A stretch of DNA of 64,000 nucleotides from Desulfosudis oleivorans Hxd3 (lineage in GTDB: Bacteria; Desulfobacterota; Desulfobacteria; Desulfobacterales; Desulfosudaceae). The stretch spans positions 2,483,001 through 2,547,000 of the forward strand of contig NC_009943.1 in NCBI RefSeq assembly GCF_000018405.1. The letters run 5' to 3'. The translations under genes were made by a program, and so were the position numbers. Below are positions 1-64,000 of the stretch, in pieces; within the stretch, counting starts at the first letter, position 1, and each line of letters begins with the position of its first letter. The notes under the pieces were generated by a model, which did not search any database, had not been told where the DNA came from, and saw nothing but the letters and a program-made list of their open reading frames with translations.

Positions 1-11
1 GAATATTTCAA

Positions 12-866
12 TCAGGTTCCTTCCCATACAATCCACTTACTTTTGTATCTCACAAATTTTATAACCGGTGTATATATAACCTCTTTCTCGCCTTTAACCT
101 TGAATAAATAATGACTTTTGAATATTTCATTTTTATAGCTTCCAGAATATACATAAACAACATTTTCTCCTAAAATCATTTTTAAATTATTTATATCAAA
201 TTCGATTTTTTGTTTTCCCTGCAAATAATATTGAGTATGAATTCGTTTTATATAATTATTTTTTAATTCGAACCAATTATTATTATATGCCATAGGCTGC
301 CATAAATCAGGGCCTGCTAACAATAGATCATATAATTCGCGTGATTTTTTTGTCTCAAGAATCATTTTTAAATTAAAAAGTATTTCTTTTATATCGTTCT
401 TTGTTTTTTCATTATCATTAATTGTTGCCATAAAAAAGGGTAGTAGATAGTTAATGTCAGATGAAAAAAATCCTGTTTCTTCAATATCACCAGAGCCTAT
501 ATACTTTTTATCTATAACACTGATTTTTTGATTATTATGATTAATTTTTGCAATTTTAAGATATATATTTTCTGAGGAAAAACCTTTTATAGAATAACTA
601 TTATTCTTTGGTTTTATCCATTCATTAATAGAGATTACCTCCCCGTACCCTGTATAATAATGAATCGGATTTTTATTTATATATAGCATTAAACCACCTT
701 TAATGTTTTTTCCTGATGCAGCTGCTGAAGAATCATCCTCAAAATTATTTGGGTTTGTTCCTATGAACAAAGCATAATTATGATTATTGTTATGCCTATT
801 TTTGTTGAGACACGACAAAAATAGAATTAGTCCGATTAAAACTGCAATTATTAATGTTTTCTTCAT
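12..866 (-). CDS. Putative lipoprotein, partner of RHS cassette 3
   Basis: About 284 residues. The start is set at the Met that opens a lysine pair, a hydrophobic stretch and a lipobox-like LFLSC, so the protein is probably a lipoprotein anchored by the Cys near residue 19. An upstream in-frame start would put extra residues before the signal peptide and is disfavoured. The mature part is Lys/Asn/Ile-rich and AT-rich in codon use, unlike the GC-rich RHS core. The C-terminal third, with alternating strands and a final KWIVWEG-like end, resembles small alpha/beta folds, but I recognise no family. It lies 28 bases behind the stop of the third RHS cassette, the place where an immunity or tip-partner gene is expected. 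The partner role is inferred from position only. Confidence 0.6.
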   Translation of the reverse strand: MKKTLIIAVLIGLILFLSCLNKNRHNNNHNYALFIGTNPNNFEDDSSAAASGKNIKGGLMLYINKNPIHYYTGYGEVISINEWIKPKNNSYSIKGFSSENIYLKIAKINHNNQKISVIDKKYIGSGDIEETGFFSSDINYLLPFFMATINDNEKTKNDIKEILFNLKMILETKKSRELYDLLLAGPDLWQPMAYNNNWFELKNNYIKRIHTQYYLQGKQKIEFDINNLKMILGENVVYVYSGSYKNEIFKSHYLFKVKGEKEVIYTPVIKFVRYKSKWIVWEGT

Positions 867-894
867 CTTAATTGTGTCTTTCAATACTGTTTCA

Positions 895-3117
895 TTAAAT
901 AACTTTATACATATTACCAACAGGCCCATAGACTTCCAGGCTTCCCTTTACCCCCGCTTTAAGAATTAATTCGATATTATTCCCTGCGTTGGTACTCAAA
1001 CTCCAATCAAATTGAGGCTCTTTAAATTCTGGATAAATTGGAAAAGTAAGTTGTAACTGACTGCTCGACCAATAAATACCTGCGCCACCAATAAAATACC
1101 CTACAACAGTTGCTTTAGCACCTACGCCTTCTGCAGGGCAAGTGGACATTCCAGATATCTTTATCCCACCATCTGCTTTAAAACCTGAAGTTGGCATACT
1201 TGCTTCGACACCAACAGAAAGATCCAAGGATACAGATACTTTTCCCCATTGTTCAGTGTTCCCAGTTTTTTGGTTTTTACAACAGAAAGTTTCACCTGAA
1301 CAGTTTGCAGTCAATTTCCACCAAAAAAGGGCAGCAGGCGTCGGTCCTTTTGCAATTACATATGACATTTTTACAGACGACGATATTGATGGTATTTCTA
1401 CTGATAATCCATAAAAAATGGAACTGGGCTTATCGATACCTTTGGGAATTCCTCCGTTTACACTTAAATCTCTGGAATACTGATTCAAATAACCGTCTGG
1501 TCCACTATAACGTCCTTGTCTGCCCAACAAATCAATAAAATCTATACTGTTATTCCAGACAAAGGCATAAAGATTATGGCCACCATTTTCCTGAATCGGA
1601 TCCCTACTCACCCACCTCCCCATCTCCGGCTCATAATACCGGTATCCGTAGTAATACAGCCCGGTCTCGGTATCATAATATTTTGTGCTAAACCGGAACA
1701 CATTCTCCTCCGCCATAGTCCCGCTCTTATGAATCAGCCCGCCAAACGGCGAGTATTCATAAGCCGCTGCCACGGTGCCGTCCGCTGCATTGACCATGCG
1801 CCCCACATTGCCGTTGGCATCATGGCAGTAGAGGTAAGTATTCACCCCGTCGGTCATGGAAAGCAGGCCGCCCACGCCGCCAGCCTCTTGCAGGGATTGG
1901 GAGAGGTCAAGTCCCCACACATAGGACTTTGTCACAGCTCCGGCGCCGTCCAGTTCCTGGATCAGGTTCCACCCGTCATAGACAAATAAGCTGGCAGCTG
2001 ACAGCTGGTAGCTGCCGGCGCTGAATGTATAGACGAACTTCTTCACCCTTCGGCCCATGTAGTCGTAGGCAAACTCAACTTTTTTATCCCCTTCCGCCGG
2101 GGTTTTGGGTTCCACGGAGATGAGGCGGTTTTCCGCGTTCCAGGTATAAACCATGCCCTGCTGGTGGGTAAGGTTGCCGTCATCATCATAGACCGGGTTA
2201 TCTGTTACGCCGCCAGTTTCAATGGCATCGTACTGGTTTAAATTATCGGGCGTATAGGTGGTGGTAGCCTCGACCAGGGTATCCGGCAGGTCCGGGGTCA
2301 GGTCCATGGTCTTGCGCTGGCCAAGGGCGGTGTAGGTATAATCATATTGGGCAATATCGGCCCCACCAAACGTGTGCCTGACCTGGGTTTTGAGGTCCCG
2401 GTTCGGCTCATAGACAAAATCCGTGACCAGATTCTCCATGGTCAGGGTGTCGACAAAATCAGAGTCGGCCACATACGCATAGGTGGCCGTCTTTTCTCCG
2501 GCCCCGGTGTTCCAGGTGACGCCTGCAAACCGGCCGGTGGAAGGCTCATACCCATAGGCCACGCTGTAGCCTGTAAGGCTCAACCCGGTGGGCCGGCCCA
2601 CCACGCCGGAGGTCTCGTATGTGCGGGTGATGGTTTTGCTGTACAGCCCGCCGGAAGCGCCGTCGATGGTTTCTGTGACGGGTTGCAGGGCACTGTTATA
2701 GGCAAAGGTGCGCGTGCCCACAACATCGTCCACGGTATACATCTGCCCGGCCCGGGTGTAGGCATAGGCCACATCCGGCGTGGTGCCAGAATAATCAATG
2801 CCAGTGAGTTCCCCGGTATTCAGATCATAGGCATAGGTGGTGACAAGGGTGCTGTTATCCCGTGCCCAGGTGCGGGTAGCCAGCCGGTTGGCAGCGGTGT
2901 AGGTGTAGGCCGTGGATTTGGCCTCATCATCGGTCTTGGCAGTGAGCAGGCCGGTGGACGGCTGATAGGTCCATGTGGTGATATCTGGATCGCCGGTGGA
3001 ACCTGATGGCCACTCTGTCCCATCCCAGCCAGAGCCGTTGCGGAACATGTGCATCTGGGTCATCTGGCCGAAGGCCAAATTACCGACAATGTCGCTATAT
3101 GCCGCATTCATCTGCAT
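895..3117 (-). CDS. RHS/YD-repeat cassette 3, 5'-truncated, with variable tip
   Basis: 740 residues. It begins with a short peptide (MQMNAAYSDI) and joins the RHS core in mid-repeat at about residue 18. It has YD repeats, the RHS core end (GRWVSRDPIQENGG, then NLYAF and an IDLLG ending) and a unique tip of about 208 residues. It has no signal peptide, so as it stands it is not the secreted form. The start ATG has a GGAG 12 bases upstream, a poor but conserved arrangement also seen in cassettes 1 and 2. The tip has CC at tip residues 80-81, a GGI-x-IS stretch and a later CP, and its Gly-rich alternating segments suggest beta structure. I recognise no toxin domain. It is probably a displaced or donor cassette; expression is uncertain. 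Confidence 0.75.
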   Translation of the reverse strand: MQMNAAYSDIVGNLAFGQMTQMHMFRNGSGWDGTEWPSGSTGDPDITTWTYQPSTGLLTAKTDDEAKSTAYTYTAANRLATRTWARDNSTLVTTYAYDLNTGELTGIDYSGTTPDVAYAYTRAGQMYTVDDVVGTRTFAYNSALQPVTETIDGASGGLYSKTITRTYETSGVVGRPTGLSLTGYSVAYGYEPSTGRFAGVTWNTGAGEKTATYAYVADSDFVDTLTMENLVTDFVYEPNRDLKTQVRHTFGGADIAQYDYTYTALGQRKTMDLTPDLPDTLVEATTTYTPDNLNQYDAIETGGVTDNPVYDDDGNLTHQQGMVYTWNAENRLISVEPKTPAEGDKKVEFAYDYMGRRVKKFVYTFSAGSYQLSAASLFVYDGWNLIQELDGAGAVTKSYVWGLDLSQSLQEAGGVGGLLSMTDGVNTYLYCHDANGNVGRMVNAADGTVAAAYEYSPFGGLIHKSGTMAEENVFRFSTKYYDTETGLYYYGYRYYEPEMGRWVSRDPIQENGGHNLYAFVWNNSIDFIDLLGRQGRYSGPDGYLNQYSRDLSVNGGIPKGIDKPSSIFYGLSVEIPSISSSVKMSYVIAKGPTPAALFWWKLTANCSGETFCCKNQKTGNTEQWGKVSVSLDLSVGVEASMPTSGFKADGGIKISGMSTCPAEGVGAKATVVGYFIGGAGIYWSSSQLQLTFPIYPEFKEPQFDWSLSTNAGNNIELILKAGVKGSLEVYGPVGNMYKVI
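1597..3070 (-). repeat. RHS core direct repeat, copy 4 (shortest)
   Basis: The nucleotide sequence is very close to the cores at 4191-6399, 8176-10383 and 11930-14079. Homology on the 5' side of the gene stops near 3070, inside a repeat that continues in the other copies, so this copy lost about 0.7 kb more of its 5' part. Its middle part (about 2117-2820) is nearly identical to about 12391-13090 of the full-length gene. Confidence 0.85.
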
Positions 3118-3133
3118 GCCGCTTACAGGCTCC
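3096..3133 (-). repeat. Cassette 5' boundary motif, divergent copy
   Basis: A 38-base stretch that matches 6449-6486 and 10434-10471 with a handful of substitutions. In the gene direction it contains GGAG, 12 bases, ATG, and codes for M-x-M-(N/D)-A-A-Y. The substitutions keep this peptide pattern, so it may be a captured translation start. Confidence 0.6.
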
Positions 3134-3147
3134 CTCCCTGCGGTTTC

Positions 3148-3214
3148 TTACTCTTGCTCTTACTCGTGCTCTTGATCGGAACAAAAAGACGATTACGAGC
3201 AAGAGCAAGATTCA
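3148..3214. repeat. Hexamer-repeat hairpin at cassette boundary
   Basis: The left arm is built of CTCTTG/CTCTTA/CTCGTG-like hexamers. The right arm carries the inverted form (GAGCAAGAGCAAG), and an AACAAAAA loop lies between them. The elements at 6501-6587 and 10486-10572 have the same design with different hexamers but the same AACAAAAA loop. Confidence 0.55.
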
Positions 3215-3306
3215 CATACCGGTGCTTCATTCAACCGGACAACCACGGTTGCCCCTGCCCGTTGCAGCGCAACCAAAATCCAAGCTGCCGGGCAATGATT
3301 CTTTTG

Positions 3307-3335
3307 GTACTTCTCTTTGCGCCAAAGAAAAGTAC
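3307..3335. repeat. Stem-loop, otherwise empty intergenic stretch
   Basis: GTACTTCTCTTTG and CAAAGAAAAGTAC form a 13-base stem with one mismatch and a CGC loop. Stem-loops of this wording are common dispersed repeats in proteobacteria. The rest of the 390 bases between 3118 and 3507 holds the hexamer hairpin and no gene that I can support. Confidence 0.5.
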
Positions 3336-3507
3336 ATAGAAAAATTTATTCCTTATTTTAAAAAGTGCTTTGCTGAATCTTACAACCGCCTTTTTACCCC
3401 CGAAAAGGCCCTTTTAAGCCTGTTTTTACCCCGCTTTTTGTTGAAAAATTATTGATATTTCAATTTGTTACCGTGGTCCGACCCAGGCGCCGAACCGACG
3501 CCCGTAA

Positions 3508-3699
3508 TCACTTCATTCTTTTCGAGTAGAAAGGCCAAAAAAGAATAAATACAATTACAGCACCAACAGAAAAATGCAAATAAAAGAATACTTCAATTTT
3601 TTCTTCCATTCCAAATAATATTAGAAGCATGCTACTAACTATTGCGATACCAACGACTGTTCCCCAACAGGCAAAAATAATTTTAATTTTTCTTTTCAT
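3508..3699 (-). CDS. Small two-helix membrane protein, partner of RHS cassette 2
   Basis: 63 residues. There are two clear hydrophobic segments (about residues 8-29 and 37-56) separated by a short charged EEK loop, with basic residues at both ends (MKRKIK at the start, SKRMK at the end). This is a typical two-pass inner membrane protein with both termini predicted in the cytoplasm. An AGGAG-type ribosome binding site lies at a good distance before the ATG. It starts 41 bases behind the stop of the second RHS cassette, in the immunity-gene position. The family is unknown. If it is an immunity protein, the toxin tip would be expected to act on or at the membrane; this is inference. Confidence 0.6.
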   Translation of the reverse strand: MKRKIKIIFACWGTVVGIAIVSSMLLILFGMEEKIEVFFYLHFSVGAVIVFILFWPFYSKRMK

Positions 3700-3740
3700 A
3701 GGTCTCCTATCAAAACACTATAAGTAAATAAAATCAGTTT

Positions 3741-6470
3741 TCAATCATTACAACATCCTATTTTCTTTTTGGATACAACCGTATCCGAACAAAAAACCCA
3801 AGTGGTGGATACACCATAAACACCAACATCGATCCCAGCAGATGGTCCTTTACTATCACCTTGGACATTTACCGAACGTGCAATAAGAGTATTTTCATGT
3901 TTGAAATAGTATCGAGTTCGCGGACATCCAGATCTAGATGAAATACCACCACCCGTAACGCCAACAGGAGGTGTTCCTTTAAGGCCAATCCCTCCTCCTC
4001 CACAGATAGTTAGCACTTTAACTTTGAATAATATATTCCTCTGGCAACACGTTGTACTGCTATAAGATGCCTCTGCACCAACCCCATAATAGGCACCACC
4101 ACCTATGCCCACCAGTCCTTTGGGATCGATTATATTAATAGGATCATTCCCCACAAACCCATACAAATTAAATCCGCCCTCCTCCTCCAACGGATCCCTA
4201 CTCACCCACCTCCCCATCTCCGGCTCATAATACCGGTATCCGTAGTAATACAGCCCACTCTCCCCATCCCAATATTTTGTGCTGAACCGAAACACATTCT
4301 CATCCGCCATAACCCCGCTTTTATGAATCAGCCCGCCAAACGGCGAGTATTCATAAGCCGCTGCCACGGTGCCGTCCGCGGCATTGACCATGCGCCCCAC
4401 ATTGCCGTTGGCATCAAAGCAATACAGATATGTATTCACCCCGTCGGTCATGGCCAGCAGGCCCCCTACCCCTCCTGCACCCTGCACGCTCTGAGAAAGG
4501 TCAAGTCCCCACACATAGGACTTTGTCACAGCTCCGGCGCCATCCAGCTCCTGGATCAGGTTCCACCCGTCATAGACAAATAAGCTGGCAGCTGACAGCT
4601 GGTAGCTGCCGGCGCTGAATGTATAGACAGTCTTTTTCACTCTTCGGCCCATGTAGTCGTAGACAAACTCCACTTTTTTATCTCCGTCCACCGGAGTGGC
4701 GGGCGTCACGGAGATGAGGCGGTTTTCTCCGTTCCAGGCATAAACCATGCCCTGCTGGTGGGTAAGGTTGCCGTCATCGTCATAGACCGGGTTGTCGGTG
4801 ACGCCGCCTTTTTCAATGGCATCATACTGGTTTAAATTATTTGGCGTGTAGGTGGTATTTGCCTCGACCAGGGTATCCGGCAGGTCCGGGGTCAGGTCCA
4901 TGGTCTTGCGCCGGCCAAGGCTGTCGTGAGTATAATCATACTGCACCACTCCTGTGCCGTTGTGGGTATGCTTAACCTGGGTTTTGAGGTCCCGGTTCGG
5001 CTCATGGGCAAAATCCGTGACCAGATTCTCCATTGTCAGGGTGTCGACAAGGTCAGAGTCTGCAACATACGCATAGGTGGCCGTCTTTTCTCCGGCCCCG
5101 GTGTTCCAGGCAACGCCGCTAAACCGGCCCGTGGAAGGTTCATACCCATAGGCCACGCTGTAGCCTGTAAGGCTCAACCCGGTGGGCCGGCCAACCACGC
5201 CGGAGGTCTCGTAGGTGCGGGTAATGGTTTTGCTGTAAAGCCCGCCGGAAGCGCCGTCTATGGTTTCTGTGACGGGTTGCAGGGCACTATTATAGGCAAA
5301 GGTGCGCGTGCCCACAACATCGTCCACGGTATACACCTGCCCGGCCCGGGTGTAGGCATAGGCCACGTCCGGGGTGGTGTCAGAATAATCAATGCCCGTG
5401 AGTTCCCCGGTATTCAGATCATAGGTGTAGGTGGTGACAAGGGTGCCGTTATCCCGTGCCCAGGTGCGGGTAGCCAGCCGGTTGGCGGCGGTGTAGGTGT
5501 AGGCCGTGGATTTGGCCTCATCATCGGTCTTGGCAGTGAGCAGGCCGGTGGACGGCTGATAGGTCCAGGTGGTGATATCTGGATCTCCGGTGGAACCTGA
5601 TGGCCACTCTGTCCCGTCCCAACCAGAGCCGTTGCGGAACATGTGCATCTGGATCATCTGGCCGTAAGCGTCATACACAAACTTTACCGGTTCGGCCGCG
5701 CTGCCCCATTTATACGTCAGTTGTCCGAGGCTGTTGTAGGCGTAGCGGATGGTTTTGCCCCGGACATTGGTCTCTGTTTCACGGCGGCCGGCTGCATCAT
5801 AAATGAATGTAGTCCGGTTGCCTGCGGCATCTTCCACATAATCCACCTGGCCCAGGCTGTTGTAATGGGTAACAGTGGTGCCGGTGCGGGAATCGGTGGC
5901 CCCGGTCCGGCGGCCCAGTCCATCGCAGGAAAAGGTGGTGGTCACACCGGTTTTGCTCTGCCGGGATTGCAGCAGTCCGTTTGTCGTGACAGTAACTTCG
6001 TTAAAGGATGCATCCGGGTAGTCCACTGTCTGCGTTACAGTTTGGGTGGCAGGGTCGATAACGGTCCGGGCAACGGTCTGGTTGCCGTTAATGTCAGTAG
6101 AAACGGTCTCATTGACAAGGCCGTTTGCGCCCAGGCCGGTGAGCCTGGTTTTTTGAATGCCCGTGGTGGTGGGGGTGCTGCTGCCGGTGACGGCAAAAAT
6201 TTTGCCGGTGGTTTCCTGCCACCAGTCGGTGCCGTCGTTGGAGTATTGAGTGACACTTTCCTGAATGCGGTCTGACGATCCGTCATCCAGCACGCCGTTA
6301 TCATTAACATCCAGACCGGAGCGGACCATGTTGCCCAACTCGTCATATTCATAAAGCGTATCGGCCAGGCCCGGAGCGGATGTGGCGATCAGGCGGCCGT
6401 CCGCAGAAGATAGAAAGGGCATCCCCCGCACAAATCCGGCAATGGTGTTATATGCCGCATCCATCCGCAT
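3741..6470 (-). CDS. RHS/YD-repeat cassette 2, 5'-truncated, Cys/Gly-rich tip
   Basis: 909 residues from the ATG chosen here. An in-frame TTG at 6500 would add 10 residues but has no ribosome site; the chosen ATG lines up with the start of cassette 3. After the MRMDAAYNTI-type start peptide it joins the RHS core exactly at a GRLIATSAPG sequence that lies deep inside the full-length protein. YD repeats follow, then the core end (RDPLEEEGGFNLYGF, IDPKGL) and a tip of about 123 residues. The tip has seven Cys, including CC at tip residues 22-23 and 120-121, and long Gly-rich stretches. It shares with tip 3 a CC...KVxV...GGI...CP pattern. No signal peptide. The activity of the tip is not recognised. 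Confidence 0.75.
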   Translation of the reverse strand: MRMDAAYNTIAGFVRGMPFLSSADGRLIATSAPGLADTLYEYDELGNMVRSGLDVNDNGVLDDGSSDRIQESVTQYSNDGTDWWQETTGKIFAVTGSSTPTTTGIQKTRLTGLGANGLVNETVSTDINGNQTVARTVIDPATQTVTQTVDYPDASFNEVTVTTNGLLQSRQSKTGVTTTFSCDGLGRRTGATDSRTGTTVTHYNSLGQVDYVEDAAGNRTTFIYDAAGRRETETNVRGKTIRYAYNSLGQLTYKWGSAAEPVKFVYDAYGQMIQMHMFRNGSGWDGTEWPSGSTGDPDITTWTYQPSTGLLTAKTDDEAKSTAYTYTAANRLATRTWARDNGTLVTTYTYDLNTGELTGIDYSDTTPDVAYAYTRAGQVYTVDDVVGTRTFAYNSALQPVTETIDGASGGLYSKTITRTYETSGVVGRPTGLSLTGYSVAYGYEPSTGRFSGVAWNTGAGEKTATYAYVADSDLVDTLTMENLVTDFAHEPNRDLKTQVKHTHNGTGVVQYDYTHDSLGRRKTMDLTPDLPDTLVEANTTYTPNNLNQYDAIEKGGVTDNPVYDDDGNLTHQQGMVYAWNGENRLISVTPATPVDGDKKVEFVYDYMGRRVKKTVYTFSAGSYQLSAASLFVYDGWNLIQELDGAGAVTKSYVWGLDLSQSVQGAGGVGGLLAMTDGVNTYLYCFDANGNVGRMVNAADGTVAAAYEYSPFGGLIHKSGVMADENVFRFSTKYWDGESGLYYYGYRYYEPEMGRWVSRDPLEEEGGFNLYGFVGNDPINIIDPKGLVGIGGGAYYGVGAEASYSSTTCCQRNILFKVKVLTICGGGGIGLKGTPPVGVTGGGISSRSGCPRTRYYFKHENTLIARSVNVQGDSKGPSAGIDVGVYGVSTTWVFCSDTVVSKKKIGCCND
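4191..6399 (-). repeat. RHS core direct repeat, copy 3
   Basis: The 5' half (about 5411-6398) is nearly identical, base for base, to 13091-14078 of the full-length gene, with only a few differences. The middle differs clearly (for example HTHNGTG instead of HTFGGAD in protein). Homology to the full-length gene ends sharply at about 6399. Confidence 0.85.
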
Positions 6471-6500
6471 GACGTTTACAGACTCCGCCTTATAATCCAA

Positions 6501-6587
6501 ATCGAAATCGGGATCGGGATCGGGATCGAATTGCCGTCAGAACAAAAACGTATCGATACCGATTTCGATAGCGATAGCGATTTCGAC
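6501..6587. repeat. Hexamer-repeat hairpin (ATCGGG type)
   Basis: The left arm is a run of ATCGAA/ATCGGG hexamers. The right arm has GATACC/GATTTC/GATAGC hexamers in inverse sense, and an AACAAAAACG loop lies between. Arms of 6-base period recur at 10486-10572, 25631-25660 and 28409-28478. Confidence 0.7.
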
Positions 6588-6645
6588 AGGGACAATGATT
6601 TTTCTGCCATTCTCAATCGCCCTTCCTGCCTTCCCGACCGGCCGC

Positions 6646-6674
6646 ACTGGACTCCGGGTCAAGCCCGGAATGAC
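6646..6674. repeat. Dispersed palindrome (CCGGGTCAAGCCCGG)
   Basis: A short palindrome around TCCGGG and CCCGGA that ends in AATGACA, a wording widely dispersed in proteobacterial intergenic DNA. A second copy lies in the duplicated flank at about 10631-10659. Confidence 0.55.
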
Positions 6675-6732
6675 AAACATGTCCGGCTGTTCCGGATAAA
6701 CCCTTACTTCTTATCCCCTCCAGTGCTTCGCA

Positions 6733-6755
6733 CACCGGCAGACGAGCTGCCGGTG
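6733..6755. repeat. REP-like palindrome
   Basis: CACCGGCAG and CTGCCGGTG form a perfect 9-base stem with an ACGAG loop, followed by CCACCC. It belongs to a family also seen at 10718-10740, 41755-41785 and 59041-59067. Confidence 0.6.
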
Positions 6756-6772
6756 CCACCCGCGGCGCACCC

Positions 6773-7534
6773 TCAACTTTTAACCTGTATTCCCATTAAA
6801 AGTTTGTATAATGTTTCTTCCCAATAATGGTATTCATAATTTTCTGCATTTTCTCCTTTAACAGTGAGCTTACCTTTAAATGTACCATTTAAATCAAAAA
6901 TAAAAGCCTGTGTAAAAGGTCCGTTCATTCTCCTTAAAGTGAAAACAAAACTTCTAATATATGTTGTTAATAATTCATTAATATTATAAGGTATTATATA
7001 CGCTTCCTTCTCTTGCAAAAATATCTCATAAACTTTTAATTTATCTTTACTGTTACTATTTTGTAAATCTCTAGGAGTAAGATTAAATATAGTATTAAAC
7101 AACTCAAAGTCACTCCCGAATTTAAGATGAAATTCCTCAAACTCAGATGTACCGCCAAAATTTAAACGTTGGGCTAAATGACTTTTATAATTCTTAACGA
7201 TATCCTTATTATACTCACAAATTATAATTTTTTTCTCTGGGCTAATTATTTCAGTATACCAAATATTTGATATTGAATTATTACAATCATTATTCCTACT
7301 TACTGGCTTATATAGGGAATAACCAACAGGTAATAATACTTTTAAGTCATTCATTATTATAAAGTTCTCAGAAAATAAAAAGTTATTTTTATTCGATTTA
7401 ACTAGTTGTGGTTTTTCATATAGCTCTTGAACTTGATCAAACTTATTTTGAGAAGAGCTATTGCATCCATTCAGACCATGACCTAATATTATAAAACAGC
7501 TTAAATAACAAATCCCTCTTCGTATAAATATCAT
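6773..7534 (-). CDS. Putative lipoprotein, partner of RHS cassette 1
   Basis: 253 residues. The N-terminus has basic residues, a hydrophobic stretch and a lipobox-like LNGC with Cys at about residue 24, so it is probably an outer or inner membrane lipoprotein. The mature protein is AT-rich in codon use and rich in Asn, Lys and Ile, with no family that I recognise. Its ATG lies only two bases behind the stop of the cassette 1 RHS gene, and the GGAG ribosome site sits inside the end of that gene, so the two are translationally linked. By position it is the tip partner, possibly immunity; the function is inferred. Confidence 0.6.
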   Translation of the reverse strand: MIFIRRGICYLSCFIILGHGLNGCNSSSQNKFDQVQELYEKPQLVKSNKNNFLFSENFIIMNDLKVLLPVGYSLYKPVSRNNDCNNSISNIWYTEIISPEKKIIICEYNKDIVKNYKSHLAQRLNFGGTSEFEEFHLKFGSDFELFNTIFNLTPRDLQNSNSKDKLKVYEIFLQEKEAYIIPYNINELLTTYIRSFVFTLRRMNGPFTQAFIFDLNGTFKGKLTVKGENAENYEYHYWEETLYKLLMGIQVKS

Positions 7535-7536
7535 TA

Positions 7537-10455
7537 TTATTTCGCTCCTATTGATATATTAACATTGTTAATATATTCTGTATTAAAAAATCCCTCTTCC
7601 CATGTAGTTATCCCATCAAAATTATAGTCAAATTCTTCTGAACAATCACATTCAGTTTCCCCATACTCGTAAACAGTTTTTCCAACCTTCCCTTTTATAT
7701 TCACAGTAAATACATCCCAATCTGAATAGTATTTTACAGTCATATTGCATTTGCAATCAGATTCACTTTTCGTATATTTCTTTATTATTACAGTATTATA
7801 GATAAAACCCCTCGCTTTATTCGCGGTCTGTTTTTGCAATATACCTCTTGCTTTTTTAAGGGTGTATTCTACAAATGGTTTAGTAGTAGAGCTAATAGCA
7901 TTAACTACGGCTTTAACTCCCATTTTTGCAAATCCCCATATCGTATCATCAAAATCAATGCCAGCAGCACAAAAGAGGATCGCCCTACTTTTTAAGGAAT
8001 CGGAAAAACCAGGACCGATATATGTATTATAATACTTACGTTTCATGTCTAGTAGTAACATACTCATAAACTCTTCTTTGTATGAATTTATGCTACGAAG
8101 CCCATAGGGATCATAATCATTAACAGCATCATTCCCCACAAACCCATACAAATTATATCCGCCCTCTTCCCCCAACGGATCCCTCGACATCCACCTCCCC
8201 ATCTCCGGCTCATAATACCGGTATCCGTAATAATACAGCCCACTCTCCCCATCAAAATACTTCGTCGAGAACCGAAACACATTTTCATCCGCCATGGCCC
8301 CGCTCTTATGAATCAGCCCGCCAAACGGGGCATATTCATAAGCTGCCGCAACCGTTCCATCTGCCGCGCTCACCATGCGGCCCACGTTGCCGTTGGCATC
8401 ATGGCAGTAGAGGTAAGTATTCACCCCGTCGGTCATGGCCAGCAGGCCGCCCACGCCACCGGCTCCTTGCAGGCTCTGGGAGAGGTCAAGGCCCCACACA
8501 TAGGACTTTTGCACCGCACCGGTTCCATCCAGCTCCTGGATCAGGTTCCACCCGTCATAGACAAATAAGCTGGCAGCTGACAGCTGGTAGCTGCCGGCGC
8601 TGAATGTATAGACAGACTTCTTCACCCTTCGGCCCATGTAGTCGTACACAAAGGCCAGTTTGGTATTTCCTTCGGTCGGGGTCTCGGGTTCCACGGAGAT
8701 GAGGCGATTTTCCCCGTTCCAGGCATAAACCATGCCCTGCTGGTGGGTAAGGTTGCCGTCATCATCATAGACCGGGTTATCTGTTACGCCGCCAGTTTCA
8801 ATGGCATCGTACTGGTTTAAATTATCGGGCGTATAGGTGGTGGTAGCCTCGACCAGGGTATCCGGCAGGTCCGGGGTCAGGTCCATGGTCTTGCGCTGGC
8901 CAAGGGCGGTGTAGGTATAATCATATTGGGCAATATCGGCCCCACCAAACGTGTGCCTGACCTGGGTTTTGAGGTCCCGGTTCGGCTCATAGACAAAATC
9001 CGTGACCAGATTCTCCATGGTCAGGGTGTCGACAAAATCAGAGTCGGCCACATACGCATAGGTGGCCGTCTTTTCTCCGGCCCCGGTGTTCCAGGTGACG
9101 CCTGCAAACCGGCCGGTGGAAGGCTCATACCCATAGGCCACGCTGTAGCCTGTAAGGCTCAACCCGGTGGGCCGGCCCACCACGCCGGAGGTCTCGTATG
9201 TGCGGGTGATGGTTTTGCTGTACAGCCCGCCGGAAGCGCCGTCGATGGTTTCTGTGACAGGTTGCAGGGCACTATTATAGGCAAAGGTGCGCGTGCCCAC
9301 AACATCGTCCACGGTATACACCTGCCCGGCCCGGGTGTAGGCATAGGCCACATCCGGGGTGGTGTCAGAATAATCAATACCCGTGAGTTCCCCGGTATTC
9401 AGATCATAGGTGTAGGTGGTGACAAGGGTGCCGTTATCCCGTGCCCAGGTGCGGGTAGCCAGCCGGTTGGCAGCAGTATAGGTGTAGGCCGTGGATTTGG
9501 CCTCATCATCGGTCTTGGCGGTGAGCAGGCCGGTGGACGGCTGATAGGTCCAGGTGGTGATATCTGGATCTCCGGTGGAACCTGATGGCCACTCTGCCCC
9601 GTCCCAGCCAGAGCCGTTGCGGTACATGTGCATCTGGGTCATCTGGCCGTAAGCGTCATACACAAACTTTACCGGCTCGACCGCGCTGCCCCATTTATAC
9701 GCCAGTTGCCCGAGGCTGTTGTAGGCGTAGCGGATGGTTTTGCCAAGAGCATTGGTCTCTGTTGTCCGGCGGCCGGCTGCATCATAGGTAAAAGTAGTCC
9801 GACTGCCTGCGGCATCTTCCACATAATCCACCTGGCCCAGGCTGTTGTAATGGGTAACAGTGGTGCCGGTGCGGGAATCGGTGGCCCCTGTACGTCGGCC
9901 CAGGCCGTCATACGAGAAGGTGGTGGTCACCCCGGTTTTGCTCTGCCGGGATTGCAACAACCCGTTTGTCGTGACAGTAATTTCGTTAAAGGATGCATCC
10001 GGGTAGTCCACGGTCTGCGTTACAGTTTTGGTGGCAGGGTCGATAACGGTCCGGGCTGTCGTCTGGTTGCCGTTAATGTCAGTAGAAACGGTCTCATTGA
10101 CAAGGCCGTTTGTGCCCAGGCCGGTGAGCCGGGTTTTTTGAATGCCCGTGGTGGTGGGGGTACTGCTGCCGGTGACGGCAAAAATTTTGCCGGTGGTTTC
10201 CTGCCACCAGTCGGCGCCGTCACTGGTGTACTGGGTGGTGCTTTCCTGAATACGGTCTGACGACCCGTCATCCAGAACGCCGTTGGCATTGACATCCAGA
10301 CCGGAGCGGACCATGTTGCCCAATTCGTCATATTCATAAAGCGTATCGGCCAGGCCCGGAGCGGATGTGGCAATCAGGCGGCCGTCCGCAGAAGATAGAA
10401 AGGGCATCCCCCGCACAAATCCGGCAATGGTGTTATATGCCGCATCCATCCGCAT
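7537..10455 (-). CDS. RHS/YD-repeat cassette 1, 5'-truncated, tip with two CxC motifs
   Basis: 972 residues from the ATG that matches cassettes 2 and 3 (a TTG at 10485 is in frame but unsupported). The layout is the short start peptide, entry into the RHS core at GRLIATSAPG, YD repeats, the core end (SRDPLGEEGGYNLYGF, YDPYGL) and a tip of about 186 residues. The tip is AT-rich in codons. Its first half is probably helical (FAKMGVKAVVNAISS) and its second half carries DCKC and ECDC, two CxC pairs 33 residues apart, which may bind metal or form disulfides. It has no signal peptide and no toxin family that I recognise. The lipoprotein gene behind it is coupled to its stop codon. Confidence 0.75.
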   Translation of the reverse strand: MRMDAAYNTIAGFVRGMPFLSSADGRLIATSAPGLADTLYEYDELGNMVRSGLDVNANGVLDDGSSDRIQESTTQYTSDGADWWQETTGKIFAVTGSSTPTTTGIQKTRLTGLGTNGLVNETVSTDINGNQTTARTVIDPATKTVTQTVDYPDASFNEITVTTNGLLQSRQSKTGVTTTFSYDGLGRRTGATDSRTGTTVTHYNSLGQVDYVEDAAGSRTTFTYDAAGRRTTETNALGKTIRYAYNSLGQLAYKWGSAVEPVKFVYDAYGQMTQMHMYRNGSGWDGAEWPSGSTGDPDITTWTYQPSTGLLTAKTDDEAKSTAYTYTAANRLATRTWARDNGTLVTTYTYDLNTGELTGIDYSDTTPDVAYAYTRAGQVYTVDDVVGTRTFAYNSALQPVTETIDGASGGLYSKTITRTYETSGVVGRPTGLSLTGYSVAYGYEPSTGRFAGVTWNTGAGEKTATYAYVADSDFVDTLTMENLVTDFVYEPNRDLKTQVRHTFGGADIAQYDYTYTALGQRKTMDLTPDLPDTLVEATTTYTPDNLNQYDAIETGGVTDNPVYDDDGNLTHQQGMVYAWNGENRLISVEPETPTEGNTKLAFVYDYMGRRVKKSVYTFSAGSYQLSAASLFVYDGWNLIQELDGTGAVQKSYVWGLDLSQSLQGAGGVGGLLAMTDGVNTYLYCHDANGNVGRMVSAADGTVAAAYEYAPFGGLIHKSGAMADENVFRFSTKYFDGESGLYYYGYRYYEPEMGRWMSRDPLGEEGGYNLYGFVGNDAVNDYDPYGLRSINSYKEEFMSMLLLDMKRKYYNTYIGPGFSDSLKSRAILFCAAGIDFDDTIWGFAKMGVKAVVNAISSTTKPFVEYTLKKARGILQKQTANKARGFIYNTVIIKKYTKSESDCKCNMTVKYYSDWDVFTVNIKGKVGKTVYEYGETECDCSEEFDYNFDGITTWEEGFFNTEYINNVNISIGAK
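8176..10383 (-). repeat. RHS core direct repeat, copy 2
   Basis: The 3' part (about 8240-8690) is nearly identical to about 11935-12385 of the full-length gene, and the middle matches cassette 3. The 5' part is a diverged version (NANGVLDDG, STTQYTSDGADWW). Homology to the full-length gene ends at about 10383, the same breakpoint as in copy 3. Confidence 0.85.
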
Positions 10456-10749
10456 GACGTTTACAGACTCCGCCTTATAATCCAAATCGAAATCGGGATC
10501 GGGATCGGGATCGAATTGCCGTCAGAACAAAAACGTATCGATACCGATTTCGATAGCGATAGCGATTTCGACAGGGACAATGATTTTTCTGCCATTCTCA
10601 ATCGCCCTTCCTGCCTTCCCGACCGGCCGCACTGGACTCCGGGTCAAGCCCGGAATGACAAACATGTCCGGCTGTTCCGGATAAACCCTTACTTCTTATC
10701 CCCTCCAGTGCTTCGCACACCGGCAGACGAGCTGCCGGTGCCACCCGCA
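10384..10749. repeat. Flank repeat, copy of 6400-6764
   Basis: Nearly identical to the flank of cassette 2, including the boundary motif at 10434-10471. The copies part company just after the REP-like palindrome, at the CCACCCGC sequence, which marks one end of the duplicated unit. Confidence 0.85.
10486..10572. repeat. Hexamer-repeat hairpin, second copy
   Basis: Same arms and AACAAAAACG loop as 6501-6587, carried along in the duplicated flank. Confidence 0.7.
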
Positions 10750-10785
10750 CAACACCCGCTAGGCAAGCTGCCGGTGCCACCCGCG
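10718..10785. repeat. REP-like palindrome plus partial second copy
   Basis: CACCGGCAG/CTGCCGGTG stem at 10718-10740 followed by CCACCCGC. At 10761-10785 there is a damaged second unit with GGCAAGCTGCCGGTGCCACC, so a tandem array of this element seems to end here. Confidence 0.55.
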
Positions 10786-10794
10786 ACCCCGGCA

Positions 10795-11235
10795 CTACGG
10801 CACTTCCCTTTCCTTATCCTCTGAAGAACTTTCTTTTATGCATTCCCTTATTAAGCCTATTGCTTCTTTATTACTGCTCCCATACTGATTCATAATATAG
10901 TCAGTAGCCTTTAACGGGTCACCTCCATGTTCTATTAAAAGAAGAATAATATCTTTGCGATTCAATAATGCAGCAGTACCAATGGGATCATCAAAGACAA
11001 AAGATTCTCCATCTTGTTGCTGAAGACGGTTAATTGCCTCTGGATTTTTTTTCAAAATTTTCAGAATTTCCTCTGTCGATGCATTTGATTCTATTGCCTC
11101 AAGTAAAGAAGGATACTCTTCATAAGAAACTGTCTTTTCTATACTTATACAAAATTTCAATACGAAAACTAAAGCGATCACTCCAATAATAATTCCAAAA
11201 GACAGACCGAGTTTTAATGCTTTCTTTTCAGTCAT
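10795..11235 (-). CDS. Membrane-anchored ankyrin-repeat protein, partner of full-length RHS
   Basis: 146 residues. The N-terminus has basic residues and one transmembrane segment (about 10-28). The rest has ankyrin-like helices (SLLEAIESNASTEEI, GTAALLNRKDIILLLIEHG, GDPL), with the clearest repeat at about residues 85-112. Its start lies 14 bases behind the stop of the full-length RHS gene, with an AGGAAAG site before the ATG. The position fits an immunity protein, and ankyrin proteins are known immunity partners in polymorphic toxin loci. The N-terminal anchor places the ankyrin domain outside the cytoplasm or at the membrane; which side is not certain. Confidence 0.65.
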   Translation of the reverse strand: MTEKKALKLGLSFGIIIGVIALVFVLKFCISIEKTVSYEEYPSLLEAIESNASTEEILKILKKNPEAINRLQQQDGESFVFDDPIGTAALLNRKDIILLLIEHGGDPLKATDYIMNQYGSSNKEAIGLIRECIKESSSEDKEREVP

Positions 11236-11249
11236 TCATCTAATCTTTC

Positions 11250-14200
11250 CTATAAACACGATTTACATTTCCCCTTCGCTTCCTGCCTACACTGCCTCTT
11301 CTTTGCATCAAGCCTAAAATCAGAAACTTCACAGACTTTCGGTCCTAATCCCCAATTCATAGAAGTAGTAACTCTTCCAGAAATCCATTTATCTCCCCAT
11401 CGGGTTTTCCATGAATGGCAGGCATCGCCACCGCATGAACATTCACAATTCACCTCACAGGAGATTTTAACCCAACAGGGTCTTCCTATTTCGATATCTT
11501 TCTTGGCTTCGCCGGGAAGCGAAGAATAATAACGTTTTTCTCTATTGTAGGTCCAAAATAAATCAGCATCTTCGCCACCTGATACGATTTTCAATACATA
11601 CTTTATGATTGTCTCTACTTTAAAATTGGATTTATCATAGTCAATATCAACTGTTCTGCCGGCTACAGGAGCCTCATTCACATCAGGGCATCCTTTACAT
11701 TTAAATAATAAATACAATGATTTCGGCTTGTACCATGTTATGTCGATATACATAGAATCAGAGCTATAGCCTTCAGACCCTCCAACCTGAACAAGTCCAA
11801 GCAGATCAAAGAAATTAGTAGGGTCATTCATTACAAAAGAATAAAGATTCAGCCCACCACTTTCTCCGACCGGGTCTCTGCTGATCCACCGTCCGGTTTC
11901 AGGATCGTAGTACCTCAAGCCGTATTCATAGAGCCCACTCTCCCCATCCCAATACTTCGTCGAGAACCGAAACACATTCTCATCCGCCATAACCCCGCTT
12001 TTATGAATCAGCCCGCCAAACGGGGCATATTCATAAGCTGCCGCAACCGTTCCATCTGCCGCGCTCACCATGCGGCCCACGTTGCCGTTGGCATCATGGC
12101 AGTAGAGGTAAGTATTCACCCCGTCGGTCATGGCCAGCAGGCCGCCCACGCCACCGGCTCCTTGCAGGCTCTGGGAGAGGTCAAGGCCCCACACATAGGA
12201 CTTTTGCACCGCACCGGTTCCATCCAGCTCCTGGATCAGGTTCCACCCGTCATAGACAAATAAGCTGGCAGCTGACAGCTGGTAGCTGCCGGCGCTGAAT
12301 GTATAGACGGCCTTTTTCACCCTTCGGCCCATGTAGTCGTACACAAAGGCCAGTTTGGTATTTCCTTCGGTCGGGGTCTCGGGTTCCACGGAGATGAGGC
12401 GGTTTTCCGCGTTCCAGGTATAAACCATGCCCTGCTGGTGGGTAAGGTTGCCGTCATCATCATAGACCGGGTTATCTGTTACGCCGCCAGTTTCAATGGC
12501 ATCGTACTGGTTTAAATTATCGGGCGTATAGGTGGTGGTAGCCTCGACCAGGGTATCCGGCAGGTCCGGGGTCAGGTCCATGGTCTTGCGCTGGCCAAGG
12601 GCGGTGTAGGTATAATCATATTGGGCAATATCGGCCCCACCAAACGTGTGCCTGACCTGGGTTTTGAGGTCCCGGTTCGGCTCATAGACAAAATCCGTGA
12701 CCAGATTCTCCATGGTCAGGGTGTCGACAAAATCAGAGTCGGCCACATACGCATAGGTGGCCGTCTTTTCTCCGGCCCCGGTGTTCCAGGTGACGCCTGC
12801 AAACCGGCCGGTGGAAGGCTCATACCCATAGGCCACGCTGTAGCCTGTAAGGCTCAACCCGGTGGGCCGGCCCACCACGCCGGAGGTCTCGTATGTGCGG
12901 GTGATGGTTTTGCTGTACAGCCCGCCGGAAGCGCCGTCGATGGTTTCTGTGACGGGTTGCAGGGCACTGTTATAGGCAAAGGTGCGCGTGCCCACAACAT
13001 CGTCCACGGTATACATCTGCCCGGCCCGTGTGTAGGCATAGGCCACATCCGGCGTGGTGCCAGAATAATCAATGCCAGTGAGTTCCCCGGTATTCAGATC
13101 ATAGGTGTAGGTGGTGACAAGGGTGCCGTTATCCCGTGCCCAGGTGCGGGTAGCCAGCCGGTTGGCGGCGGTGTAGGTGTAGGCCGTGGATTTGGCCTCA
13201 TCATCGGTCTTGGCAGTGAGCAGGCCGGTGGACGGCTGATAGGTCCAGGTGGTGATATCTGGATCTCCGGTGGAACCTGATGGCCACTCTGTCCCGTCCC
13301 AACCAGAGCCGTTGCGGAACATGTGCATCTGGATCATCTGGCCGTAAGCGTCATACACAAACTTTACCGGTTCGGCCGCGCTGCCCCATTTATACGTCAG
13401 TTGTCCGAGGCTGTTGTAGGCGTAGCGGATGGTTTTGCCCCGGACATTGGTCTCTGTTTCACGGCGGCCGGCTGCATCATAAATGAATGTAGTCCGGTTG
13501 CCTGCGGCATCTTCCACATAATCCACCTGGCCCAGGCTGTTGTAATGGGTAACAGTGGTGCCGGTGCGGGAATCGGTGGCCCCGGTCCGGCGGCCCAGTC
13601 CATCGCAGGAAAAGGTGGTGGTCACACCGGTTTTGCTCTGCCGGGATTGCAGCAGTCCGTTTGTCGTGACAGTAACTTCGTTAAAGGATGCATCCGGGTA
13701 GTCCACTGTCTGCGTTACAGTTTGGGTGGCAGGGTCGATAACGGTCCGGGCAACGGTCTGGTTGCCGTTAATGTCAGTAGAAACGGTCTCATTGACAAGG
13801 CCGTTTGCGCCCAGGCCGGTGAGCCTGGTTTTTTGAATGCCCGTGGTGGTGGGGGTGCTGCTGCCGGTGACGGCAAAAATTTTGCCGGTGGTTTCCTGCC
13901 ACCAGTCGGTGCCGTCGTTGGAGTATTGAGTGACACTTTCCTGAATGCGGTCTGACGATCCGTCATCCAGCACGCCGTTATCATTGACATCCAGGCCGGA
14001 GCGGACCATGTTGCCCAACTCGTCATATTCATAAAGCGTATCGGCCAGGCCCGGAGCGGATGTGGCAATCAGGCGGCCGGTAACGTCATAGGTGTTTTCA
14101 GTTGCCTGCGTGCCGGTGTAGCCGGGTTTTTCCGTGCGGATCATGTTACCGGCCATGTCATAGGTGGTGATCTCGTAACGGTCGGACGCAGGGCTGCCGA

Positions 14201-17057
14201 TATCGACACGGGTCCATTGGGAACCATCGGCATTGACGCCATAGGTATAGTATTGAGAAACAACGCCGGTGCCGGTGATGCTTCTGATCCGGCCATCAAG
14301 GTAAGTGTCGGTGATCTCGGTGGCCCCGCCCGGCCGGGTGACAGTGGTGGTGCGACCGCTGTTCTGATAGTCATAGTCGGTGGTCAGGCCCGCAGTGTCC
14401 GTGGACGTAATTAATCGGCCGGCCAGGTCGTAAATGTTCTGGCTGGAAAGGGTCAGGCCCCCGCCGGTGACGGTTTCTGTCAGGCGCCGGCCGCTGCCGT
14501 CGTAGGTCCAGGTGGTGGTGATGTTGTTCTTTACGGCCTGGGTGAGCCGGCCGAGCGGGTCATAACCGGTATAGTCGGTGACCATGCCATAGATATCGAT
14601 TTCGTTTTCCTTGTTGCAGCATCCCCATGTGGCTGCGGTGTGGGTGCCGTTCGAGTACCAGGTATCGGTAAGATGATGATCGTCGTCATAGGCCATGACC
14701 GACCAGGAGACCGGCTCATATCCGGTGCCGGTATAAACAAGGGTCTGCCGGGCCAGTTCCCTGCCGGTTTCGTCCCTGATAATGATCTCCCGGGTGGTTT
14801 TGTTGGCAATGCCGTTGGGCGCGGCAGCTGTGCCGTGGGTAACGGTAACGCGCACATCGGTGCCGCTGCCGGTGATAAATGTGCCCAGGCCTGGATCGGC
14901 GGGCGTGTAGATGCCGGACTCATAGGTATAGGTCTCTTTTGTGTTGTCCGGGTGGATCTGCCCCTTGATTTCGCCAGCGCCAGCACCTCCCCAGGGAAGA
15001 TAAGTGACGGTAACGGTACGGCGGTTGGCCGTGTTGCCGTAGGCTGCCGCGGGCGTGGCCGCAATTTCGTGAATTTCGGTGACCACGTTGTTTGTGTCGT
15101 CTTTCTGATAGACATAATAGTCTTTAGACACCACATGCCCTTCGGTGGTTTCTGTGACAGTGCGGGGGCGCAGCTCGTACTCCACGTCATTGGTATCGCC
15201 TGACCCGCTGATGGGAGTGTAATCATAGGTGATCACCCGCACGGCCATTTCTGCCGCAGTGATGGGCTGGTCCAGCCAGGAGCGCGCCTCTTTGATTTTG
15301 CGGGACCGGCCGTCATACTCATATTTTACCCAGGAGCCGTCCGCATAGGTTCTGCTTTCTATCCACCCGCAGTTGCCGGTGGTGCAGCCGGCCTCCCCTT
15401 CCTCATAATAGTCGGTGACAGTGGTCAGGGCCGCGTTGTCCGGGTCCACCACTTTTTCGATTTCAAGGGGCCGGGCATGGCCGCCACACGTGATGTCTTT
15501 ATATGTGGTGCGGATAACCGAAGAGGCCGTGCCTGAGCCGTTTTTAATGGTCTCGGTTTCAATCCGGTTGCCGTTGGTATCCGTTACCTTGGACTTGGCA
15601 ATCACCTGGGCCACTGTGGCGCCGTCGCCATTTGAAAGGGTCCAGGTGGAAGCGACCTCGTCCCATTCATAGGCGTAGACGGTCTGGGATCCGTCTTTCC
15701 AGTAGGTCATTGTCAGACGGTTCTCGGCGGTCTCTTTGTCCGGATTTTCAACAATCAGGACGGCAATGGGCTGAATATTGGTATCATAAGGATAAAATCC
15801 TTTAATTGTGAATGCGTTCAGCCATCGACTGGAATAGGGATCTACCCGGTAGATACTGGCTTCATATTCATACTCATCAATAACATTAATGTCGACACAA
15901 ACCTCCCGTGAAACAACCTGCCCGAGAGTGCCGTCGGGATTCAAAGCTTTCCAGGAATCACCGTTTAAATACACATCAAGGGCGTCGGGCGTGACCAAAT
16001 CGGCCGATACCGTATCGGCCTGTAACAGGATCTCGCCTGCAGAAGTTCCGTCTTTTTCCCTGCCAAGGCTGAGCTTTGCCTTGATGCTCCCGTTTTCAGC
16101 ACCAAAAGAGCCTCCTGAAGAACAACTGCCGCCACTGCCGCAGGAATCATCACAACCCACGGTAATGTTGATGGTGTCCGTACAGCCCGGTACTATATTT
16201 GATGTGGCCTTGACAAGAACATGACCGGCACCCGAAACCGCATATACGGTAATCGATGCGGCAGAGTCGACCACCAGAGCACCCGGCACATCAGAGGCGG
16301 GTGAAATATTTACAACCACATCCTTTTCTGGGACAACCTCCCATCTGATGTCCCCCTGGCTGGCGCAACCCGGATCCTTAATAATCGTATACTCTTCTGG
16401 AGCGATGCGTGTCTTTGTGGCCTTGGCCTGCAGATCGCAATCGCAGAGGTCGCCCTTACCGTCGTCATCGCAATCCCTCTGGTCGGGATTGGGCACCGAT
16501 GGACAGTTGTCGGTACAGTCGCCCACGCCGTCTCCGTCGATGTCGCTTAAGGCGTCGATGCATACGACTTTTTTGCTGATAAGATTATATCCGAAAACCT
16601 CAGAGCGGGTACCTGGCCACGTGTTATCGACATCAGGCCATTGAAAGCATGAATAATTTTCACTGTACCCGTAAACCGTAGAACCCTTGATGCGACCCCA
16701 GCCATGGCCATCTTTCGAGGGCAGCGTAAGACACTCCTCGCAATCGCCCTGGGCTTGAGTAGTTGCCAACGTGCTGTTGAAAATCTCCGCAAATGTCTTT
16801 TGCCCGGGCCACCCGCAATCGGTCGCACCGACACCGCCAAGCCCGGAAGGGACAAGTCTCTGATACTGCTTTAACCCGCCTTGAATCTTATAATATAGAT
16901 CATTCTCAACACCGTCAGGATCGCCGGGAATCAGACAGCAATCCGGCCCCTTGCATACCGTGTAGTCAGCAAAAACACTTGGAGCAAAAACAGCGTGAAT
17001 AATCATGGCCAGTATACAGGCGAGATGAACTTTGAATAGTATTTTATGTTTTCCCAT
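11250..17057 (-). CDS. Full-length secreted RHS/YD-repeat protein with Cys-rich tip
   Basis: 1935 residues. The ATG is preferred over a GTG three codons upstream because GGTGG lies five bases before it. Order: Sec signal peptide ending near AVFAPSVFA (about residue 30); a Cys-rich N-terminal domain; a thrombospondin type 3-like Ca-binding stretch (DIDGDGVGDCTDNC, DCDDDGKGDLCDC; about 170-210); an Ig-like or beta-rich part; a Gly/Ser/Cys linker; many YD repeats (about 470-1700); the RHS core end (ETGRWISRDPVGE, NLYSF, DLLGL); and a unique tip of about 180 residues with 12 Cys, including NCECSC. The layout resembles WapA/RHS polymorphic toxins exported by Sec. The tip activity is not recognised. 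This is the only RHS copy here with a signal peptide, so it is probably the expressed one. Confidence 0.85.
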   Translation of the reverse strand: MGKHKILFKVHLACILAMIIHAVFAPSVFADYTVCKGPDCCLIPGDPDGVENDLYYKIQGGLKQYQRLVPSGLGGVGATDCGWPGQKTFAEIFNSTLATTQAQGDCEECLTLPSKDGHGWGRIKGSTVYGYSENYSCFQWPDVDNTWPGTRSEVFGYNLISKKVVCIDALSDIDGDGVGDCTDNCPSVPNPDQRDCDDDGKGDLCDCDLQAKATKTRIAPEEYTIIKDPGCASQGDIRWEVVPEKDVVVNISPASDVPGALVVDSAASITVYAVSGAGHVLVKATSNIVPGCTDTINITVGCDDSCGSGGSCSSGGSFGAENGSIKAKLSLGREKDGTSAGEILLQADTVSADLVTPDALDVYLNGDSWKALNPDGTLGQVVSREVCVDINVIDEYEYEASIYRVDPYSSRWLNAFTIKGFYPYDTNIQPIAVLIVENPDKETAENRLTMTYWKDGSQTVYAYEWDEVASTWTLSNGDGATVAQVIAKSKVTDTNGNRIETETIKNGSGTASSVIRTTYKDITCGGHARPLEIEKVVDPDNAALTTVTDYYEEGEAGCTTGNCGWIESRTYADGSWVKYEYDGRSRKIKEARSWLDQPITAAEMAVRVITYDYTPISGSGDTNDVEYELRPRTVTETTEGHVVSKDYYVYQKDDTNNVVTEIHEIAATPAAAYGNTANRRTVTVTYLPWGGAGAGEIKGQIHPDNTKETYTYESGIYTPADPGLGTFITGSGTDVRVTVTHGTAAAPNGIANKTTREIIIRDETGRELARQTLVYTGTGYEPVSWSVMAYDDDHHLTDTWYSNGTHTAATWGCCNKENEIDIYGMVTDYTGYDPLGRLTQAVKNNITTTWTYDGSGRRLTETVTGGGLTLSSQNIYDLAGRLITSTDTAGLTTDYDYQNSGRTTTVTRPGGATEITDTYLDGRIRSITGTGVVSQYYTYGVNADGSQWTRVDIGSPASDRYEITTYDMAGNMIRTEKPGYTGTQATENTYDVTGRLIATSAPGLADTLYEYDELGNMVRSGLDVNDNGVLDDGSSDRIQESVTQYSNDGTDWWQETTGKIFAVTGSSTPTTTGIQKTRLTGLGANGLVNETVSTDINGNQTVARTVIDPATQTVTQTVDYPDASFNEVTVTTNGLLQSRQSKTGVTTTFSCDGLGRRTGATDSRTGTTVTHYNSLGQVDYVEDAAGNRTTFIYDAAGRRETETNVRGKTIRYAYNSLGQLTYKWGSAAEPVKFVYDAYGQMIQMHMFRNGSGWDGTEWPSGSTGDPDITTWTYQPSTGLLTAKTDDEAKSTAYTYTAANRLATRTWARDNGTLVTTYTYDLNTGELTGIDYSGTTPDVAYAYTRAGQMYTVDDVVGTRTFAYNSALQPVTETIDGASGGLYSKTITRTYETSGVVGRPTGLSLTGYSVAYGYEPSTGRFAGVTWNTGAGEKTATYAYVADSDFVDTLTMENLVTDFVYEPNRDLKTQVRHTFGGADIAQYDYTYTALGQRKTMDLTPDLPDTLVEATTTYTPDNLNQYDAIETGGVTDNPVYDDDGNLTHQQGMVYTWNAENRLISVEPETPTEGNTKLAFVYDYMGRRVKKAVYTFSAGSYQLSAASLFVYDGWNLIQELDGTGAVQKSYVWGLDLSQSLQGAGGVGGLLAMTDGVNTYLYCHDANGNVGRMVSAADGTVAAAYEYAPFGGLIHKSGVMADENVFRFSTKYWDGESGLYEYGLRYYDPETGRWISRDPVGESGGLNLYSFVMNDPTNFFDLLGLVQVGGSEGYSSDSMYIDITWYKPKSLYLLFKCKGCPDVNEAPVAGRTVDIDYDKSNFKVETIIKYVLKIVSGGEDADLFWTYNREKRYYSSLPGEAKKDIEIGRPCWVKISCEVNCECSCGGDACHSWKTRWGDKWISGRVTTSMNWGLGPKVCEVSDFRLDAKKRQCRQEAKGKCKSCL
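11930..14079 (-). repeat. RHS core direct repeat, resident copy (mosaic)
   Basis: By eye it divides into three blocks: about 11935-12390 matching cassette 1, about 12391-13090 matching cassette 3, and about 13091-14078 matching cassette 2. Each block is nearly identical to its partner and clearly less like the others, the signature of gene conversion or recombination. Confidence 0.75.
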
Positions 17058-17340
17058 CGGAGCCACCCTCTGTGTAAATATATGAATATGTAATTAAATC
17101 CAAGCGACAATGATTTTGTTTTCTCCCCACCAACCCGAACATTTTACAAGTTGATTCGGCCATATCAGCTCTGGTTGCGGAATGCTCGCGGGACACTGAA
17201 GAGCCCCCCTGTGGCTGCCAGAATAACGTTTAACAACGGGGAGTTGCTTCCTGCAATATTTTTTCCCGTACCTTACATCTTTTGGCCAAATCGGCTTGCG
17301 AAGGATTACGACTAATCACTGTTCCGTAAATTAATATTTA

Positions 17341-17371
17341 TGTCAAGGTTTTTTATGCGTTTTTTAAACGC
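17341..17371 (-). promoter_or_regulatory. Candidate -35 and palindrome upstream of full-length RHS
   Basis: On the minus strand a perfect TTGACA (plus positions 17341-17346) lies next to a GCGTTT-TTT-AAACGC palindrome (17357-17371). No good -10 is seen 17 bases downstream, so this is a weak promoter call. The leader to the RHS ATG would be about 270 bases. Nothing else recognisable lies between 17058 and 17470. Confidence 0.3.
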
Positions 17372-17476
17372 AACAATATGATGATACGTAACCGTTTGAA
17401 TAATATGTTTGGTGAGTTTAAAAAATGCCCGGTTTTACAATAAAATACCGTTTTCGGCGACATGATCTGATCAAAA

Positions 17477-17536
17477 CCATTCAGGCCGGGCAGATGGTAA
17501 CCACCACCTGCCCGGCCTGAATGGATCCGTTTTTTT
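17477..17536. terminator. Strong hairpin downstream of the DUF481 gene
   Basis: A perfect 17-base stem (17477-17493 with 17508-17524) around CAGGCCGGGCAG, followed on the plus strand by a run of seven T after eight bases. On the minus strand only a GGTTTTG follows. It lies about 65 bases past the minus-strand stop of the DUF481 gene and separates it from the RHS locus. Confidence 0.6.
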
Positions 17537-17588
17537 GTTCCTGTTCTTACGCTTACTCTTCACCCGGATGTTTCATGGAATTTTCGGG

Positions 17589-18335
17589 TTAAAAATCATA
17601 CACCAGAGTAAGGGCGGTCTCGGTATCGGTTTTATCGGTTCCCGGCGGCACATCGGAATCGTGGTCCACCGTGTAGGAGACCTTCATTGAAAGGGCGCCC
17701 ACAATCCGGGACTTCAGGGCCGACACCGCGCGGGTGTTGGTGTTGTCGGACCCGGTAACCACGGTGACCTCCTGCTGAAACGACACGCCGTCTGAAAAAT
17801 TGTAACCAAACACGGCATATCCGCGAAAAATCGCGTCTTCTTCGGTCTCTCCATCCTCCCGTTTGTCGTACCGGTAACCGGGGCCTGCCTCAATATCCAA
17901 CCGCACGGCGTCGGAGGCAATCACCTTTCTGCCGTAACCGGCGCTGTAGGTACTCTGGTAGTCATACCCGCTGAACCGGTCGTCTTCATAGGCGGCATGA
18001 ACAAAAACATAGTTGGCGGCGTTGAATTTATAGCCAAGCTTGGCCGAACAGGTGTATTTTTCCGCCGAGGTTTTGTCCACTGTCTGTCCGCCGACATCTG
18101 TTTCCTCGGACCGGTAGAGAGCGGCCGCGGCTCCTTCAGCCAGCAGGTGGCCGGTTTCATATTTCAGACCCAGCCGGGCATTGACCGACTCGGTTTCCGA
18201 GTTGCCCGTAGTCATCAAAACACCTACCTCTCCGGTGCCGCTGAAGGTTTTTTGTGTTTCAGCATTATCGTCGGCGGCAACCGGACCGGCAACCACCAGA
18301 ATGAAAAAGACAATCCATGCGACTATGGACCTCAT
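17589..18335 (-). CDS. DUF481 (YdiY-like) outer membrane protein
   Basis: 248 residues from the ATG that follows an AAGGAG site at 6-base spacing; longer reading of the frame is disfavoured. Signal peptide (MRSIVAWIVFFILVVAGPVAA). The mature protein has paired amphipathic beta strands (GEVGVLMTTGNSETESVNARLGL, YSAGYGRKVI, YKF endings) and ends in YDF, the usual C-terminal aromatic of outer membrane barrels. The TGNSE...AxLGLKYE pattern is typical of the DUF481 family, salt-induced outer membrane proteins of unknown role. It stands alone, with a strong hairpin behind it. Confidence 0.85.
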   Translation of the reverse strand: MRSIVAWIVFFILVVAGPVAADDNAETQKTFSGTGEVGVLMTTGNSETESVNARLGLKYETGHLLAEGAAAALYRSEETDVGGQTVDKTSAEKYTCSAKLGYKFNAANYVFVHAAYEDDRFSGYDYQSTYSAGYGRKVIASDAVRLDIEAGPGYRYDKREDGETEEDAIFRGYAVFGYNFSDGVSFQQEVTVVTGSDNTNTRAVSALKSRIVGALSMKVSYTVDHDSDVPPGTDKTDTETALTLVYDF

Positions 18336-18689
18336 GACAGACTCCTTTATTTGAAGTAGAACTGTAAAACCCGGCCGGGCCGGCATTCGGCCGCCGGAAA
18401 AATTTTTTCGTTCAGCTAATACGAGGGGGAACGACAGCCTGAGACTTCAGCGAAAAAAATAACCGCGAGGAGGATCGTTACCGGCATATTCGGGCACAGG
18501 CAGGTATCCCGGGTATGGGCAGGGAAGCATCCATGTCCCGGCATATCGGTGGTTAAACAAGTCCTGGTTGCAACACCTTTGTAATAAAGCCATGAGGCCA
18601 CTATATCGGCCCAATTCGGCCCGTGTCAAGCCTTCATGGGGAGAACACCCGGAGATATCGTCGTTTGAGGGGTTAAGGGAAGGTCACGA
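18336..18689. other. Intergenic stretch, nothing recognised
   Basis: 354 bases between the DUF481 gene and the glycosyltransferase. I see only short GC-rich palindromic pieces (CCGGCCGGGCCGG near 18372) and reading frames without plausible starts. No gene, tRNA or clear promoter could be supported. Confidence 0.4.
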
Positions 18690-19928
18690 TTATGATAGAC
18701 GACAAACCGACCTGTAGACCCGTTCCACCCGTTCAAAAACCCGGCCCCAGGTAAAACCGGAAAGCCGGTCCTGAATAAGGGAAAGATCAATATCGGGCTG
18801 TTGGACCGCTGCGGCCATCTGTGTGGTAAGAACGTTTGCGAGGTCTTTGACAAACCGGTCCAGATCCTGGGTAAAGGGTTTGTCTACCGTGTGCAATCCC
18901 GGCGGATGGACCCGGGAGATATAATCGGCATCCATGCCGTCCAGCACCTCGGCCACGCCGGGCAGGTCGGTGGCAACAACACGGCATCCGCAGGCCAGGG
19001 CCTCCAGCAGCACAAGGGGCAGGCCTTCAAAAAATGAGGGCAGCACAAAAATATGGCTTTGTCGCATCAAAGCCGCAAGCGTGGACTGGTCCACGGCACC
19101 GTAAACGCACACCCGGTCTCCCAGGTCGCCGGCCATTTTCCAGCACTGATCGGCCTCCTCGCCGGCACCGCCGCCCACCAGGTGAAGCTGCCACGGCACG
19201 GTATGGATGGCGGATAATGCTTTCAACAGCCAGGGCGTGCCCTTGGCGTTGCACAGTTTGCCCGCATATACCACCTGCACCGGATGCGGGACGGGCTTGG
19301 CCTGAAGATAAAACAGGGCCTCGTCATACCCGGCGCCCACCACGTGAATCTTTTCTTCGGACAGCCCGTACAGGGAGGCAATCTCAGTCTTTTGCGCCCG
19401 GCTCAGCGCCATGACCGCGTCCAGCCCGGCGCATCCCTCCAGAACTCGCGCCTGCAGGTGAGGACAGTTCTGAAACTGGCGCAGATCGGTGCCGTGACAG
19501 GTGGTGACCATGGGCAGGCCGGGAAACATGCGTCTGGCAAGGGAGGTAACCAGCCACAGGTGATGGCTGTGGATCAGGTCCGGAGCGAAACGTTTGACGG
19601 CATGGCGCAGTTTTTCGGCAAAGCAGGTTTCATATTCATCCACCGCGTTATCGGACAGGTCGCAAAACCGCCGGCTTTTATAAGGCATCACATCGCTCAT
19701 GCCCACAATGGGGAGGGGTGTGTCCGGCCCTTCGAAACAGACAAAAGCGCATTCACATTGATTGACAACCGGGGCCTGGGGTATATTATTCGCCTGAATG
19801 CCGGCCACCAGGTGGTTGCAATGCCCTTTTTGTGCGGCGTGACGCAGCATGGCCTGGACATAGACACCGCTGCCCGTGGCATCGGGCCGCTGGCTGATCA
19901 GGTGGAGAATCTTCAGACTGGACACCAT
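18690..19928 (-). CDS. Glycosyltransferase, GT4-type
   Basis: 412 residues from the ATG; a TTG nine codons upstream is in frame but less likely. N-terminal GT-B domain begins KILHLISQRPDATGSGVYVQ with the Gly-rich loop for the acceptor side (GSGVY). The C-terminal nucleotide-sugar domain has VVYAGKLCNAKGTPWLLKAL, LVGGGAGEE and the E-x7-E motif in FEGLPLVLLEALACG, all typical of family GT4 retaining enzymes. The substrate cannot be told. It has no glycan-gene neighbours, so the pathway is open; transfer to a lipid or cell-surface glycan is a reasonable guess. Confidence 0.85.
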   Translation of the reverse strand: MVSSLKILHLISQRPDATGSGVYVQAMLRHAAQKGHCNHLVAGIQANNIPQAPVVNQCECAFVCFEGPDTPLPIVGMSDVMPYKSRRFCDLSDNAVDEYETCFAEKLRHAVKRFAPDLIHSHHLWLVTSLARRMFPGLPMVTTCHGTDLRQFQNCPHLQARVLEGCAGLDAVMALSRAQKTEIASLYGLSEEKIHVVGAGYDEALFYLQAKPVPHPVQVVYAGKLCNAKGTPWLLKALSAIHTVPWQLHLVGGGAGEEADQCWKMAGDLGDRVCVYGAVDQSTLAALMRQSHIFVLPSFFEGLPLVLLEALACGCRVVATDLPGVAEVLDGMDADYISRVHPPGLHTVDKPFTQDLDRFVKDLANVLTTQMAAAVQQPDIDLSLIQDRLSGFTWGRVFERVERVYRSVCRLS

Positions 19929-20202
19929 ATTCGCTTTTCCCGTCTGTTTTGACAAAACCGTCCGGTGTTGTAGCGGAAAGCACTTTTATCGGGAACCGGA
20001 AAACCCTCGCGCGTCCGGGCAAACCGCCCTCAATTGCTTTTATTCCCGGCCAGTTTGTCGTTGACACACAATAGCGGCCTTGTTATAGAAAATAACCAGA
20101 AACACCCTGCCGTAAAACCTTTACCTGAGTTTTACCGCATGGGATGACAAACATCAAACCACATAGTCTCGGGAACCCGGTTCCCGGCAGGAGGGGATAA
20201 AA

Positions 20203-20544
20203 ATGATGAAAAAAATCCTGATTCTCATAGCCATTGCCATTCTGCTCTGTTCGTGCACCCCCGCTCTTGTGAAGACCAACTCGAACCTGATCACCCTCAA
20301 GCCGGGCATGGCCCAGGACGACGTCACCGCCGTCATGGGGGTCCCTGTGTTAAGTGAGCTTTACGAGGCCGCTGACGGCAAAATGGTCTCCATACTGTAC
20401 TATCGCACCGAAGAAAAGAAGACCACGGTGCTGTCCGCCAAAGAGGAGTGCACCCCGGTTGTATTTATCAACGGCAAACTGGTGGGATGGGGAGACCGGC
20501 TGACCGCCTCCGGCATCAACCTGCTGAAGGTCAAAACCCGGTAG
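20203..20544 (+). CDS. BamE/SmpA-like small lipoprotein
   Basis: 113 residues. Signal peptide with lipobox LLCSC (Cys about residue 18). The mature part has the helix-turn pattern LKPGMAQDDVTAVMGVPVLSEL found in the SmpA/OmlA (BamE) fold, followed by strands (VSILYYRTEEKK, TPVVFINGKLVGWG). A strong AGGAGGGG site precedes two adjacent ATG codons (MMKK). Similar lipoproteins act in outer membrane assembly or are of unknown use. BamD is encoded about 2 kb downstream, but this gene is not in the same operon. Confidence 0.7.
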   Translation: MMKKILILIAIAILLCSCTPALVKTNSNLITLKPGMAQDDVTAVMGVPVLSELYEAADGKMVSILYYRTEEKKTTVLSAKEECTPVVFINGKLVGWGDRLTASGINLLKVKTR

Positions 20545-20604
20545 CCTGACCCGGATATTTCATGAGTTGATTTGGCCGAAAGATGCGAGGCGCGGAACAA
20601 TAAT

Positions 20605-20662
20605 GTAGGGGCAACCACAGGGAGTTGCCCATCAAGAGGCGAACACAAGGTTCGCCCCTACC
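20605..20662. repeat. Dispersed palindromic repeat (GTAGGGGC...GCCCCTAC)
   Basis: GTAGGGGC at 20605 pairs with GCCCCTAC ending at 20661. Two inner hairpins (GGCAAC/GTTGCC and GGCGAAC/GTTCGCC) give a cloverleaf-like shape. This wording is a common dispersed repeat in bacterial genomes. The 500 bases between 20545 and 21045 hold this, a promoter and no gene. Confidence 0.6.
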
Positions 20663-20853
20663 GTATCCGCGAATGCCGGAGCAACACATGAGATGCGGTC
20701 AAGGCGACTCGCCCGAAGGGTGGACTGTCCGGGCTAAAAAACACGGGCTGACGGTCACCCCCGGCAAGGGAGGACCATCCATGCCTTCAGGGTCGCATCC
20801 ATCCGAACCGAGCCTGTCTTCAGTCATGCGCCGGACAGGGTTCCCTGTAATAG

Positions 20854-20882
20854 TTGACAATCCGGGCTATCGCCATTATTCT
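20854..20882 (+). promoter_or_regulatory. Sigma70-type promoter for the CNNM-bamD-rpmB run
   Basis: TTGACA at 20854-20859, 17-base spacer, TATTCT at 20877-20882. The leader to the transporter ATG is about 160 bases. Confidence 0.6.
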
Positions 20883-21045
20883 GTTTCATAACACTTCAGA
20901 TTGACAGGAAAGTTTAATAGCAATCGAATGAAGCACATCAACCCGGAAACAGCAGCCGATGTCCCCTTACGCGGCCTTCCCCTGACTGACATCAGTTGCC
21001 ATCCTCCATTACTACTCCCCATTTTTCATACAGGAGCTTGACACG

Positions 21046-22314
21046 ATGCTTTCGCGGATCATTGTGCTGGTTCTGCTGCTGTTTCTGTCCGGATTTTTTT
21101 CATCTTCGGAAACCGCCCTGTTTTCCATCAGCCGTTCCCGCATCCGGTTTCTGGCCAAAAAGAAAAACCGGTTCGACCTGTTGATCAAAAAGATGAAGGA
21201 CAACCCCCACCGGCTGCTGTCCACCATTCTCATCGGCAACAACCTGGTCAACATCGGGGCATCGGCCCTGGCCACGGCCCTGGCCATTGACGTCTTTTCC
21301 AACAATGCCGTGGGCATCGCCACCGGCGTGATGACCTTTTTTATTCTGATTTTCGGTGAAATCCTGCCCAAGTCCATCGCCACCACCAACAATATCACCA
21401 TCGCCCGGATCACCATCTATCCCCTTTACTGGCTGTCGGTCCTGTTTATGCCGATCATTCTTTTTTTAAACTTCATTCCCAGGCTCACCGGCAAAATGAA
21501 ACCGATCCCGGTAATGACCGAGGAGGAGCTCAAAGCCATTATCGAGGTCACCGAAGAGGAAGGGGAGATCGACAACGAGGAAAAGGAGTTTATTCACAAC
21601 ATCTTCAAGCTGGACGACACCAGCGCGTCGGAAAGCATGACCCCCACCACCGACATGTTTGCCGTGGACGTGAACAAAAAACTGCCCCTGGGCGCCATAT
21701 TAAAAACAGGCTATACCCGCATTCCGGTTTATGAGCACCACATCGGCAACATCATCGGCATTCTCAATGTAAAAGATGTTTTTCGGCACTATGTGCAGGC
21801 CAAGGGCCCGCCCAACATCCGCTCCCTGATGAGCAAGCCCTATTTTATTCCGGAGTCCAAAAAACTCAACAGCCTGCTCAAACAGTTCAAGCTGCGCAAG
21901 CACCACATGGCCATCGTGATCAACGAGCACGGCGAGGTCCTGGGGCTGATCACCCTGGAGGATGTGTTAGAAGAGCTGGTGGGCGACATTATTGATGAGA
22001 CCGACCGGTATGAGCCCCATATTGTCAAGGTAAAAAAACAGACATGGCTGGTACTGGGCAAAACCCACATTGAAGAGACCAACGCAAAACTTCCCATGCA
22101 TATTCCGGAATCCGGGGAATACGACACGTTTTCCGGCTACCTGCTGTATCGAATCGGCAGGATACCAGAGGAAGGCGAGATCATCACCATCGACAATTTT
22201 GTTATCACCATCAAGCGCATGGAGGCCAACCGCATTCTCTCCCTGCTGGTAGAAGAAAAGGCGTCCCCACCCTCCCTGGATGCAGAAAAACAGAAGGCCG
22301 GCAATGGCTCATGA
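21046..22314 (+). CDS. CNNM/CorC-family transporter (DUF21-CBS-CorC_HlyC)
   Basis: 422 residues. An N-terminal DUF21 membrane domain has four hydrophobic segments (starting IIVLVLLLFLSGFFSSSETALF, the family's conserved opening). A tandem CBS pair follows at about 190-315 (SMTPTTDMFAVDVN, TRIPVYEHHIGNIIGILNVKD, LITLEDVLEELVGDIIDE), then a C-terminal CorC_HlyC domain (about 330-410). Family members move or regulate Mg or Co ions or act in hemolysin-like resistance. An AGGAG site lies nine bases before the ATG. It may be co-transcribed with bamD, 89 bases downstream. Confidence 0.92.
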   Translation: MLSRIIVLVLLLFLSGFFSSSETALFSISRSRIRFLAKKKNRFDLLIKKMKDNPHRLLSTILIGNNLVNIGASALATALAIDVFSNNAVGIATGVMTFFILIFGEILPKSIATTNNITIARITIYPLYWLSVLFMPIILFLNFIPRLTGKMKPIPVMTEEELKAIIEVTEEEGEIDNEEKEFIHNIFKLDDTSASESMTPTTDMFAVDVNKKLPLGAILKTGYTRIPVYEHHIGNIIGILNVKDVFRHYVQAKGPPNIRSLMSKPYFIPESKKLNSLLKQFKLRKHHMAIVINEHGEVLGLITLEDVLEELVGDIIDETDRYEPHIVKVKKQTWLVLGKTHIEETNAKLPMHIPESGEYDTFSGYLLYRIGRIPEEGEIITIDNFVITIKRMEANRILSLLVEEKASPPSLDAEKQKAGNGS

Positions 22315-22403
22315 TCATGGTGTCGCCCCGGATTCCTGTTGACATGCCGGCTGCCATGTCTTATGTTGCAACCTCAACCGACAACCACCGAAGGCGATTT
22401 TAC

Positions 22404-23078
22404 ATGAAACAACTGGCTGTAATCCTCTCTGCCCTTCTGATGATCTGCGCCATGGCCGGATGCGCGCACAAACCGGTCCAGGAAAAGAGCGCCCAGGAAC
22501 TGGCCGATGAAGGCACGCGGTACTTTGACAAGGGCCGCTATAAAAAATCGATTGAGGCCTTTGAGAACCTGAGAGACTGGTATCCCTTCAGCAAGCTGAC
22601 CACCCTGGCGGACCTGAAGGTTGCCGATGCCTACTTCAACATGGAAGAGTATGAAAGCGCGGTATCGGCCTATGAAAACTTTGAACGCCTTCACCCGCGC
22701 CACGAATCGGTTCCGTTTGTTATTTTCCGTACCGGCCTGTGTCATTTCAACCGGCTGGACACCATCGACCGGGACCAGACCCCGGCCCACCGGGCCATTG
22801 ATGCCTTCAGCCGGCTGGTGCGGGCATACCCGGACAGTGAATACGCCTCCCAGGCAACGGACTACATTCACCAATGCCGGGAAAGCCTGGCGGCCCATGA
22901 GCTGTACGTGGCAAAATTCTATTTCAAAACCAAACGCTACCGGTCGGCCCTCTACCGCTTTAAGCAAATTATTGAAAAATACCCGGACGTTGGTGACATT
23001 GAAACGGCCCGGCGCCACATTCCTTTGTGCGAAGAAGGGCTGGCCGAAATGGAAAAAGAAGAATCGAAAAACGATTAA
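22404..23078 (+). CDS. bamD: Outer membrane assembly lipoprotein BamD
   Basis: 224 residues. Start at the Met of [20 protein letters not shown], which gives a lipoprotein signal with AGC lipobox. TPR-like helices follow, with the family's phrases [29 protein letters not shown] and [37 protein letters not shown]. BamD is the essential lipoprotein of the BAM machine that folds outer membrane barrels. The length is slightly short against the usual 240-250. It lies between the CNNM gene and rpmB; upstream in-frame starts were rejected because they lack the signal peptide. Confidence 0.9.
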
Positions 23079-23164
23079 AAAAAGCCTTTACTTTTATCAA
23101 ATCGCAGTGTAATATTATTTTTTTGTTGAATATAAAGTCTGTTTTTTCGAAAGGATATGAATCA

Positions 23165-23356
23165 ATGGCCAGGCAGTGTGAAATCTGTGGCAAAAAACCC
23201 ATGGTGGGCGCCAATGTGAGTCATGCCCACAATGTAACCAAGCGGCGTTTCAACCCCAACCTGCAGCGGGTCCGGGCCGTGCGTGACGGCAAACCCCAGA
23301 CCCTGTACGTATGCACCAACTGCATTAAATCCGGCTTCGTGGTAAAAGCCGCTTAA
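23165..23356 (+). CDS. rpmB: 50S ribosomal protein L28
   Basis: 63 residues. It begins [15 protein letters not shown], has the [18 protein letters not shown] core and ends [14 protein letters not shown]. Two CxxC pairs make it the zinc-ribbon form. A GAAAGGATATGA sequence precedes the ATG. It follows bamD by 86 bases and is closed by a strong terminator, so it may have its own promoter. Confidence 0.95.
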
Positions 23357-23375
23357 TTGTTTTTGTCTTTAGCTT

Positions 23376-23429
23376 CCGGCAGGCCCTCCCCTCCCCCTCC
23401 CCCTCCCCTCTGGGCCTGCCGGTTTTTTT
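23376..23429. terminator. rpmB/rel shared terminator with C-rich loop
   Basis: CCGGCAGGCCC pairs with GGGCCTGCCGG, followed by TTTTTTT on the plus strand. The 26-base loop is a pyrimidine run of C3-5 tracts split by single T. On the minus strand it reads G4-A-G5-A-G5-A-G4-A-G3, a textbook tight G-quadruplex motif at the end of the rel transcript. Confidence 0.85.
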
Positions 23430-23451
23430 ATTCTTCTCCTGAAGATCACAT

Positions 23452-25602
23452 TCACATACCCAGCCGCTTCACATCAGACACGGCCTTGAGCTTTTTAATG
23501 GCGGCAATCAGGCTGTCCAGCTGCGCCGCCCCTTTTACCAGCAGTGAAAAATGGGTTTCCACCAGCCCCCTGTCCTTGGTTTCGGTATGGGCGCTGGTGA
23601 TATTGGCCCCGTTTTTACTGATCACCGACGCGATCTCGGCCAGCAGGCCGATCCGGTCGTGGGAACGGATGGCAATCTCCACCGGGTAGGCGGTTGTCGT
23701 GTCAGCGGCCCACTGCACGTCAATCCGGCGCTCGGGCGACTCCTTGAGAACGTTCACGCAATTGGCCCGATGGACGGCCACGCCGGTACCCCGGGTGATA
23801 AACCCGATGATGGAATCGCCGGGAACGGGCTGGCAGCACCTGGCAAACTTGACCAGCACATCATCCATGCCGTTAACGATAACGCCGTCCGCCGGTCGCT
23901 TCTTTCTCACCTTGCTGATAATTTTATCGAAAAACGACGCGCTGTCCCCGGGAAGGGCTTCCTCCCCCCGGGCCATGTATTTCTGCAGCACCTGCCGGGG
24001 CGTGATCTTGCCGTAGCCCACATGCTCCAGCAGGTTGTCCACGGTTTTAAACCCAAAAGCCGCCGGCAGTTGTTCCATCTCCTCGGACCGAAGGACTTCG
24101 TTGAAGTTGAGGCGGAACTTGCGAAACATCTTTTCGCACATCTCCCTGCCCAGTTGCAGGCTGCGCTCTTTTTCCTCGTTTTTGATCCACTGGCGAATCC
24201 GGGAACGGGCCTTGCTGGTTTTGACAAAATTAAGCCAGTCCGCGCTGGGCCGGCCCTTGGCAGAGGTAATGATCTCCACGATGTCGCCGGTGCTCAGCAC
24301 GTGGGAGAGGGGCACCATTCGGCCGTTGACCTTGGCGCCCGTGCATTGATGGCCCACCTCGGTGTGAATCAAGTAGGCAAAGTCAACGGGCGTGGCCCCC
24401 CGGGCCAGGGAACGAACGGCCCCTTCAGGCGTAAAAACGTGAACTTCGTCGGAAAAAAGGTCCAGCCGGACATTTTCCAGAAATTCGCCGGACGTCTCCG
24501 CGTCTTCCTGAGTCTCCACCAAATTCTGAATCCACGCATAGGTTTTGCCGTCCCGGCCGGTGGAATCCTTTCCCTCCTTGTACCCCCAATGGGCCGCCAC
24601 ACCGGACTTGGCCACCCGGTCCATCTCTTTTGTGCGAATCTGAATCTCAACCCGTTCGCCAAAGGGGCCAAACACCGTTGTATGCAAGGACTGATAAAGG
24701 TTGGGTTTGGGAACCGCGATATAGTCCTTGAACTTCTTGGCCAGGGGTTTCCACATGGAGTGAATAATGCCCAGGGCCTCGTAACACTGGGGCATGGTAT
24801 CCAGAATGATACGGAAGGCGATGATGTCGTAGACCTCATTCAGGTCCAGGTTCTGCTTTTTCATCTTCTGAAAGATGCTGTAAAAGTGCTTGTGCCGGCC
24901 CACCACTTCTCCCTGAAGGCCATTTTCCGCCAGCTTTTCCTTGATGTAGTCCCGGACGGTCTCGATATATTTTTCCCGTTCCACGTCATCGGTACGGATC
25001 CGGCTGGCCAGAAACGCGTTCTCTTCGGGATAGAGCACTCGGAAAGCCATGTCCTCCAACTCGTTCTTGATCCAGTAAATCCCGAGGCGCAGGGCGATGG
25101 GCGCGTAGATATCAAGGGTTTCCCGGGCAATTTTTTTCTGCTTGGCATCCTTGTGATATTTCAGGGTCCGCATGTTGTGCAGCCGGTCCACCAGCTTGAT
25201 CAGGATAACGCGAAGATCGTCGGCCATGGCCAGGATCATCTTGCGGATGCTTTCAGCCTGGCGGTCCTGGTCGCTGCTGTAGGGCAGCGTGCTGATCTTG
25301 GTCAGCCCCTGAACGATATGGAGCACCTCGTCGCCGAACATTTCCTGAATGTCCTTTTCCGTGGCGTGGGTATCTTCCAGCACATCGTGCAGCAGTCCGG
25401 CGGCCACGCAAACGCTGTCCAGCCGCATGGAAGCCAGGATGCCGGCCACCTCCAGGGGATGGGAAAGATAGGGCTCGCCGGAAAGCCGCATCTGTCCTTC
25501 ATGGACCTTTGCCGAATAGATATAGGCCCGCTCCACGATATCGGTTGGCGCGTCGGGATTGTGATCCTGCAGGGTCTCTAAAATGTCGTTGATGCGTATC
25601 AT
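23452..25602 (-). CDS. Bifunctional (p)ppGpp synthetase/hydrolase (Rel/SpoT)
   Basis: 716 residues. HD hydrolase domain with intact H34, H48 and H72-D73 (LLHDVLEDT). Synthetase domain at about 215-345 (GRHKHFYSIFQKMKK, EVYDIIAFRII, FKDYIAVPKPNLYQSLHT); the KFKD sequence fits the RxKD class of bifunctional enzymes rather than the ExDD of RelA-only synthetases. TGS domain at about 380-440 (VFTPEGAVRSLARGATPVDFAY) and C-terminal ACT domain (VEIAIRSHDRIGLLAEIASVI). It makes and breaks the stringent-response alarmone. It converges on rpmB and uses the shared terminator. Confidence 0.95.
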   Translation of the reverse strand: MIRINDILETLQDHNPDAPTDIVERAYIYSAKVHEGQMRLSGEPYLSHPLEVAGILASMRLDSVCVAAGLLHDVLEDTHATEKDIQEMFGDEVLHIVQGLTKISTLPYSSDQDRQAESIRKMILAMADDLRVILIKLVDRLHNMRTLKYHKDAKQKKIARETLDIYAPIALRLGIYWIKNELEDMAFRVLYPEENAFLASRIRTDDVEREKYIETVRDYIKEKLAENGLQGEVVGRHKHFYSIFQKMKKQNLDLNEVYDIIAFRIILDTMPQCYEALGIIHSMWKPLAKKFKDYIAVPKPNLYQSLHTTVFGPFGERVEIQIRTKEMDRVAKSGVAAHWGYKEGKDSTGRDGKTYAWIQNLVETQEDAETSGEFLENVRLDLFSDEVHVFTPEGAVRSLARGATPVDFAYLIHTEVGHQCTGAKVNGRMVPLSHVLSTGDIVEIITSAKGRPSADWLNFVKTSKARSRIRQWIKNEEKERSLQLGREMCEKMFRKFRLNFNEVLRSEEMEQLPAAFGFKTVDNLLEHVGYGKITPRQVLQKYMARGEEALPGDSASFFDKIISKVRKKRPADGVIVNGMDDVLVKFARCCQPVPGDSIIGFITRGTGVAVHRANCVNVLKESPERRIDVQWAADTTTAYPVEIAIRSHDRIGLLAEIASVISKNGANITSAHTETKDRGLVETHFSLLVKGAAQLDSLIAAIKKLKAVSDVKRLGM

Positions 25603-25630
25603 GGGACAGGAAGTCGCTCCTACCTCTTTT

Positions 25631-25660
25631 CCAAATCGCTATCGCTATCGGTATCGAAAC
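25631..25660. repeat. Hexamer-repeat arm between rel and proS
   Basis: A run of ATCGCT/ATCGGT hexamers followed by CGAAACAACCGAAACAA. It looks like one arm of the boundary hairpins at the RHS locus. It lies in the 79-base gap between the two genes. Confidence 0.6.
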
Positions 25661-25681
25661 AACCGAAACAAAGGGTCCAAA

Positions 25682-27208
25682 TCAATACGCCTTTGCAAAC
25701 ACGGCCCGGCCTTTGGCCGTTTTCCCGCAGCAGACACAGGAACCGGCATCCGCACCCCGTAACGCTTCATCATGGGGAAGGCACCGGATGGTAACCGACA
25801 GATCGTCTTTGATAGCCGCCTCACAGGCCGGGTCCCTGCACCAGGGGGACAGGGCAAACCCGCCGTGAATCTCCGGCATGTCCGTGTTTTGCGGAGTGAA
25901 AAAATCGTAAAAGGCTTTTTTGTCATCAATGGTCACGGTGTGGGCCGCGCGGAACTCAAGGGCCCGCTGGTAAAGGGTGTGCTGCACCGCGGCCAGGGTA
26001 TCGGCAATGTCTTCAACAAAACGGTCGGTGGGAACCGACATCTTTTCCCGGTGACCCATGTCCCTGCGGCCCACGAACACCGACTGTTTTTCAATGTCCT
26101 TGGGGCCGATCTCCACGCGCAACGGAATGCCCTTTTTGATCCACTCCCAGCCTCGGGCCCCGCCGATGTCCCGGGTGTCGATCTCCACGCCCACGGGCCG
26201 GCCCATGTACTGTTTTTCACGAAGCCGTGCGGCCAGGGTATCGGTATAAGCCATCACCGTTTCCCTGTCTGAATCCTTTTTGAAAATCGGCAGCAGCACC
26301 ACGTGGGCCGGGGCGATGGCCGGCGGCATGATCATGCCGTCGTCATCGGCATGACACATGATCAGCCCGCCGATCAGCCGGGTGGAGACCCCCCAGGAGG
26401 TGGTCCAGGCCAGCTCTTCTTTGCCCTGCTCGGACTGAAAAAGTATTTTTGAGGCCCGGGCAAAATTCTGGCCCAGAAAATGGGAGGTGCCGGCCTGAAG
26501 GGCCTTTCTGTCCTGCATCATGGCTTCAATGCAGAAGGTTTCCACGGCGCCGGGAAACCGCTCGGAATCGCTCTTGTTGCCTTTGATTACCGGAATGGCC
26601 AGGTAGTCGGTGGCCAGTTTTTCATACAGGTTGAGCATGTGGCGGGCCAGTTCCATGGCTTCGGCGGCGTCGGCGTGAACCGTATGGCCCTCCTGCCACA
26701 GGAACTCGCTGGTGCGCAGAAAAATGCGGGTGCGCATCTCCCACCGCACCACGTTGGCCCACTGGTTGATCAGCACGGGAAGGTCCCGGTAACTTTTCAC
26801 CCACCGGGAAAAGGACTCGCCGATGATGGTCTCTGATGTGGGCCGCACCACCAGGGGCTCAGTCAGCTCACCGGCGGGCACCAGGCGGCCGTCTTTGGCC
26901 TCCAGCCGGTGATGGGTCACCACGGCGCACTCCTTGGCAAACCCCTCCACGTGCTCGGCTTCCCGCTCCAGAAACTCCAGCGGAATAAACAGGGGAAAGT
27001 AGGCGTTTTTCACGCCCGCGGCCTTGAACATGCCGTCAAGTGCCTGCCGGATGTTTTCCCATATGGCATAGCCCCAGGGCTTGATCACCATGCACCCGCG
27101 CACCGGCGATGTTTCCGCCAGGTCCGCCGCCTTGACCACCTGCTGATACCACTCCGAATAATTTTCCGCACGGGTGGGCGAAATCGCCGCCTGTTCCTGT
27201 TTTCCCAT
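25682..27208 (-). CDS. proS: Prolyl-tRNA synthetase, archaeal/eukaryal-like type
   Basis: 508 residues. It lacks the long editing insertion of E. coli-type enzymes and is of the archaeal type. Class II motifs: RGCMVIKPWGYAIWENIRQ (motif 1), RTRIFLRTSEFLWQEGHTVH (motif 2, about 160-180) and a C-terminal segment with paired Cys (SPWCRDPACE, CVCC) that resembles the zinc-bearing extension, ending in KAY, typical of this type (final Tyr). It charges tRNA-Pro. Its ATG overlaps the ispG stop by one base (TAATG), so the two are coupled. Confidence 0.95.
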   Translation of the reverse strand: MGKQEQAAISPTRAENYSEWYQQVVKAADLAETSPVRGCMVIKPWGYAIWENIRQALDGMFKAAGVKNAYFPLFIPLEFLEREAEHVEGFAKECAVVTHHRLEAKDGRLVPAGELTEPLVVRPTSETIIGESFSRWVKSYRDLPVLINQWANVVRWEMRTRIFLRTSEFLWQEGHTVHADAAEAMELARHMLNLYEKLATDYLAIPVIKGNKSDSERFPGAVETFCIEAMMQDRKALQAGTSHFLGQNFARASKILFQSEQGKEELAWTTSWGVSTRLIGGLIMCHADDDGMIMPPAIAPAHVVLLPIFKKDSDRETVMAYTDTLAARLREKQYMGRPVGVEIDTRDIGGARGWEWIKKGIPLRVEIGPKDIEKQSVFVGRRDMGHREKMSVPTDRFVEDIADTLAAVQHTLYQRALEFRAAHTVTIDDKKAFYDFFTPQNTDMPEIHGGFALSPWCRDPACEAAIKDDLSVTIRCLPHDEALRGADAGSCVCCGKTAKGRAVFAKAY

Positions 27209-28305
27209 TATTTTTTTCCAGCTCCTTTTTTACCCCAATTCGTCTCAAGCTTATCCATTTCCGCCAGCAGATTTTTCACCAGGTTGGCTTCGGGAATGGT
27301 CTTAACAATTTTCCCTTTTTTAAACAGCACGCCCTCTCCCCTGCCGCCGGCAATGCCCACATCCGCCTCGGCCGCTTCTCCCGGGCCATTGACCACGCAC
27401 CCCATCACCGCGATTTTTACCGGGGCCCGCATGGCCAGGGCATGGCGTTCCACCTGTTCCACGATGGCAAAAAGATCAATGCCGCACCGGCCGCAGGTGG
27501 GGCACGATATAATGTCCGGACCCACGTGCCGCCTGTTCACAGCCTTGAGAATTTCAAACCCGGCCCGGATTTCCTCCACCGGATCCCGGGTGAGCGACAC
27601 GCGAATGGTGTCGCCGATGCCTTCGGCCAGCAGCATGCCGATGCCCAGAGAAGACTTGACCAGCCCGGGAAACAGCCCCCCGGCTTCAGTGACCCCCACA
27701 TGAAGCGGGTAATCGCAGGCGGCGGCGATCAGACGGTAGCTCTCCACGGTGCGGGCCACATCCGAGGCTTTGAGGGAGAGCTTGATATCAAAAAAATTTG
27801 CCGCTTCGAAAATGGCGATGTTGCGCAGGGCGCTTTCCACCATGGCCCGGGGCGTCGGCCCGCTGTGTTTTTTCAGCAGGTCTTTTTCCACAGACCCGGA
27901 GTTGACGCCGATGCGAATGGCCACCTTGTGATGCCGGGCGCAGTCGATGACGTTAAGGGTTTTCTCCCGGCCCCCGATGTTGCCGGGATTGATGCGCAGG
28001 CCGTCGGCCCCGGCCTCCATGGCGGCCACGGCCAGGCGCCAGTTGAAATGAATGTCGGCGATCAGAGGAATAGCGATCTCATTTTTAATCCGCCCGATGG
28101 CCTTTGCCGCCTCCGGGTTGGGCACCGCCACCCGCACAATCTCGCACCCTGCCGCTTCAAGCCTTGCGATCTGGGCCACCGTGGCTTCCACGTCCGCTGT
28201 GTCGGTGGTGGTCATGGACTGGACCGATACCGGGGCCTCGCCGCCCACGGCAACGGAACCGATGTGAATCTGTCTTGATTTTCTGCGGGTTATATCAAAT
28301 GCCAT
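27208..28305 (-). CDS. ispG: 4-hydroxy-3-methylbut-2-enyl diphosphate synthase
   Basis: 365 residues. It starts MAFDITRRKSRQIHIGSVAVGG and has the TIM-barrel phrases SVQSMTTTDTADVEATVAQI and GLRINPGNIGG, and the C-terminal Fe-S part with CPTCGRCGIDL and CVVNGPGEA, which supplies the three Cys of the 4Fe-4S cluster. It catalyses the reduction step before IspH in the MEP isoprenoid pathway. It is translationally coupled to proS. The gap upstream (273 bases to btuF) contains a hexamer hairpin. Confidence 0.96.
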   Translation of the reverse strand: MAFDITRRKSRQIHIGSVAVGGEAPVSVQSMTTTDTADVEATVAQIARLEAAGCEIVRVAVPNPEAAKAIGRIKNEIAIPLIADIHFNWRLAVAAMEAGADGLRINPGNIGGREKTLNVIDCARHHKVAIRIGVNSGSVEKDLLKKHSGPTPRAMVESALRNIAIFEAANFFDIKLSLKASDVARTVESYRLIAAACDYPLHVGVTEAGGLFPGLVKSSLGIGMLLAEGIGDTIRVSLTRDPVEEIRAGFEILKAVNRRHVGPDIISCPTCGRCGIDLFAIVEQVERHALAMRAPVKIAVMGCVVNGPGEAAEADVGIAGGRGEGVLFKKGKIVKTIPEANLVKNLLAEMDKLETNWGKKGAGKK

Positions 28306-28408
28306 TCAGCCAGCCCAGCTTTCCTGATCAACCACGGGGTCTTTTTTAAAGCTCAGAAATACCAGACTCTTAGGCTTTATTCAAGGAAATATCCCGGTTC
28401 ATTAATAT

Positions 28409-28478
28409 AATCGAAATCGGGATCGGTATCGCTATCGGTATCGATTGGCTCGATCCCGATTCCGATTTTGATTTTGAC
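28409..28478. repeat. Hexamer-repeat hairpin between ispG and btuF
   Basis: The left arm is ATCGAA/ATCGGG/ATCGGT/ATCGCT hexamers; the right arm is GATCCC/GATTCC/GATTTT in inverse sense. TTGGCT separates the arms. Same design as the RHS-boundary elements. Confidence 0.65.
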
Positions 28479-28578
28479 GGGATGTACAAGATTGCCCCTC
28501 CCGCTCTTTTCTGATAAGACCACAGTACCATTGTACAAAAAACGGCCTGTGCATTCATAAGGGTTTATCTTACGCGAT

Positions 28579-29508
28579 ATGAAACAGTTTTTCTCAATGC
28601 AGTTCCGCCGCATGGCGGTGGTAACAGCCCTTATAACGTTTTTGTGTCTGCCTGTGGCCTACGCGAAAACAGTGACCGACCCGACCGGCCGCACCCTTGA
28701 GGTGCCGGACAGTCCGAGCCGCGTGGTGTCCCTGGCACCCAGCATCACGGAAATCATATTCGCCTTGGAACGCCAGGATGTTTTAAAAGGCGTCACCCAG
28801 TACAGCGATTATCCGCCGGAAGCCCTGCAACTGCCCAGGGTGGGTTCTTATGTGCACCTGGACCTGGAACGCATCGTGGCCCTGTCGCCGGACCTCTGCA
28901 TCGCCATCAAGGACGGCAATCCCAAGCAGGTGGCCGACCGGCTCACCGAGCTGGGCATTCCGGTCTATGCCGTCAACCCCTTTGACCTGAACACGGTGAT
29001 CCAGACGGTCGAGGAGATGGGCACGCTGCTCAATGCAACGAAAAAGGCCGGGCAACTGGCCGACAGCATGCGCGCCCGCATCAACCGCATCGACCGGCTG
29101 GTGGCGTCAATCCCGCACCGGCCGGCGGTCTTTTTCCAGATCGGCATCTCCCCCATTGTATCAGCCGGCACAGACACGTTTATCAATGAGCTGATCACCC
29201 GGGCCGGAGGAAAAAACCTGGCCGCCGGTCAAACGCCCTATCCCCGATTCTCCGAGGAGGAACTGGTGGGCCTTGCCCCGGACGTGGTGATCATCACCTC
29301 CATGACCCGGGACGGCGAGTTTGACAGAGCCATGGCCCAGTGGCGCAAATGGGACACCCTGCCCGCAATAAAAAGCAACCGGATTCACCTGATCGACTCC
29401 AACCTGGTGGACCGGCCCACCCCCCGCATCGTGGAGGGCCTGGAAACCCTGGCCCGGCTGATTCACCCGGAACTTTTCTCCGGCACCCCTTCAGAGGATA
29501 CACCATGA
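28579..29508 (+). CDS. btuF: Cobalamin-type ABC transporter, periplasmic binding protein
   Basis: 309 residues. Signal peptide to about residue 30 (FLCLPVAYA). The BtuF/FepB-like fold shows in VTDPTGRTLEVPDSPSRVVSLAPSITEIIFAL, VGSYVHLDLERIVALSPDLCIA and the long middle helix (about 140-180). The C-terminal half has IHLIDSNLVDRPTPRIVEGLETLARLIHPE. In this family such sequences bind cobalamin or siderophores. Cobalamin is preferred because cobT lies close by, but an iron-chelate role is not excluded. It overlaps the permease gene by four bases (ATGA). Confidence 0.8.
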   Translation: MKQFFSMQFRRMAVVTALITFLCLPVAYAKTVTDPTGRTLEVPDSPSRVVSLAPSITEIIFALERQDVLKGVTQYSDYPPEALQLPRVGSYVHLDLERIVALSPDLCIAIKDGNPKQVADRLTELGIPVYAVNPFDLNTVIQTVEEMGTLLNATKKAGQLADSMRARINRIDRLVASIPHRPAVFFQIGISPIVSAGTDTFINELITRAGGKNLAAGQTPYPRFSEEELVGLAPDVVIITSMTRDGEFDRAMAQWRKWDTLPAIKSNRIHLIDSNLVDRPTPRIVEGLETLARLIHPELFSGTPSEDTP

Positions 29509-30518
29509 ACAACACCGGGGCCTCTCTGATTTCCCGCATCTGCCTGCTCTCCCTGCTGCTGTTCGGTCTGCTGGTGGGCGTCGGCATTCTGGGCATTGCA
29601 AGGGGATCGTCGGGATGGGAAATTGGCGCTATTTGCAAAAGCCTGATCCGCATGGATACCGCCGACCCGGTGCTCACCACCATTATCTGGCGCATCCGCC
29701 TGCCCCGGGTCCTGCTGGCGGCCCTGGTGGGAGCCTCGCTTTCCGCCGGGGGCCTAGTGTTTCAGGCCCTGCTGCGCAACCCCCTGGCTGAGCCTTACAT
29801 CCTGGGAATTTCCGGCGGGGCCGCCGTGGGCGCGATTATCGGAATCCTGCTGGGGCTGTCCCCGTTTCCCGGTGTAAGCATCGCGGCCTTTATCGGCAGC
29901 GGGGCCTGTCTGCTGCTGATCCTGTTCATGGCCACCGGCAGAACCATTCTCAAAAACGAGTCCCTGCTGCTCTCCGGCGTCATGATCAACGCCTTCTGCT
30001 CCGCCATCATCATGTTCCTGATCGCCATCACCCAGGACGCAAGAATTCACAACATCATGTTCTGGCTCATGGGCGACCTTTCCATGGTGGGACTGAAGCA
30101 GGTGGCCATTCTGGCCGCGCTGGTGATCCCCTGCTTTATCGTTGTGTTCAGGTATGCCAACATTCTGAACCTGATCCTGCTGGGCCGGGAGATGGCCCAG
30201 ACCATGGGGGTCAACATTCGCGTGGCCGGGGCCGTGCTGCTGGTGGTGACCTCGTTCATGGTCAGCGCCACGGTAAGCCAGTGCGGCCTGCTGGGATTTG
30301 TGGGGCTGGTGGTGCCCCATTTCTTCCGGCGCCTGATCGGCGCAGACCACCGTCTTCTGGTGCCGGCCTGCCTGCTGGGCGGCGGCGCCTATATGGTGCT
30401 GTGCGACATGCTGGCCCGGACCCTGCCGGCCCACGGCGAAATGCCGGTGGGCGTGATCACCGCCATTCTCGGGGCGCCACTGTTTATCTATCTTTTGAAA
30501 CGGCCGGACAAAAAATGA
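29505..30518 (+). CDS. btuC: FecCD/BtuC-family ABC transporter permease
   Basis: 337 residues from the ATG that overlaps the btuF stop. About nine or ten transmembrane segments. Family phrases: RLPRVLLAALVGASLSAGGLVFQALLRNPLAEPYILGISGGAAVGA, GFVGLVVPHFFRRLIGADHRLLVPA (the loop that meets the ATPase) and GEMPVGVITAILGAPLFIYLL at the end. It forms the membrane channel with the adjacent ATPase. The substrate is cobalamin or siderophore, as for the binding protein. Confidence 0.9.
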   Translation: MNNTGASLISRICLLSLLLFGLLVGVGILGIARGSSGWEIGAICKSLIRMDTADPVLTTIIWRIRLPRVLLAALVGASLSAGGLVFQALLRNPLAEPYILGISGGAAVGAIIGILLGLSPFPGVSIAAFIGSGACLLLILFMATGRTILKNESLLLSGVMINAFCSAIIMFLIAITQDARIHNIMFWLMGDLSMVGLKQVAILAALVIPCFIVVFRYANILNLILLGREMAQTMGVNIRVAGAVLLVVTSFMVSATVSQCGLLGFVGLVVPHFFRRLIGADHRLLVPACLLGGGAYMVLCDMLARTLPAHGEMPVGVITAILGAPLFIYLLKRPDKK

Positions 30519-31315
30519 TCCACGCCATCGCCATCGACCATCTCTTCTGCGGCTACACGGATCAGCCCGTGCTTCAGGAGATATCCTTTTCCGTTGATCC
30601 CGGCTCCTTTTTTGTCATCATCGGTCCCAACGGCAGCGGCAAGACCACCCTTTTAAAGGCCATGGCCCGGCTTCTGGCCGCCGACGCCAGGCGGTTCGAC
30701 ATTCTGGGCAGACCGGCCGGAAACTACACCTTCCGGAGCCTGGCCCAAACCATGGCCTTTGTGCCCCAGGAGACCCGCATCGACTTTCCCCTGACCGTGG
30801 AAGAATTCGTACTGGCCGGCCGTTCGCCCTACCAGGGCGTTCTGGGCATTCCCGACGCCGCGGATACGGAAATCGCCCGCCAGGCCATGGTCTTTACCGG
30901 CATTGAGCACCTTTCCTCCCGCAAGCTGGACCAGCTCAGCGGCGGGGAAAGACAGCGGGCCTTTATCGCCAAGGCCGTGTGCCAGGAGCCCCGCCTTATT
31001 ATGCTGGACGAGCCCACCGCCTCCCTGGACCTGGCCCACCAGACCCGGATCATGGACCTGATGGAGCGGCTGAAAAATGAAAAAGGGGTCACCATTGTCA
31101 TGGTCTCCCACGACATCAACCTGGCCGCCATGTACGGCGACACCCTGCTGCTGTTAAAAGAGGGCCGCGTGGTGGGCAAAGGCGCGCCCGGCGAAATCCT
31201 GACCTACCAGGTATTGGAAGAGGCTTACGGCTGTGTGCTGCTGGTGGATGAAAACCCCCTGGGCAAATTCCCCCGCGTGACCCCGGTGCCGGACCGCCTG
31301 AAAATCATTCATTAA
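30515..31315 (+). CDS. btuD: BtuD/FecE-family ABC transporter ATPase
   Basis: 266 residues, starting at the ATG that overlaps the permease stop. Walker A GPNGSGKTT (about residue 37), Q-loop FVPQETRIDFP, signature LSGGERQRAFIAKAV, Walker B LIMLDEPTASLDLAHQ and the switch His in VMVSHDINLAA are all intact. It powers the importer. Last gene of the btuFCD operon. Confidence 0.92.
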   Translation: MIHAIAIDHLFCGYTDQPVLQEISFSVDPGSFFVIIGPNGSGKTTLLKAMARLLAADARRFDILGRPAGNYTFRSLAQTMAFVPQETRIDFPLTVEEFVLAGRSPYQGVLGIPDAADTEIARQAMVFTGIEHLSSRKLDQLSGGERQRAFIAKAVCQEPRLIMLDEPTASLDLAHQTRIMDLMERLKNEKGVTIVMVSHDINLAAMYGDTLLLLKEGRVVGKGAPGEILTYQVLEEAYGCVLLVDENPLGKFPRVTPVPDRLKIIH

Positions 31316-31379
31316 CGACTTCGTAAAAAGCCCAATTTCTGCGTTGCGCTGCATTACTCGTCACTACGGCGTACGACAA
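31316..31379. repeat. Dispersed repeat (ACTTCGTAAAAAG type)
   Basis: Begins at the btuD stop and contains GACTTCGTAAAAAGCCC and TTTCTGCGTTGCGCTGC, wordings dispersed in Desulfobacterota genomes as far as I recall. I see no hairpin strong enough to call it a terminator. Confidence 0.4.
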
Positions 31380-31396
31380 ACAACCCTTAATGTGGA

Positions 31397-31425
31397 TTGA
31401 CATACCGGCCTGTTTGGCTTTTAAT
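31397..31425 (+). promoter_or_regulatory. Sigma70-type promoter for the Fe-S protein pair
   Basis: TTGACA at 31397-31402, 17-base spacer, TTTAAT at 31420-31425. The leader to the first Fe-S gene is about 60 bases. Confidence 0.65.
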
Positions 31426-31489
31426 AAGCCCTGCGACTGAAAACACTGCCCAAACGAAAACCATCTTATCTTTTCCATGGAGGTCATGA

Positions 31490-32647
31490 ATGAGCGACAA
31501 AGAAGCAGTTGAACAGAAATTCAAAAAGGCAGCGGGACTGATCTCAAGCGCGGGCATGATTCCCTTTGCGGTGACCGATACGCTTTTAGAGATCGTCAGG
31601 TTCTATCTGGATGAAGCGGATGCCGACTTTATCAATGCCGCCTTTGACGGTGCCAAATCCCTCTCCATAGACCAGCTCAAAGAGAAGACCGGTCTTTCGG
31701 AAGAGGAGATAACAGCCAGAACCGATTCGCTGGCCAAAAAAGGCATTCTGTTCAACCAGCCCAACAGCCGGGGCGTCATGGTTTACCGGTTGTTGCCCCT
31801 GATCCTGGTGGGGGCCTTTGAATATACCTTCATGAACAAATTGCCCGAGGGAAAAGAGCGGGAGCCGCTTGAAAAGATCGCAAAGCTTTATCACACCCTG
31901 CTGCAGGAGTTGCGGGATAACATGCAGCGCGGTTACGACAACCTGCTGCCGATCTTTGAGCAGCAGCCCCCGGTGGACCGGACCGTTCCCACTTTTACCA
32001 CGGAAACCGGCAACACCATTCAGATCAACAGGGCCATTGGGGCCGAAGACACCGTGCTGCCGGCCCAGACCGTTGAAGAAATCATCAACAAGTTTGACGA
32101 TATCGCCGTGGGCCACTGTTTCTGCCGGAACTACAACAAGGTGCTGGGCCATGACTGCGAAATTCATGCACCCGCCGAGGTCTGCTTTACCTTCGGCAAG
32201 TCCGCCCGCCACACCGTGGCCCAGGGGTTTGCCCGGCTGGTGTCAAAAGAGGAGGCCCTGGCCATCATGAAGCAGGCGGAAGAGGCCGGCCTGGTCCACA
32301 AAGCCTTTCACAACGGCTCGAATATCAGCAAGGAAGAAAACAGCATCTGCAACTGCTGCAAGGACTGCTGCGACACCTTTACCCTCTGGCGCAACGGCGC
32401 CACACCCATGATCAACTCCACCAACTACCTGTCCGTCATTGACGAGGACACGTGCACCGGCTGCGGCATCTGCGTGGAACGCTGCCCGGTGGATGCCATT
32501 GTGCTGGGCAGTGAGGGCACGGCGGTTCGCGAGGAAAAATACTGCATCGGCTGCGGCATCTGCGCCCGTTTCTGCCCCGAAGGGGCCATCTCCCTTCAGG
32601 AGGGCATGAGACGGGTTTATGTTCCGCCCCCACGCTTGAGAGCATAG
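31490..32647 (+). CDS. Cys-rich 4Fe-4S protein with winged-helix-like N-terminus (A)
   Basis: 385 residues. N-terminal helical part with a winged-helix-like unit (SIDQLKEKTGLSEEEITARTDSLAKKGILF, about 62-92). A central Cys-containing domain has CFCRNYNK...C...CFTFG and a striking CNCCKDCC cluster (about 287-294). Two C-terminal ferredoxin motifs, CTGCGICVERCP and CIGCGICARFCP, bind two 4Fe-4S clusters. A close relative follows at once. Such proteins are common in sulfate reducers and methanogens without a settled role. It may be an electron carrier or a redox sensor; neither is shown. Confidence 0.8.
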   Translation: MSDKEAVEQKFKKAAGLISSAGMIPFAVTDTLLEIVRFYLDEADADFINAAFDGAKSLSIDQLKEKTGLSEEEITARTDSLAKKGILFNQPNSRGVMVYRLLPLILVGAFEYTFMNKLPEGKEREPLEKIAKLYHTLLQELRDNMQRGYDNLLPIFEQQPPVDRTVPTFTTETGNTIQINRAIGAEDTVLPAQTVEEIINKFDDIAVGHCFCRNYNKVLGHDCEIHAPAEVCFTFGKSARHTVAQGFARLVSKEEALAIMKQAEEAGLVHKAFHNGSNISKEENSICNCCKDCCDTFTLWRNGATPMINSTNYLSVIDEDTCTGCGICVERCPVDAIVLGSEGTAVREEKYCIGCGICARFCPEGAISLQEGMRRVYVPPPRLRA

Positions 32648-32661
32648 AAAAGGAAGACACC

Positions 32662-33729
32662 ATGACAGACGACATCTACCGCGCCCTTCAACGCCAGCTG
32701 GAAACCTATTCCATGGGTTTTCCGGCAACAGACTCCGGTATTGAGATCAGGATCCTTAAATACCTGTTTTCCGAAGACGACGCCCGCCTGTTTACCGGCA
32801 TGACCCACCAGCTGGAAACCCCGGAGGCCGTTGCCGCCCGGCTGGGCCGGCCCGTGGACGAGCTGGCCGCACGGCTGGATGACATGGCTGAGCGGGGGCT
32901 GCTGTTCCGGCTGAAAAAAGAGAACGGCTCCCGATACGCGGCCATTCCCTTTGTTCACGGCCTGTTTGAATTTCAGGTCAAAACTCTGGACCGCGAGCTG
33001 TCCGAGATGGTCCAGATATACTTTGACGAGGCCTTTGACGCGGCCATGCAGAAAGGGGCCGACTATTTTCTGCGGCCCATTCCCGTGCAAAAGTCGCTTG
33101 ACGTCGCCCACAACGTGGCCAGCTATGAAGACGCCGTCAAAATTCTGGCGGACAAGCCGAAAATTATCGTTACTGACTGCATCTGCCGCAAGCGTACCCA
33201 GGTTATGGAAAAAGGGTGCGGCAAACAGCTGGAAGCCTGTTTCATGTTCGGTTCCATGGGCCAGTATTACCTGGACCGGAACATGGGCCGGGAGGTCTCT
33301 CTGGAAGAGGCCATCGCCATTCTGGACAAATGCCGGGAGGAGGGTCTTGTCACCCAGCCGGCCACGGCCCAGAACCCGGCCGGCATGTGCAACTGCTGCG
33401 GAGACTGCTGCGGGGTCCTGGTGGCCTTAAAAAAGCATCCCCGGCCGGCTGAGATTGTCTTTGCCAACCATTACGCTCAAGTTGATACCGATGAATGCAC
33501 CGGATGCGAAGCCTGCCTGGACCGGTGCCAGATGGGCGCCATTCGCCTCAATGCGGATGACGTAGCTGAAGTTGATCTGAACCGGTGCATCGGCTGCGGC
33601 CTGTGCGTGACTACCTGCCCCACCCAAGCCATCACCCTGGTTGCCAAACCGGAACCGGAACGGGTGGTGCCGCCGGTCACCATGATGGACCAGATGGTCG
33701 GCATGGCCCGCAAACGAGGCCTTATCTGA
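32662..33729 (+). CDS. Cys-rich 4Fe-4S protein, paralogue (B)
   Basis: 355 residues. Same plan as its upstream neighbour: N-terminal helical unit (VAARLGRPVDELAARLDDMAERGLLF), CICRKRTQ...C...CFMFG, CNCCGDCC and two ferredoxin motifs (CTGCEACLDRCQ, CIGCGLCVTTCP). The first ferredoxin motif has Gln where a Pro is usual. It starts 14 bases after the first gene, with GGAAG before the ATG, so they form one operon that arose by tandem duplication. Function unknown; a two-subunit electron-transfer complex is one possibility. Confidence 0.8.
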   Translation: MTDDIYRALQRQLETYSMGFPATDSGIEIRILKYLFSEDDARLFTGMTHQLETPEAVAARLGRPVDELAARLDDMAERGLLFRLKKENGSRYAAIPFVHGLFEFQVKTLDRELSEMVQIYFDEAFDAAMQKGADYFLRPIPVQKSLDVAHNVASYEDAVKILADKPKIIVTDCICRKRTQVMEKGCGKQLEACFMFGSMGQYYLDRNMGREVSLEEAIAILDKCREEGLVTQPATAQNPAGMCNCCGDCCGVLVALKKHPRPAEIVFANHYAQVDTDECTGCEACLDRCQMGAIRLNADDVAEVDLNRCIGCGLCVTTCPTQAITLVAKPEPERVVPPVTMMDQMVGMARKRGLI

Positions 33730-33966
33730 TAACGGCTCACTTTTGCGTTGATCCCCTGCCGCCGGCTTTACGCCATGCTATCGGCGTACAACCGGCCGCT
33801 TCGTAGCACAAAAAAGAAAATAACGAAACGCATGAGGAACTGCATTCACATATTATGATTACCCAAAAAGACCTGCCGTATGGTGGATAACGTTGAGTAA
33901 ATTTTCTACAACATGTGCGCGCAGGTACAGAATAAATTTCCACAGCAAAAAACATAGGGTTTTTGC

Positions 33967-33995
33967 TTGACAACATTTTCCCGGCCGCCTATACC
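33967..33995 (+). promoter_or_regulatory. Sigma70-type promoter for cobT
   Basis: TTGACA at 33967-33972, 17-base spacer, TATACC at 33990-33995, directly before the cobalamin riboswitch. The 240 bases before it (33730-33966) hold no gene that I can support. Confidence 0.65.
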
Positions 33996-34004
33996 CGTTT
34001 TAAA

Positions 34005-34185
34005 GACAGCAAGGTGCCGGGCCTGTTTTTTCGGGCCGGGGTAAAAGGAAAGATGGTGAAACTCCATCGCATGCCAGCCGTTGCCGTGACCGGGGACAAC
34101 GGCCGCACAATGCCACTCCGACAAAAATCGGGGGAAGGCGCGGCCCGCGAATGATCCGCCAGCCGGAAAGCCTGCCTGCTGCCAA
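34005..34185 (+). promoter_or_regulatory. Cobalamin (B12) riboswitch upstream of cobT
   Basis: It holds the conserved pieces in order: AAGGTGCCGGG near 34011, AAAGGAAAGATGGTGAAACTCC near 34043 (the core with GGTG-AAA-TCC), ATGCCACTCC near 34109, and AGCCGGAAAGCCTGCCTGCTG near 34161 (the B12-box end). Helical arms between them can be drawn (for example GGGCC/GGCCC near 34019-34037). cobT expression is therefore probably reduced by adenosylcobalamin. No clear terminator hairpin follows, so control may be at translation start. Confidence 0.85.
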
Positions 34186-34237
34186 ACCGGATTTTTGCTG
34201 GGCAAAATCCTTCTGAAATTTTATTCAGGAGGTATCC

Positions 34238-35368
34238 ATGCCAAAAAAAACACCATCCGCTGACACGCCTTTTATTCTTTCTGCTCTGGCTCCCGCCACC
34301 CTCTGCCGCGCCACCATTGACGCTGTTGCCTCGGTGGACACAACCCTGCTGGCCGACGCCGGCCGAAAAATCGACAACAAGACAAAACCCGCCGGCTCCC
34401 TGGGCCGGCTGGAAACCCTGGCCGTTCAAATGTGCCTGGTCCAGAACAGGCTGGACCCGGCCATTGGACAGAAAAACCTTTTTGTGTTTGCCGGGGACCA
34501 CGGGGTCACGGCGGAAGGGGTGTCCGCCTTTCCTTCAGAGGTCACGGTCCAGATGGTACTAAACTTTCTGGCCGGCGGGGCCGCCATCAATGTGCTGTGC
34601 CGTCACTACGGCATTGACATGAAGGTGGTGGACATGGGTGTGGCAGGGGCGTTTGAAGACCACCCGGACCTGGTCAAAAAGAAAGTGGCGCCGGGCACGG
34701 AAAACCTGGCCCGGCAGGTGGCTATGAGCGCCGACGCATTAAAAACGGCCCTGGAAAACGGCATGGCTGTTTTTCTGGAGGCCCACGCCCGAAAGCCCAT
34801 CGACATTGTGGGTATGGGCGAAATGGGCATCGGCAACACCACCCCGGCAACGGCCATCATCTGCGCCCTTACCGGCATCTCTCCGGCCGAGGCCACAGGC
34901 CGGGGCACCGGCGTGGACGACGACGGTTTGAAACGAAAGACCGCCGTGATTGAACAGGCCCTGAAACTTCATTGCCCGGATTCGAAAAACGGTTTTGAAG
35001 TGCTGCGCACCCTGGGCGGGTTTGAAATTGCGGGCATGGCCGGGGCCATTCTGGCCGCGGCGTCAAAACAGACCGCCGTGGTGCTGGACGGCGTGATTTC
35101 AACGGCCGCCGGGCTGGCGGCCTTTGTTATCTGTCCGTCGATCAAGGGGTTTCTGATCGCGGGGCACCGGTCCGTGGAACCGGCGCAAAAGGCGGCCCTG
35201 TCTTTTATCGGGCTTGAGCCGGTGCTGGATCTTCAAATGCGGCTGGGCGAAGGCACGGGCGCTGTCATGGCCATGGATGCGGTGGCAGCGGCCTGCAAGA
35301 TCATGACCCAGATGGCCTCCTTTGAAGGGGCCGGTGTGTCAACGGCTTCCGGCACGGCCACGGCATAG
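34238..35368 (+). CDS. cobT: Nicotinate-nucleotide-dimethylbenzimidazole phosphoribosyltransferase
   Basis: 376 residues. Family phrases: AGRKIDNKTKPAGSLGRLE, LFVFAGDHGVTAEGVSAFPSEVT, GGAAINVLCRHYGI, DIVGMGEMGIGNTTPATAI, GRGTGVDDDGLKRK and EPVLDLQMRLGEGTGAVMAMD, which carries the catalytic Glu region near the C-terminus. It activates the lower ligand base of cobalamin. An AGGAGG site lies six bases before the ATG. It sits alone behind the B12 riboswitch, which supports the call. About 20 residues longer at the N-terminus than the Salmonella enzyme. Confidence 0.96.
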   Translation: MPKKTPSADTPFILSALAPATLCRATIDAVASVDTTLLADAGRKIDNKTKPAGSLGRLETLAVQMCLVQNRLDPAIGQKNLFVFAGDHGVTAEGVSAFPSEVTVQMVLNFLAGGAAINVLCRHYGIDMKVVDMGVAGAFEDHPDLVKKKVAPGTENLARQVAMSADALKTALENGMAVFLEAHARKPIDIVGMGEMGIGNTTPATAIICALTGISPAEATGRGTGVDDDGLKRKTAVIEQALKLHCPDSKNGFEVLRTLGGFEIAGMAGAILAAASKQTAVVLDGVISTAAGLAAFVICPSIKGFLIAGHRSVEPAQKAALSFIGLEPVLDLQMRLGEGTGAVMAMDAVAAACKIMTQMASFEGAGVSTASGTATA

Positions 35369-35385
35369 TTCTTGCCATATTCGGG

Positions 35386-35586
35386 CTAAATATAACCGAG
35401 CATCATCAGGACCACGGGCACCAGGATTGCCAGCAGGATAATGATTCCCGGCGCAGTCAGGTAGGCCTGGTAAAGGGGCCGGCCCTGGGCACGGACCTGC
35501 CTGGCTTTTTTCAGAAACCAGTTGCCCAGGGAAATGGAGAGGACCAGCACCACGATCATTTTAAACAGCAGAATCCCTTTTTCCAC
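35386..35586 (-). CDS. Small two-helix membrane protein at the end of the Gld-like operon
   Basis: 66 residues. Transmembrane helices at about 4-22 and 44-64 with a basic loop (KKARQVRAQGR) between. It starts six bases behind the stop of the DUF4340 gene, so it is the last gene of that operon. Family not recognised. Converges with cobT; the gap to it is 17 bases. Confidence 0.6.
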   Translation of the reverse strand: MEKGILLFKMIVVLVLSISLGNWFLKKARQVRAQGRPLYQAYLTAPGIIILLAILVPVVLMMLGYI

Positions 35587-35592
35587 AGCAGG

Positions 35593-36528
35593 TTACTCCT
35601 TTGCGTCCGGTGTGTCTTCGGCACCGGGCGCCAGGCCGGACACGGTTTTAAAAAGATTTTCAACAGTGTCCGCGGAAAGAAGAAAACCCAGGTCGGTTCT
35701 GGAGGAACGGGCCGGATAATTGCTGCCGTCGGCCGCTTTGGGCGGGAACACCGACAGTGTATGGGCGTTTTCATCCATCAGCGTGACGGTAAGAACCGGT
35801 TCTCCCGGGTTTTCCGGCCCGGCCGTCTCCCGGTATGTGATGCACTCCAGGCGTAAAATCGCGTCCAAAAAACCCGACACGGCACTCGGGTCCACCGTCT
35901 CTCCTTCGTCCGTGATCCACAGGGTATCTTCGGCCGCGCTTTTTACCAGGGTCCGGCTTTCACCCGCCTGTTCCACCGTGATCCGGGTAAGGGTTGCCCT
36001 GTCGACATCCAGCACCCGCCTGTCGGTCAGTGCGTCGGCGGTTTTATCAAAAATACCGGAAAGCCGGCCCCTGGCATGATAGATACGGGGGTCCTCATCA
36101 ATTCGCACAAAGGTGTGGTTGTGGGAAGGCGCGGTTTTGCCCACGGCAATGGTGCGAAGCGGTTTTCCGTCCGGGGCCGAAGCGGTCACCGTCACGGCCT
36201 TGTCCGCTGACAGGTCGTAACGGACAAGATCGTCCCGCTCCGACACCAGGGTGGTAAGGGCAAGATCAGAGACGGCTTCCACCATGCGGACCGTATCCGC
36301 CGGTTTTGCAGGCGCCCCGGAGGGCAAGAACCAGACATTCCCCTTTTTTTCAAGAACAAGGGGGGCCTGTTCAGGTGCCCGCACTTCGATGCGCGCGATC
36401 TGCTCCTTTTTCAGGCCCCCGGTGTCGGGCAGCTCATAGAGCACCCGATCGCTGTTTCTAAACCAGAGAAACAGGGAGAGCCCCGCAATCAGGGCCACCA
36501 GCACCAGATATTCGGTTTTGATTTTCAT
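35593..36528 (-). CDS. DUF4340 domain protein
   Basis: 311 residues. One N-terminal transmembrane anchor (about 7-22, YLVLVALIAGLSLFLWF). The beta-rich extracytoplasmic part has the family pattern IARIEVRAPEQAPLVLEKKGNVWFL, a DTVRMVEAVSDL helix and RVLDVDRATLTRITVE. DUF4340 proteins are often encoded behind GldF/GldG-type ABC transporter genes, exactly as here. The role is unknown, probably an accessory of that transporter. It follows the gldG-like gene by 96 bases. Confidence 0.85.
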   Translation of the reverse strand: MKIKTEYLVLVALIAGLSLFLWFRNSDRVLYELPDTGGLKKEQIARIEVRAPEQAPLVLEKKGNVWFLPSGAPAKPADTVRMVEAVSDLALTTLVSERDDLVRYDLSADKAVTVTASAPDGKPLRTIAVGKTAPSHNHTFVRIDEDPRIYHARGRLSGIFDKTADALTDRRVLDVDRATLTRITVEQAGESRTLVKSAAEDTLWITDEGETVDPSAVSGFLDAILRLECITYRETAGPENPGEPVLTVTLMDENAHTLSVFPPKAADGSNYPARSSRTDLGFLLSADTVENLFKTVSGLAPGAEDTPDAKE

Positions 36529-36624
36529 CCTGCCTCACCTTTATGCCAATGTCGTCCGCACAGGCCCGCCTGGATTGTTCAATCCGTCGGGCAGCAACAG
36601 CAATTACCGTGTTGCCGCAAGTGG

Positions 36625-38820
36625 CTATGCCGCAAACCGCCGGGCGATCCGTTTTTTGCGGATCGACCGGGCCAGCAGCACCACCAGGCCGGCAATCACC
36701 ACCAGCACGGGCAGCCCGATGATGTTAAACCCCTTGATGGCCGTGCGTATGGTGGCGGACACGTCGTTTAACGGGTTGTAAGTCTGCTGCTTGCTTCGCA
36801 GCAGGGCCACGGCTTCCCGCTCGTTCAGGGCATCTATCACGTTGGCCAGAAACACGGCGTTGGGCACCCTGCCCTCCCGGTCCACCATGTAGTCCCGCAG
36901 CGGATGCGAAGACCCCATCACAAAAATTTTTCCGGGCCGCCCCTTTTCAATGACCGTGCCAATGGCCTCCACAGCCGGCCCTTTGCCTGCCGGCGCGGCC
37001 GTGTCGTCTTCTGCTTCCGGCTCATCCTCCGACGGCTTTACGGGCACCGGTTTTCCGGCAAAATAGCTGGGGAACTCCCCTTTCAACAGGCAGGCCAGCA
37101 GAAAGCTCTCTCTTTCGGCATCCGGTCCCGGAGGCCTCAGAAACATGGGGTTTAAGTTGATCCGGCCCTTCTGCTCCCACGACTGGTCGCTGGAGGAGAA
37201 CAGGGGCGTGGCCGCGATGCCGTTTTGCTCCAGTTTTTCTTCCTGCAGAACCAGGGGCGCGTTCTGCATGGCCACCAGCCCCCGAATGTTTTTCATGAAG
37301 CCGGGCTCATGGTTGATGTATTCATTTTTGATCAGCGGCGCGAAATAGATGGGCTGCTCGCCCCCGCCCATGCGCGGATCCACGGGCTGTTTAAAGCAGG
37401 ATTCGTCCATCACCACGGAGGGTTCCAGGGTCACGCCGTAATGGGCCAGAAGTTGTTCAAGCCCGGTCTCCAGGGGCACATAGGCCGGCTGGGCATAGGG
37501 AGAGGGCCTTCCCTGGGGATAGACCTCCTTAAAGGGATCCAGAAAAACCGCCAGGCTGTGTCCCCGCATCAGGTACTGGTCGATCTGGAACAGCTCATAG
37601 TCGGAAAAAGGCTCGGTGGGTCCGGCGATCACCAGGCAGGCAAAGGCGGCGTCATCCAGTCCTTCAGTTGCAAGATCCAGAGAACGGATGGTGTAGTTTT
37701 CCGAAACCTGGGCCCGAAAGTTGGCCGATGAGGTGCTGCTGTCCGGCTGAAAGGGGTTGGCCATGTCCGGGGATACCCCCTGAAGGGTGCCGTGACCGGC
37801 CAGAAACCCGATATCGTCATTGATGCCCACCAGGGACTCAATGGACCGGTCCAGCAGATCCTCGGTCTCTTCGGCATCGGGCATGGAATACCGGGTGCCG
37901 AAGATGGGCAGCTCCACCACGTTGAGCAGCGGCAGGGAAAGCCGCCGCTGTTTTTGGGTCAGTACCAGGCCGATGGCCCCCTCCCCCTCGGGAATCGATT
38001 TCCCGGCGCGCTGGGGAATCTCGGGCCATTTCAGGTGAATCAGGTCCAGGTCGTCGATCCCGTCGGCCCGGCCGGTTTCAGTGGACAGGTCAACGGTTTC
38101 AAACGCGATGGCGTCAAACAGCCGGGCATTTAAGCGGTCTGTGATCTCCTTCATGGTGCCGGGCAGTTCCCGCAGGTTGTTGATCTCCAGGTAGGGCGCC
38201 ACCGCGTACAGCGAGGATGAGAGATACAGGGTGGCGTTTACCGGCGCGTCCAGGTCGGCAAAAGCGCTCACCTTGCGGGTGAGCCTGGAGATGGCCGTGG
38301 TGATCCGGTATTCCAGGCCGTCGATGGTGGAGACCGGGTCGATCTTTTCCACCATGTCGCCGTAGATGATCACCATTCCCATGTAGGCCTTCTGGAACTT
38401 GACCTCGTCGGCCTCCACGTTTCGCACCTGCACCGGGTAAATGCCGTAGTCATTGGCCAGGGCCTGGTTTTCCGCCACCGGTTCACCGGTCTGGCCCTCT
38501 TTGGGCGTGACATCATGAAACTGGTAGGAAAGATGCCGGTCCGCGTAAAGGGCGTAGGACCCCAGAAGGTCGTGCAGGTACCGTTCCGTGGCATTGTGGG
38601 GCGGCGGCAGGTTTTTCGTGAAAAAGACCTTGATGGTCAGGGGGCCGGAGACCCGGGCCAGGGCCTGTTTCGAGGCGTCTGACAGGGAGTACTTGTTGTC
38701 CGCGGTCAGGTCGGCCCGAAAAAAGAAAGAGGCCCCGGCAATGTTGAGCAGCACTACCACCGCAAGGTAAAGACCGAACTTTATGTATCGTTGCGTCCGT
38801 CTGGCTTTTTCCATCCGCAA
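36625..38820 (-). CDS. GldG-like ABC transporter auxiliary protein
   Basis: 731 residues. N-terminal transmembrane helix (about 15-33) and another near the C-terminus (about 700-722), followed by a basic tail. The large periplasmic part has the Gld/ABC_transp_aux phrases NKYSLSDASKQALARVSGPLTIKVFFTKNLPPPHNATERYLHDLL and GYLVIAGPTEPFSDYELFQIDQYLMRGHSLAVFLDP-like text. In the gliding Bacteroidetes this protein works with GldA and GldF; in this lineage the function is not known. It starts six bases behind the permease gene stop. Confidence 0.85.
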   Translation of the reverse strand: MRMEKARRTQRYIKFGLYLAVVVLLNIAGASFFFRADLTADNKYSLSDASKQALARVSGPLTIKVFFTKNLPPPHNATERYLHDLLGSYALYADRHLSYQFHDVTPKEGQTGEPVAENQALANDYGIYPVQVRNVEADEVKFQKAYMGMVIIYGDMVEKIDPVSTIDGLEYRITTAISRLTRKVSAFADLDAPVNATLYLSSSLYAVAPYLEINNLRELPGTMKEITDRLNARLFDAIAFETVDLSTETGRADGIDDLDLIHLKWPEIPQRAGKSIPEGEGAIGLVLTQKQRRLSLPLLNVVELPIFGTRYSMPDAEETEDLLDRSIESLVGINDDIGFLAGHGTLQGVSPDMANPFQPDSSTSSANFRAQVSENYTIRSLDLATEGLDDAAFACLVIAGPTEPFSDYELFQIDQYLMRGHSLAVFLDPFKEVYPQGRPSPYAQPAYVPLETGLEQLLAHYGVTLEPSVVMDESCFKQPVDPRMGGGEQPIYFAPLIKNEYINHEPGFMKNIRGLVAMQNAPLVLQEEKLEQNGIAATPLFSSSDQSWEQKGRINLNPMFLRPPGPDAERESFLLACLLKGEFPSYFAGKPVPVKPSEDEPEAEDDTAAPAGKGPAVEAIGTVIEKGRPGKIFVMGSSHPLRDYMVDREGRVPNAVFLANVIDALNEREAVALLRSKQQTYNPLNDVSATIRTAIKGFNIIGLPVLVVIAGLVVLLARSIRKKRIARRFAA

Positions 38821-38826
38821 AGTCCC

Positions 38827-39531
38827 CTATTGTTTTTCACACAGCACAAGATAGGCGCCATAGAGCGACACAAAGGCCACGCTTAAAAAATAAAGAATGT
38901 CCCGGCTGTCGACCACGCCCTTGGCGATGTTGTCAAAATGGGCCCCGGCGGAAAGATAACCGGCCACGCCCATCACGCTGTCGGGCAGGAAAAAAAGCAT
39001 GGCGTCCAGCAGGGTCAGCACAAAGCAGACCGCCGCGGCAATGATAAAGGCCACGATCTGGCTTTTTGTCAGGGCCGAGGCAAACAGCCCCACCGCCGCA
39101 TAGGCCGCGCCCAGCAGGAGTGCCCCGATATAACCGCCGGCCGCTGCCCCCCAGTCCAGGTCCCCCACCAGGGAAACCGACACGGCATACATCACCGTGG
39201 GCGCCAGCATGATCGCCACAAAGGCCGATGCCGCGGCCAGCTTGGCGGCCAGCACCTGGCCCAGGTTCACCGGCAGGGTCATGAGCAGCTCATAGGAGCC
39301 GGAATGGAGCTCTTCGGCAAACAGTTTCATGGTGACCGCGGGCACCACAAAAGAGAGGACATAAGGCAGCATGCCGAAAAAGGCCCGCAGCGTGGCCTGG
39401 CCCTGGAGAAAAAAGGGCGAAAAGAAAAACCACCCGGTCACCAGCAGGAAAACCGTGATCACGATATAGGCCACCGGTGAAACAAAATAGGCCTTAAACT
39501 CGCGCCTGAAGATGTGCCACACCTCTGCCAT
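38827..39531 (-). CDS. GldF-like ABC transporter permease
   Basis: 234 residues from the ATG that follows the ATPase stop by one base; an earlier in-frame Met overlaps that gene and is disfavoured. It begins MAEVWHIFRREFKAYFVSPVAYIVITVFLLVTGWFFF, the typical opening of ABC-2 permeases of the Gld type, and has about six transmembrane segments (FVVPAVTMKLFAEELHSGSYELLMTLPV lies between the second and third). It forms the membrane part of the transporter with the ATPase upstream. Confidence 0.88.
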   Translation of the reverse strand: MAEVWHIFRREFKAYFVSPVAYIVITVFLLVTGWFFFSPFFLQGQATLRAFFGMLPYVLSFVVPAVTMKLFAEELHSGSYELLMTLPVNLGQVLAAKLAAASAFVAIMLAPTVMYAVSVSLVGDLDWGAAAGGYIGALLLGAAYAAVGLFASALTKSQIVAFIIAAAVCFVLTLLDAMLFFLPDSVMGVAGYLSAGAHFDNIAKGVVDSRDILYFLSVAFVSLYGAYLVLCEKQ

Positions 39532-39532
39532 G

Positions 39533-40483
39533 TCATGCCTCCGTGGTGAGTTTCCGGAAAATGTGTTCAAGGCCCTGGGTCTCGCCGTAAAACTCCAGCA
39601 GGTCCCAATCGGTCTGCCGGATATGGGCGTAAATAACCCGGCGCGGGTCCGGGTCGGGCGCGCAGACCAGCTTCAGCCGCACCACCCCGGACGGGTCGGA
39701 CGGGTCGGACGGCTGGACCTGAACGTCCTGAACGCCTTTGACGCCGGCCAGCCCGACTTTTGCCGTCTCCGGGTCAGCCCCGGCCAGGGAGAGAAAAAGC
39801 GCCCGGTCTCCGCCGGCTTCGGCGATCAACTCCCCGGTGGCCTGGTCGGCCACGATTCTCCCCTTGTCGATAATCACGATGCGGTCGCAGGTGGCTTCGG
39901 CCTCGCTTAGAATATGAGTGGAAAAAATGATGGTCTTTTCCTTTCCGGCCTGCCGGATGATGTCGCGAATCTCCACGATCTGGTTGGGATCCAGGCCCGA
40001 AGTGGGTTCATCCAGCACCAGGATCTCGGGATCGTGGATCATGGCGTGGGCCAGGCCCACCCGCTGGCGGAACCCCTTGGAGAGCTCGGCCACCGGCTGG
40101 TGCATCACCGGTTGGAGACCGCACATTCCCGCGACCCGGGAAATGCGGTCACTCTGCTCCTCCCTGCGAATGCCCCGGACATCGGCCACGTAGACCAGGT
40201 AATCATACACCAGCATGTCGTCGTAAACCGGGGCCGCCTCAGGCAGGTAGCCCATGAGACGCTTGATGGCCGGCATATCATTATGGATGGAAAGGCCGTT
40301 GACCGTGATGTCGCCCGACGTGGGCCGCAGAAACCCGGTGAGCATGCGCAGCGTGGTGGTTTTGCCCGCCCCGTTGGGCCCCAGCAGGCCCACGATCTCG
40401 CCTTTTTCAATCTTCAGGCTAATGCCGTTGACCGCGCACAGATCGCCGTAATACCGTGTCAGCTGGTTTACCTGTATCATCAT
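39533..40483 (-). CDS. GldA-like ABC transporter ATPase
   Basis: 316 residues. Two adjacent ATG codons; the first has GGAG five bases upstream. Walker A GPNGAGKTT (about residue 38), Q-loop YLPEAAPVYDDM, signature LSKGFRQRVGLAHAM, Walker B ILVLDEPTSGLDPNQI and switch His in IIFSTHILSEAEA. The C-terminal extension of about 90 residues is usual for this group. First gene of the operon ATPase-permease-GldG-DUF4340-small membrane protein. Confidence 0.9.
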   Translation of the reverse strand: MMIQVNQLTRYYGDLCAVNGISLKIEKGEIVGLLGPNGAGKTTTLRMLTGFLRPTSGDITVNGLSIHNDMPAIKRLMGYLPEAAPVYDDMLVYDYLVYVADVRGIRREEQSDRISRVAGMCGLQPVMHQPVAELSKGFRQRVGLAHAMIHDPEILVLDEPTSGLDPNQIVEIRDIIRQAGKEKTIIFSTHILSEAEATCDRIVIIDKGRIVADQATGELIAEAGGDRALFLSLAGADPETAKVGLAGVKGVQDVQVQPSDPSDPSGVVRLKLVCAPDPDPRRVIYAHIRQTDWDLLEFYGETQGLEHIFRKLTTEA

Positions 40484-40536
40484 CAATGCTCCATGAAATC
40501 CGGCAGGAAACAGCCGCCGCATTGTGTTTTCGAATA

Positions 40537-40565
40537 CTATTAACCATTGATATCAAAGGTGTCAA
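40537..40565 (-). promoter_or_regulatory. Candidate promoter of the Gld-like operon
   Basis: Minus-strand TTGACA (plus 40560-40565), 17-base spacer, TAATAG (plus 40537-40542). The -35 is perfect, the -10 is weak. Confidence 0.45.
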
Positions 40566-40716
40566 GAGGTGAATCGGCAAAAACAAGGGCTTTGAGTGGC
40601 ACAAAAACCGGCCCGGTTTTGCCAACCCGGCCGGCCTTTTCTCCACGGGTAAGGCCTGGTGGTCGCTTTCGCGCCCGTCATTGCCCGGCATCGTCTCTCT
40701 GTTACCGTTCCTTTGC

Positions 40717-40745
40717 TTGAATCCACACACCGGGTGTGCCATAAT
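40717..40745 (+). promoter_or_regulatory. Candidate promoter of the DUF4384 gene
   Basis: TTGAAT at 40717-40722, 17-base spacer, CATAAT at 40740-40745. The divergent 310-base gap (40484-40793) otherwise shows a GGCCCGG/CCGGCC hairpin region near 40605-40640 and no gene. Confidence 0.5.
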
Positions 40746-40793
40746 CGCCTCATTATTCAAAACAGAGGGCCGGACCATTCAGGGAGAACAGGT

Positions 40794-41684
40794 ATGGAAA
40801 AACAGCCGCACACGCAAAAACAGTTTATGGCAGCTTTTATATGGATTTTCCTGCTGGCAACACTTGTGCTGCTTGCGCCACAGGCGGGCATGGCCGGCAA
40901 CTCCATCATCACCACCGGCAGCGGTGTGGCGGCCCTGGGCAATGACAAGAGCCGCAACCAGACAGAAAGCGAGGCCTTGGCCCTGGCCAAACGGGACGCG
41001 GCGGAAAAGGCGGCCACCCATGTGCAGAGCGCCTCGGAAGTGGAAAACTTCGCCCTGAAAACCGACCTGGTCAAGGCCTATGCCGAGGCCGTGGTGACGG
41101 TTCTGGAAAAACTGGAAAGCGACTGGATTAAAGACCCTCAGATGGGCGACAGCTTCCATGTGGTGATCCGGGCCGAGGTGGCGCCGAACCTGAAGGGTGT
41201 CCGGCCGGCCGGGCCGTGGGCCGATGATCCGGCCGCGCCCCTGACCGTGAGCCTGACCAGCCCCAAAAAGGATTACAGGGCCGACGAACAGGTGACCCTT
41301 TTCCTGAAAGGCAACAAGCCTTTTTTCGCCCGAGTGGTTTATGAAGACTGCTCCGGCACCCTGACCCAGATTCTGCCCAACCCCTATCGCACGGAAAACT
41401 ATTTTCAGGGCGACACTGTCTATCAGCTGCCGGCCGGTAACGACCGGTATACCATGACCGTGGTACCTCCCTTTGGAACTGAAAAAATAACGGTTTACGC
41501 CGCCACTCAGCCACTGGGCGAGGTGGCGCAACAGACCCGGGGGCCGGTCTACCTGCTGGAAGAAAAACCGGATGCCGTGGCGGCCCGTACCCGGGGCATT
41601 CAGCTATCCGCCGCGCCGGCCGGGGAGAAAAAAACGGCTGCTGAATTTTTTGAAACCGCGATCACGATCCAGACCGGGCCATGA
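40794..41684 (+). CDS. Secreted DUF4384-type protein
   Basis: 296 residues. Start at the ATG after a GGGAG site; longer reading is disfavoured because the signal peptide (FIWIFLLATLVLLAPQAGMA) would be buried. The first half has helices with ESEALALAKRDAAEKAATHVQSASEVENF, an LPP20/FlgT-like oligomer pattern. The second half has the DUF4384 core (LTVSLTSPKKDYRADEQVTLFLKGNKPFFARVVYEDCSGTLTQILPN...DRYTMTVVPPFGTEKITVYA). DUF4384 proteins are mostly secreted or membrane-linked with unknown function. Confidence 0.8.
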   Translation: MEKQPHTQKQFMAAFIWIFLLATLVLLAPQAGMAGNSIITTGSGVAALGNDKSRNQTESEALALAKRDAAEKAATHVQSASEVENFALKTDLVKAYAEAVVTVLEKLESDWIKDPQMGDSFHVVIRAEVAPNLKGVRPAGPWADDPAAPLTVSLTSPKKDYRADEQVTLFLKGNKPFFARVVYEDCSGTLTQILPNPYRTENYFQGDTVYQLPAGNDRYTMTVVPPFGTEKITVYAATQPLGEVAQQTRGPVYLLEEKPDAVAARTRGIQLSAAPAGEKKTAAEFFETAITIQTGP

Positions 41685-41724
41685 CCCTTTGGCTGGTTTT
41701 TGCAAACCCGGCCTGTGTTGTCTT

Positions 41725-41790
41725 CACGGGCAAGGCCTGTCTTACACAAACACCCACGGGCAAGGCCTGTCGGCCTTGGCCCGTGCCACC
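41725..41790. repeat. REP-like palindrome, one full and one half copy
   Basis: CACGGGCAAGGCC and GGCCTTGGCCCGTG form a near-perfect stem at 41755-41785, followed by CCACC. A half copy, CACGGGCAAGGCCTGTC, lies at 41725-41741. Same family as 6733-6755 and 59041-59067. Confidence 0.6.
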
Positions 41791-41800
41791 GGTCACCTAC

Positions 41801-41879
41801 GTCATTGCGAGGAGCGAAAGCGACGAAGCAATCTCCTTCGCATATGAACAAGATTGCTTCGCCTGCGGCTCGCAATGAC
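41801..41879. repeat. Dispersed inverted repeat (GTCATTGCGAGGAGCG type)
   Basis: GTCATTGCGAG at the left end pairs with CTCGCAATGAC at the right end, and GCGACGAAGCAATCT pairs with AGATTGCTTCG inside. It is about 79 bases, MITE-like in form, without coding content. This wording is widely dispersed in deltaproteobacterial genomes as I recall. Confidence 0.7.
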
Positions 41880-41922
41880 ACCTTGAATGTTCAGGATTGC
41901 TGCGCCGCGCTTAATAAAGGCG

Positions 41923-42555
41923 CTATCGCATCATGCAGAAGGGATTGGTCCGCCGCTCCATACCGATGGTGGTTTCCGGGCCGTGTCCGCAGTAGACCGT
42001 CACATCATCACCCAGAGGAAACAGCTTGGTCTGAATGGCGGAAATCAGGGTGTCAAAATCACCGCCTGGAAAGTCGGTCCGGCCGATGGAGCCGGCAAAC
42101 AGGGTGTCGCCCACAAAGGCCTTCTTGTCCGTCACCAGGGAAATGCCGCCCGGCGAGTGACCCGGCGTGTGAAGCACCTTCATCTCAATGGTGCCAAAGG
42201 AGATCACATCCCCCTCTTTCACGGTGCGGTCCGGCGGTGGTGAATTTTCCGCGGCAATACCAAAAGCCGACGCCATCTGGGACAGGCCGGAGAGCATGGG
42301 CGCGTCCGCGGCATGGATCAGCAGTTCCGCGCCGGTGGCTTTTTTTAACTCCTTGTTGGCGCCCACGTGATCAAAATGGCCGTGGGTGTTGATGATATAT
42401 TTTACGGAGAGCTTGTTTTCCGCCAGGTGATAAAGAATCCGGTCAGCCTCGTCACCGGGATCAATCACCACGGCCTGTTTTGTCTGGTCACATCCCACGA
42501 TAAAACAGTTGGCCATGATCATGCCCACTTCCAGTTTTTCAAGAATCACATTCAC
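41923..42555 (-). CDS. Metallo-beta-lactamase fold hydrolase (glyoxalase II-like)
   Basis: 210 residues. Metal-binding THGHFDHVG (about residues 57-65), HTPGHSPGG (about 131), GDTLF (about 148) and a final CGHGPETTIG give the full set of metal ligands of the fold. It begins CFIVGCDQTKQAVVIDPGDEADRI. It probably hydrolyses a thioester such as a glutathione or related adduct, but the substrate is not decided by sequence. It lies 30 bases behind a small Cys-rich gene, probably in one operon. Confidence 0.88.
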   Translation of the reverse strand: MNVILEKLEVGMIMANCFIVGCDQTKQAVVIDPGDEADRILYHLAENKLSVKYIINTHGHFDHVGANKELKKATGAELLIHAADAPMLSGLSQMASAFGIAAENSPPPDRTVKEGDVISFGTIEMKVLHTPGHSPGGISLVTDKKAFVGDTLFAGSIGRTDFPGGDFDTLISAIQTKLFPLGDDVTVYCGHGPETTIGMERRTNPFCMMR

Positions 42556-42585
42556 CTCCTTGGTCTTGTCGCTGCCGGCAACGGG

Positions 42586-42846
42586 TTATGACTTTCCCGC
42601 GTTGCGTTTTGCCTGTTCAATAAGCTCCAGAATGCCGGTGATTTTGGGCTGGGGTTGCGGATTGAGCAGACGGGCCACGGTCTCTTGAGAAAAATGCGCT
42701 TTCAGGTAGGCCACCACGTCAAACTGTTCCCACCAGCAGTCAGCGGTTTTCAGGCACGGCTCGCCGTTCATGCCGCAGCCCAGGCAGTAAGAAAAAAGAA
42801 CTTCATGGCCCAACCGGGGGCACCGGCGCCGCCACTCTTCCGTCAT
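42586..42846 (-). CDS. Small Cys-rich conserved-looking protein
   Basis: 86 residues with CPRLGHEVLFSYCLGCGMNGEPCLKTADCWWEQFDV, giving five Cys in the first 37 residues; this is a likely metal-binding or Fe-S site. The rest is an amphipathic helix pair with a Pro/Gln hinge. The spacing to the hydrolase and the coding character suggest a real gene. I recall similar short proteins in sulfate reducers but can name no function. Confidence 0.6.
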   Translation of the reverse strand: MTEEWRRRCPRLGHEVLFSYCLGCGMNGEPCLKTADCWWEQFDVVAYLKAHFSQETVARLLNPQPQPKITGILELIEQAKRNAGKS

Positions 42847-42909
42847 GATTCCGTTCTCCGTCCTTCAACCGCCGTTGAATTGATACCGGCAACACGGTTG
42901 CAATAAAAA

Positions 42910-42939
42910 GGCCCGGCACGCGCTTTGCCGTGCCGGGCC
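42910..42939 (-). terminator. Terminator behind trpB2
   Basis: GGCCCGGCACG pairs with CGTGCCGGGCC around an 8-base loop. On the minus strand the stem is followed by CTTTTTATTG. It lies 50 bases past the trpB2 stop and closes the long housekeeping run. Confidence 0.8.
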
Positions 42940-42988
42940 GCAAATTCAGCACATCATTCCCCGGCCGATTTCCGGGAAATGACACGGT

Positions 42989-44365
42989 CTAATCGTGCTT
43001 GAGGATCGCAGGCTTGGGATAATCGGCAAACACCGCTTCCGACGCCTTCAGATCATCATCGTTCATGAGAATGTTGGACAGCTCGCCGGCAAAGAACCGG
43101 TCGTATCCGGCCAGGTCCAGAAGGCCATGACCGCTCAGGTTGAACAGGATCACCTTTTCCTTGCCCTCTTCCTTTGCCTTGTTGGCCTCTTCAATGACAC
43201 AGGCGATGGCGTGATTGCTCTCGGGCGCGGGAATGATACCTTCGGAACGGGCAAACAGCACGCCCGCCTCAAAGGTGCTCAACTGGGAAACCGCCCGGGG
43301 GGTAACAATGCCTTCGCAGACCAGCTGGCTGACCGTGGGCGCCATGCCGTGGTAACGGAGCCCGCCCGCGTGAAAAGGCGGCGGAACAAAGGCATGACCC
43401 AGGCTGTGCATGGCCAGCAGGGGGGTGTACTTGGCGGTATCGCCGTGGTCGTAAACAAAGGGGGCCTTGGTCATGGTGGGGCAGCCCATGGGCTCCACCG
43501 GGTAAATCTCAATATCTTTGCCGTGAATCTTGTCGTAGACAAAGGGAAAAGCGATGCCGGCAAAGTTGCTGCCGCCGCCGGCGCATCCGATGATGACATC
43601 CGGATAGTCGCCGACTTTTTCAAACTGTTTCCTGGCTTCCAGCCCGATGATGGTCTGGTGCAGCATCACGTGGTTGAGCACGCTGCCCAGGGCATAACGG
43701 GTCTCTCCCGATTCGTCGGTGACGGCACATTCGATGGCTTCGCTGATGGCAATGCCCAGGCTGCCCGGGGTGTTGGGATCTTTGGCCAGGGCGTCGCGGC
43801 CCGCACGGGTCTGGTCGCTGGGGCTGGGAATACAGTTACCACCCCAGGCGCCCATCATGCTTTTGCGGTAGGGCTTCTGGTCGAAGCTGATCCGTACCAT
43901 GAATATCTTGCACTCCAGGCCGAACTGGGAACAGGCATAGGAGAGGGCGCTGCCCCACTGGCCGGCCCCGGTTTCGGTGGTGAGCTTCTTGATGCCGAAC
44001 TCCTTGTTGTAGTAGGCTTGGGCGACAGCGGTGTTGGGCTTATGGCTTCCGGCAGGGCTGACGCTTTCGTTCTTGTAGTAAATCTTGGCCGGCGTTCCCA
44101 GCGCCTTTTCAAGATTGCGGGCCCGCACCAGGGGGGACGGCCGCCACGTCGTCAGAATGTCCAGTACCTCGTCAGGAATGGTGATCCACCGCTCGGTGCT
44201 GACCTCCTGCTCGATAAGGTTCATGGGGAACACAGGGGCCAGGGAATCGGGTCCCACGGGATTGCCGTCGGGTCCCAGCGGCGGATTCATCTTGATGTCC
44301 GCCAGAATGTTGTACCACTGGCGCGGCATCTCATCTTCTGTCAGAAAAATTTTCCGGGAAGTCAT
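42989..44365 (-). CDS. trpB: Tryptophan synthase beta chain, TrpB2-type
   Basis: 458 residues. It has the longer N-terminal region of the TrpB2 group ([25 protein letters not shown]) and the PLP lysine in [11 protein letters not shown] (about residue 112). Further signs are [15 protein letters not shown] and the glycine-rich phosphate cradle [12 protein letters not shown]. It makes tryptophan from indole and serine. No trpA is adjacent, so it may work alone on free indole, as is thought for some TrpB2 enzymes. It starts three bases behind nusB. Confidence 0.93.
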
Positions 44366-44368
44366 ACG

Positions 44369-44833
44369 CTACTCCTTGCTGTTCGTTGTATTCATATTCT
44401 CGGGAAGGTCCGCTTCCGATCCTCCCAGCTCCTTGTTGATGCGATCCAGCACACCGTTGATAAAGGCCCCGGACTCATCGGTGCCATATTTCTTGCCGAT
44501 CTCTATGGCCTCGTTGATGGCCACACGGGGCGGCACGTCGTCACAGTAAAGCATCTCGAAAATGGCGATCCGCATGACATTGCGGTCCACACCGGACATG
44601 CGGCTGAGCTTCCAGTGCTCGGAACTCTCGGCCAGCAGGTCATTGAGCTTTTCCCACCGGTTCTTGACGCCCTGGGCCAGGGTAAAAAAATGGGGAAAAT
44701 TCTTTTCCGAAAGGTTGAAGCGCGCGCAGAAATCCTCCATCCACGCGTCAAAATCCCCGGCCCCGGCCGCGTTCAAGTCGTAGGAAAAGAGAAACTGCAA
44801 CGCAAGTTCCCGTGATCGTCGCCTGCTTGCCAT
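44369..44833 (-). CDS. nusB: Transcription antitermination factor NusB
   Basis: 154 residues. It begins MASRRRSRELALQFLFSYD and has the C-terminal helices (SRMSGVDRNVMRIAIFEMLYCDDVPPRVAINEAIEIGKKYGTDESGAFINGVLDRI) typical of NusB. It binds boxA RNA in ribosomal RNA antitermination. It starts six bases behind the ribH stop, the usual ribH-nusB pairing. Confidence 0.95.
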   Translation of the reverse strand: MASRRRSRELALQFLFSYDLNAAGAGDFDAWMEDFCARFNLSEKNFPHFFTLAQGVKNRWEKLNDLLAESSEHWKLSRMSGVDRNVMRIAIFEMLYCDDVPPRVAINEAIEIGKKYGTDESGAFINGVLDRINKELGGSEADLPENMNTTNSKE

Positions 44834-44839
44834 AAGAAC

Positions 44840-45313
44840 TTACGCCCGCGTCACCACTTCCATCAGGTTGGCCATCTCAACAGCCGACACGGCCGCGTTC
44901 CATCCCTTGTTGCCCGCCTTGGTGCCGGCCCGTTCAATGGCCTGTTCGATGGTGTCGGTGGTGACAATGCCGAAGATCACCGGCACGGAAAACTCCAGGC
45001 TCACCTGGGCGATGCCCTTGGATACTTCGGCGCACACATAGTCGAAATGGGGTGTCGACCCCCGGATCACCGCGCCCAGGCAGACAATGGCGTCGTACTC
45101 CCCTTTTTCCGCCATCTTCTTTGCCAGCAGGGGAATCTCAAAAGCGCCGGGCACCTTGACCAGGTGAATGTCCTTGTCCGCCGCCCCGTTGCGCACCAGC
45201 GCGTCCACGGCCCCGGAGACCAGCCGGTCGGTAATAAAATCATTAAACCGGCTGGCAATCAGGGCAAAGGTTTTGCCTTTGGCCGAAAGGCCCGCTTCCA
45301 TCAGTTTGGGCAT
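44840..45313 (-). CDS. ribH: 6,7-dimethyl-8-ribityllumazine synthase
   Basis: 157 residues. Conserved phrases: [110 protein letters not shown]. Catalytic His is in the HFDYV stretch. Penultimate riboflavin step. Lies between ribBA and nusB. Confidence 0.97.
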
Positions 45314-45431
45314 TGTTGTTCTCCTTTTACCTTATCCTGCCGGCGTGTTTTATCCTCCCACCGTCAGGCTGTTGATGCATGTTTCAATTTTTATAATGGT
45401 TTTGCTCCTGTTTTGCAACACGCAAACCGCT

Positions 45432-46646
45432 TTAAGGCGTGCAGTCAAGGTTCAACAGGTGGCCCATCTTGAGTTTTTTGCACTCCAGGTAGCGCTTGTT
45501 GTGTTCATTGGCCTCGATCTCAATGGGAATCTGCTCCACCACGGAGAGGCCATAGCCCTCCAGGCCGACGATCTTTTTCGGATTGTTGGTGATCAGCCGC
45601 ATCTTTTTCACCCCCAGATCGGCCAGCACCTGGGCGCCGATGCCGTAATCCCGCAGGTCGGCCTTGAAGCCCAGCTGCTCGTTGGCTTCCACCGTGTCGT
45701 AGCCCTGGTCCTGAAGATTATAGGCCTTGAGCTTGTTCACCAGGCCGATGCCGCGGCCCTCCTGACGAACATAAAGCAGAATCCCGGCCCCCTCTTTTTC
45801 CATCATCTCCATGGCCTTGTGCAGCTGGTTGCCGCAGTCACACCGCAGGGAGCCGAAAATGTCTCCGGTGAGGCACTCGGAGTGAACCCTCACCAGTACC
45901 GGTTTGTCGGGGTCAATCTCTCCCTTGACCAGGGCGATATGCTGAAAATCTTCCATGTCGTTTTCGTACACGATCACCTTGAAGATGCCGCCGAACATGG
46001 AGGGGATCGTGGTCTCCACCACCTTGCGCACAAAGGACTCGGTGCGCATGCGGTACTCGATCAGGTCCGCTATGGTGCAGATGCCGATGCCGTGAGCCTC
46101 GCTGAACTCCTCCAGCTGGGGCATGCGGGCCATGGTGCCGTCGTCGTTCATGACCTCGCAGATCACGCCGGCGGGTTTCAGTCCGGCCAGCCGGGCCAGG
46201 TCCACCGAGCCCTCGGTCTGCCCGGCCCGCACAATGACACCGCCCCGCCGTGCCCGCAAAGGAAATATGTGACCCGGCCGCACCAGGTCGTCGGGCCTGG
46301 CGCCGTCGGCCACGGCAGCCAGAATCGTGGTGGCCCGGTCCGCCGCTGAAATACCGGTGGTCACGCCTTGCTTGGCCTCTATGGAAACCGTAAAACCGGT
46401 TCCAAAGGGGGAGGTGTTTCTGTCCACCATCAGGGGCAGGTCCAGTTCTTCCACCTTTTTGGCGTCCAGGGCCAGACAGATCAGGCCCCTGCCGTACTTT
46501 GCCATGAAGTTAACCGCCTCGGGGGTCGTCTTCTCCGCGGCGATCATCAGGTCCCCTTCATTTTCACGGTCCTCGTCATCAACGAGAATCACCATTTTAC
46601 CGGCGCGAACATCCTTTATTGCCTCTTCGATACTCAGTACTGCCAT
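45432..46646 (-). CDS. ribBA: Bifunctional DHBP synthase / GTP cyclohydrolase II
   Basis: 404 residues. N-terminal half is the RibB domain ([21 protein letters not shown], about 18-38, acidic metal site; FIS-type [13 protein letters not shown]). The C-terminal half is the RibA domain with the zinc Cys in [20 protein letters not shown] (about 256-276) and [16 protein letters not shown]. It feeds both branches of riboflavin synthesis. It is 118 bases before ribH and 61 after ribE. Confidence 0.97.
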
Positions 46647-46707
46647 GTTGATCTCCTGTCTTTCTCAAATTTCAAAGCGGCAGGGATCTTCCCCGCCACG
46701 ATATGAT

Positions 46708-47358
46708 CTACATAAATCCTTTTTTGGCCAGAAATTCCATGTCAATGCCGCCGTCCGGCTTTTTCCCGGACCCGGAAAGAAAGTGCTCCACATACTTGCC
46801 GATGATATCGGTCTCAATGTTGACCGCGTCGCCGCTGTTGCGCAGCCCGATGGTGGTGATTGAGACCGTATGCGGAATGATGCTCAACGCCACGTGGGTC
46901 GGGCTGCAGTCGTTAATGGTCAGGCTGATGCCGTCAACGGCCACTGACCCCTTTTTCACCATGTACCGGCCCAGGTCACGGGGCAGGCCGATGGTCACCA
47001 GCACGGCGTTACCCGTGTTCTTCTTGCTCTGAATCACCCCGGTGCCGTCGATATGGCCGGTCACCAGGTGGCCCCCCAGCCGATCGGAGAACCGCAGGGC
47101 CCGCTCCAGATTGACCTTTTCCCCGGCCCGCAGGTTGCCCAGAGTGGTTTTGGAAAGCGTTTCCGGTGCCACATCGGCCTCGAACCGCCGGCCCTCAATG
47201 GTCACCACGGTAAGGCAGGCCCCGTTAACGGCAATGCTGTCGCCCACCTTTGTATCATCGACGGCAAACCCGGCCTCCACGCAAATGCGCCGGCCCCGGT
47301 CGGCCGACGGCCGCAGGTCCTTGATCTGGCCGAATCCTTCAACAATACCGGTAAACAT
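46708..47358 (-). CDS. ribE: Riboflavin synthase, alpha chain
   Basis: 216 residues. Two lumazine-binding repeats (starting [15 protein letters not shown], with [14 protein letters not shown]; and [14 protein letters not shown] with [14 protein letters not shown]). It converts two lumazines to riboflavin. Its first base overlaps the last base of ribD. Confidence 0.96.
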
Positions 47359-48449
47359 CAGGACACATACCCCTCGATCAGAATGTCATCATCAAACCGG
47401 GTCACGGACACATTCCGCACCGGCAACGCATTTTTCATCTGTTCCTGTCCCGCTCCCGCGCACACGGGAACACCGTCGTCGCCGCCCAGAATTTTCGGGG
47501 CGTAAAAAAAGCATACCTTGTCCACGATGCCGGCCGCAAACGCGGCCCCGATCACCTGACCCCCTCCCTCAATCAGCAGGCTGGTAATCCCCATCTTTCC
47601 AAGGCCGTCCATGAGCCCGGCCATGTCAATCCGACCGATGGCCAGCGCCGCATCAAAAAACCGGGCCTTTCCCTTGAGCCGGTCCCGTTTTTTTTTGTCA
47701 TGCCCCGGCCCCACCACGATCAGCGTTTCAGCGGACGAATCCAGGTCAAACATCGCGGCATCCTCTCGAATGGAGAGCTTTGTGTCCAGCACGATCCGCA
47801 TGGGATCTCTGGTTCGCATGCCCTCAACCCGGGCCGTGAGCCGGGGATTATCGGCGTTGGCCGTGCCCACGCCTACCAGGATGGCGTCGGACGCGTGGCG
47901 CATCCTGTGCACAAAGGCACGGGCCGCCTCTCCGGTAACCCATTTGGAATCGCCGGTGCGTGTGGCGATGCGGCCGTCTAACGTCATGGCGCACTTGACC
48001 GTGACAAAAGGCCGCCCCGTGGTCACATATTTTGCAAACCACTCGATCTGCTTTTTGGCCTCGGCCTCGCAGACCCCCACAGTAACGGCAATACCCCGGG
48101 ACTCCAGGTATTGAATGCCGCCGCCGGCCACGTGGGGGTTGGAGTCGATCGTGGCCACCACCACCCGGGCGATGCCGGCATCGCAAATCTTCCGCGTACA
48201 GGGCGGGGTCCGGCCCGTATGATTGCAGGGTTCCAGGGTCACGTAAAGATCGGCGCCACGGGCCAGTTCACCGGCATCGTCAATGGCCACCACTTCGGCG
48301 TGGGGTTTTCCCGCTGCCGCGTGAAACCCCTGGCCCACCACCCGGCCGTCCCGCACCACCACGGCACCCACCACGGGGTTGGGAGAAGTAAAACCGGTTC
48401 CCCGTTCGGCCAGGCCCAGGGCCATATTCATGAAATAGGTATCATCCAT
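47358..48449 (-). CDS. ribD: Bifunctional riboflavin deaminase/reductase
   Basis: 363 residues. N-terminal deaminase with HAEVVAIDDAG and the zinc Cys in EPCNHTGRTPPCT (about 73-86); C-terminal reductase with FVTVKCAMTLDGRIATRTGDSKWVT and LLIEGGGQVIGAAF. It does the second and third steps of the GTP branch. First gene of the rib group; no FMN riboswitch was found before it. Confidence 0.96.
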   Translation of the reverse strand: MDDTYFMNMALGLAERGTGFTSPNPVVGAVVVRDGRVVGQGFHAAAGKPHAEVVAIDDAGELARGADLYVTLEPCNHTGRTPPCTRKICDAGIARVVVATIDSNPHVAGGGIQYLESRGIAVTVGVCEAEAKKQIEWFAKYVTTGRPFVTVKCAMTLDGRIATRTGDSKWVTGEAARAFVHRMRHASDAILVGVGTANADNPRLTARVEGMRTRDPMRIVLDTKLSIREDAAMFDLDSSAETLIVVGPGHDKKKRDRLKGKARFFDAALAIGRIDMAGLMDGLGKMGITSLLIEGGGQVIGAAFAAGIVDKVCFFYAPKILGGDDGVPVCAGAGQEQMKNALPVRNVSVTRFDDDILIEGYVS

Positions 48450-48520
48450 TCAGATCTTGCCTTCGAAAACGTGCCACGAACCGGTCAGACCGCGGGATCC
48501 AGGGAGAAAAAACATTGCCG

Positions 48521-48976
48521 CTACTGTTTTTTCAGCAGGCTCTTGAGCTCGGAGTAAAAATCGTGCACATCCTTAAACTCCCGGTAGACCGAGGCAAACC
48601 GCACATAGGCCACGTCATCCAGGGCATGCAGCTTTTTCATCACCTTTTCGCCGATGATGCTTGAGGGAATTTCATGCTCCCCCATCTCCATGAGGTCCTG
48701 CTCCAGCTCGGAGATGAAATCCTCTATGATGTTGATGCTGATGCGCCGCTTCTGGCAGGCGCTCATCATGCCGGACCGCACCTTGTCCTTTAAAAACTCT
48801 TCCCGCCGGCCGTCCTTCTTGACGATCATGAGCGGCGCCTTTTCCACGTGCTCGTAGGTGGTAAACCGGCGGGCACACTCCAGGCACTCCCGCCGGCGCC
48901 GGGTCTCGGTGTCGTCCCGGCTTAACCGCGAATCGATCACCTTGTTGTCAAGGGAACCGCAATACGGGCATTTCAT
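48521..48976 (-). CDS. nrdR: Transcriptional repressor NrdR
   Basis: 151 residues. Zinc ribbon MKCPYCGSLDNKVIDSR...RRRRECLECARRFTTYE and an ATP-cone (MIVKKDGRREEFLKDKVRSGM). It senses dATP/ATP and represses ribonucleotide reductase genes. It lies 15 bases behind the dCMP deaminase, consistent with a nucleotide theme. Confidence 0.97.
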   Translation of the reverse strand: MKCPYCGSLDNKVIDSRLSRDDTETRRRRECLECARRFTTYEHVEKAPLMIVKKDGRREEFLKDKVRSGMMSACQKRRISINIIEDFISELEQDLMEMGEHEIPSSIIGEKVMKKLHALDDVAYVRFASVYREFKDVHDFYSELKSLLKKQ

Positions 48977-48991
48977 GAAAATCTCCTTTTA

Positions 48992-49451
48992 TCAGGGCAG
49001 CCGGATCAGCTCGACCCCGGCTTCGGCAAGCATCTCCAGGGACATGGGATCGTCATACCCATCCTTATAATAGACCGCCGAGATACCGGCATTGATGATC
49101 ATCTTGGCGCAGATGGAACAGGGCTGGTTGGTGCAGTACAGCGACGCCCCCTGAATGGAAACCCCGTGAAAGGCCGCCTGGATAATGGCGTTCTGTTCGG
49201 CGTGAATGCCCCGGCACAGTTCGTGGCGCTCGCCGGAGGGAACATTGAGTCTGGCGCGCAGGCAGCCGGTTTCACTGCAATGGGTGACCCCGGCCGGTGC
49301 CCCGTTATAACCGGTGGCCAGCATTCGCTTGTTCTTGACGATCACGGCTCCCACGTGACGTCGCAGGCAGGTGGAGCGCCTGGCCACCAGTTCCGTAATC
49401 TCCATGAAATAGGTGTGCCAGTCGGGTCGGGCCGGTTTGTCCGTATGCGGT

Positions 49452-49471
<20 letters not shown>
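48992..49471 (-). CDS. dCMP deaminase (ComEB-like)
   Basis: 159 residues. HAEQNAI (zinc His and catalytic Glu, about 108-112) and [13 protein letters not shown] (zinc Cys pair) mark a cytidine/deoxycytidylate deaminase; the [22 protein letters not shown] stretch fits the dCMP branch. It supplies dUMP for thymidylate. Its start overlaps the glyA stop by 20 bases (an ATG 4 codons on still overlaps). glyA supports the same one-carbon/dTMP supply. Confidence 0.92.
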
Positions 49472-50717
<1,246 letters not shown>

Positions 50718-50769
50718 TGTTCCACCAATTCAAGGCCAGCGGCTTGCGCGCCGCCGCCCCCAGTCCGGG

Positions 50770-51000
50770 CTACAGCCGTTTTGTGATAAACTCCACCGCG
50801 TCCTTCACCGTCATGATCTGCTCGGCCTCATCGTCGGATATCTCGATATCAAACTCGTCCTCCAGGGACATGAGCAGCTCCACAATATCCAGGGAATCGG
50901 CGCCCAGGTCGCTGATAAACTCGGCATCCGGCCGGATTTCACTGGGATCGACCTCAAGCCGCTCGGCCAGAATGCGTTTAACCTTATCTTCAATGGACAT
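50770..51000 (-). CDS. acpP: Acyl carrier protein
   Basis: 76 residues, with the phosphopantetheine serine in [18 protein letters not shown] (about residue 36). Acidic, four-helix type. It carries acyl chains in fatty acid synthesis. The ATG has an AGGAG a few bases upstream. Lies behind fabG (128-base gap). Confidence 0.96.
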
Positions 51001-51128
51001 GCTGTTCTCCTTTTACCGCTTCACCCGCCCAAAAATCGAACGGACATATTCGCGTCTGTTTTCTCTGTTTTCTGACCGGACCGGGTTTTTGTCTTTTTCG
51101 ATCCGGTTATTGATAACGACCGGCCGGA

Positions 51129-51881
51129 CTACAGGTAAAGGCCGCCATTGACATGAACCACCTGGCCGGTGATGTAAGCCGCCGCGTCCGAGGCCAGAAA
51201 CGCCACCACCCCGGCCACATCGTCCGAGGTGCCCATGCGGCCCAGGGGAATCTTTTCCGCGATGCGTTCCCGGTCCTGGTCGGAAAGCCCGGCCGCCATG
51301 TCGGTGTTTACCAGGCCCGGCGCCACGGCATTGACCGTGATGTTCCGGGAGGCAAACTCCAGGGCCACGGACCGGGTCAGCCCGGCCAGGCCCGCCTTGG
51401 CGGCCGCGTAATTGGCCTGGCCCGCGTTGCCGGAAAACCCCACCACGGAGGTGATGTTAATAATCCGGCCGCCGCGCTGCTTGAGCATCTGCCGGGAGGC
51501 GGCCTTGATGCAGAAAAACGCGCCCCGTAAATTGACGGCCATCACATCGTCCCAGTCCGCCCCGGACATGCGGGGCACCAGCCCGTCCCGGGAAATGCCC
51601 GCATTGTTCACCAGCACGTCTATGCGGCCCGACTCGGCCACCACGGTCTTGAACAGGGCTGTTACATCCGCCTCACGGGACACGTCGGCCTGAATGCAGA
51701 CAGCCGATCCACCCCGCGCTTCAACCTGCTTTTTTGTCTCTTCGGCCTGATCGACCGATGCGGCATAATTGACATAGACACGGGTGCCGGCATCGGCAAA
51801 GGCAAGGCAGATCGCCCGGCCGATACCACGGGACCCGCCGGTGACAACAACAACGCGTTTCTGGTGGCCTGGCATGGTCAT
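51129..51881 (-). CDS. fabG: 3-oxoacyl-ACP reductase
   Basis: 250 residues, starting at the ATG with AGGAG at seven bases. Rossmann TGGSRGIGRAIC (about 13-24), NNAGISRDG, the catalytic Ser in TSVVGFSGNAGQANYAAAKAG, with Tyr-x3-Lys (YAAAK), and a C-terminal DDVAGVVAFLASDAAAYITGQVVHVNGGLYL. Second step of fatty acid elongation. Confidence 0.95.
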   Translation of the reverse strand: MTMPGHQKRVVVVTGGSRGIGRAICLAFADAGTRVYVNYAASVDQAEETKKQVEARGGSAVCIQADVSREADVTALFKTVVAESGRIDVLVNNAGISRDGLVPRMSGADWDDVMAVNLRGAFFCIKAASRQMLKQRGGRIINITSVVGFSGNAGQANYAAAKAGLAGLTRSVALEFASRNITVNAVAPGLVNTDMAAGLSDQDRERIAEKIPLGRMGTSDDVAGVVAFLASDAAAYITGQVVHVNGGLYL

Positions 51882-51924
51882 GGTCTGTCTCCTGCCGGCA
51901 GCACGGGACACACCGGACACCCTC

Positions 51925-52104
51925 CTAGGCTTCCGTCTCGATCACGGTGCGGTCCTTGTAAGTGCCGCAGGAAGGGCATGCCCGGTGATGAAGTTTGGCC
52001 TCGCCGCACTGGGGGCATGAGGATACGTTGATCGGCGCCACCTTGTGCTGGGATTTGCGCATGTCTCTTTTTGACTTTGATTTTCTTCGCTTCGGTACAG
52101 CCAT
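51925..52104 (-). CDS. rpmF: 50S ribosomal protein L32
   Basis: 59 residues, read directly from the sequence: it begins MAVPKRRKSKSKRDMRKSQ, has CPQCGEAKLHHRACPSCG (four-Cys zinc ribbon) and ends TVIETEA. An AGGAG site precedes the ATG. It is followed 43 bases later by fabG, without the plsX-fabH-fabD genes that usually come between. Confidence 0.93.
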   Translation of the reverse strand: MAVPKRRKSKSKRDMRKSQHKVAPINVSSCPQCGEAKLHHRACPSCGTYKDRTVIETEA

Positions 52105-52181
52105 TTTTTTCTCCTAACACGTCTATATTTCTAAACTTATTGATTTTTTTACAGGCTTTCGCCTGCATTACAATCTTATAG

Positions 52182-52210
52182 CTTTTAATGGAATCACCGG
52201 GCATTGTCAA
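52182..52210 (-). promoter_or_regulatory. Candidate promoter of the rpmF-fabG-acpP run
   Basis: Minus-strand TTGACA (plus 52205-52210), 17-base spacer, TAAAAG (plus 52182-52187). The leader to rpmF is about 80 bases and holds a CAGGCGAAAGCCTG hairpin. Confidence 0.5.
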
Positions 52211-52279
52211 GAGATTTATGGGGGCCGGTCCGTTCGCAAACCGATAATTTCAAAGGAAAAACGAAAAAAACAGGGAGCC

Positions 52280-52876
52280 TCAGGCCGATGGCGGTCCGTC
52301 GATTTGTAAAAAAATTTCTTTTACCATTCTTTGGACCGCCACATCCGGATCATGACCATAGGGTGTCAGATGCCCGCGAAACTGCTCAACGATCCGGGGC
52401 CTGGCCCTGGCCAGCCGAAGGATACCGCGAAAGGCGTCCATGCGAAGGTCGTCGTGCTCCAGAAAATTCTTGTCCGGGTGAATGTAGGAGAACAGGATCT
52501 TGGCATATTCCGCGGCCAGCCCGGCATGCCGGGCCAGAATCGCGCCCATGGCCTCGGGGGCCCCCCACCCGATGCCTCCGGATTCGTCGTTTAAGCTCCA
52601 CATCAGGCGACGCATGATCACCCGGGCCCTCTCCATGTCGGTTTCCGCCAGCCGGGCCGTGACCTCGGCAATGGCCTCCACGGCCCGCTGCTGGACCGGG
52701 TCGCCTTTTCTGCACAGAAAACCGATCAGGGGATTGATCACCTGCCTTGCCGGAAAGGCGGCGATTTTCTCCATGTCATCGGCGGCGTCCGGCCGGGTCA
52801 GCAGGGCGGCCACCTCTTTTTTGATCTGCCGGGTGGTCAAGGGTCGTATCCTTTTCCGCCGCTCCGGTTTAGGCAC
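52280..52876 (-). CDS. DVU0298-family HEAT-repeat protein
   Basis: 198 residues, all helical. HEAT-like pairs (AFPARQVINPLIGFLCRKGDPVQQRAVEAIAEVTARL, GGIGWGAPEAMGAILARHAGLAAEYAKILFSYI) match the DVU0298 family known from sulfate reducers. The role is unknown; members are seen near electron transfer genes. Its start follows the stop of the cytochrome gene by two bases, so they are one operon. Confidence 0.75.
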   Translation of the reverse strand: MPKPERRKRIRPLTTRQIKKEVAALLTRPDAADDMEKIAAFPARQVINPLIGFLCRKGDPVQQRAVEAIAEVTARLAETDMERARVIMRRLMWSLNDESGGIGWGAPEAMGAILARHAGLAAEYAKILFSYIHPDKNFLEHDDLRMDAFRGILRLARARPRIVEQFRGHLTPYGHDPDVAVQRMVKEIFLQIDGPPSA

Positions 52877-52878
52877 CG

Positions 52879-54207
52879 CTACAGACTGGTTTCAATCTGG
52901 GCCATGGTCACCACCGGTACTGAGAGCGCGCCCTTGCCCAGCACCAGGTCCAGCAGTTTCTGGGAGCAGATGCGGTACTGAAGCCGGACCGAAACCACCA
53001 CATCCTTGCAGGGGGTTTTGGCCGGCAGTTTAAAGGTTTCGGTCACGGCCTGCCCGGGCGGTATGCGTTGATCCGTAAGGATCTCACGCGCAAGGGAGAT
53101 GTTGTCCACCGGTTTGCCCTTGCCGTCCCCGAAAATCGTATGGTAAACCGTCGCACTGTCTGCCACGTAGCCATCGGCATTCAAAGCCCCGGAAGCATAA
53201 AGCACCTGCCCGTCCTTTTTGCTTTTCACCGTCACCTCAAGCCACATCTGTCGGGCGTTTGTCAGGCCGGTGGGCAGCTTGTGGCCGGCCCCGGTATTGG
53301 ACACCGTCACCGTCAGGCGCCCCTTTTTTATCCCTGTCGTATCCAGGGTAAGGGTAGCGGCATGGGTCAGCCGCTCAACGGCCATTGCCGTTTTTTCCGT
53401 GTCGCCGAACTGTTGGGGCACAAAATTGTTGGCGCCCACAAAATAATGAGTATACACGTGGTCCCGTTCCGGGCCGATATCCGACGCATAACCGGGGTTG
53501 TCGGGCCGCGGGGTGGAACCGGTGGCCGGCAGGCCGGGCTTCTGGCGCATGTGGCATTCCTGGCACACTACCCGCTTTGCCGGATCGTCGCTGTTGTAGG
53601 GGCCGGCGGCCCACTCATCATAGGTGGTCTCCAGGTCGGTGCCGAACGCCACGTGCTTGACGTTATGGCAGGTGCCGCAGATTTCAGCGCCGGTATGAAA
53701 TTCCGAAAACTCGGCTTCGTGGAACTCGGGCACCGGATCCTTGATCGGGCCCCGTTTGATGCCGGGATCGGCCTCGCCGTTACCCGGCGACAGGACCATG
53801 CCGTTATTGTACATCTTTTCCGCGCTCACGGCCGAATGGCAGAAATCGCACTGGATCCCGTGGGTGGCGATCTCCGGGGTCTTTGACCAGTCGTCCGAGG
53901 TCTTTTTTGGAAAGCCGCTCACCACGCCCACCGGGGTGTGGCACTTGACGCAGGACTCGGACTCCTCCACCTCGCCGGGGTCGGTCAGGCCGGTTAAAAA
54001 AAACTTTGCCACCTTCTGGTAAATGGGGTCCTTATGGGCCAGGCCGTGCATGGAGTTTTTCCACTGGGCGTAGATGTCGCTGTGGCATCCGCTGCAGGTA
54101 TCAGGGGAAATGAACTGGGATACCTCGAAGGACTGGCCGGCAGGGGCACAGACAGGCGCCAGACAGACTGTCAGCCATACACAGACAACCAAAAAATGAT
54201 TTTTCAT
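52879..54207 (-). CDS. Periplasmic five-heme cytochrome c family protein
   Basis: 442 residues from the ATG with GAGGAA upstream. Signal peptide (MKNHFLVVCVWLTVCLAPVCAPA). Five CxxCH heme sites in order: CSGCH, CVKCH, CDFCH, CGTCH, CQECH; the first sits in SPDTCSGCHSDIYAQWKNSMH, the cytochrome c554-like opening. The C-terminal 180 residues have no heme and look like a beta-sandwich (LTLDTTGIKKGRLTVTVSNTGAGHKLPTG). Probably a periplasmic electron carrier or part of a respiratory complex; the partner is not visible here. Confidence 0.85.
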   Translation of the reverse strand: MKNHFLVVCVWLTVCLAPVCAPAGQSFEVSQFISPDTCSGCHSDIYAQWKNSMHGLAHKDPIYQKVAKFFLTGLTDPGEVEESESCVKCHTPVGVVSGFPKKTSDDWSKTPEIATHGIQCDFCHSAVSAEKMYNNGMVLSPGNGEADPGIKRGPIKDPVPEFHEAEFSEFHTGAEICGTCHNVKHVAFGTDLETTYDEWAAGPYNSDDPAKRVVCQECHMRQKPGLPATGSTPRPDNPGYASDIGPERDHVYTHYFVGANNFVPQQFGDTEKTAMAVERLTHAATLTLDTTGIKKGRLTVTVSNTGAGHKLPTGLTNARQMWLEVTVKSKKDGQVLYASGALNADGYVADSATVYHTIFGDGKGKPVDNISLAREILTDQRIPPGQAVTETFKLPAKTPCKDVVVSVRLQYRICSQKLLDLVLGKGALSVPVVTMAQIETSL

Positions 54208-54381
54208 TGATTTCCTCACACATATCGTTCTGTTTCGCAAACCACCAGCCGCTTACAGCGCAACCATATCACACCGGCACCATGGTTTCGATATTTTTCA
54301 ACAGGAGAAGCCGGTCCGGCGCGCGGTCGTCCTCTCGGGTTACAAATCTTTTGACGAATAAATAACCTAAGGGAGGATATT

Positions 54382-54420
54382 ATGACCGCACATGAAAAAT
54401 TAGCACTAGCACTAGAGTAA
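54382..54420 (+). other. 12-codon open frame with strong ribosome site
   Basis: GGGAGG, five bases, then an ATG and 12 codons (MTAHEKLALALE) ending in TAA. A GCACTAGCACTAG tandem hexamer is inside it. It may be the severed 5' end of a lost gene at the edge of the defence island, or a leader peptide; nothing decides. The rest of 54208-54459 shows nothing else. Confidence 0.35.
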
Positions 54421-54459
54421 TAATATGCCAAAAATTGATACCCAGAATCAGGTGTGACC

Positions 54460-55602
54460 TTATGTTATTTCCAACGCCTTTATAAACTTTTTCTTTAAGT
54501 TGTTCTGATCATAAACAATCCATTTTGAGTCTGCTTTTGGCATTCTTACCCTGCCTAATTCGACGGCACAGGCAACCGGCATGGCGGGAAAAATACTTAA
54601 AGGCGTGGCTTTCCCGTGTGCCTTTCCAATATCAACCAATAGTGAACGAACTGTTCGTCGATAAATTGAAAGCTGTTCTCTGGATGTCAAGAAATCATTA
54701 CCGGGTTTTTCAATCGTAACTTCCCAAATGGATATGTCTTTCCCGGTCACTGATGTCACCCGGTCATGTGCGATTGAATCGCTTAATGAAAGCAAAAGAG
54801 CCGGTGGATGAAGGAATGTGTTGGGCGGTTTGATTAAAAAATCAAAATTTTTGGGGGTGTCGGCCCATTGCCAGGTTGGATGGGGTTCCCGACGACGCTG
54901 ATATACATCCACCGGAACCTTGTCGTTCAATAATGAGCCTAAGAGAGTTAATAAAGGCATAGGGGCGATTGCAAAAACGGACAGATGATATGGATCTGCG
55001 GTCTCAATGAGAGGGATAAGTTTTCGCTGAAAGGCATCTCGTAAATTTTTTGACTCGGTGTCCCAATATCCTTTTTCATCGTCTTTACCTTCCCATTTCA
55101 TGGAAAGATTTATTGTTTTCTCCTCAGCCGGATACTTCAAAGGAAAAAGAGCAGCCTTGGCTTCCTCTGGCTGTAAACTGGATTTTTGTTCGCCTATGTT
55201 GGCTCCGTATAAAATGACATGGGACTTCTTCTCTGGATTGACACCCGTTACAATTGCAACTCGTTTTTCATGTTCGTTTTTCCAACCAATCAGAAGTTCC
55301 GCTGAGTATTTTTTCCCTCCTTTATCCTGATCAATTGTTTTATGGCAGTCATGGCACATAAGCATAAGATTTGATACATCGTTGAGGAGTTTTCGATTAA
55401 AAGAGAATTGCCCCCAACCTCGTGGACCGCGCTCTGAAAATGCATAAATGTGCGCTTTTTCAGATATGTTGACGTTCTCCTGTGTCACCGGAGACTTATA
55501 TAATAGCCGATTACAACCAGCGAATTGACACCTGCCTGCCGCTCTCGCCCACAGCTCTCTTTCAACTTCCTTTTTTATATACCTCGTGACCTCTTTCGGC
55601 AT
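54460..55602 (-). CDS. cap5: CBASS effector nuclease, HNH-SAVED (Cap5-like)
   Basis: 380 residues. N-terminal HNH domain with zinc Cys at 25, 30, 83 and 86 (CQFAGC, MCHDCH) and the catalytic His in EKAHIYAF (about residue 51). After a linker (about 115-150) follows a SAVED domain that binds cyclic nucleotide second messengers (HLSVFAIAPMPLLTLLGSLLNDKVPVDVYQR, PPALLLSLSDSIAHDRV). When the messenger is made, such proteins are known to degrade DNA. It is the third gene of the CBASS operon, 12 bases behind the E2-like gene. AT-rich codon use. Confidence 0.88.
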   Translation of the reverse strand: MPKEVTRYIKKEVERELWARAAGRCQFAGCNRLLYKSPVTQENVNISEKAHIYAFSERGPRGWGQFSFNRKLLNDVSNLMLMCHDCHKTIDQDKGGKKYSAELLIGWKNEHEKRVAIVTGVNPEKKSHVILYGANIGEQKSSLQPEEAKAALFPLKYPAEEKTINLSMKWEGKDDEKGYWDTESKNLRDAFQRKLIPLIETADPYHLSVFAIAPMPLLTLLGSLLNDKVPVDVYQRRREPHPTWQWADTPKNFDFLIKPPNTFLHPPALLLSLSDSIAHDRVTSVTGKDISIWEVTIEKPGNDFLTSREQLSIYRRTVRSLLVDIGKAHGKATPLSIFPAMPVACAVELGRVRMPKADSKWIVYDQNNLKKKFIKALEIT

Positions 55603-55614
55603 TGTAATGCTCCT

Positions 55615-56040
55615 TCATTTTGTTGGATGGACACCGCCCCCCATCCATTCATCCGTTTCCAGCCAGTGTTCAAAATAGAAAAACCAAGTATATGCCCATG
55701 GAATAATTGTCTTCGATAAGAGTAGACCCTGCGACCACTCATTGGCCCACGGAAGGAAGAGGCACAAAGTTTCCTCTTTCTGCGAATAAAGATGTGGGAT
55801 TTCTCTTTCACCGGCTAATTGCCTTATCGATGGACTGATTACGCGAGTCTTTGGTTTTTTCCCAAGTCTGTAGGATACTTCTACAGTATATGTCCGACTT
55901 AAAGGGGTCGGTTGTATATTCCCCACCCATATTAACTGACTCCTTTTTATAGCCCCCTTACCTTCCGGGAAAGCCATCCGAAGAGCATTCAACTGTGCCG
56001 CCAAGGAATGGCATTGATGCTGGAAATATCGGTTTTTCAT
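55615..56040 (-). CDS. CBASS E2-like ubiquitin-conjugating protein (short type II)
   Basis: 141 residues. It has the compact E2 fold pattern of CBASS, with strands SQLIWVGNIQPTPLSRTYTVEVSYR, then IPHLYSQKEETLCLFLP in which Cys93 fits the active cysteine, and a C-terminal helix with WTF-like aromatics (WLETDEWMGGG). No E1 and no JAB partner is encoded in the operon, which is the E2-only arrangement. In known short systems the E2 regulates or modifies the CD-NTase. It overlaps the CD-NTase stop by four bases. Family assignment rests on motif and position. Confidence 0.75.
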   Translation of the reverse strand: MKNRYFQHQCHSLAAQLNALRMAFPEGKGAIKRSQLIWVGNIQPTPLSRTYTVEVSYRLGKKPKTRVISPSIRQLAGEREIPHLYSQKEETLCLFLPWANEWSQGLLLSKTIIPWAYTWFFYFEHWLETDEWMGGGVHPTK

Positions 56041-57209
56041 TTCCCGTAAAACGTATTCCTCCTGACCGGCGTCCCTATGCCTGTAGTCAGACCAACGCCG
56101 GACGCCACGCTTAGAGTACGGTTTCTTCGACGCTCGTTAATTACATCGACGTAATCATTAAATACAACCGAGGTGTCTCTTTCACCGAAGACCTCTTCGC
56201 CAAGAAGTCGCTGGAGCCCATCCAGCCCTTCAACCTGTTCTAATTTTTCAAAGTCGGATATCGCCTTTTTATGCCATGAAAAAAAAGCTTCCGCCCTCTC
56301 TCGATGCGTGTTCCATTTTTCTGCGAAATTTTCACCGCTGGTGGTTTCGTTCGGAATATAATAGATCTTCTGCCCTTGAATAACCCGCTCCTCTATAAAG
56401 TCAGGTAAATGCTGAATCACGGAAAATAACAAATCGAGTTCACTGGTAAACCTTCTTGACAAAACGAGATGCTGATAGGACTTTGCGGCCAGAGTGGTGA
56501 GTATTATTGAAATTGGAGCGTTTTTAGCGTCGTTATTAATAAAGCAAAGATCCCGGTGCCTCTTCAAAATCTGGACGCACCGCTTCAAAATACTTTTAAA
56601 GGGGACTTGTTCAGGAAACGGGTCAACCTTTGCCATCACGACTCTCTCCGAAAATTCGATGGTGGGCATCAAGGCTGCAATATCCTCAAACCATTTTACG
56701 TACCCTTGAGGGTGGCTGTTTTTCCATTCTCTAAGTTTCCTGTCGGGGACCATCAGACCGCCGTTTTGGCTACCGTCATCTTTTGTGGCCGGAGTAATAT
56801 CCAAGTGTAACTTACTTGATTGCGCATAATTGAGCCGCCACCCCCTGTTTAGAGGTTCTAGCATTTTTTTGTATACCTCGTTTGCCTCAAGCCGCTCTCC
56901 TACTGCCTTTCTAACCGCCTCCGGGGAGCATCGGCTGGAAAACAGGTTCAGCAGACAAACAAGATCAATATCAAATTCATCTCGCCCCAAAGGTCGAACT
57001 GTCGTCCCCAAGCTCATTGATCCCTGAGGGAAAATATGCGGAGCGTGCGGGTGCAGGACTTCTCCGCCGTCCAGCCATTCTCCCACAGCCTTATATTTAC
57101 CCTTTGCGTCCTGATATTGGGTGTCTGTCAGCTCCAATTTTTGGCAGATCTTTTCTAAAAGATAAAAAAGCTGCACCCTCTTATCATTAGAATACCTTTC
57201 AAAAACCAT
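56037..57209 (-). CDS. CBASS cyclic oligonucleotide synthase (CD-NTase, SMODS type)
   Basis: 390 residues. Nucleotidyltransferase core with GSMSLGTTVRP (GS at 63-64), EFDIDLV (Asp80 and Asp82) and a third Asp in KLHLDITPA (Asp137). The HAPHIFPQGS start and the long C-terminal helical part fit CD-NTases of the G clade as I remember them; 3'2'-cGAMP as product is possible but not proved. First gene of the operon CD-NTase, E2, HNH-SAVED. A divergent WYL gene lies upstream. Confidence 0.88.
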   Translation of the reverse strand: MVFERYSNDKRVQLFYLLEKICQKLELTDTQYQDAKGKYKAVGEWLDGGEVLHPHAPHIFPQGSMSLGTTVRPLGRDEFDIDLVCLLNLFSSRCSPEAVRKAVGERLEANEVYKKMLEPLNRGWRLNYAQSSKLHLDITPATKDDGSQNGGLMVPDRKLREWKNSHPQGYVKWFEDIAALMPTIEFSERVVMAKVDPFPEQVPFKSILKRCVQILKRHRDLCFINNDAKNAPISIILTTLAAKSYQHLVLSRRFTSELDLLFSVIQHLPDFIEERVIQGQKIYYIPNETTSGENFAEKWNTHRERAEAFFSWHKKAISDFEKLEQVEGLDGLQRLLGEEVFGERDTSVVFNDYVDVINERRRNRTLSVASGVGLTTGIGTPVRRNTFYGK

Positions 57210-57306
57210 ACGTTAAACCTCCTTTGCTCCGAACCAATTATTTCACTGCCGCCGCCACACGGATATTGACTTCCATGCGGTTATTCATGTAAATTAATCA
57301 GTATAT

Positions 57307-57326
57307 AAACTTTGTCAATAAAGTTT
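57307..57326. promoter_or_regulatory. Candidate operator over the CBASS promoter
   Basis: AAACTTT-GTCAAT-AAAGTTT, a perfect 7-base inverted repeat with a 6-base spacer. It covers a minus-strand TTGACA (plus 57313-57318), the best -35 for the CBASS operon; the -10 is not clear. A second palindrome, GAATA-TT-TATTC, lies at 57340-57351. The 186-base gap is very AT-rich. Confidence 0.5.
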
Positions 57327-57395
57327 TTTTATCCATATAGAATATTTATTCACAATATATTAACAGTCTGTTTTTAAACATAAAGGAGAATAGAT

Positions 57396-58250
57396 ATGAG
57401 ATGGGGTGTTCGACAGCGGTTGGAATTTATTGAAACACGGCTTTTTTGGGAGGGCAGGATAAACAGGGGGGATTTGACCGAATTTTTTGGGATTTCTGTT
57501 CCCCAGGCTTCAGCGGACATTGGGCTGTATCAGGAGAAGGCCAAAGGGAACATCGAGTACGACAAAAATAAAAAGTTCTATTTCGCAAGCGCCAACTTTA
57601 AACCTGTGTTCATCGAACCAAATGCCGACCTTCTTTTCTCGCAATTGAGATTATCCGAATGCGGCCTCAAAAGTGACACGTTGAGTTTTTTAGGGAAAAT
57701 CCCGGAATGCTATATCGTACCTACTCCAGACAGATATGTCGAAATTGACGTGGTCAGGGATTTATTAAAAGCCATAAAAAATAATTTGGAGCTATATGTC
57801 GAATACCAATCGATGAAAAGCACCGACGTTAGCTTGAGATGGCTTTCCCCTCATTCGTTTGCATATGATAGCTACCGATGGCATGTCCGTGCTTTTTGCC
57901 ATAAAAGAAATGAATATAGAGATTTTGTTATAGGAAGATTAATTAAAGTTTTAGAAACCAGACGTCCCCAAAAAGCGTTGCCGGAGGATAAAAAATGGAA
58001 TACGACCGTGGTCTTAAAAATCGGGCCGCATCCTGGGCTGCAACCGCACCAAAAAAGTGTAATCGAACGTGATTATAAAATGACTGATGGCATTTTAGAG
58101 GTTAGGGTTAAAGAGGCAATGTTATTTTATGCAAAAAAGAGGCTTGGTTTTGACGACAAAAACCATGCAGAACGTCCAAGCAATGAGCAGCAAATTGTTC
58201 TCTTGGGTGAAGAAAAAGATGATGGGCCATCAGAATGCGGCTCATCTTAA
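57396..58250 (+). CDS. capW: WYL-domain transcription factor, CapW-like CBASS regulator
   Basis: 284 residues. N-terminal winged helix (MRWGVRQRLEFIETRLFWEGRINRGDLTEFFGISVPQASADIGLYQ). WYL domain at about 125-205 with LRWLSPHSFAYDSYRWHVRAFCHKRNEYRDFVIGRLIKV and a C-terminal extension with a beta-rich WCX-like end. The ATG has AAGGAG at seven bases. It is divergent from the CBASS operon across a palindrome-bearing gap, the arrangement of CapW, which represses CBASS until it senses a nucleic acid or damage signal. Strong by context. Confidence 0.85.
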   Translation: MRWGVRQRLEFIETRLFWEGRINRGDLTEFFGISVPQASADIGLYQEKAKGNIEYDKNKKFYFASANFKPVFIEPNADLLFSQLRLSECGLKSDTLSFLGKIPECYIVPTPDRYVEIDVVRDLLKAIKNNLELYVEYQSMKSTDVSLRWLSPHSFAYDSYRWHVRAFCHKRNEYRDFVIGRLIKVLETRRPQKALPEDKKWNTTVVLKIGPHPGLQPHQKSVIERDYKMTDGILEVRVKEAMLFYAKKRLGFDDKNHAERPSNEQQIVLLGEEKDDGPSECGSS

Positions 58251-58254
58251 AACA

Positions 58255-58914
58255 TTATTGTTCTTCCTGCTCGGCAAAGGAGTAATAGCCGGTGGTGTTA
58301 AAAATGATGTGGTCCAGAAAGGTCAGGCCCAGGGTTTGGGCGGCGTCTTTGAGCTGCCGGGTCACCTGGATATCTTCCCGGCTGGGGGCCAGGTCGCCGT
58401 GGGGGTGGTTGTGGGCCACGATCACGGCCGAGGCGCGTTCGGCCAGCACATCGGCAAATACTTCCCGGGGATGGACCTGGGTTTTGTTGATCAGGCCGAT
58501 GCTGACCACCCGGACGCTCATGACTTCGTTGGCGCCGTTTATGGACACGCACAGAAAATGTTCCTGCTTGCGGTCGGCGTAGTGGTGAATCAGGGGCAGC
58601 ACATCGGCCGGAAACTTGATTTTCAGGCCCTGGGGTTTGACGCGCCGCCGCACGAATTCAAAGGCCGCGCAGATAGCGGCGGCCTTGGCCATGCCGATGC
58701 CGTCCACCGCCATGATATCCTGTGCCGTCAGGGCCGCGCCCTTTTCATCGATAATTTTGATGATTTTCCGGGAAAGGGCAAACACGTCGTCTTTGGCCGT
58801 GCCCTTGCTCAGAAGAATGGCCAGCAGTTCCTGGTCGGACAAAAACGCGGCCCCCTGTTTAAGGAGCTTTTCCCGGGGCCGGTCAGCGGGCGGCAGATCT
58901 TTTAGTTTTTTCAT
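58255..58914 (-). CDS. radC: RadC/JAB-domain protein
   Basis: 219 residues from the second Met (MKKLKDLPPADRPREKLLKQGAAFLSDQELLAILL, the family opening). Helix-hairpin-helix (GIGMAKAAAICAAFEF) and a JAMM metalloprotease site AHNHPHGDLAPSREDIQVT (about 167-185) with all ligands. RadC proteins are widespread in accessory and defence regions with an unproved role. It converges on capW, four bases apart, and sits between the CBASS and restriction operons. Confidence 0.9.
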   Translation of the reverse strand: MKKLKDLPPADRPREKLLKQGAAFLSDQELLAILLSKGTAKDDVFALSRKIIKIIDEKGAALTAQDIMAVDGIGMAKAAAICAAFEFVRRRVKPQGLKIKFPADVLPLIHHYADRKQEHFLCVSINGANEVMSVRVVSIGLINKTQVHPREVFADVLAERASAVIVAHNHPHGDLAPSREDIQVTRQLKDAAQTLGLTFLDHIIFNTTGYYSFAEQEEQ

Positions 58915-58989
58915 GGCCATTTCCATTTGCCGTTAATGGGTGCCAGTGACATCCATTGATACCCAAATAATATTATCTTTATTGGGTGG

Positions 58990-59067
58990 CATGGGCCAAG
59001 CCGGCAGGCTTGCCCATGGTTTTCATGAAGGCCGGTCTTGCACTGGCAAGCTGTCGCTTGGCCAGTG
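58990..59067. repeat. Two REP-like palindromes between radC and hsdS
   Basis: CATGGGCCAAGCC/GGCTTGCCCATG at 58990-59018, and CACTGGCAAG/CTTGGCCAGTG at 59041-59067, followed by GCACCC. A half copy (GGGTGCCAGTG) lies at 58937-58947. Same family as 6733-6755 and 41755-41785. They may also end hsdS transcription. Confidence 0.55.
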
Positions 59068-59110
59068 GCACCCATTAAAGTCAATGATGGGTTTTGCTTT
59101 GTCTTCGTCT

Positions 59111-60544
59111 TTAAGTTGTCGTGCGACTTTTCCGCTTTGCTTGTTTCCGGGTTTTTTTGACGGCTGCTGCCATTTTTTCTTTTTCCGCCAGAATGCGTTC
59201 CAGCAGCTTTTCGGCGGGCTCGTCGTTTGGGTCCTGAGGCGTCAGTTCACCGCGAAAGGCCTTGGCCAGCACCGACCGGGCCAGCTTATCCACCCGGGCT
59301 CGGGCGTTTTGATAATGGGCCTCCAGCTTGTCGGCCAGGGCAAACGACCGCTCCACTTGCCGGACGATCTCTTTTTGTTCTTCAAGGGGCGGGAAGGGGA
59401 TCTCAAAGCGGCCAAGTTTTTGTGCATTAATGTTCGACTGATTCACACCATCCGTTTTTTCTCTATTACAAAAGGCTTTAGCATAATCCGTATTTAAAGA
59501 ATAATTGAGATAGTGGGAATCGAGAATATCCATATTATTGATTCTAATAAGATAACCTGCAAAAATAGCGGCTCGTTCTCCCAAATAAATTGCTGTTTTG
59601 CCGACCAATTCAGGGCTATTGGTACGATTGAATAAAACCGTATTTTTTTCTAATTTATATTTTTCTATTTCTTTCTTATTGGAAGAATAAACAAGATTGC
59701 TCCAGTCGATTGCCCCATTTTGCAAATTGCCCATCCTGAGGACAGGAATGTCTCCTTTTTTGCTTGATTTGCTGGATGTTCCATATTGAAATGATTCGCA
59801 AATCTTATTCAGAAAAGTATACTTCCATGTTTCTGGGAGCAACCCATTGTCTTCGGTCTCAACTTCAGCAAACAACTTTTCAATTTTGTTCTTTTGTTGG
59901 TTTGTTTGGCTTTCATCAAGACGTCTATAATATATCGATTGAACAGTAGCCTCCGCACCCTCCACATCCGGATGGTCTTCCCGCCATTTTTCGGTGAGGC
60001 GGCCGGTGACGGCGGCGGTTAAAACAGACTGACGGAAGCGTTTGATGATGGTGGGGATTTTGTCCAGCCGGGTTTTTAATTTGTCAATGCGGGGAATGAT
60101 TTGGTCCAGCCGGGCGACAATGCGCTTTTGTTCGTTAAAGGGCGGGAGGGGAACACAAAAACTTTTTAAATTATCTATTGTTACTTGCGGCTGTGCCGTG
60201 CCGGTAACAATTTTTTCTTTGTCGCTTGATTCGAGTGCATAGTACAAATATTTGAAACTTTGATGAAGAGTGTTGGGCAATTGGACAACCAATGAGTTCG
60301 AAGTGACAAAACATTTCGGGGGAGAAATATTAATAGTTCCGCTATTAGCCCCCCGGCAAGATATTAGAACTTGGGGATCTTCATATAAAAACGAATCATA
60401 ATAGCCAATTATTGAGTTGGCGCCAAATACGGGATACAGACCTTGTTTGTTAAACTTATTTTTTGGAAGGCCCTTGCCATATACAATCTGAGAAATTTTC
60501 TGAAGAGGGGCCGCAACCCATCCCTCCGGCAGCAGCTCCTTCAT
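59111..60544 (-). CDS. hsdS: Type I restriction specificity subunit
   Basis: 477 residues. Two target recognition domains with conserved central and C-terminal helices (LPPFNEQKRIVARLDQIIPRIDKLKTRLDKI, FPPLEEQKEIVRQVERSFALADKLEAHYQNARARVDKLARSVLAKAFRGEL). The TRDs (about 5-120 and 225-370) decide the DNA target. It is the last gene of the operon, overlapping the nuclease gene by four bases. The C-terminal Lys/Arg tail is basic and unusual in length. Confidence 0.93.
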   Translation of the reverse strand: MKELLPEGWVAAPLQKISQIVYGKGLPKNKFNKQGLYPVFGANSIIGYYDSFLYEDPQVLISCRGANSGTINISPPKCFVTSNSLVVQLPNTLHQSFKYLYYALESSDKEKIVTGTAQPQVTIDNLKSFCVPLPPFNEQKRIVARLDQIIPRIDKLKTRLDKIPTIIKRFRQSVLTAAVTGRLTEKWREDHPDVEGAEATVQSIYYRRLDESQTNQQKNKIEKLFAEVETEDNGLLPETWKYTFLNKICESFQYGTSSKSSKKGDIPVLRMGNLQNGAIDWSNLVYSSNKKEIEKYKLEKNTVLFNRTNSPELVGKTAIYLGERAAIFAGYLIRINNMDILDSHYLNYSLNTDYAKAFCNREKTDGVNQSNINAQKLGRFEIPFPPLEEQKEIVRQVERSFALADKLEAHYQNARARVDKLARSVLAKAFRGELTPQDPNDEPAEKLLERILAEKEKMAAAVKKTRKQAKRKSRTTT

Positions 60545-61569
60545 TCAAGGTCCTCCAGTTCGGCTTCTATATCTTCGATGCTCGGCAGGGAGGACTTGAA
60601 TTCATCGGGCAGGCAGCGGGTGATCATGTATTCGCTGACGCCGATGGGCTTGTGAATGTCCTTTAAGGCATATTCCACCACGGTCTTGTTTTTTGACTTG
60701 CAGATGAGAATACCGATGGTGGGATTGTCCTGTTCCGTCTTCATCTGGCCGTCCACGGCAGACACATAAAAATTGAGCTGGCCGGTAAAGGCCGGTTTGA
60801 ACCGGACCGCTTTTAATTCCACCACCACATAGCAGTGCAGGCAGACATGATAAAAAAGCAGATCGATATAAAAATCCTCGTCGCCCACCGTCAGCCGGTG
60901 CTGGCGGCCGATAAAAGAGAACCCGGCGCCCAGCTCCAGCAGAAAGCGGGTGACCTGGTCCATGAGGGCATTTTCCAGCTCCTTTTCATCATGTTTTTCC
61001 CGCAGGGTGAGAAAATCAAAATTATAGGGGTCTTTAATGGTTTGCAGGGCCAGGTCGGACTGGGGGGCCGGCAGGGTGGCCGTAAAATTGGTTACAGCCC
61101 GGCCCTGGCGCTGAAACAGATTGCTTTCGATCTGGTGGGTCAGAACCGCCCGGGACCAGTTGTTTTCCATGGTTTTCTGGACGTAAAACAGGGCTTCTTC
61201 GGGGTTTTCGGTTTTGCTGACAATGACCAGGTTGTGCCCCCAGGGAATTTGGGCAACAAGCTGTTGCCCAATTGACGCTTCCTGCGACCAGAACAGATAC
61301 CACTGACGCATGTATTTCAGGTTTCGCAGGGAAAAGCCTTTAATATCGGGAAATTCCGCTTGCAGGTCCTTGCTCATCCGGTCTAAAAAGCCGTCGCCCC
61401 AGGAAGCCTGTTGCTGTTTTTTAACAATCTGGGCGGCCAGGTCCCAGTACAGGGTCAGCAATTCCCGGTTGACGGAGACCGCCGCCTTTATCCGGGAATC
61501 ATTGATCCGCTTTTTTATCTCCTTGATAAAAGAGGTATACTCCCTGTCTTGTTGAGGCGTTTTACTCAT
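60541..61569 (-). CDS. PDDEXK nuclease domain protein (DUF1016/YhcG-like)
   Basis: 342 residues. N-terminal DUF1016 part (YTSFIKEIKKRINDSRIKAAVSVNRELLTLYWDLAAQIVKKQQQASWGDGFLDRMSKDLQAEFPDIKGFS). The C-terminal PD-(D/E)xK fold has DFYIDLLFYH and VVVELKAVRFKPAFTGQLNFY, where Asp, Glu and Lys fit the active site. Such proteins are often called putative endonucleases. It is located between hsdM and hsdS with four-base overlaps on both sides, so it is part of the operon and not a stray insertion. Confidence 0.88.
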   Translation of the reverse strand: MSKTPQQDREYTSFIKEIKKRINDSRIKAAVSVNRELLTLYWDLAAQIVKKQQQASWGDGFLDRMSKDLQAEFPDIKGFSLRNLKYMRQWYLFWSQEASIGQQLVAQIPWGHNLVIVSKTENPEEALFYVQKTMENNWSRAVLTHQIESNLFQRQGRAVTNFTATLPAPQSDLALQTIKDPYNFDFLTLREKHDEKELENALMDQVTRFLLELGAGFSFIGRQHRLTVGDEDFYIDLLFYHVCLHCYVVVELKAVRFKPAFTGQLNFYVSAVDGQMKTEQDNPTIGILICKSKNKTVVEYALKDIHKPIGVSEYMITRCLPDEFKSSLPSIEDIEAELEDLE

Positions 61570-63011
61570 TCGGCCGTCTCCTGGTCGATAAGATCCAGAA
61601 TTTCCTGGAGCCGGTCCACGCAGGCATTGAGTTCGGTAATGGCTTCTCCGGCCAAAAGGTGAGGTTCCGGCAGGTTGGCCGGGTCTTCCAGGCTGTCGTC
61701 CCTGAGCCAGGCAATATCCAGGTTATAGTGCCGGTCCTTGATCTGGGAGCGGGTAAATTTTTTAAAACGGCCGTCGTCCCCCTGGTCTTTGCGCCGGGAA
61801 CGGCCGACCGGATCAGGGCCGTAGCATTTTTCAAACTCGTCAAACATGGCCGGGGTCAGGGGCCGCTCTTTTTTGGTGACCCCGGGGATATTGGTGCGAC
61901 CGTCGTAAATCCAGATGTTTTCGGTTTTGACGCCTTTCTGGAAAAAAATCACATTGGCCTTGACGCCCTGGCTGTAGGGCGAAAAGGTGCCGTTGGGCAG
62001 CCGCAACAGAGTATGGACATTGCAATCTTCCATCAGGTAGCCAATAACCTCGCCGGCGGCATCGGCAAAGAGCACATTGTCCGGCAGCACCATGGCGGCC
62101 CGGCCGCCGGGCTTGAGAATGGTGACCACGTGCTGAATAAAATTGAGCTGTTTGTTGCTGGTGCTGACCGTAAAATCATCCCGCACCGGGGCCTGGTTGG
62201 CGCCCTTGGTGCCGAATGGCGGGTTGGTGAGAATGCAGTCGTAGCGCTCGCCCCGGTCCGGCTCATAAATGCTGTCCCCAAGATAGATTTGCGGTTCCAG
62301 GCCGTGGAGAAACAGGTTCATCAGGGCCAGGCGCCGGGGCCGGGGAACCAGTTCCTGGCCGAAGTAGGTCTGTTTTTTGATGCGGGCCACCTCTTTGCGG
62401 TCCAGCGCGCCTTTGGAGACTGCCATCAGCCATTCATAGGCCACCATTAAGAACCCGGCCGTGCCGCAGGCCGGGTCGCAGATGGTAAAGTCCTTTTGTT
62501 TACGCGGGTCGGGCCGCATGACAGTAACGATGGACTGGATCAGCGCCCGGGGCGTAAAATACTGTCCGGCGCCTTTTTTGCCTTCAGCCGCCGATTTTTC
62601 GAGCAGGCCTTCAAAGGCCGCGCCTTTGACATCCACCGGCATTTCCGACCACAGGGTTTCGTCAATCATGTTGATGACTTTTTTCAGGTTGACCGGATTG
62701 GTAAAGCGGGGCATGGCCTGGGTAAAGATGTCTCCCAGCAGGCCGGGCTGCCGGCTTAAGGCGCGCAGGATATTGGCAAAGGCGTCCAGCAGGTCCGTTC
62801 CCGACTTTTCAACAAACGGCTGCCAGGAGCAGTCCAGCCGGACCGTTTCCTGATTGTCTTCATATTCAACGGCGGACAGATCAATACCTTTTTCGTGGGC
62901 CATCTTTAAAAACATCAGATAGGTCAACTGTTCGATATAATCGCCGTAATCAATACCGTCGTGGCGCAGGGTATGGCAGAACCCCCAGAGTTTATTGGCA
63001 ACATCCGACAT
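61566..63011 (-). CDS. hsdM: Type I DNA methyltransferase subunit
   Basis: 481 residues. N-terminal helical domain (MSDVANKLWGFCHTLRHDGIDYGDYIEQLTYLMFLKMAHE), GQYFTPRALIQSIV, the AdoMet motif DPACGTAGF (about 180) and the catalytic NPPFG (about 263), giving an N6-adenine methylase. It starts 31 bases behind the hsdR stop. It overlaps the PDDEXK gene by four bases. Confidence 0.96.
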   Translation of the reverse strand: MSDVANKLWGFCHTLRHDGIDYGDYIEQLTYLMFLKMAHEKGIDLSAVEYEDNQETVRLDCSWQPFVEKSGTDLLDAFANILRALSRQPGLLGDIFTQAMPRFTNPVNLKKVINMIDETLWSEMPVDVKGAAFEGLLEKSAAEGKKGAGQYFTPRALIQSIVTVMRPDPRKQKDFTICDPACGTAGFLMVAYEWLMAVSKGALDRKEVARIKKQTYFGQELVPRPRRLALMNLFLHGLEPQIYLGDSIYEPDRGERYDCILTNPPFGTKGANQAPVRDDFTVSTSNKQLNFIQHVVTILKPGGRAAMVLPDNVLFADAAGEVIGYLMEDCNVHTLLRLPNGTFSPYSQGVKANVIFFQKGVKTENIWIYDGRTNIPGVTKKERPLTPAMFDEFEKCYGPDPVGRSRRKDQGDDGRFKKFTRSQIKDRHYNLDIAWLRDDSLEDPANLPEPHLLAGEAITELNACVDRLQEILDLIDQETAE

Positions 63012-63042
63012 GGAAAATCCTTATTTTATGCTCAGAGCCGGT

Positions 63043-64000
63043 TTACGCAGCCAGGGCTTCGTTGAGTTCGCAGATAAGCGGTTCAAACCTGTCGCCGAAT
63101 ACCCGCCGGGCGGCGCCGATGCCGCCTTGACGTTCAAAGACCGGCATGAGGGCAAAATCCTCTTCGGCAATGGCCAGGTTTTCAATTAAATGCTCTTTAA
63201 TATAGGCCAGCCAGGCACGCTGGTCATCATTAAAATCGTGATTGCGGACAATTTTTTCCACGGCGGCGTCCACCCGTTCGGCGGCCGTTAAAATCGGTAC
63301 ATCATAGTCCGAGGCGTGCTTGATCATGGAGATGATATCGGCCAGCGGCTTTTTGTAAACCAGGGCATGGCCGCGCTGCAGGTCTTTTTCCGAAAAATCG
63401 CTTTGCCGCAACTGCTTTCGCAACTCGTCCAGGGCGTCGGTGCCCCACTGTTTGGGCCGGGACAAGAGGATGTCAATAGCGTCGATGTGTTCCGGATTGC
63501 GCCGGACAAATTCTTCAAACAGTTTGAGATAGTCTTCGGGTTTCTGATAGTCGCCGCCCACCCGGAACATGACCTCGTGTTCCACCGTATCGACAATGTC
63601 ATATCCTTTAAAAAAGACTTTTTTCGGGCGGGGATAGTTGAGCAGCAGGTCCTGAAAATCTTTATCGCGCAGCAGTTTCATGGTTTCGGTAAATTGCTCG
63701 GCCAGATTGTCTTTCAGCCGGTCGGCAAAGGCCTTCATGTCGCCGGCGGGAATATATTTGGTAAAGGCCTCCCGGGCTTCGGCGCCCATGTTTTTTTCGA
63801 TTCGGCGGAGTCGCTTGATAAGCCGGTTGATGTTGTATTCCCGGTCCTGGTTATCGTAGATCGCTTCGATAATTTCGGACAGCGGCGTTGCTTCCCGTTG
63901 CAGGCTGACATTAAAGTCGGTAGCGTCTTTAAAGTATTTGATGAGCGAACCGTCAAAGCAGTCGAAGATGGTAAATTTTTCCTTGTGGATTTCTTCACAC
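63043..64000 (-). CDS. hsdR: Type I restriction endonuclease R subunit, C-terminal part
   Basis: At least 319 residues; the frame stays open to the right edge of the window, so the start lies outside. The first visible part reads EIHKEKFTIFDCFDGSLIKYFKDATDF, the conserved region after the helicase motor in HsdR. The rest is helical and ends in ICELNEALAA. The DEAD-box motor and nuclease domains are not in view. With hsdM and hsdS it forms a type I restriction-modification system, in the order R, M, PDDEXK, S. Confidence 0.88.
   Translation of the reverse strand, partial: CEEIHKEKFTIFDCFDGSLIKYFKDATDFNVSLQREATPLSEIIEAIYDNQDREYNINRLIKRLRRIEKNMGAEAREAFTKYIPAGDMKAFADRLKDNLAEQFTETMKLLRDKDFQDLLLNYPRPKKVFFKGYDIVDTVEHEVMFRVGGDYQKPEDYLKLFEEFVRRNPEHIDAIDILLSRPKQWGTDALDELRKQLRQSDFSEKDLQRGHALVYKKPLADIISMIKHASDYDVPILTAAERVDAAVEKIVRNHDFNDDQRAWLAYIKEHLIENLAIAEEDFALMPVFERQGGIGAARRVFGDRFEPLICELNEALAA

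Follow-up and report, generated by a model that had tools for sequence, protein, structure and literature searches.

The RHS locus of Desulfosudis oleivorans Hxd3 analysed here is probably a polymorphic toxin locus, in which one exported RHS protein (T4) is accompanied by spare tip and immunity cassettes, and in which envelope-acting tips are met by immunity proteins of the envelope. T4 would be an exported toxin with a Sec-type signal, and T3, T2 and T1 would be displaced tip/immunity cassettes with enough core left for homologous recombination. Recombination through the core would place another tip behind the export signal; the small gene downstream of each tip would encode the immunity protein of that tip. 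T2 and other glycine-rich tips with polytopic partners would act on membranes, and tips with lipoprotein or single-anchor partners would act in the periplasm; this site of action would be the reason why the immunity proteins are envelope proteins. The sequences show the anatomy of the locus, the export signal of a single copy, the predicted anchors, the mosaic core, one tip/partner pair conserved as a unit, and the agreement between partner location and tip class over the order. What we infer is that the genes are expressed, that the tips are toxic and the partners protective, where the four window tips act, and that they reach a neighbouring cell.

The window, meaning the whole stretch of 64,000 nucleotides that was analysed, covers positions 2483001-2547000 of a genome that consists of a single contig of 3,944,167 bases. 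All four RHS ORFs and their partners lie on the minus strand, and an ORF check returned the coordinates of the original prediction. The features of the locus are:

11250-17057, minus strand: T4, full-length resident RHS protein of 1935 aa, with export signal, YD repeats and RHS core
11253-11792, minus strand: T4 tip, 180 aa with 12 Cys, without a recognised domain in domain and homologue searches
10795-11235, minus strand: p4, candidate immunity protein of T4 with one N-terminal TM helix, starting 14 nt past T4
10385-10748, minus strand: T3 leader, 364 nt, identical to the T2 leader and containing dispersed genome repeats
7537-10485, minus strand: T3, displaced RHS core and tip with a TTG start and without an export signal
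7540-8097, minus strand: T3 tip, 186 aa, without a domain
6773-7534, minus strand: p3, candidate immunity lipoprotein, lipobox LNGC
6400-6763, minus strand: T2 leader, 364 nt, identical to the T3 leader
3741-6500, minus strand: T2, displaced RHS core and tip with a TTG start and without an export signal
3744-4112, minus strand: T2 tip, 123 aa, rich in Gly and Cys
3508-3699, minus strand: p2, candidate immunity protein of T2, 63 aa, two TM helices
3117-3341, minus strand: repeat upstream of T1
895-3117, minus strand: T1, shorter displaced RHS core and tip, without an export signal
898-1521, minus strand: T1 tip, 208 aa, without a domain
12-866, minus strand: p1, candidate immunity lipoprotein, lipobox LFLSC, start read by eye

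Four cores with four different tips had been predicted, and both parts of this description hold. The RHS-associated core model TIGR03696 matched all four proteins (T4 4e-24, T3 1.6e-22, T2 2.3e-26, T1 4.1e-25), and no pair of the four window tips matched in a pairwise BLAST. The tips diverge just past the core boundary, which reads DPYGL in T3, DPKGL in T2, DLLGL in T4 and DLLG in T1; the boundary motif DPxG is thus exact in two of the four RHS proteins, and the tip is variable right after the boundary in all four. By position, a gene lies directly downstream of each tip, and tips and partners are AT-rich relative to the cores. The division into one resident gene and displaced cassettes was also borne out, T4 being full-length and T1-T3 being cores without an export signal. 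The export signal of T4, the only one among the four copies as predicted, is a hydrophobic segment at residues 6-24 of MGKHKILFKVHLACILAMIIHAVFAPSVFADYT. It was caught by the TM test alone and missed by a strict signal-peptide test and by the automatic N-terminus scan, in the latter case because of a His inside the hydrophobic core. A TSP3-like match in T4 lies below the Pfam cut-off.

Anchors were called with our own hydropathy/lipobox script, not with SignalP or TMHMM. By these calls p1 and p3 are lipoprotein-like, p2 has two TM helices and in p4 there is one, at the N-terminus, in agreement with the earlier claim that all four partners are anchored in the envelope. The description of p4 as a membrane-anchored ankyrin protein stands for the predicted anchor, while the ankyrin part is weak, with an Ank_3 match (E 0.0097) of 16.8 bits vs a cut-off of 22.3. 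None of the four tips and four partners reached a curated Pfam or NCBIfam cut-off, and no Imm family of Pfam scored above its cut-off in the four partners. Known cytoplasmic nuclease toxins, named in the original prediction as matches that would refute it, were found for none of the four tips in Pfam, NCBIfam or a sequence search of solved structures, and the same searches returned no envelope toxin and no structural relative either.

The T1, T3 and T4 tips are singletons, T1 having been compared with the extracted tips only. In 340 genomes of the order, own genome included, the T3 tip had no other match and the T4 tip no convincing homologue. Three other loci matched the T4 tip weakly (L091, L092 and L093, E 0.001-0.006), and L091 and L092 were rejected as not RHS on inspection. 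A plasmid search with the T4 and T2 tips gave no match. AlphaFold2 gave no confident model for the two tips modelled: the pLDDT was 40 for T2, run together with one homologue, and 36 for T4, run alone.

The core of T4 is mosaic, composed of segments of T2, T1 and T3. The three orphans share approximately 1.5-2.2 kb of core with T4, with identities over the whole shared core of 92.7% (T2), 93.1% (T1) and 95.1% (T3). Runs of complete identity were compared with the longest run in 1000 shuffles of the mismatch positions, done for each core pair:

13078-13985, minus strand: T4 core run identical to T2, 908 nt (T4 nt 3082-3989); longest shuffled run 162
12381-13028, minus strand: T4 core run identical to T1, 648 nt; longest shuffled run 182
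12420-12953, minus strand: T4 core run identical to T3 (and T1), 534 nt; longest shuffled run 293
12001-12308, minus strand: T4 core run identical to T3, 308 nt; barely above the longest shuffled run of 293

The cores of T2 and T3 are 90.5% identical overall with a longest identical run of 92, and their 364-nt leaders are identical. In our reading, recombination or gene conversion left the identical runs and the shared leader; such exchange was already proposed for the rhs genes of Salmonella (PMC3967940).

The leaders of the orphan cassettes (6400-6763, 10385-10748 and 3117-3341) are partly made of dispersed repeats. Elements of the T2/T3 leader have at least 43 matches in the genome (40 of 242 candidates scored) and those of the repeat upstream of T1 at least 42 (40 of 116 candidates scored), self-matches included in both. 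A second copy of the T1 upstream repeat (91%) lies just outside the window beyond p1, at genome positions 2482685-2482922, and pieces of it are dispersed in the genome. Just beyond window position 1, downstream of p1, there is also a large ORF on the same strand (L009:1-5473). By eye, its N-terminus resembles a signal, its start is YD-like and it contains repeats of the calcium-binding type; it has no RHS core match.

Four further RHS loci of the genome (L011-L014) repeat the arrangement of a tip followed by an anchored-type protein. The tip is followed by a 105-aa membrane protein in L011, by a lipoprotein-like protein of 162 aa, with a secreted ankyrin-like protein after it, in L012, by a 227-aa membrane protein in L013, and by a 97-aa two-helix protein in L014, where the RHS ORF is short (446 aa) and appears displaced. 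The L011, L012 and L013 proteins have signal-like N-termini, as judged by eye at loci L160-L162. The secreted ankyrin-like assignment of the gene after the L012 lipoprotein (L012:4971-6293) was also made by eye, and this gene is possibly a second immunity gene. With the window included, an anchored partner accompanies every one of the eight RHS tips in the genome.

How much weight this count can bear depends on how often the script calls an anchor in ordinary genes. Among control ORFs of 100-370 aa, taken from the window and the set-1 loci described below at least 3 kb from RHS ORFs and possibly including spurious ORFs, 27/78 (35%) were positive, or 8/27 for the window alone. One may therefore ask if the tips are not specially envelope-directed, so that eight out of eight would be luck combined with a loose anchor call at an ordinary RHS locus of mixed targets. 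The control rate speaks for such a reading, as does the fact that the four window tips have no known function. At that rate, however, eight anchored partners out of eight have a p of approximately 2e-4, and the excess of anchored partners across the order and its split by recognised enzyme class, both described below, also make luck an improbable explanation.

The order was surveyed with a core profile seeded by one sequence and rebuilt once from its matches, which found RHS cores in 21/40 and 92/194 genomes, own genome included. In set 1, which contains the own genome, 136 ORFs with a core match yielded 111 tips (closed ORF, profile end reached, tip of at least 40 aa), and 97 of them had a partner ORF of at least 60 aa; p3 was cut by the locus edge in this set. 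Set 2 consists of 60 regions picked by hand among the matches listed, with 91 tips and 74 partners, and is not a random sample, because long ORFs and arrays were favoured in the picking. Together, the two sets hold 202 RHS tips, 171 of which have a candidate partner, defined as the longest non-RHS ORF starting -60 to +300 nt from the tip stop. Some partners are therefore spurious, for example at L078.

Anchors were predicted for 63/97 partners in set 1 and 40/74 in set 2, in total 103/171 vs 27/78 control ORFs (p 2e-4). The difference was larger for multi-TM proteins, with 50/171 partners vs 3/78 control ORFs (p 1e-6). Three array-rich genomes reach only 43/88 together (G167 9/30, G034 25/42, G008 9/16), in line with the reading by luck, and the anchored partners outside these three amount to 60/83. 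In G167, 21/30 partners are unanchored. Many short RHS cores stand in arrays at loci L015-L040 of G034 and L041-L051 of G008, with 58 and 22 core matches, respectively. The densest region, G167:C1:1140000-1175000 (L140, L141), has 18 closed RHS tips in 35 kb, and some of its tips are near-identical yet have different downstream partner picks.

The recognised tip domains differ with the location of the partner. Pfam matches of the 103 tips with an anchored partner include YkuD (3), Tlde1 (2+1), Phospholip_A2_3 (2), PLA2G12 (1+1), SLT (1), M23 (1) and CHAP (1), some of them on the same tip, and no nuclease family was listed among these tips. Other matches on this side are DUF4329, DUF5675, DUF4347, DUF6782, DUF6861, DUF6249, one Gly-zipper, CheR_N and MCM_N. 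The 68 tips with an unanchored partner gave WHH and colicin-DNase on one tip, AHH (1+1), GHH (1), M91 (1), Ntox33 (1), an XOO_2897 deaminase (1) and M23 (1), in addition to pretoxin HINT (2), further Hint and intein models and a weak ART-HYD1 (0.0097). M91 and deaminase families have a cytoplasmic site of action. Membrane-like families also occur on the unanchored side (Gly-zipper_Omp 2, YMGG zipper 1, TraT 1, MccV 1), together with RolB_RolC (2), C19orf12, Peptidase_M27 (weak, on the M91 tip), DUF6861, DUF4160 and AXH (2); DUF6861 and Gly-zipper tips are thus found beside anchored and unanchored partners alike. Downstream of the M23 tip on the unanchored side (L078) come a doubtful ORF and a gene that seems unrelated, which leaves this tip with no credible partner, anchored or other.

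Approximately ten wall or lipid enzyme tips stand beside anchored partners, and at least six nuclease-like or other cytoplasmic toxins stand beside unanchored partners only. Counted as distinct tips, this makes 10 anchored and 1 unanchored for the wall/lipid class vs 0 and 6 for the nuclease-like class (Fisher p 6e-4), where YkuD and Tlde1 overlap (L019 has both) and the figure of ten assumes that two set-2 matches lie on different tips, being nine otherwise. These set-2 matches, to Tlde1 (1.8e-4) and PLA2G12 (1.4e-3), are weak and were counted from the family listing and not per tip; the ART-HYD1, MCM_N and CheR_N matches were left out of the class count. Composition adds to the picture. Tips beside multi-TM partners contain 13.9% Gly vs 9.9% in the rest (p 1e-5), and a TM-like stretch is present in 20/50 of them vs 4/53 tips beside signal-peptide or lipoprotein partners (p 1e-4), and in 16/68 tips with an unanchored partner. 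An enrichment of Cys in the tips was not significant (p 0.11). From the split of the enzyme classes, partner location most likely follows the target of the tip, the anchored partners being immunity proteins for envelope-acting tips. Activity of the window tips in the periplasm or at the membrane, as originally proposed, is accordingly probable.

In these searches, only the T2 tip of the window had relatives. They are RHS tips in three other genomes (L056; L096/L099; L097, the last weak at E 0.004), and small multi-TM proteins are encoded next downstream in all four family members. L052 is a fifth, looser member, with a one-anchor partner. A contig scan with two tips of the family reduced 55 pattern matches to one relative, and one locus of the family apparently lies on contig 332 of G330, of the same order. 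A search of solved structures with the family profile gave no match. Three relatives of the L011 tip, at 45-49% identity, occur in two genomes; two of them have multi-TM partners of 110-111 aa, and the third is followed only by a doubtful ORF that was scored unanchored. In G063 the L012 tip recurs together with its lipoprotein, at 53 and 45% identity.

The partners had alternatively been proposed to display or sort the tips, and one could extend this to tethering in place of immunity. All four being predicted envelope proteins that adjoin the tip gene is compatible with such a role. The four share no domain, though, the partner changes with the tip, one pair is conserved together, and few partners across the order resemble one another. 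Furthermore, tips with nuclease domains have unanchored partners, and the downstream position is that of immunity genes as described for known systems (PMC3150448). We therefore consider display or sorting a highly improbable role, and regard the partners as candidate immunity proteins.

A further possibility is that the export route sets partner location. T4 crosses the periplasm of its producer, so immunity might be needed there whatever the tip does. Full-length RHS proteins with a script-called signal peptide indeed have 17 anchored and 4 unanchored partners, compared with 6 and 7 for those without; the scan takes any start in the first 110 codons and placed T4 and t99 among those without, both of which bear a signal by eye. 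On these counts, an export signal alone is unsupported as a predictor of an anchored partner. Against the export route stand the four exported RHS proteins with unanchored partners, or five with t99, an AHH nuclease tip, and also the missing nuclease families among the 103 tips with anchored partners. Nor does the T6SS status predict the anchored fraction. T6SS-negative genomes seemed richer in anchored partners when pairs were counted (p 0.002), but not by genome (28 vs 15, p 0.37) or without the array genomes (p 0.25), and the VipB status of some genomes was derived from their membership in the same 194-genome draw as the core scan. We thus consider the export route unlikely to determine where partners reside, and prefer the target of the tip as the explanation.

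The sheath protein VipB/TssC, the sole T6SS marker searched, had no match in the own genome in a search that finds the E. coli control, and is present in 61/194 genomes of the order. With an export-signal N-terminus instead of PAAR, and no VipB match in its genome, T4 does not fit the T6SS Rhs effector type. A T6SS-type contrast exists within the order at L080 (G017), where tip t103 belongs to a protein with a PAAR-like N-terminus by eye, has an unanchored partner and comes from a VipB-positive genome.

Orphan rhs-CT/rhsI cassettes beside a main rhs gene are known from accounts of Salmonella LT2 (PMC3967940) and Dickeya (PMC3150448). As described there, the enterobacterial orphans resemble the present ones in that a single complete gene is accompanied by displaced fragments, which lack start or export signals, and that a small gene lies downstream of each. 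The near-identical core of Salmonella LT2 available for recombination (522 bp at 95%) is comparable to the shared core here. The Desulfosudis locus differs from what these accounts describe in its Sec-type N-terminus, the absence of a VipB match, the approximately 1.5-2.2 kb of shared core, and four partners predicted to be anchored. Membrane immunity to an RHS toxin has a precedent in Tsi5 of Pseudomonas aeruginosa, which has two predicted TM regions and protects against the pore-forming RHS toxin Tse5 (PMC9637101). An RHS tip with a small two-TM immunity protein recalls T2 and p2, a likeness at the level of gene layout; unlike the T4 system, Tse5 is described as a T6SS effector with a PAAR-like N-terminus.

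The relevant sections of the survey of Zhang et al. 2012 (PMC3482391) describe all but a few immunity proteins as cytoplasmic, with Imm65 as the sole lipoprotein of the collection, and give the toxin's site as the reason why those of the L,D-peptidase are secreted or TM proteins. The envelope immunity proteins described there (Imm-CdiI, Imm17, Imm65 and those associated with the L,D-peptidase) are TM, secreted or lipoproteins, like the partners here; in comparison with those sections, anchored partners form the majority in our data, 103/171. Bacterial teneurin-like proteins, according to the description in PMC13018210, also have a YD-shell, are thought to be surface-exposed, and carry a variable C-terminal toxin with a downstream immunity gene, a likeness at that level. 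As orphan RHS cassettes are known, what our study adds is that anchored partners predominate and that two tip families, mostly with polytopic partners, have no Pfam match; given a limited search of the open literature, we do not claim these to be unreported.

Tentatively, the Sec-exported RHS proteins of this order might be an arsenal largely specialised on the envelope of neighbouring cells. In that case two tip families, each with four members, could represent new classes that act on membranes and are countered by small polytopic immunity proteins: the Cys-rich T2 family and the Gly-rich L011 family of AIDFGGGY type. With the envelope as the target, the tip would not need to enter the cytoplasm. 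This raises the question of the route to a neighbour for an RHS protein that carries a Sec-type signal and is encoded in a genome in which no T6SS sheath gene was matched. For RHS tips of unknown function, the location of the partner may offer a simple rule, by which the target could be guessed from the neighbouring gene.
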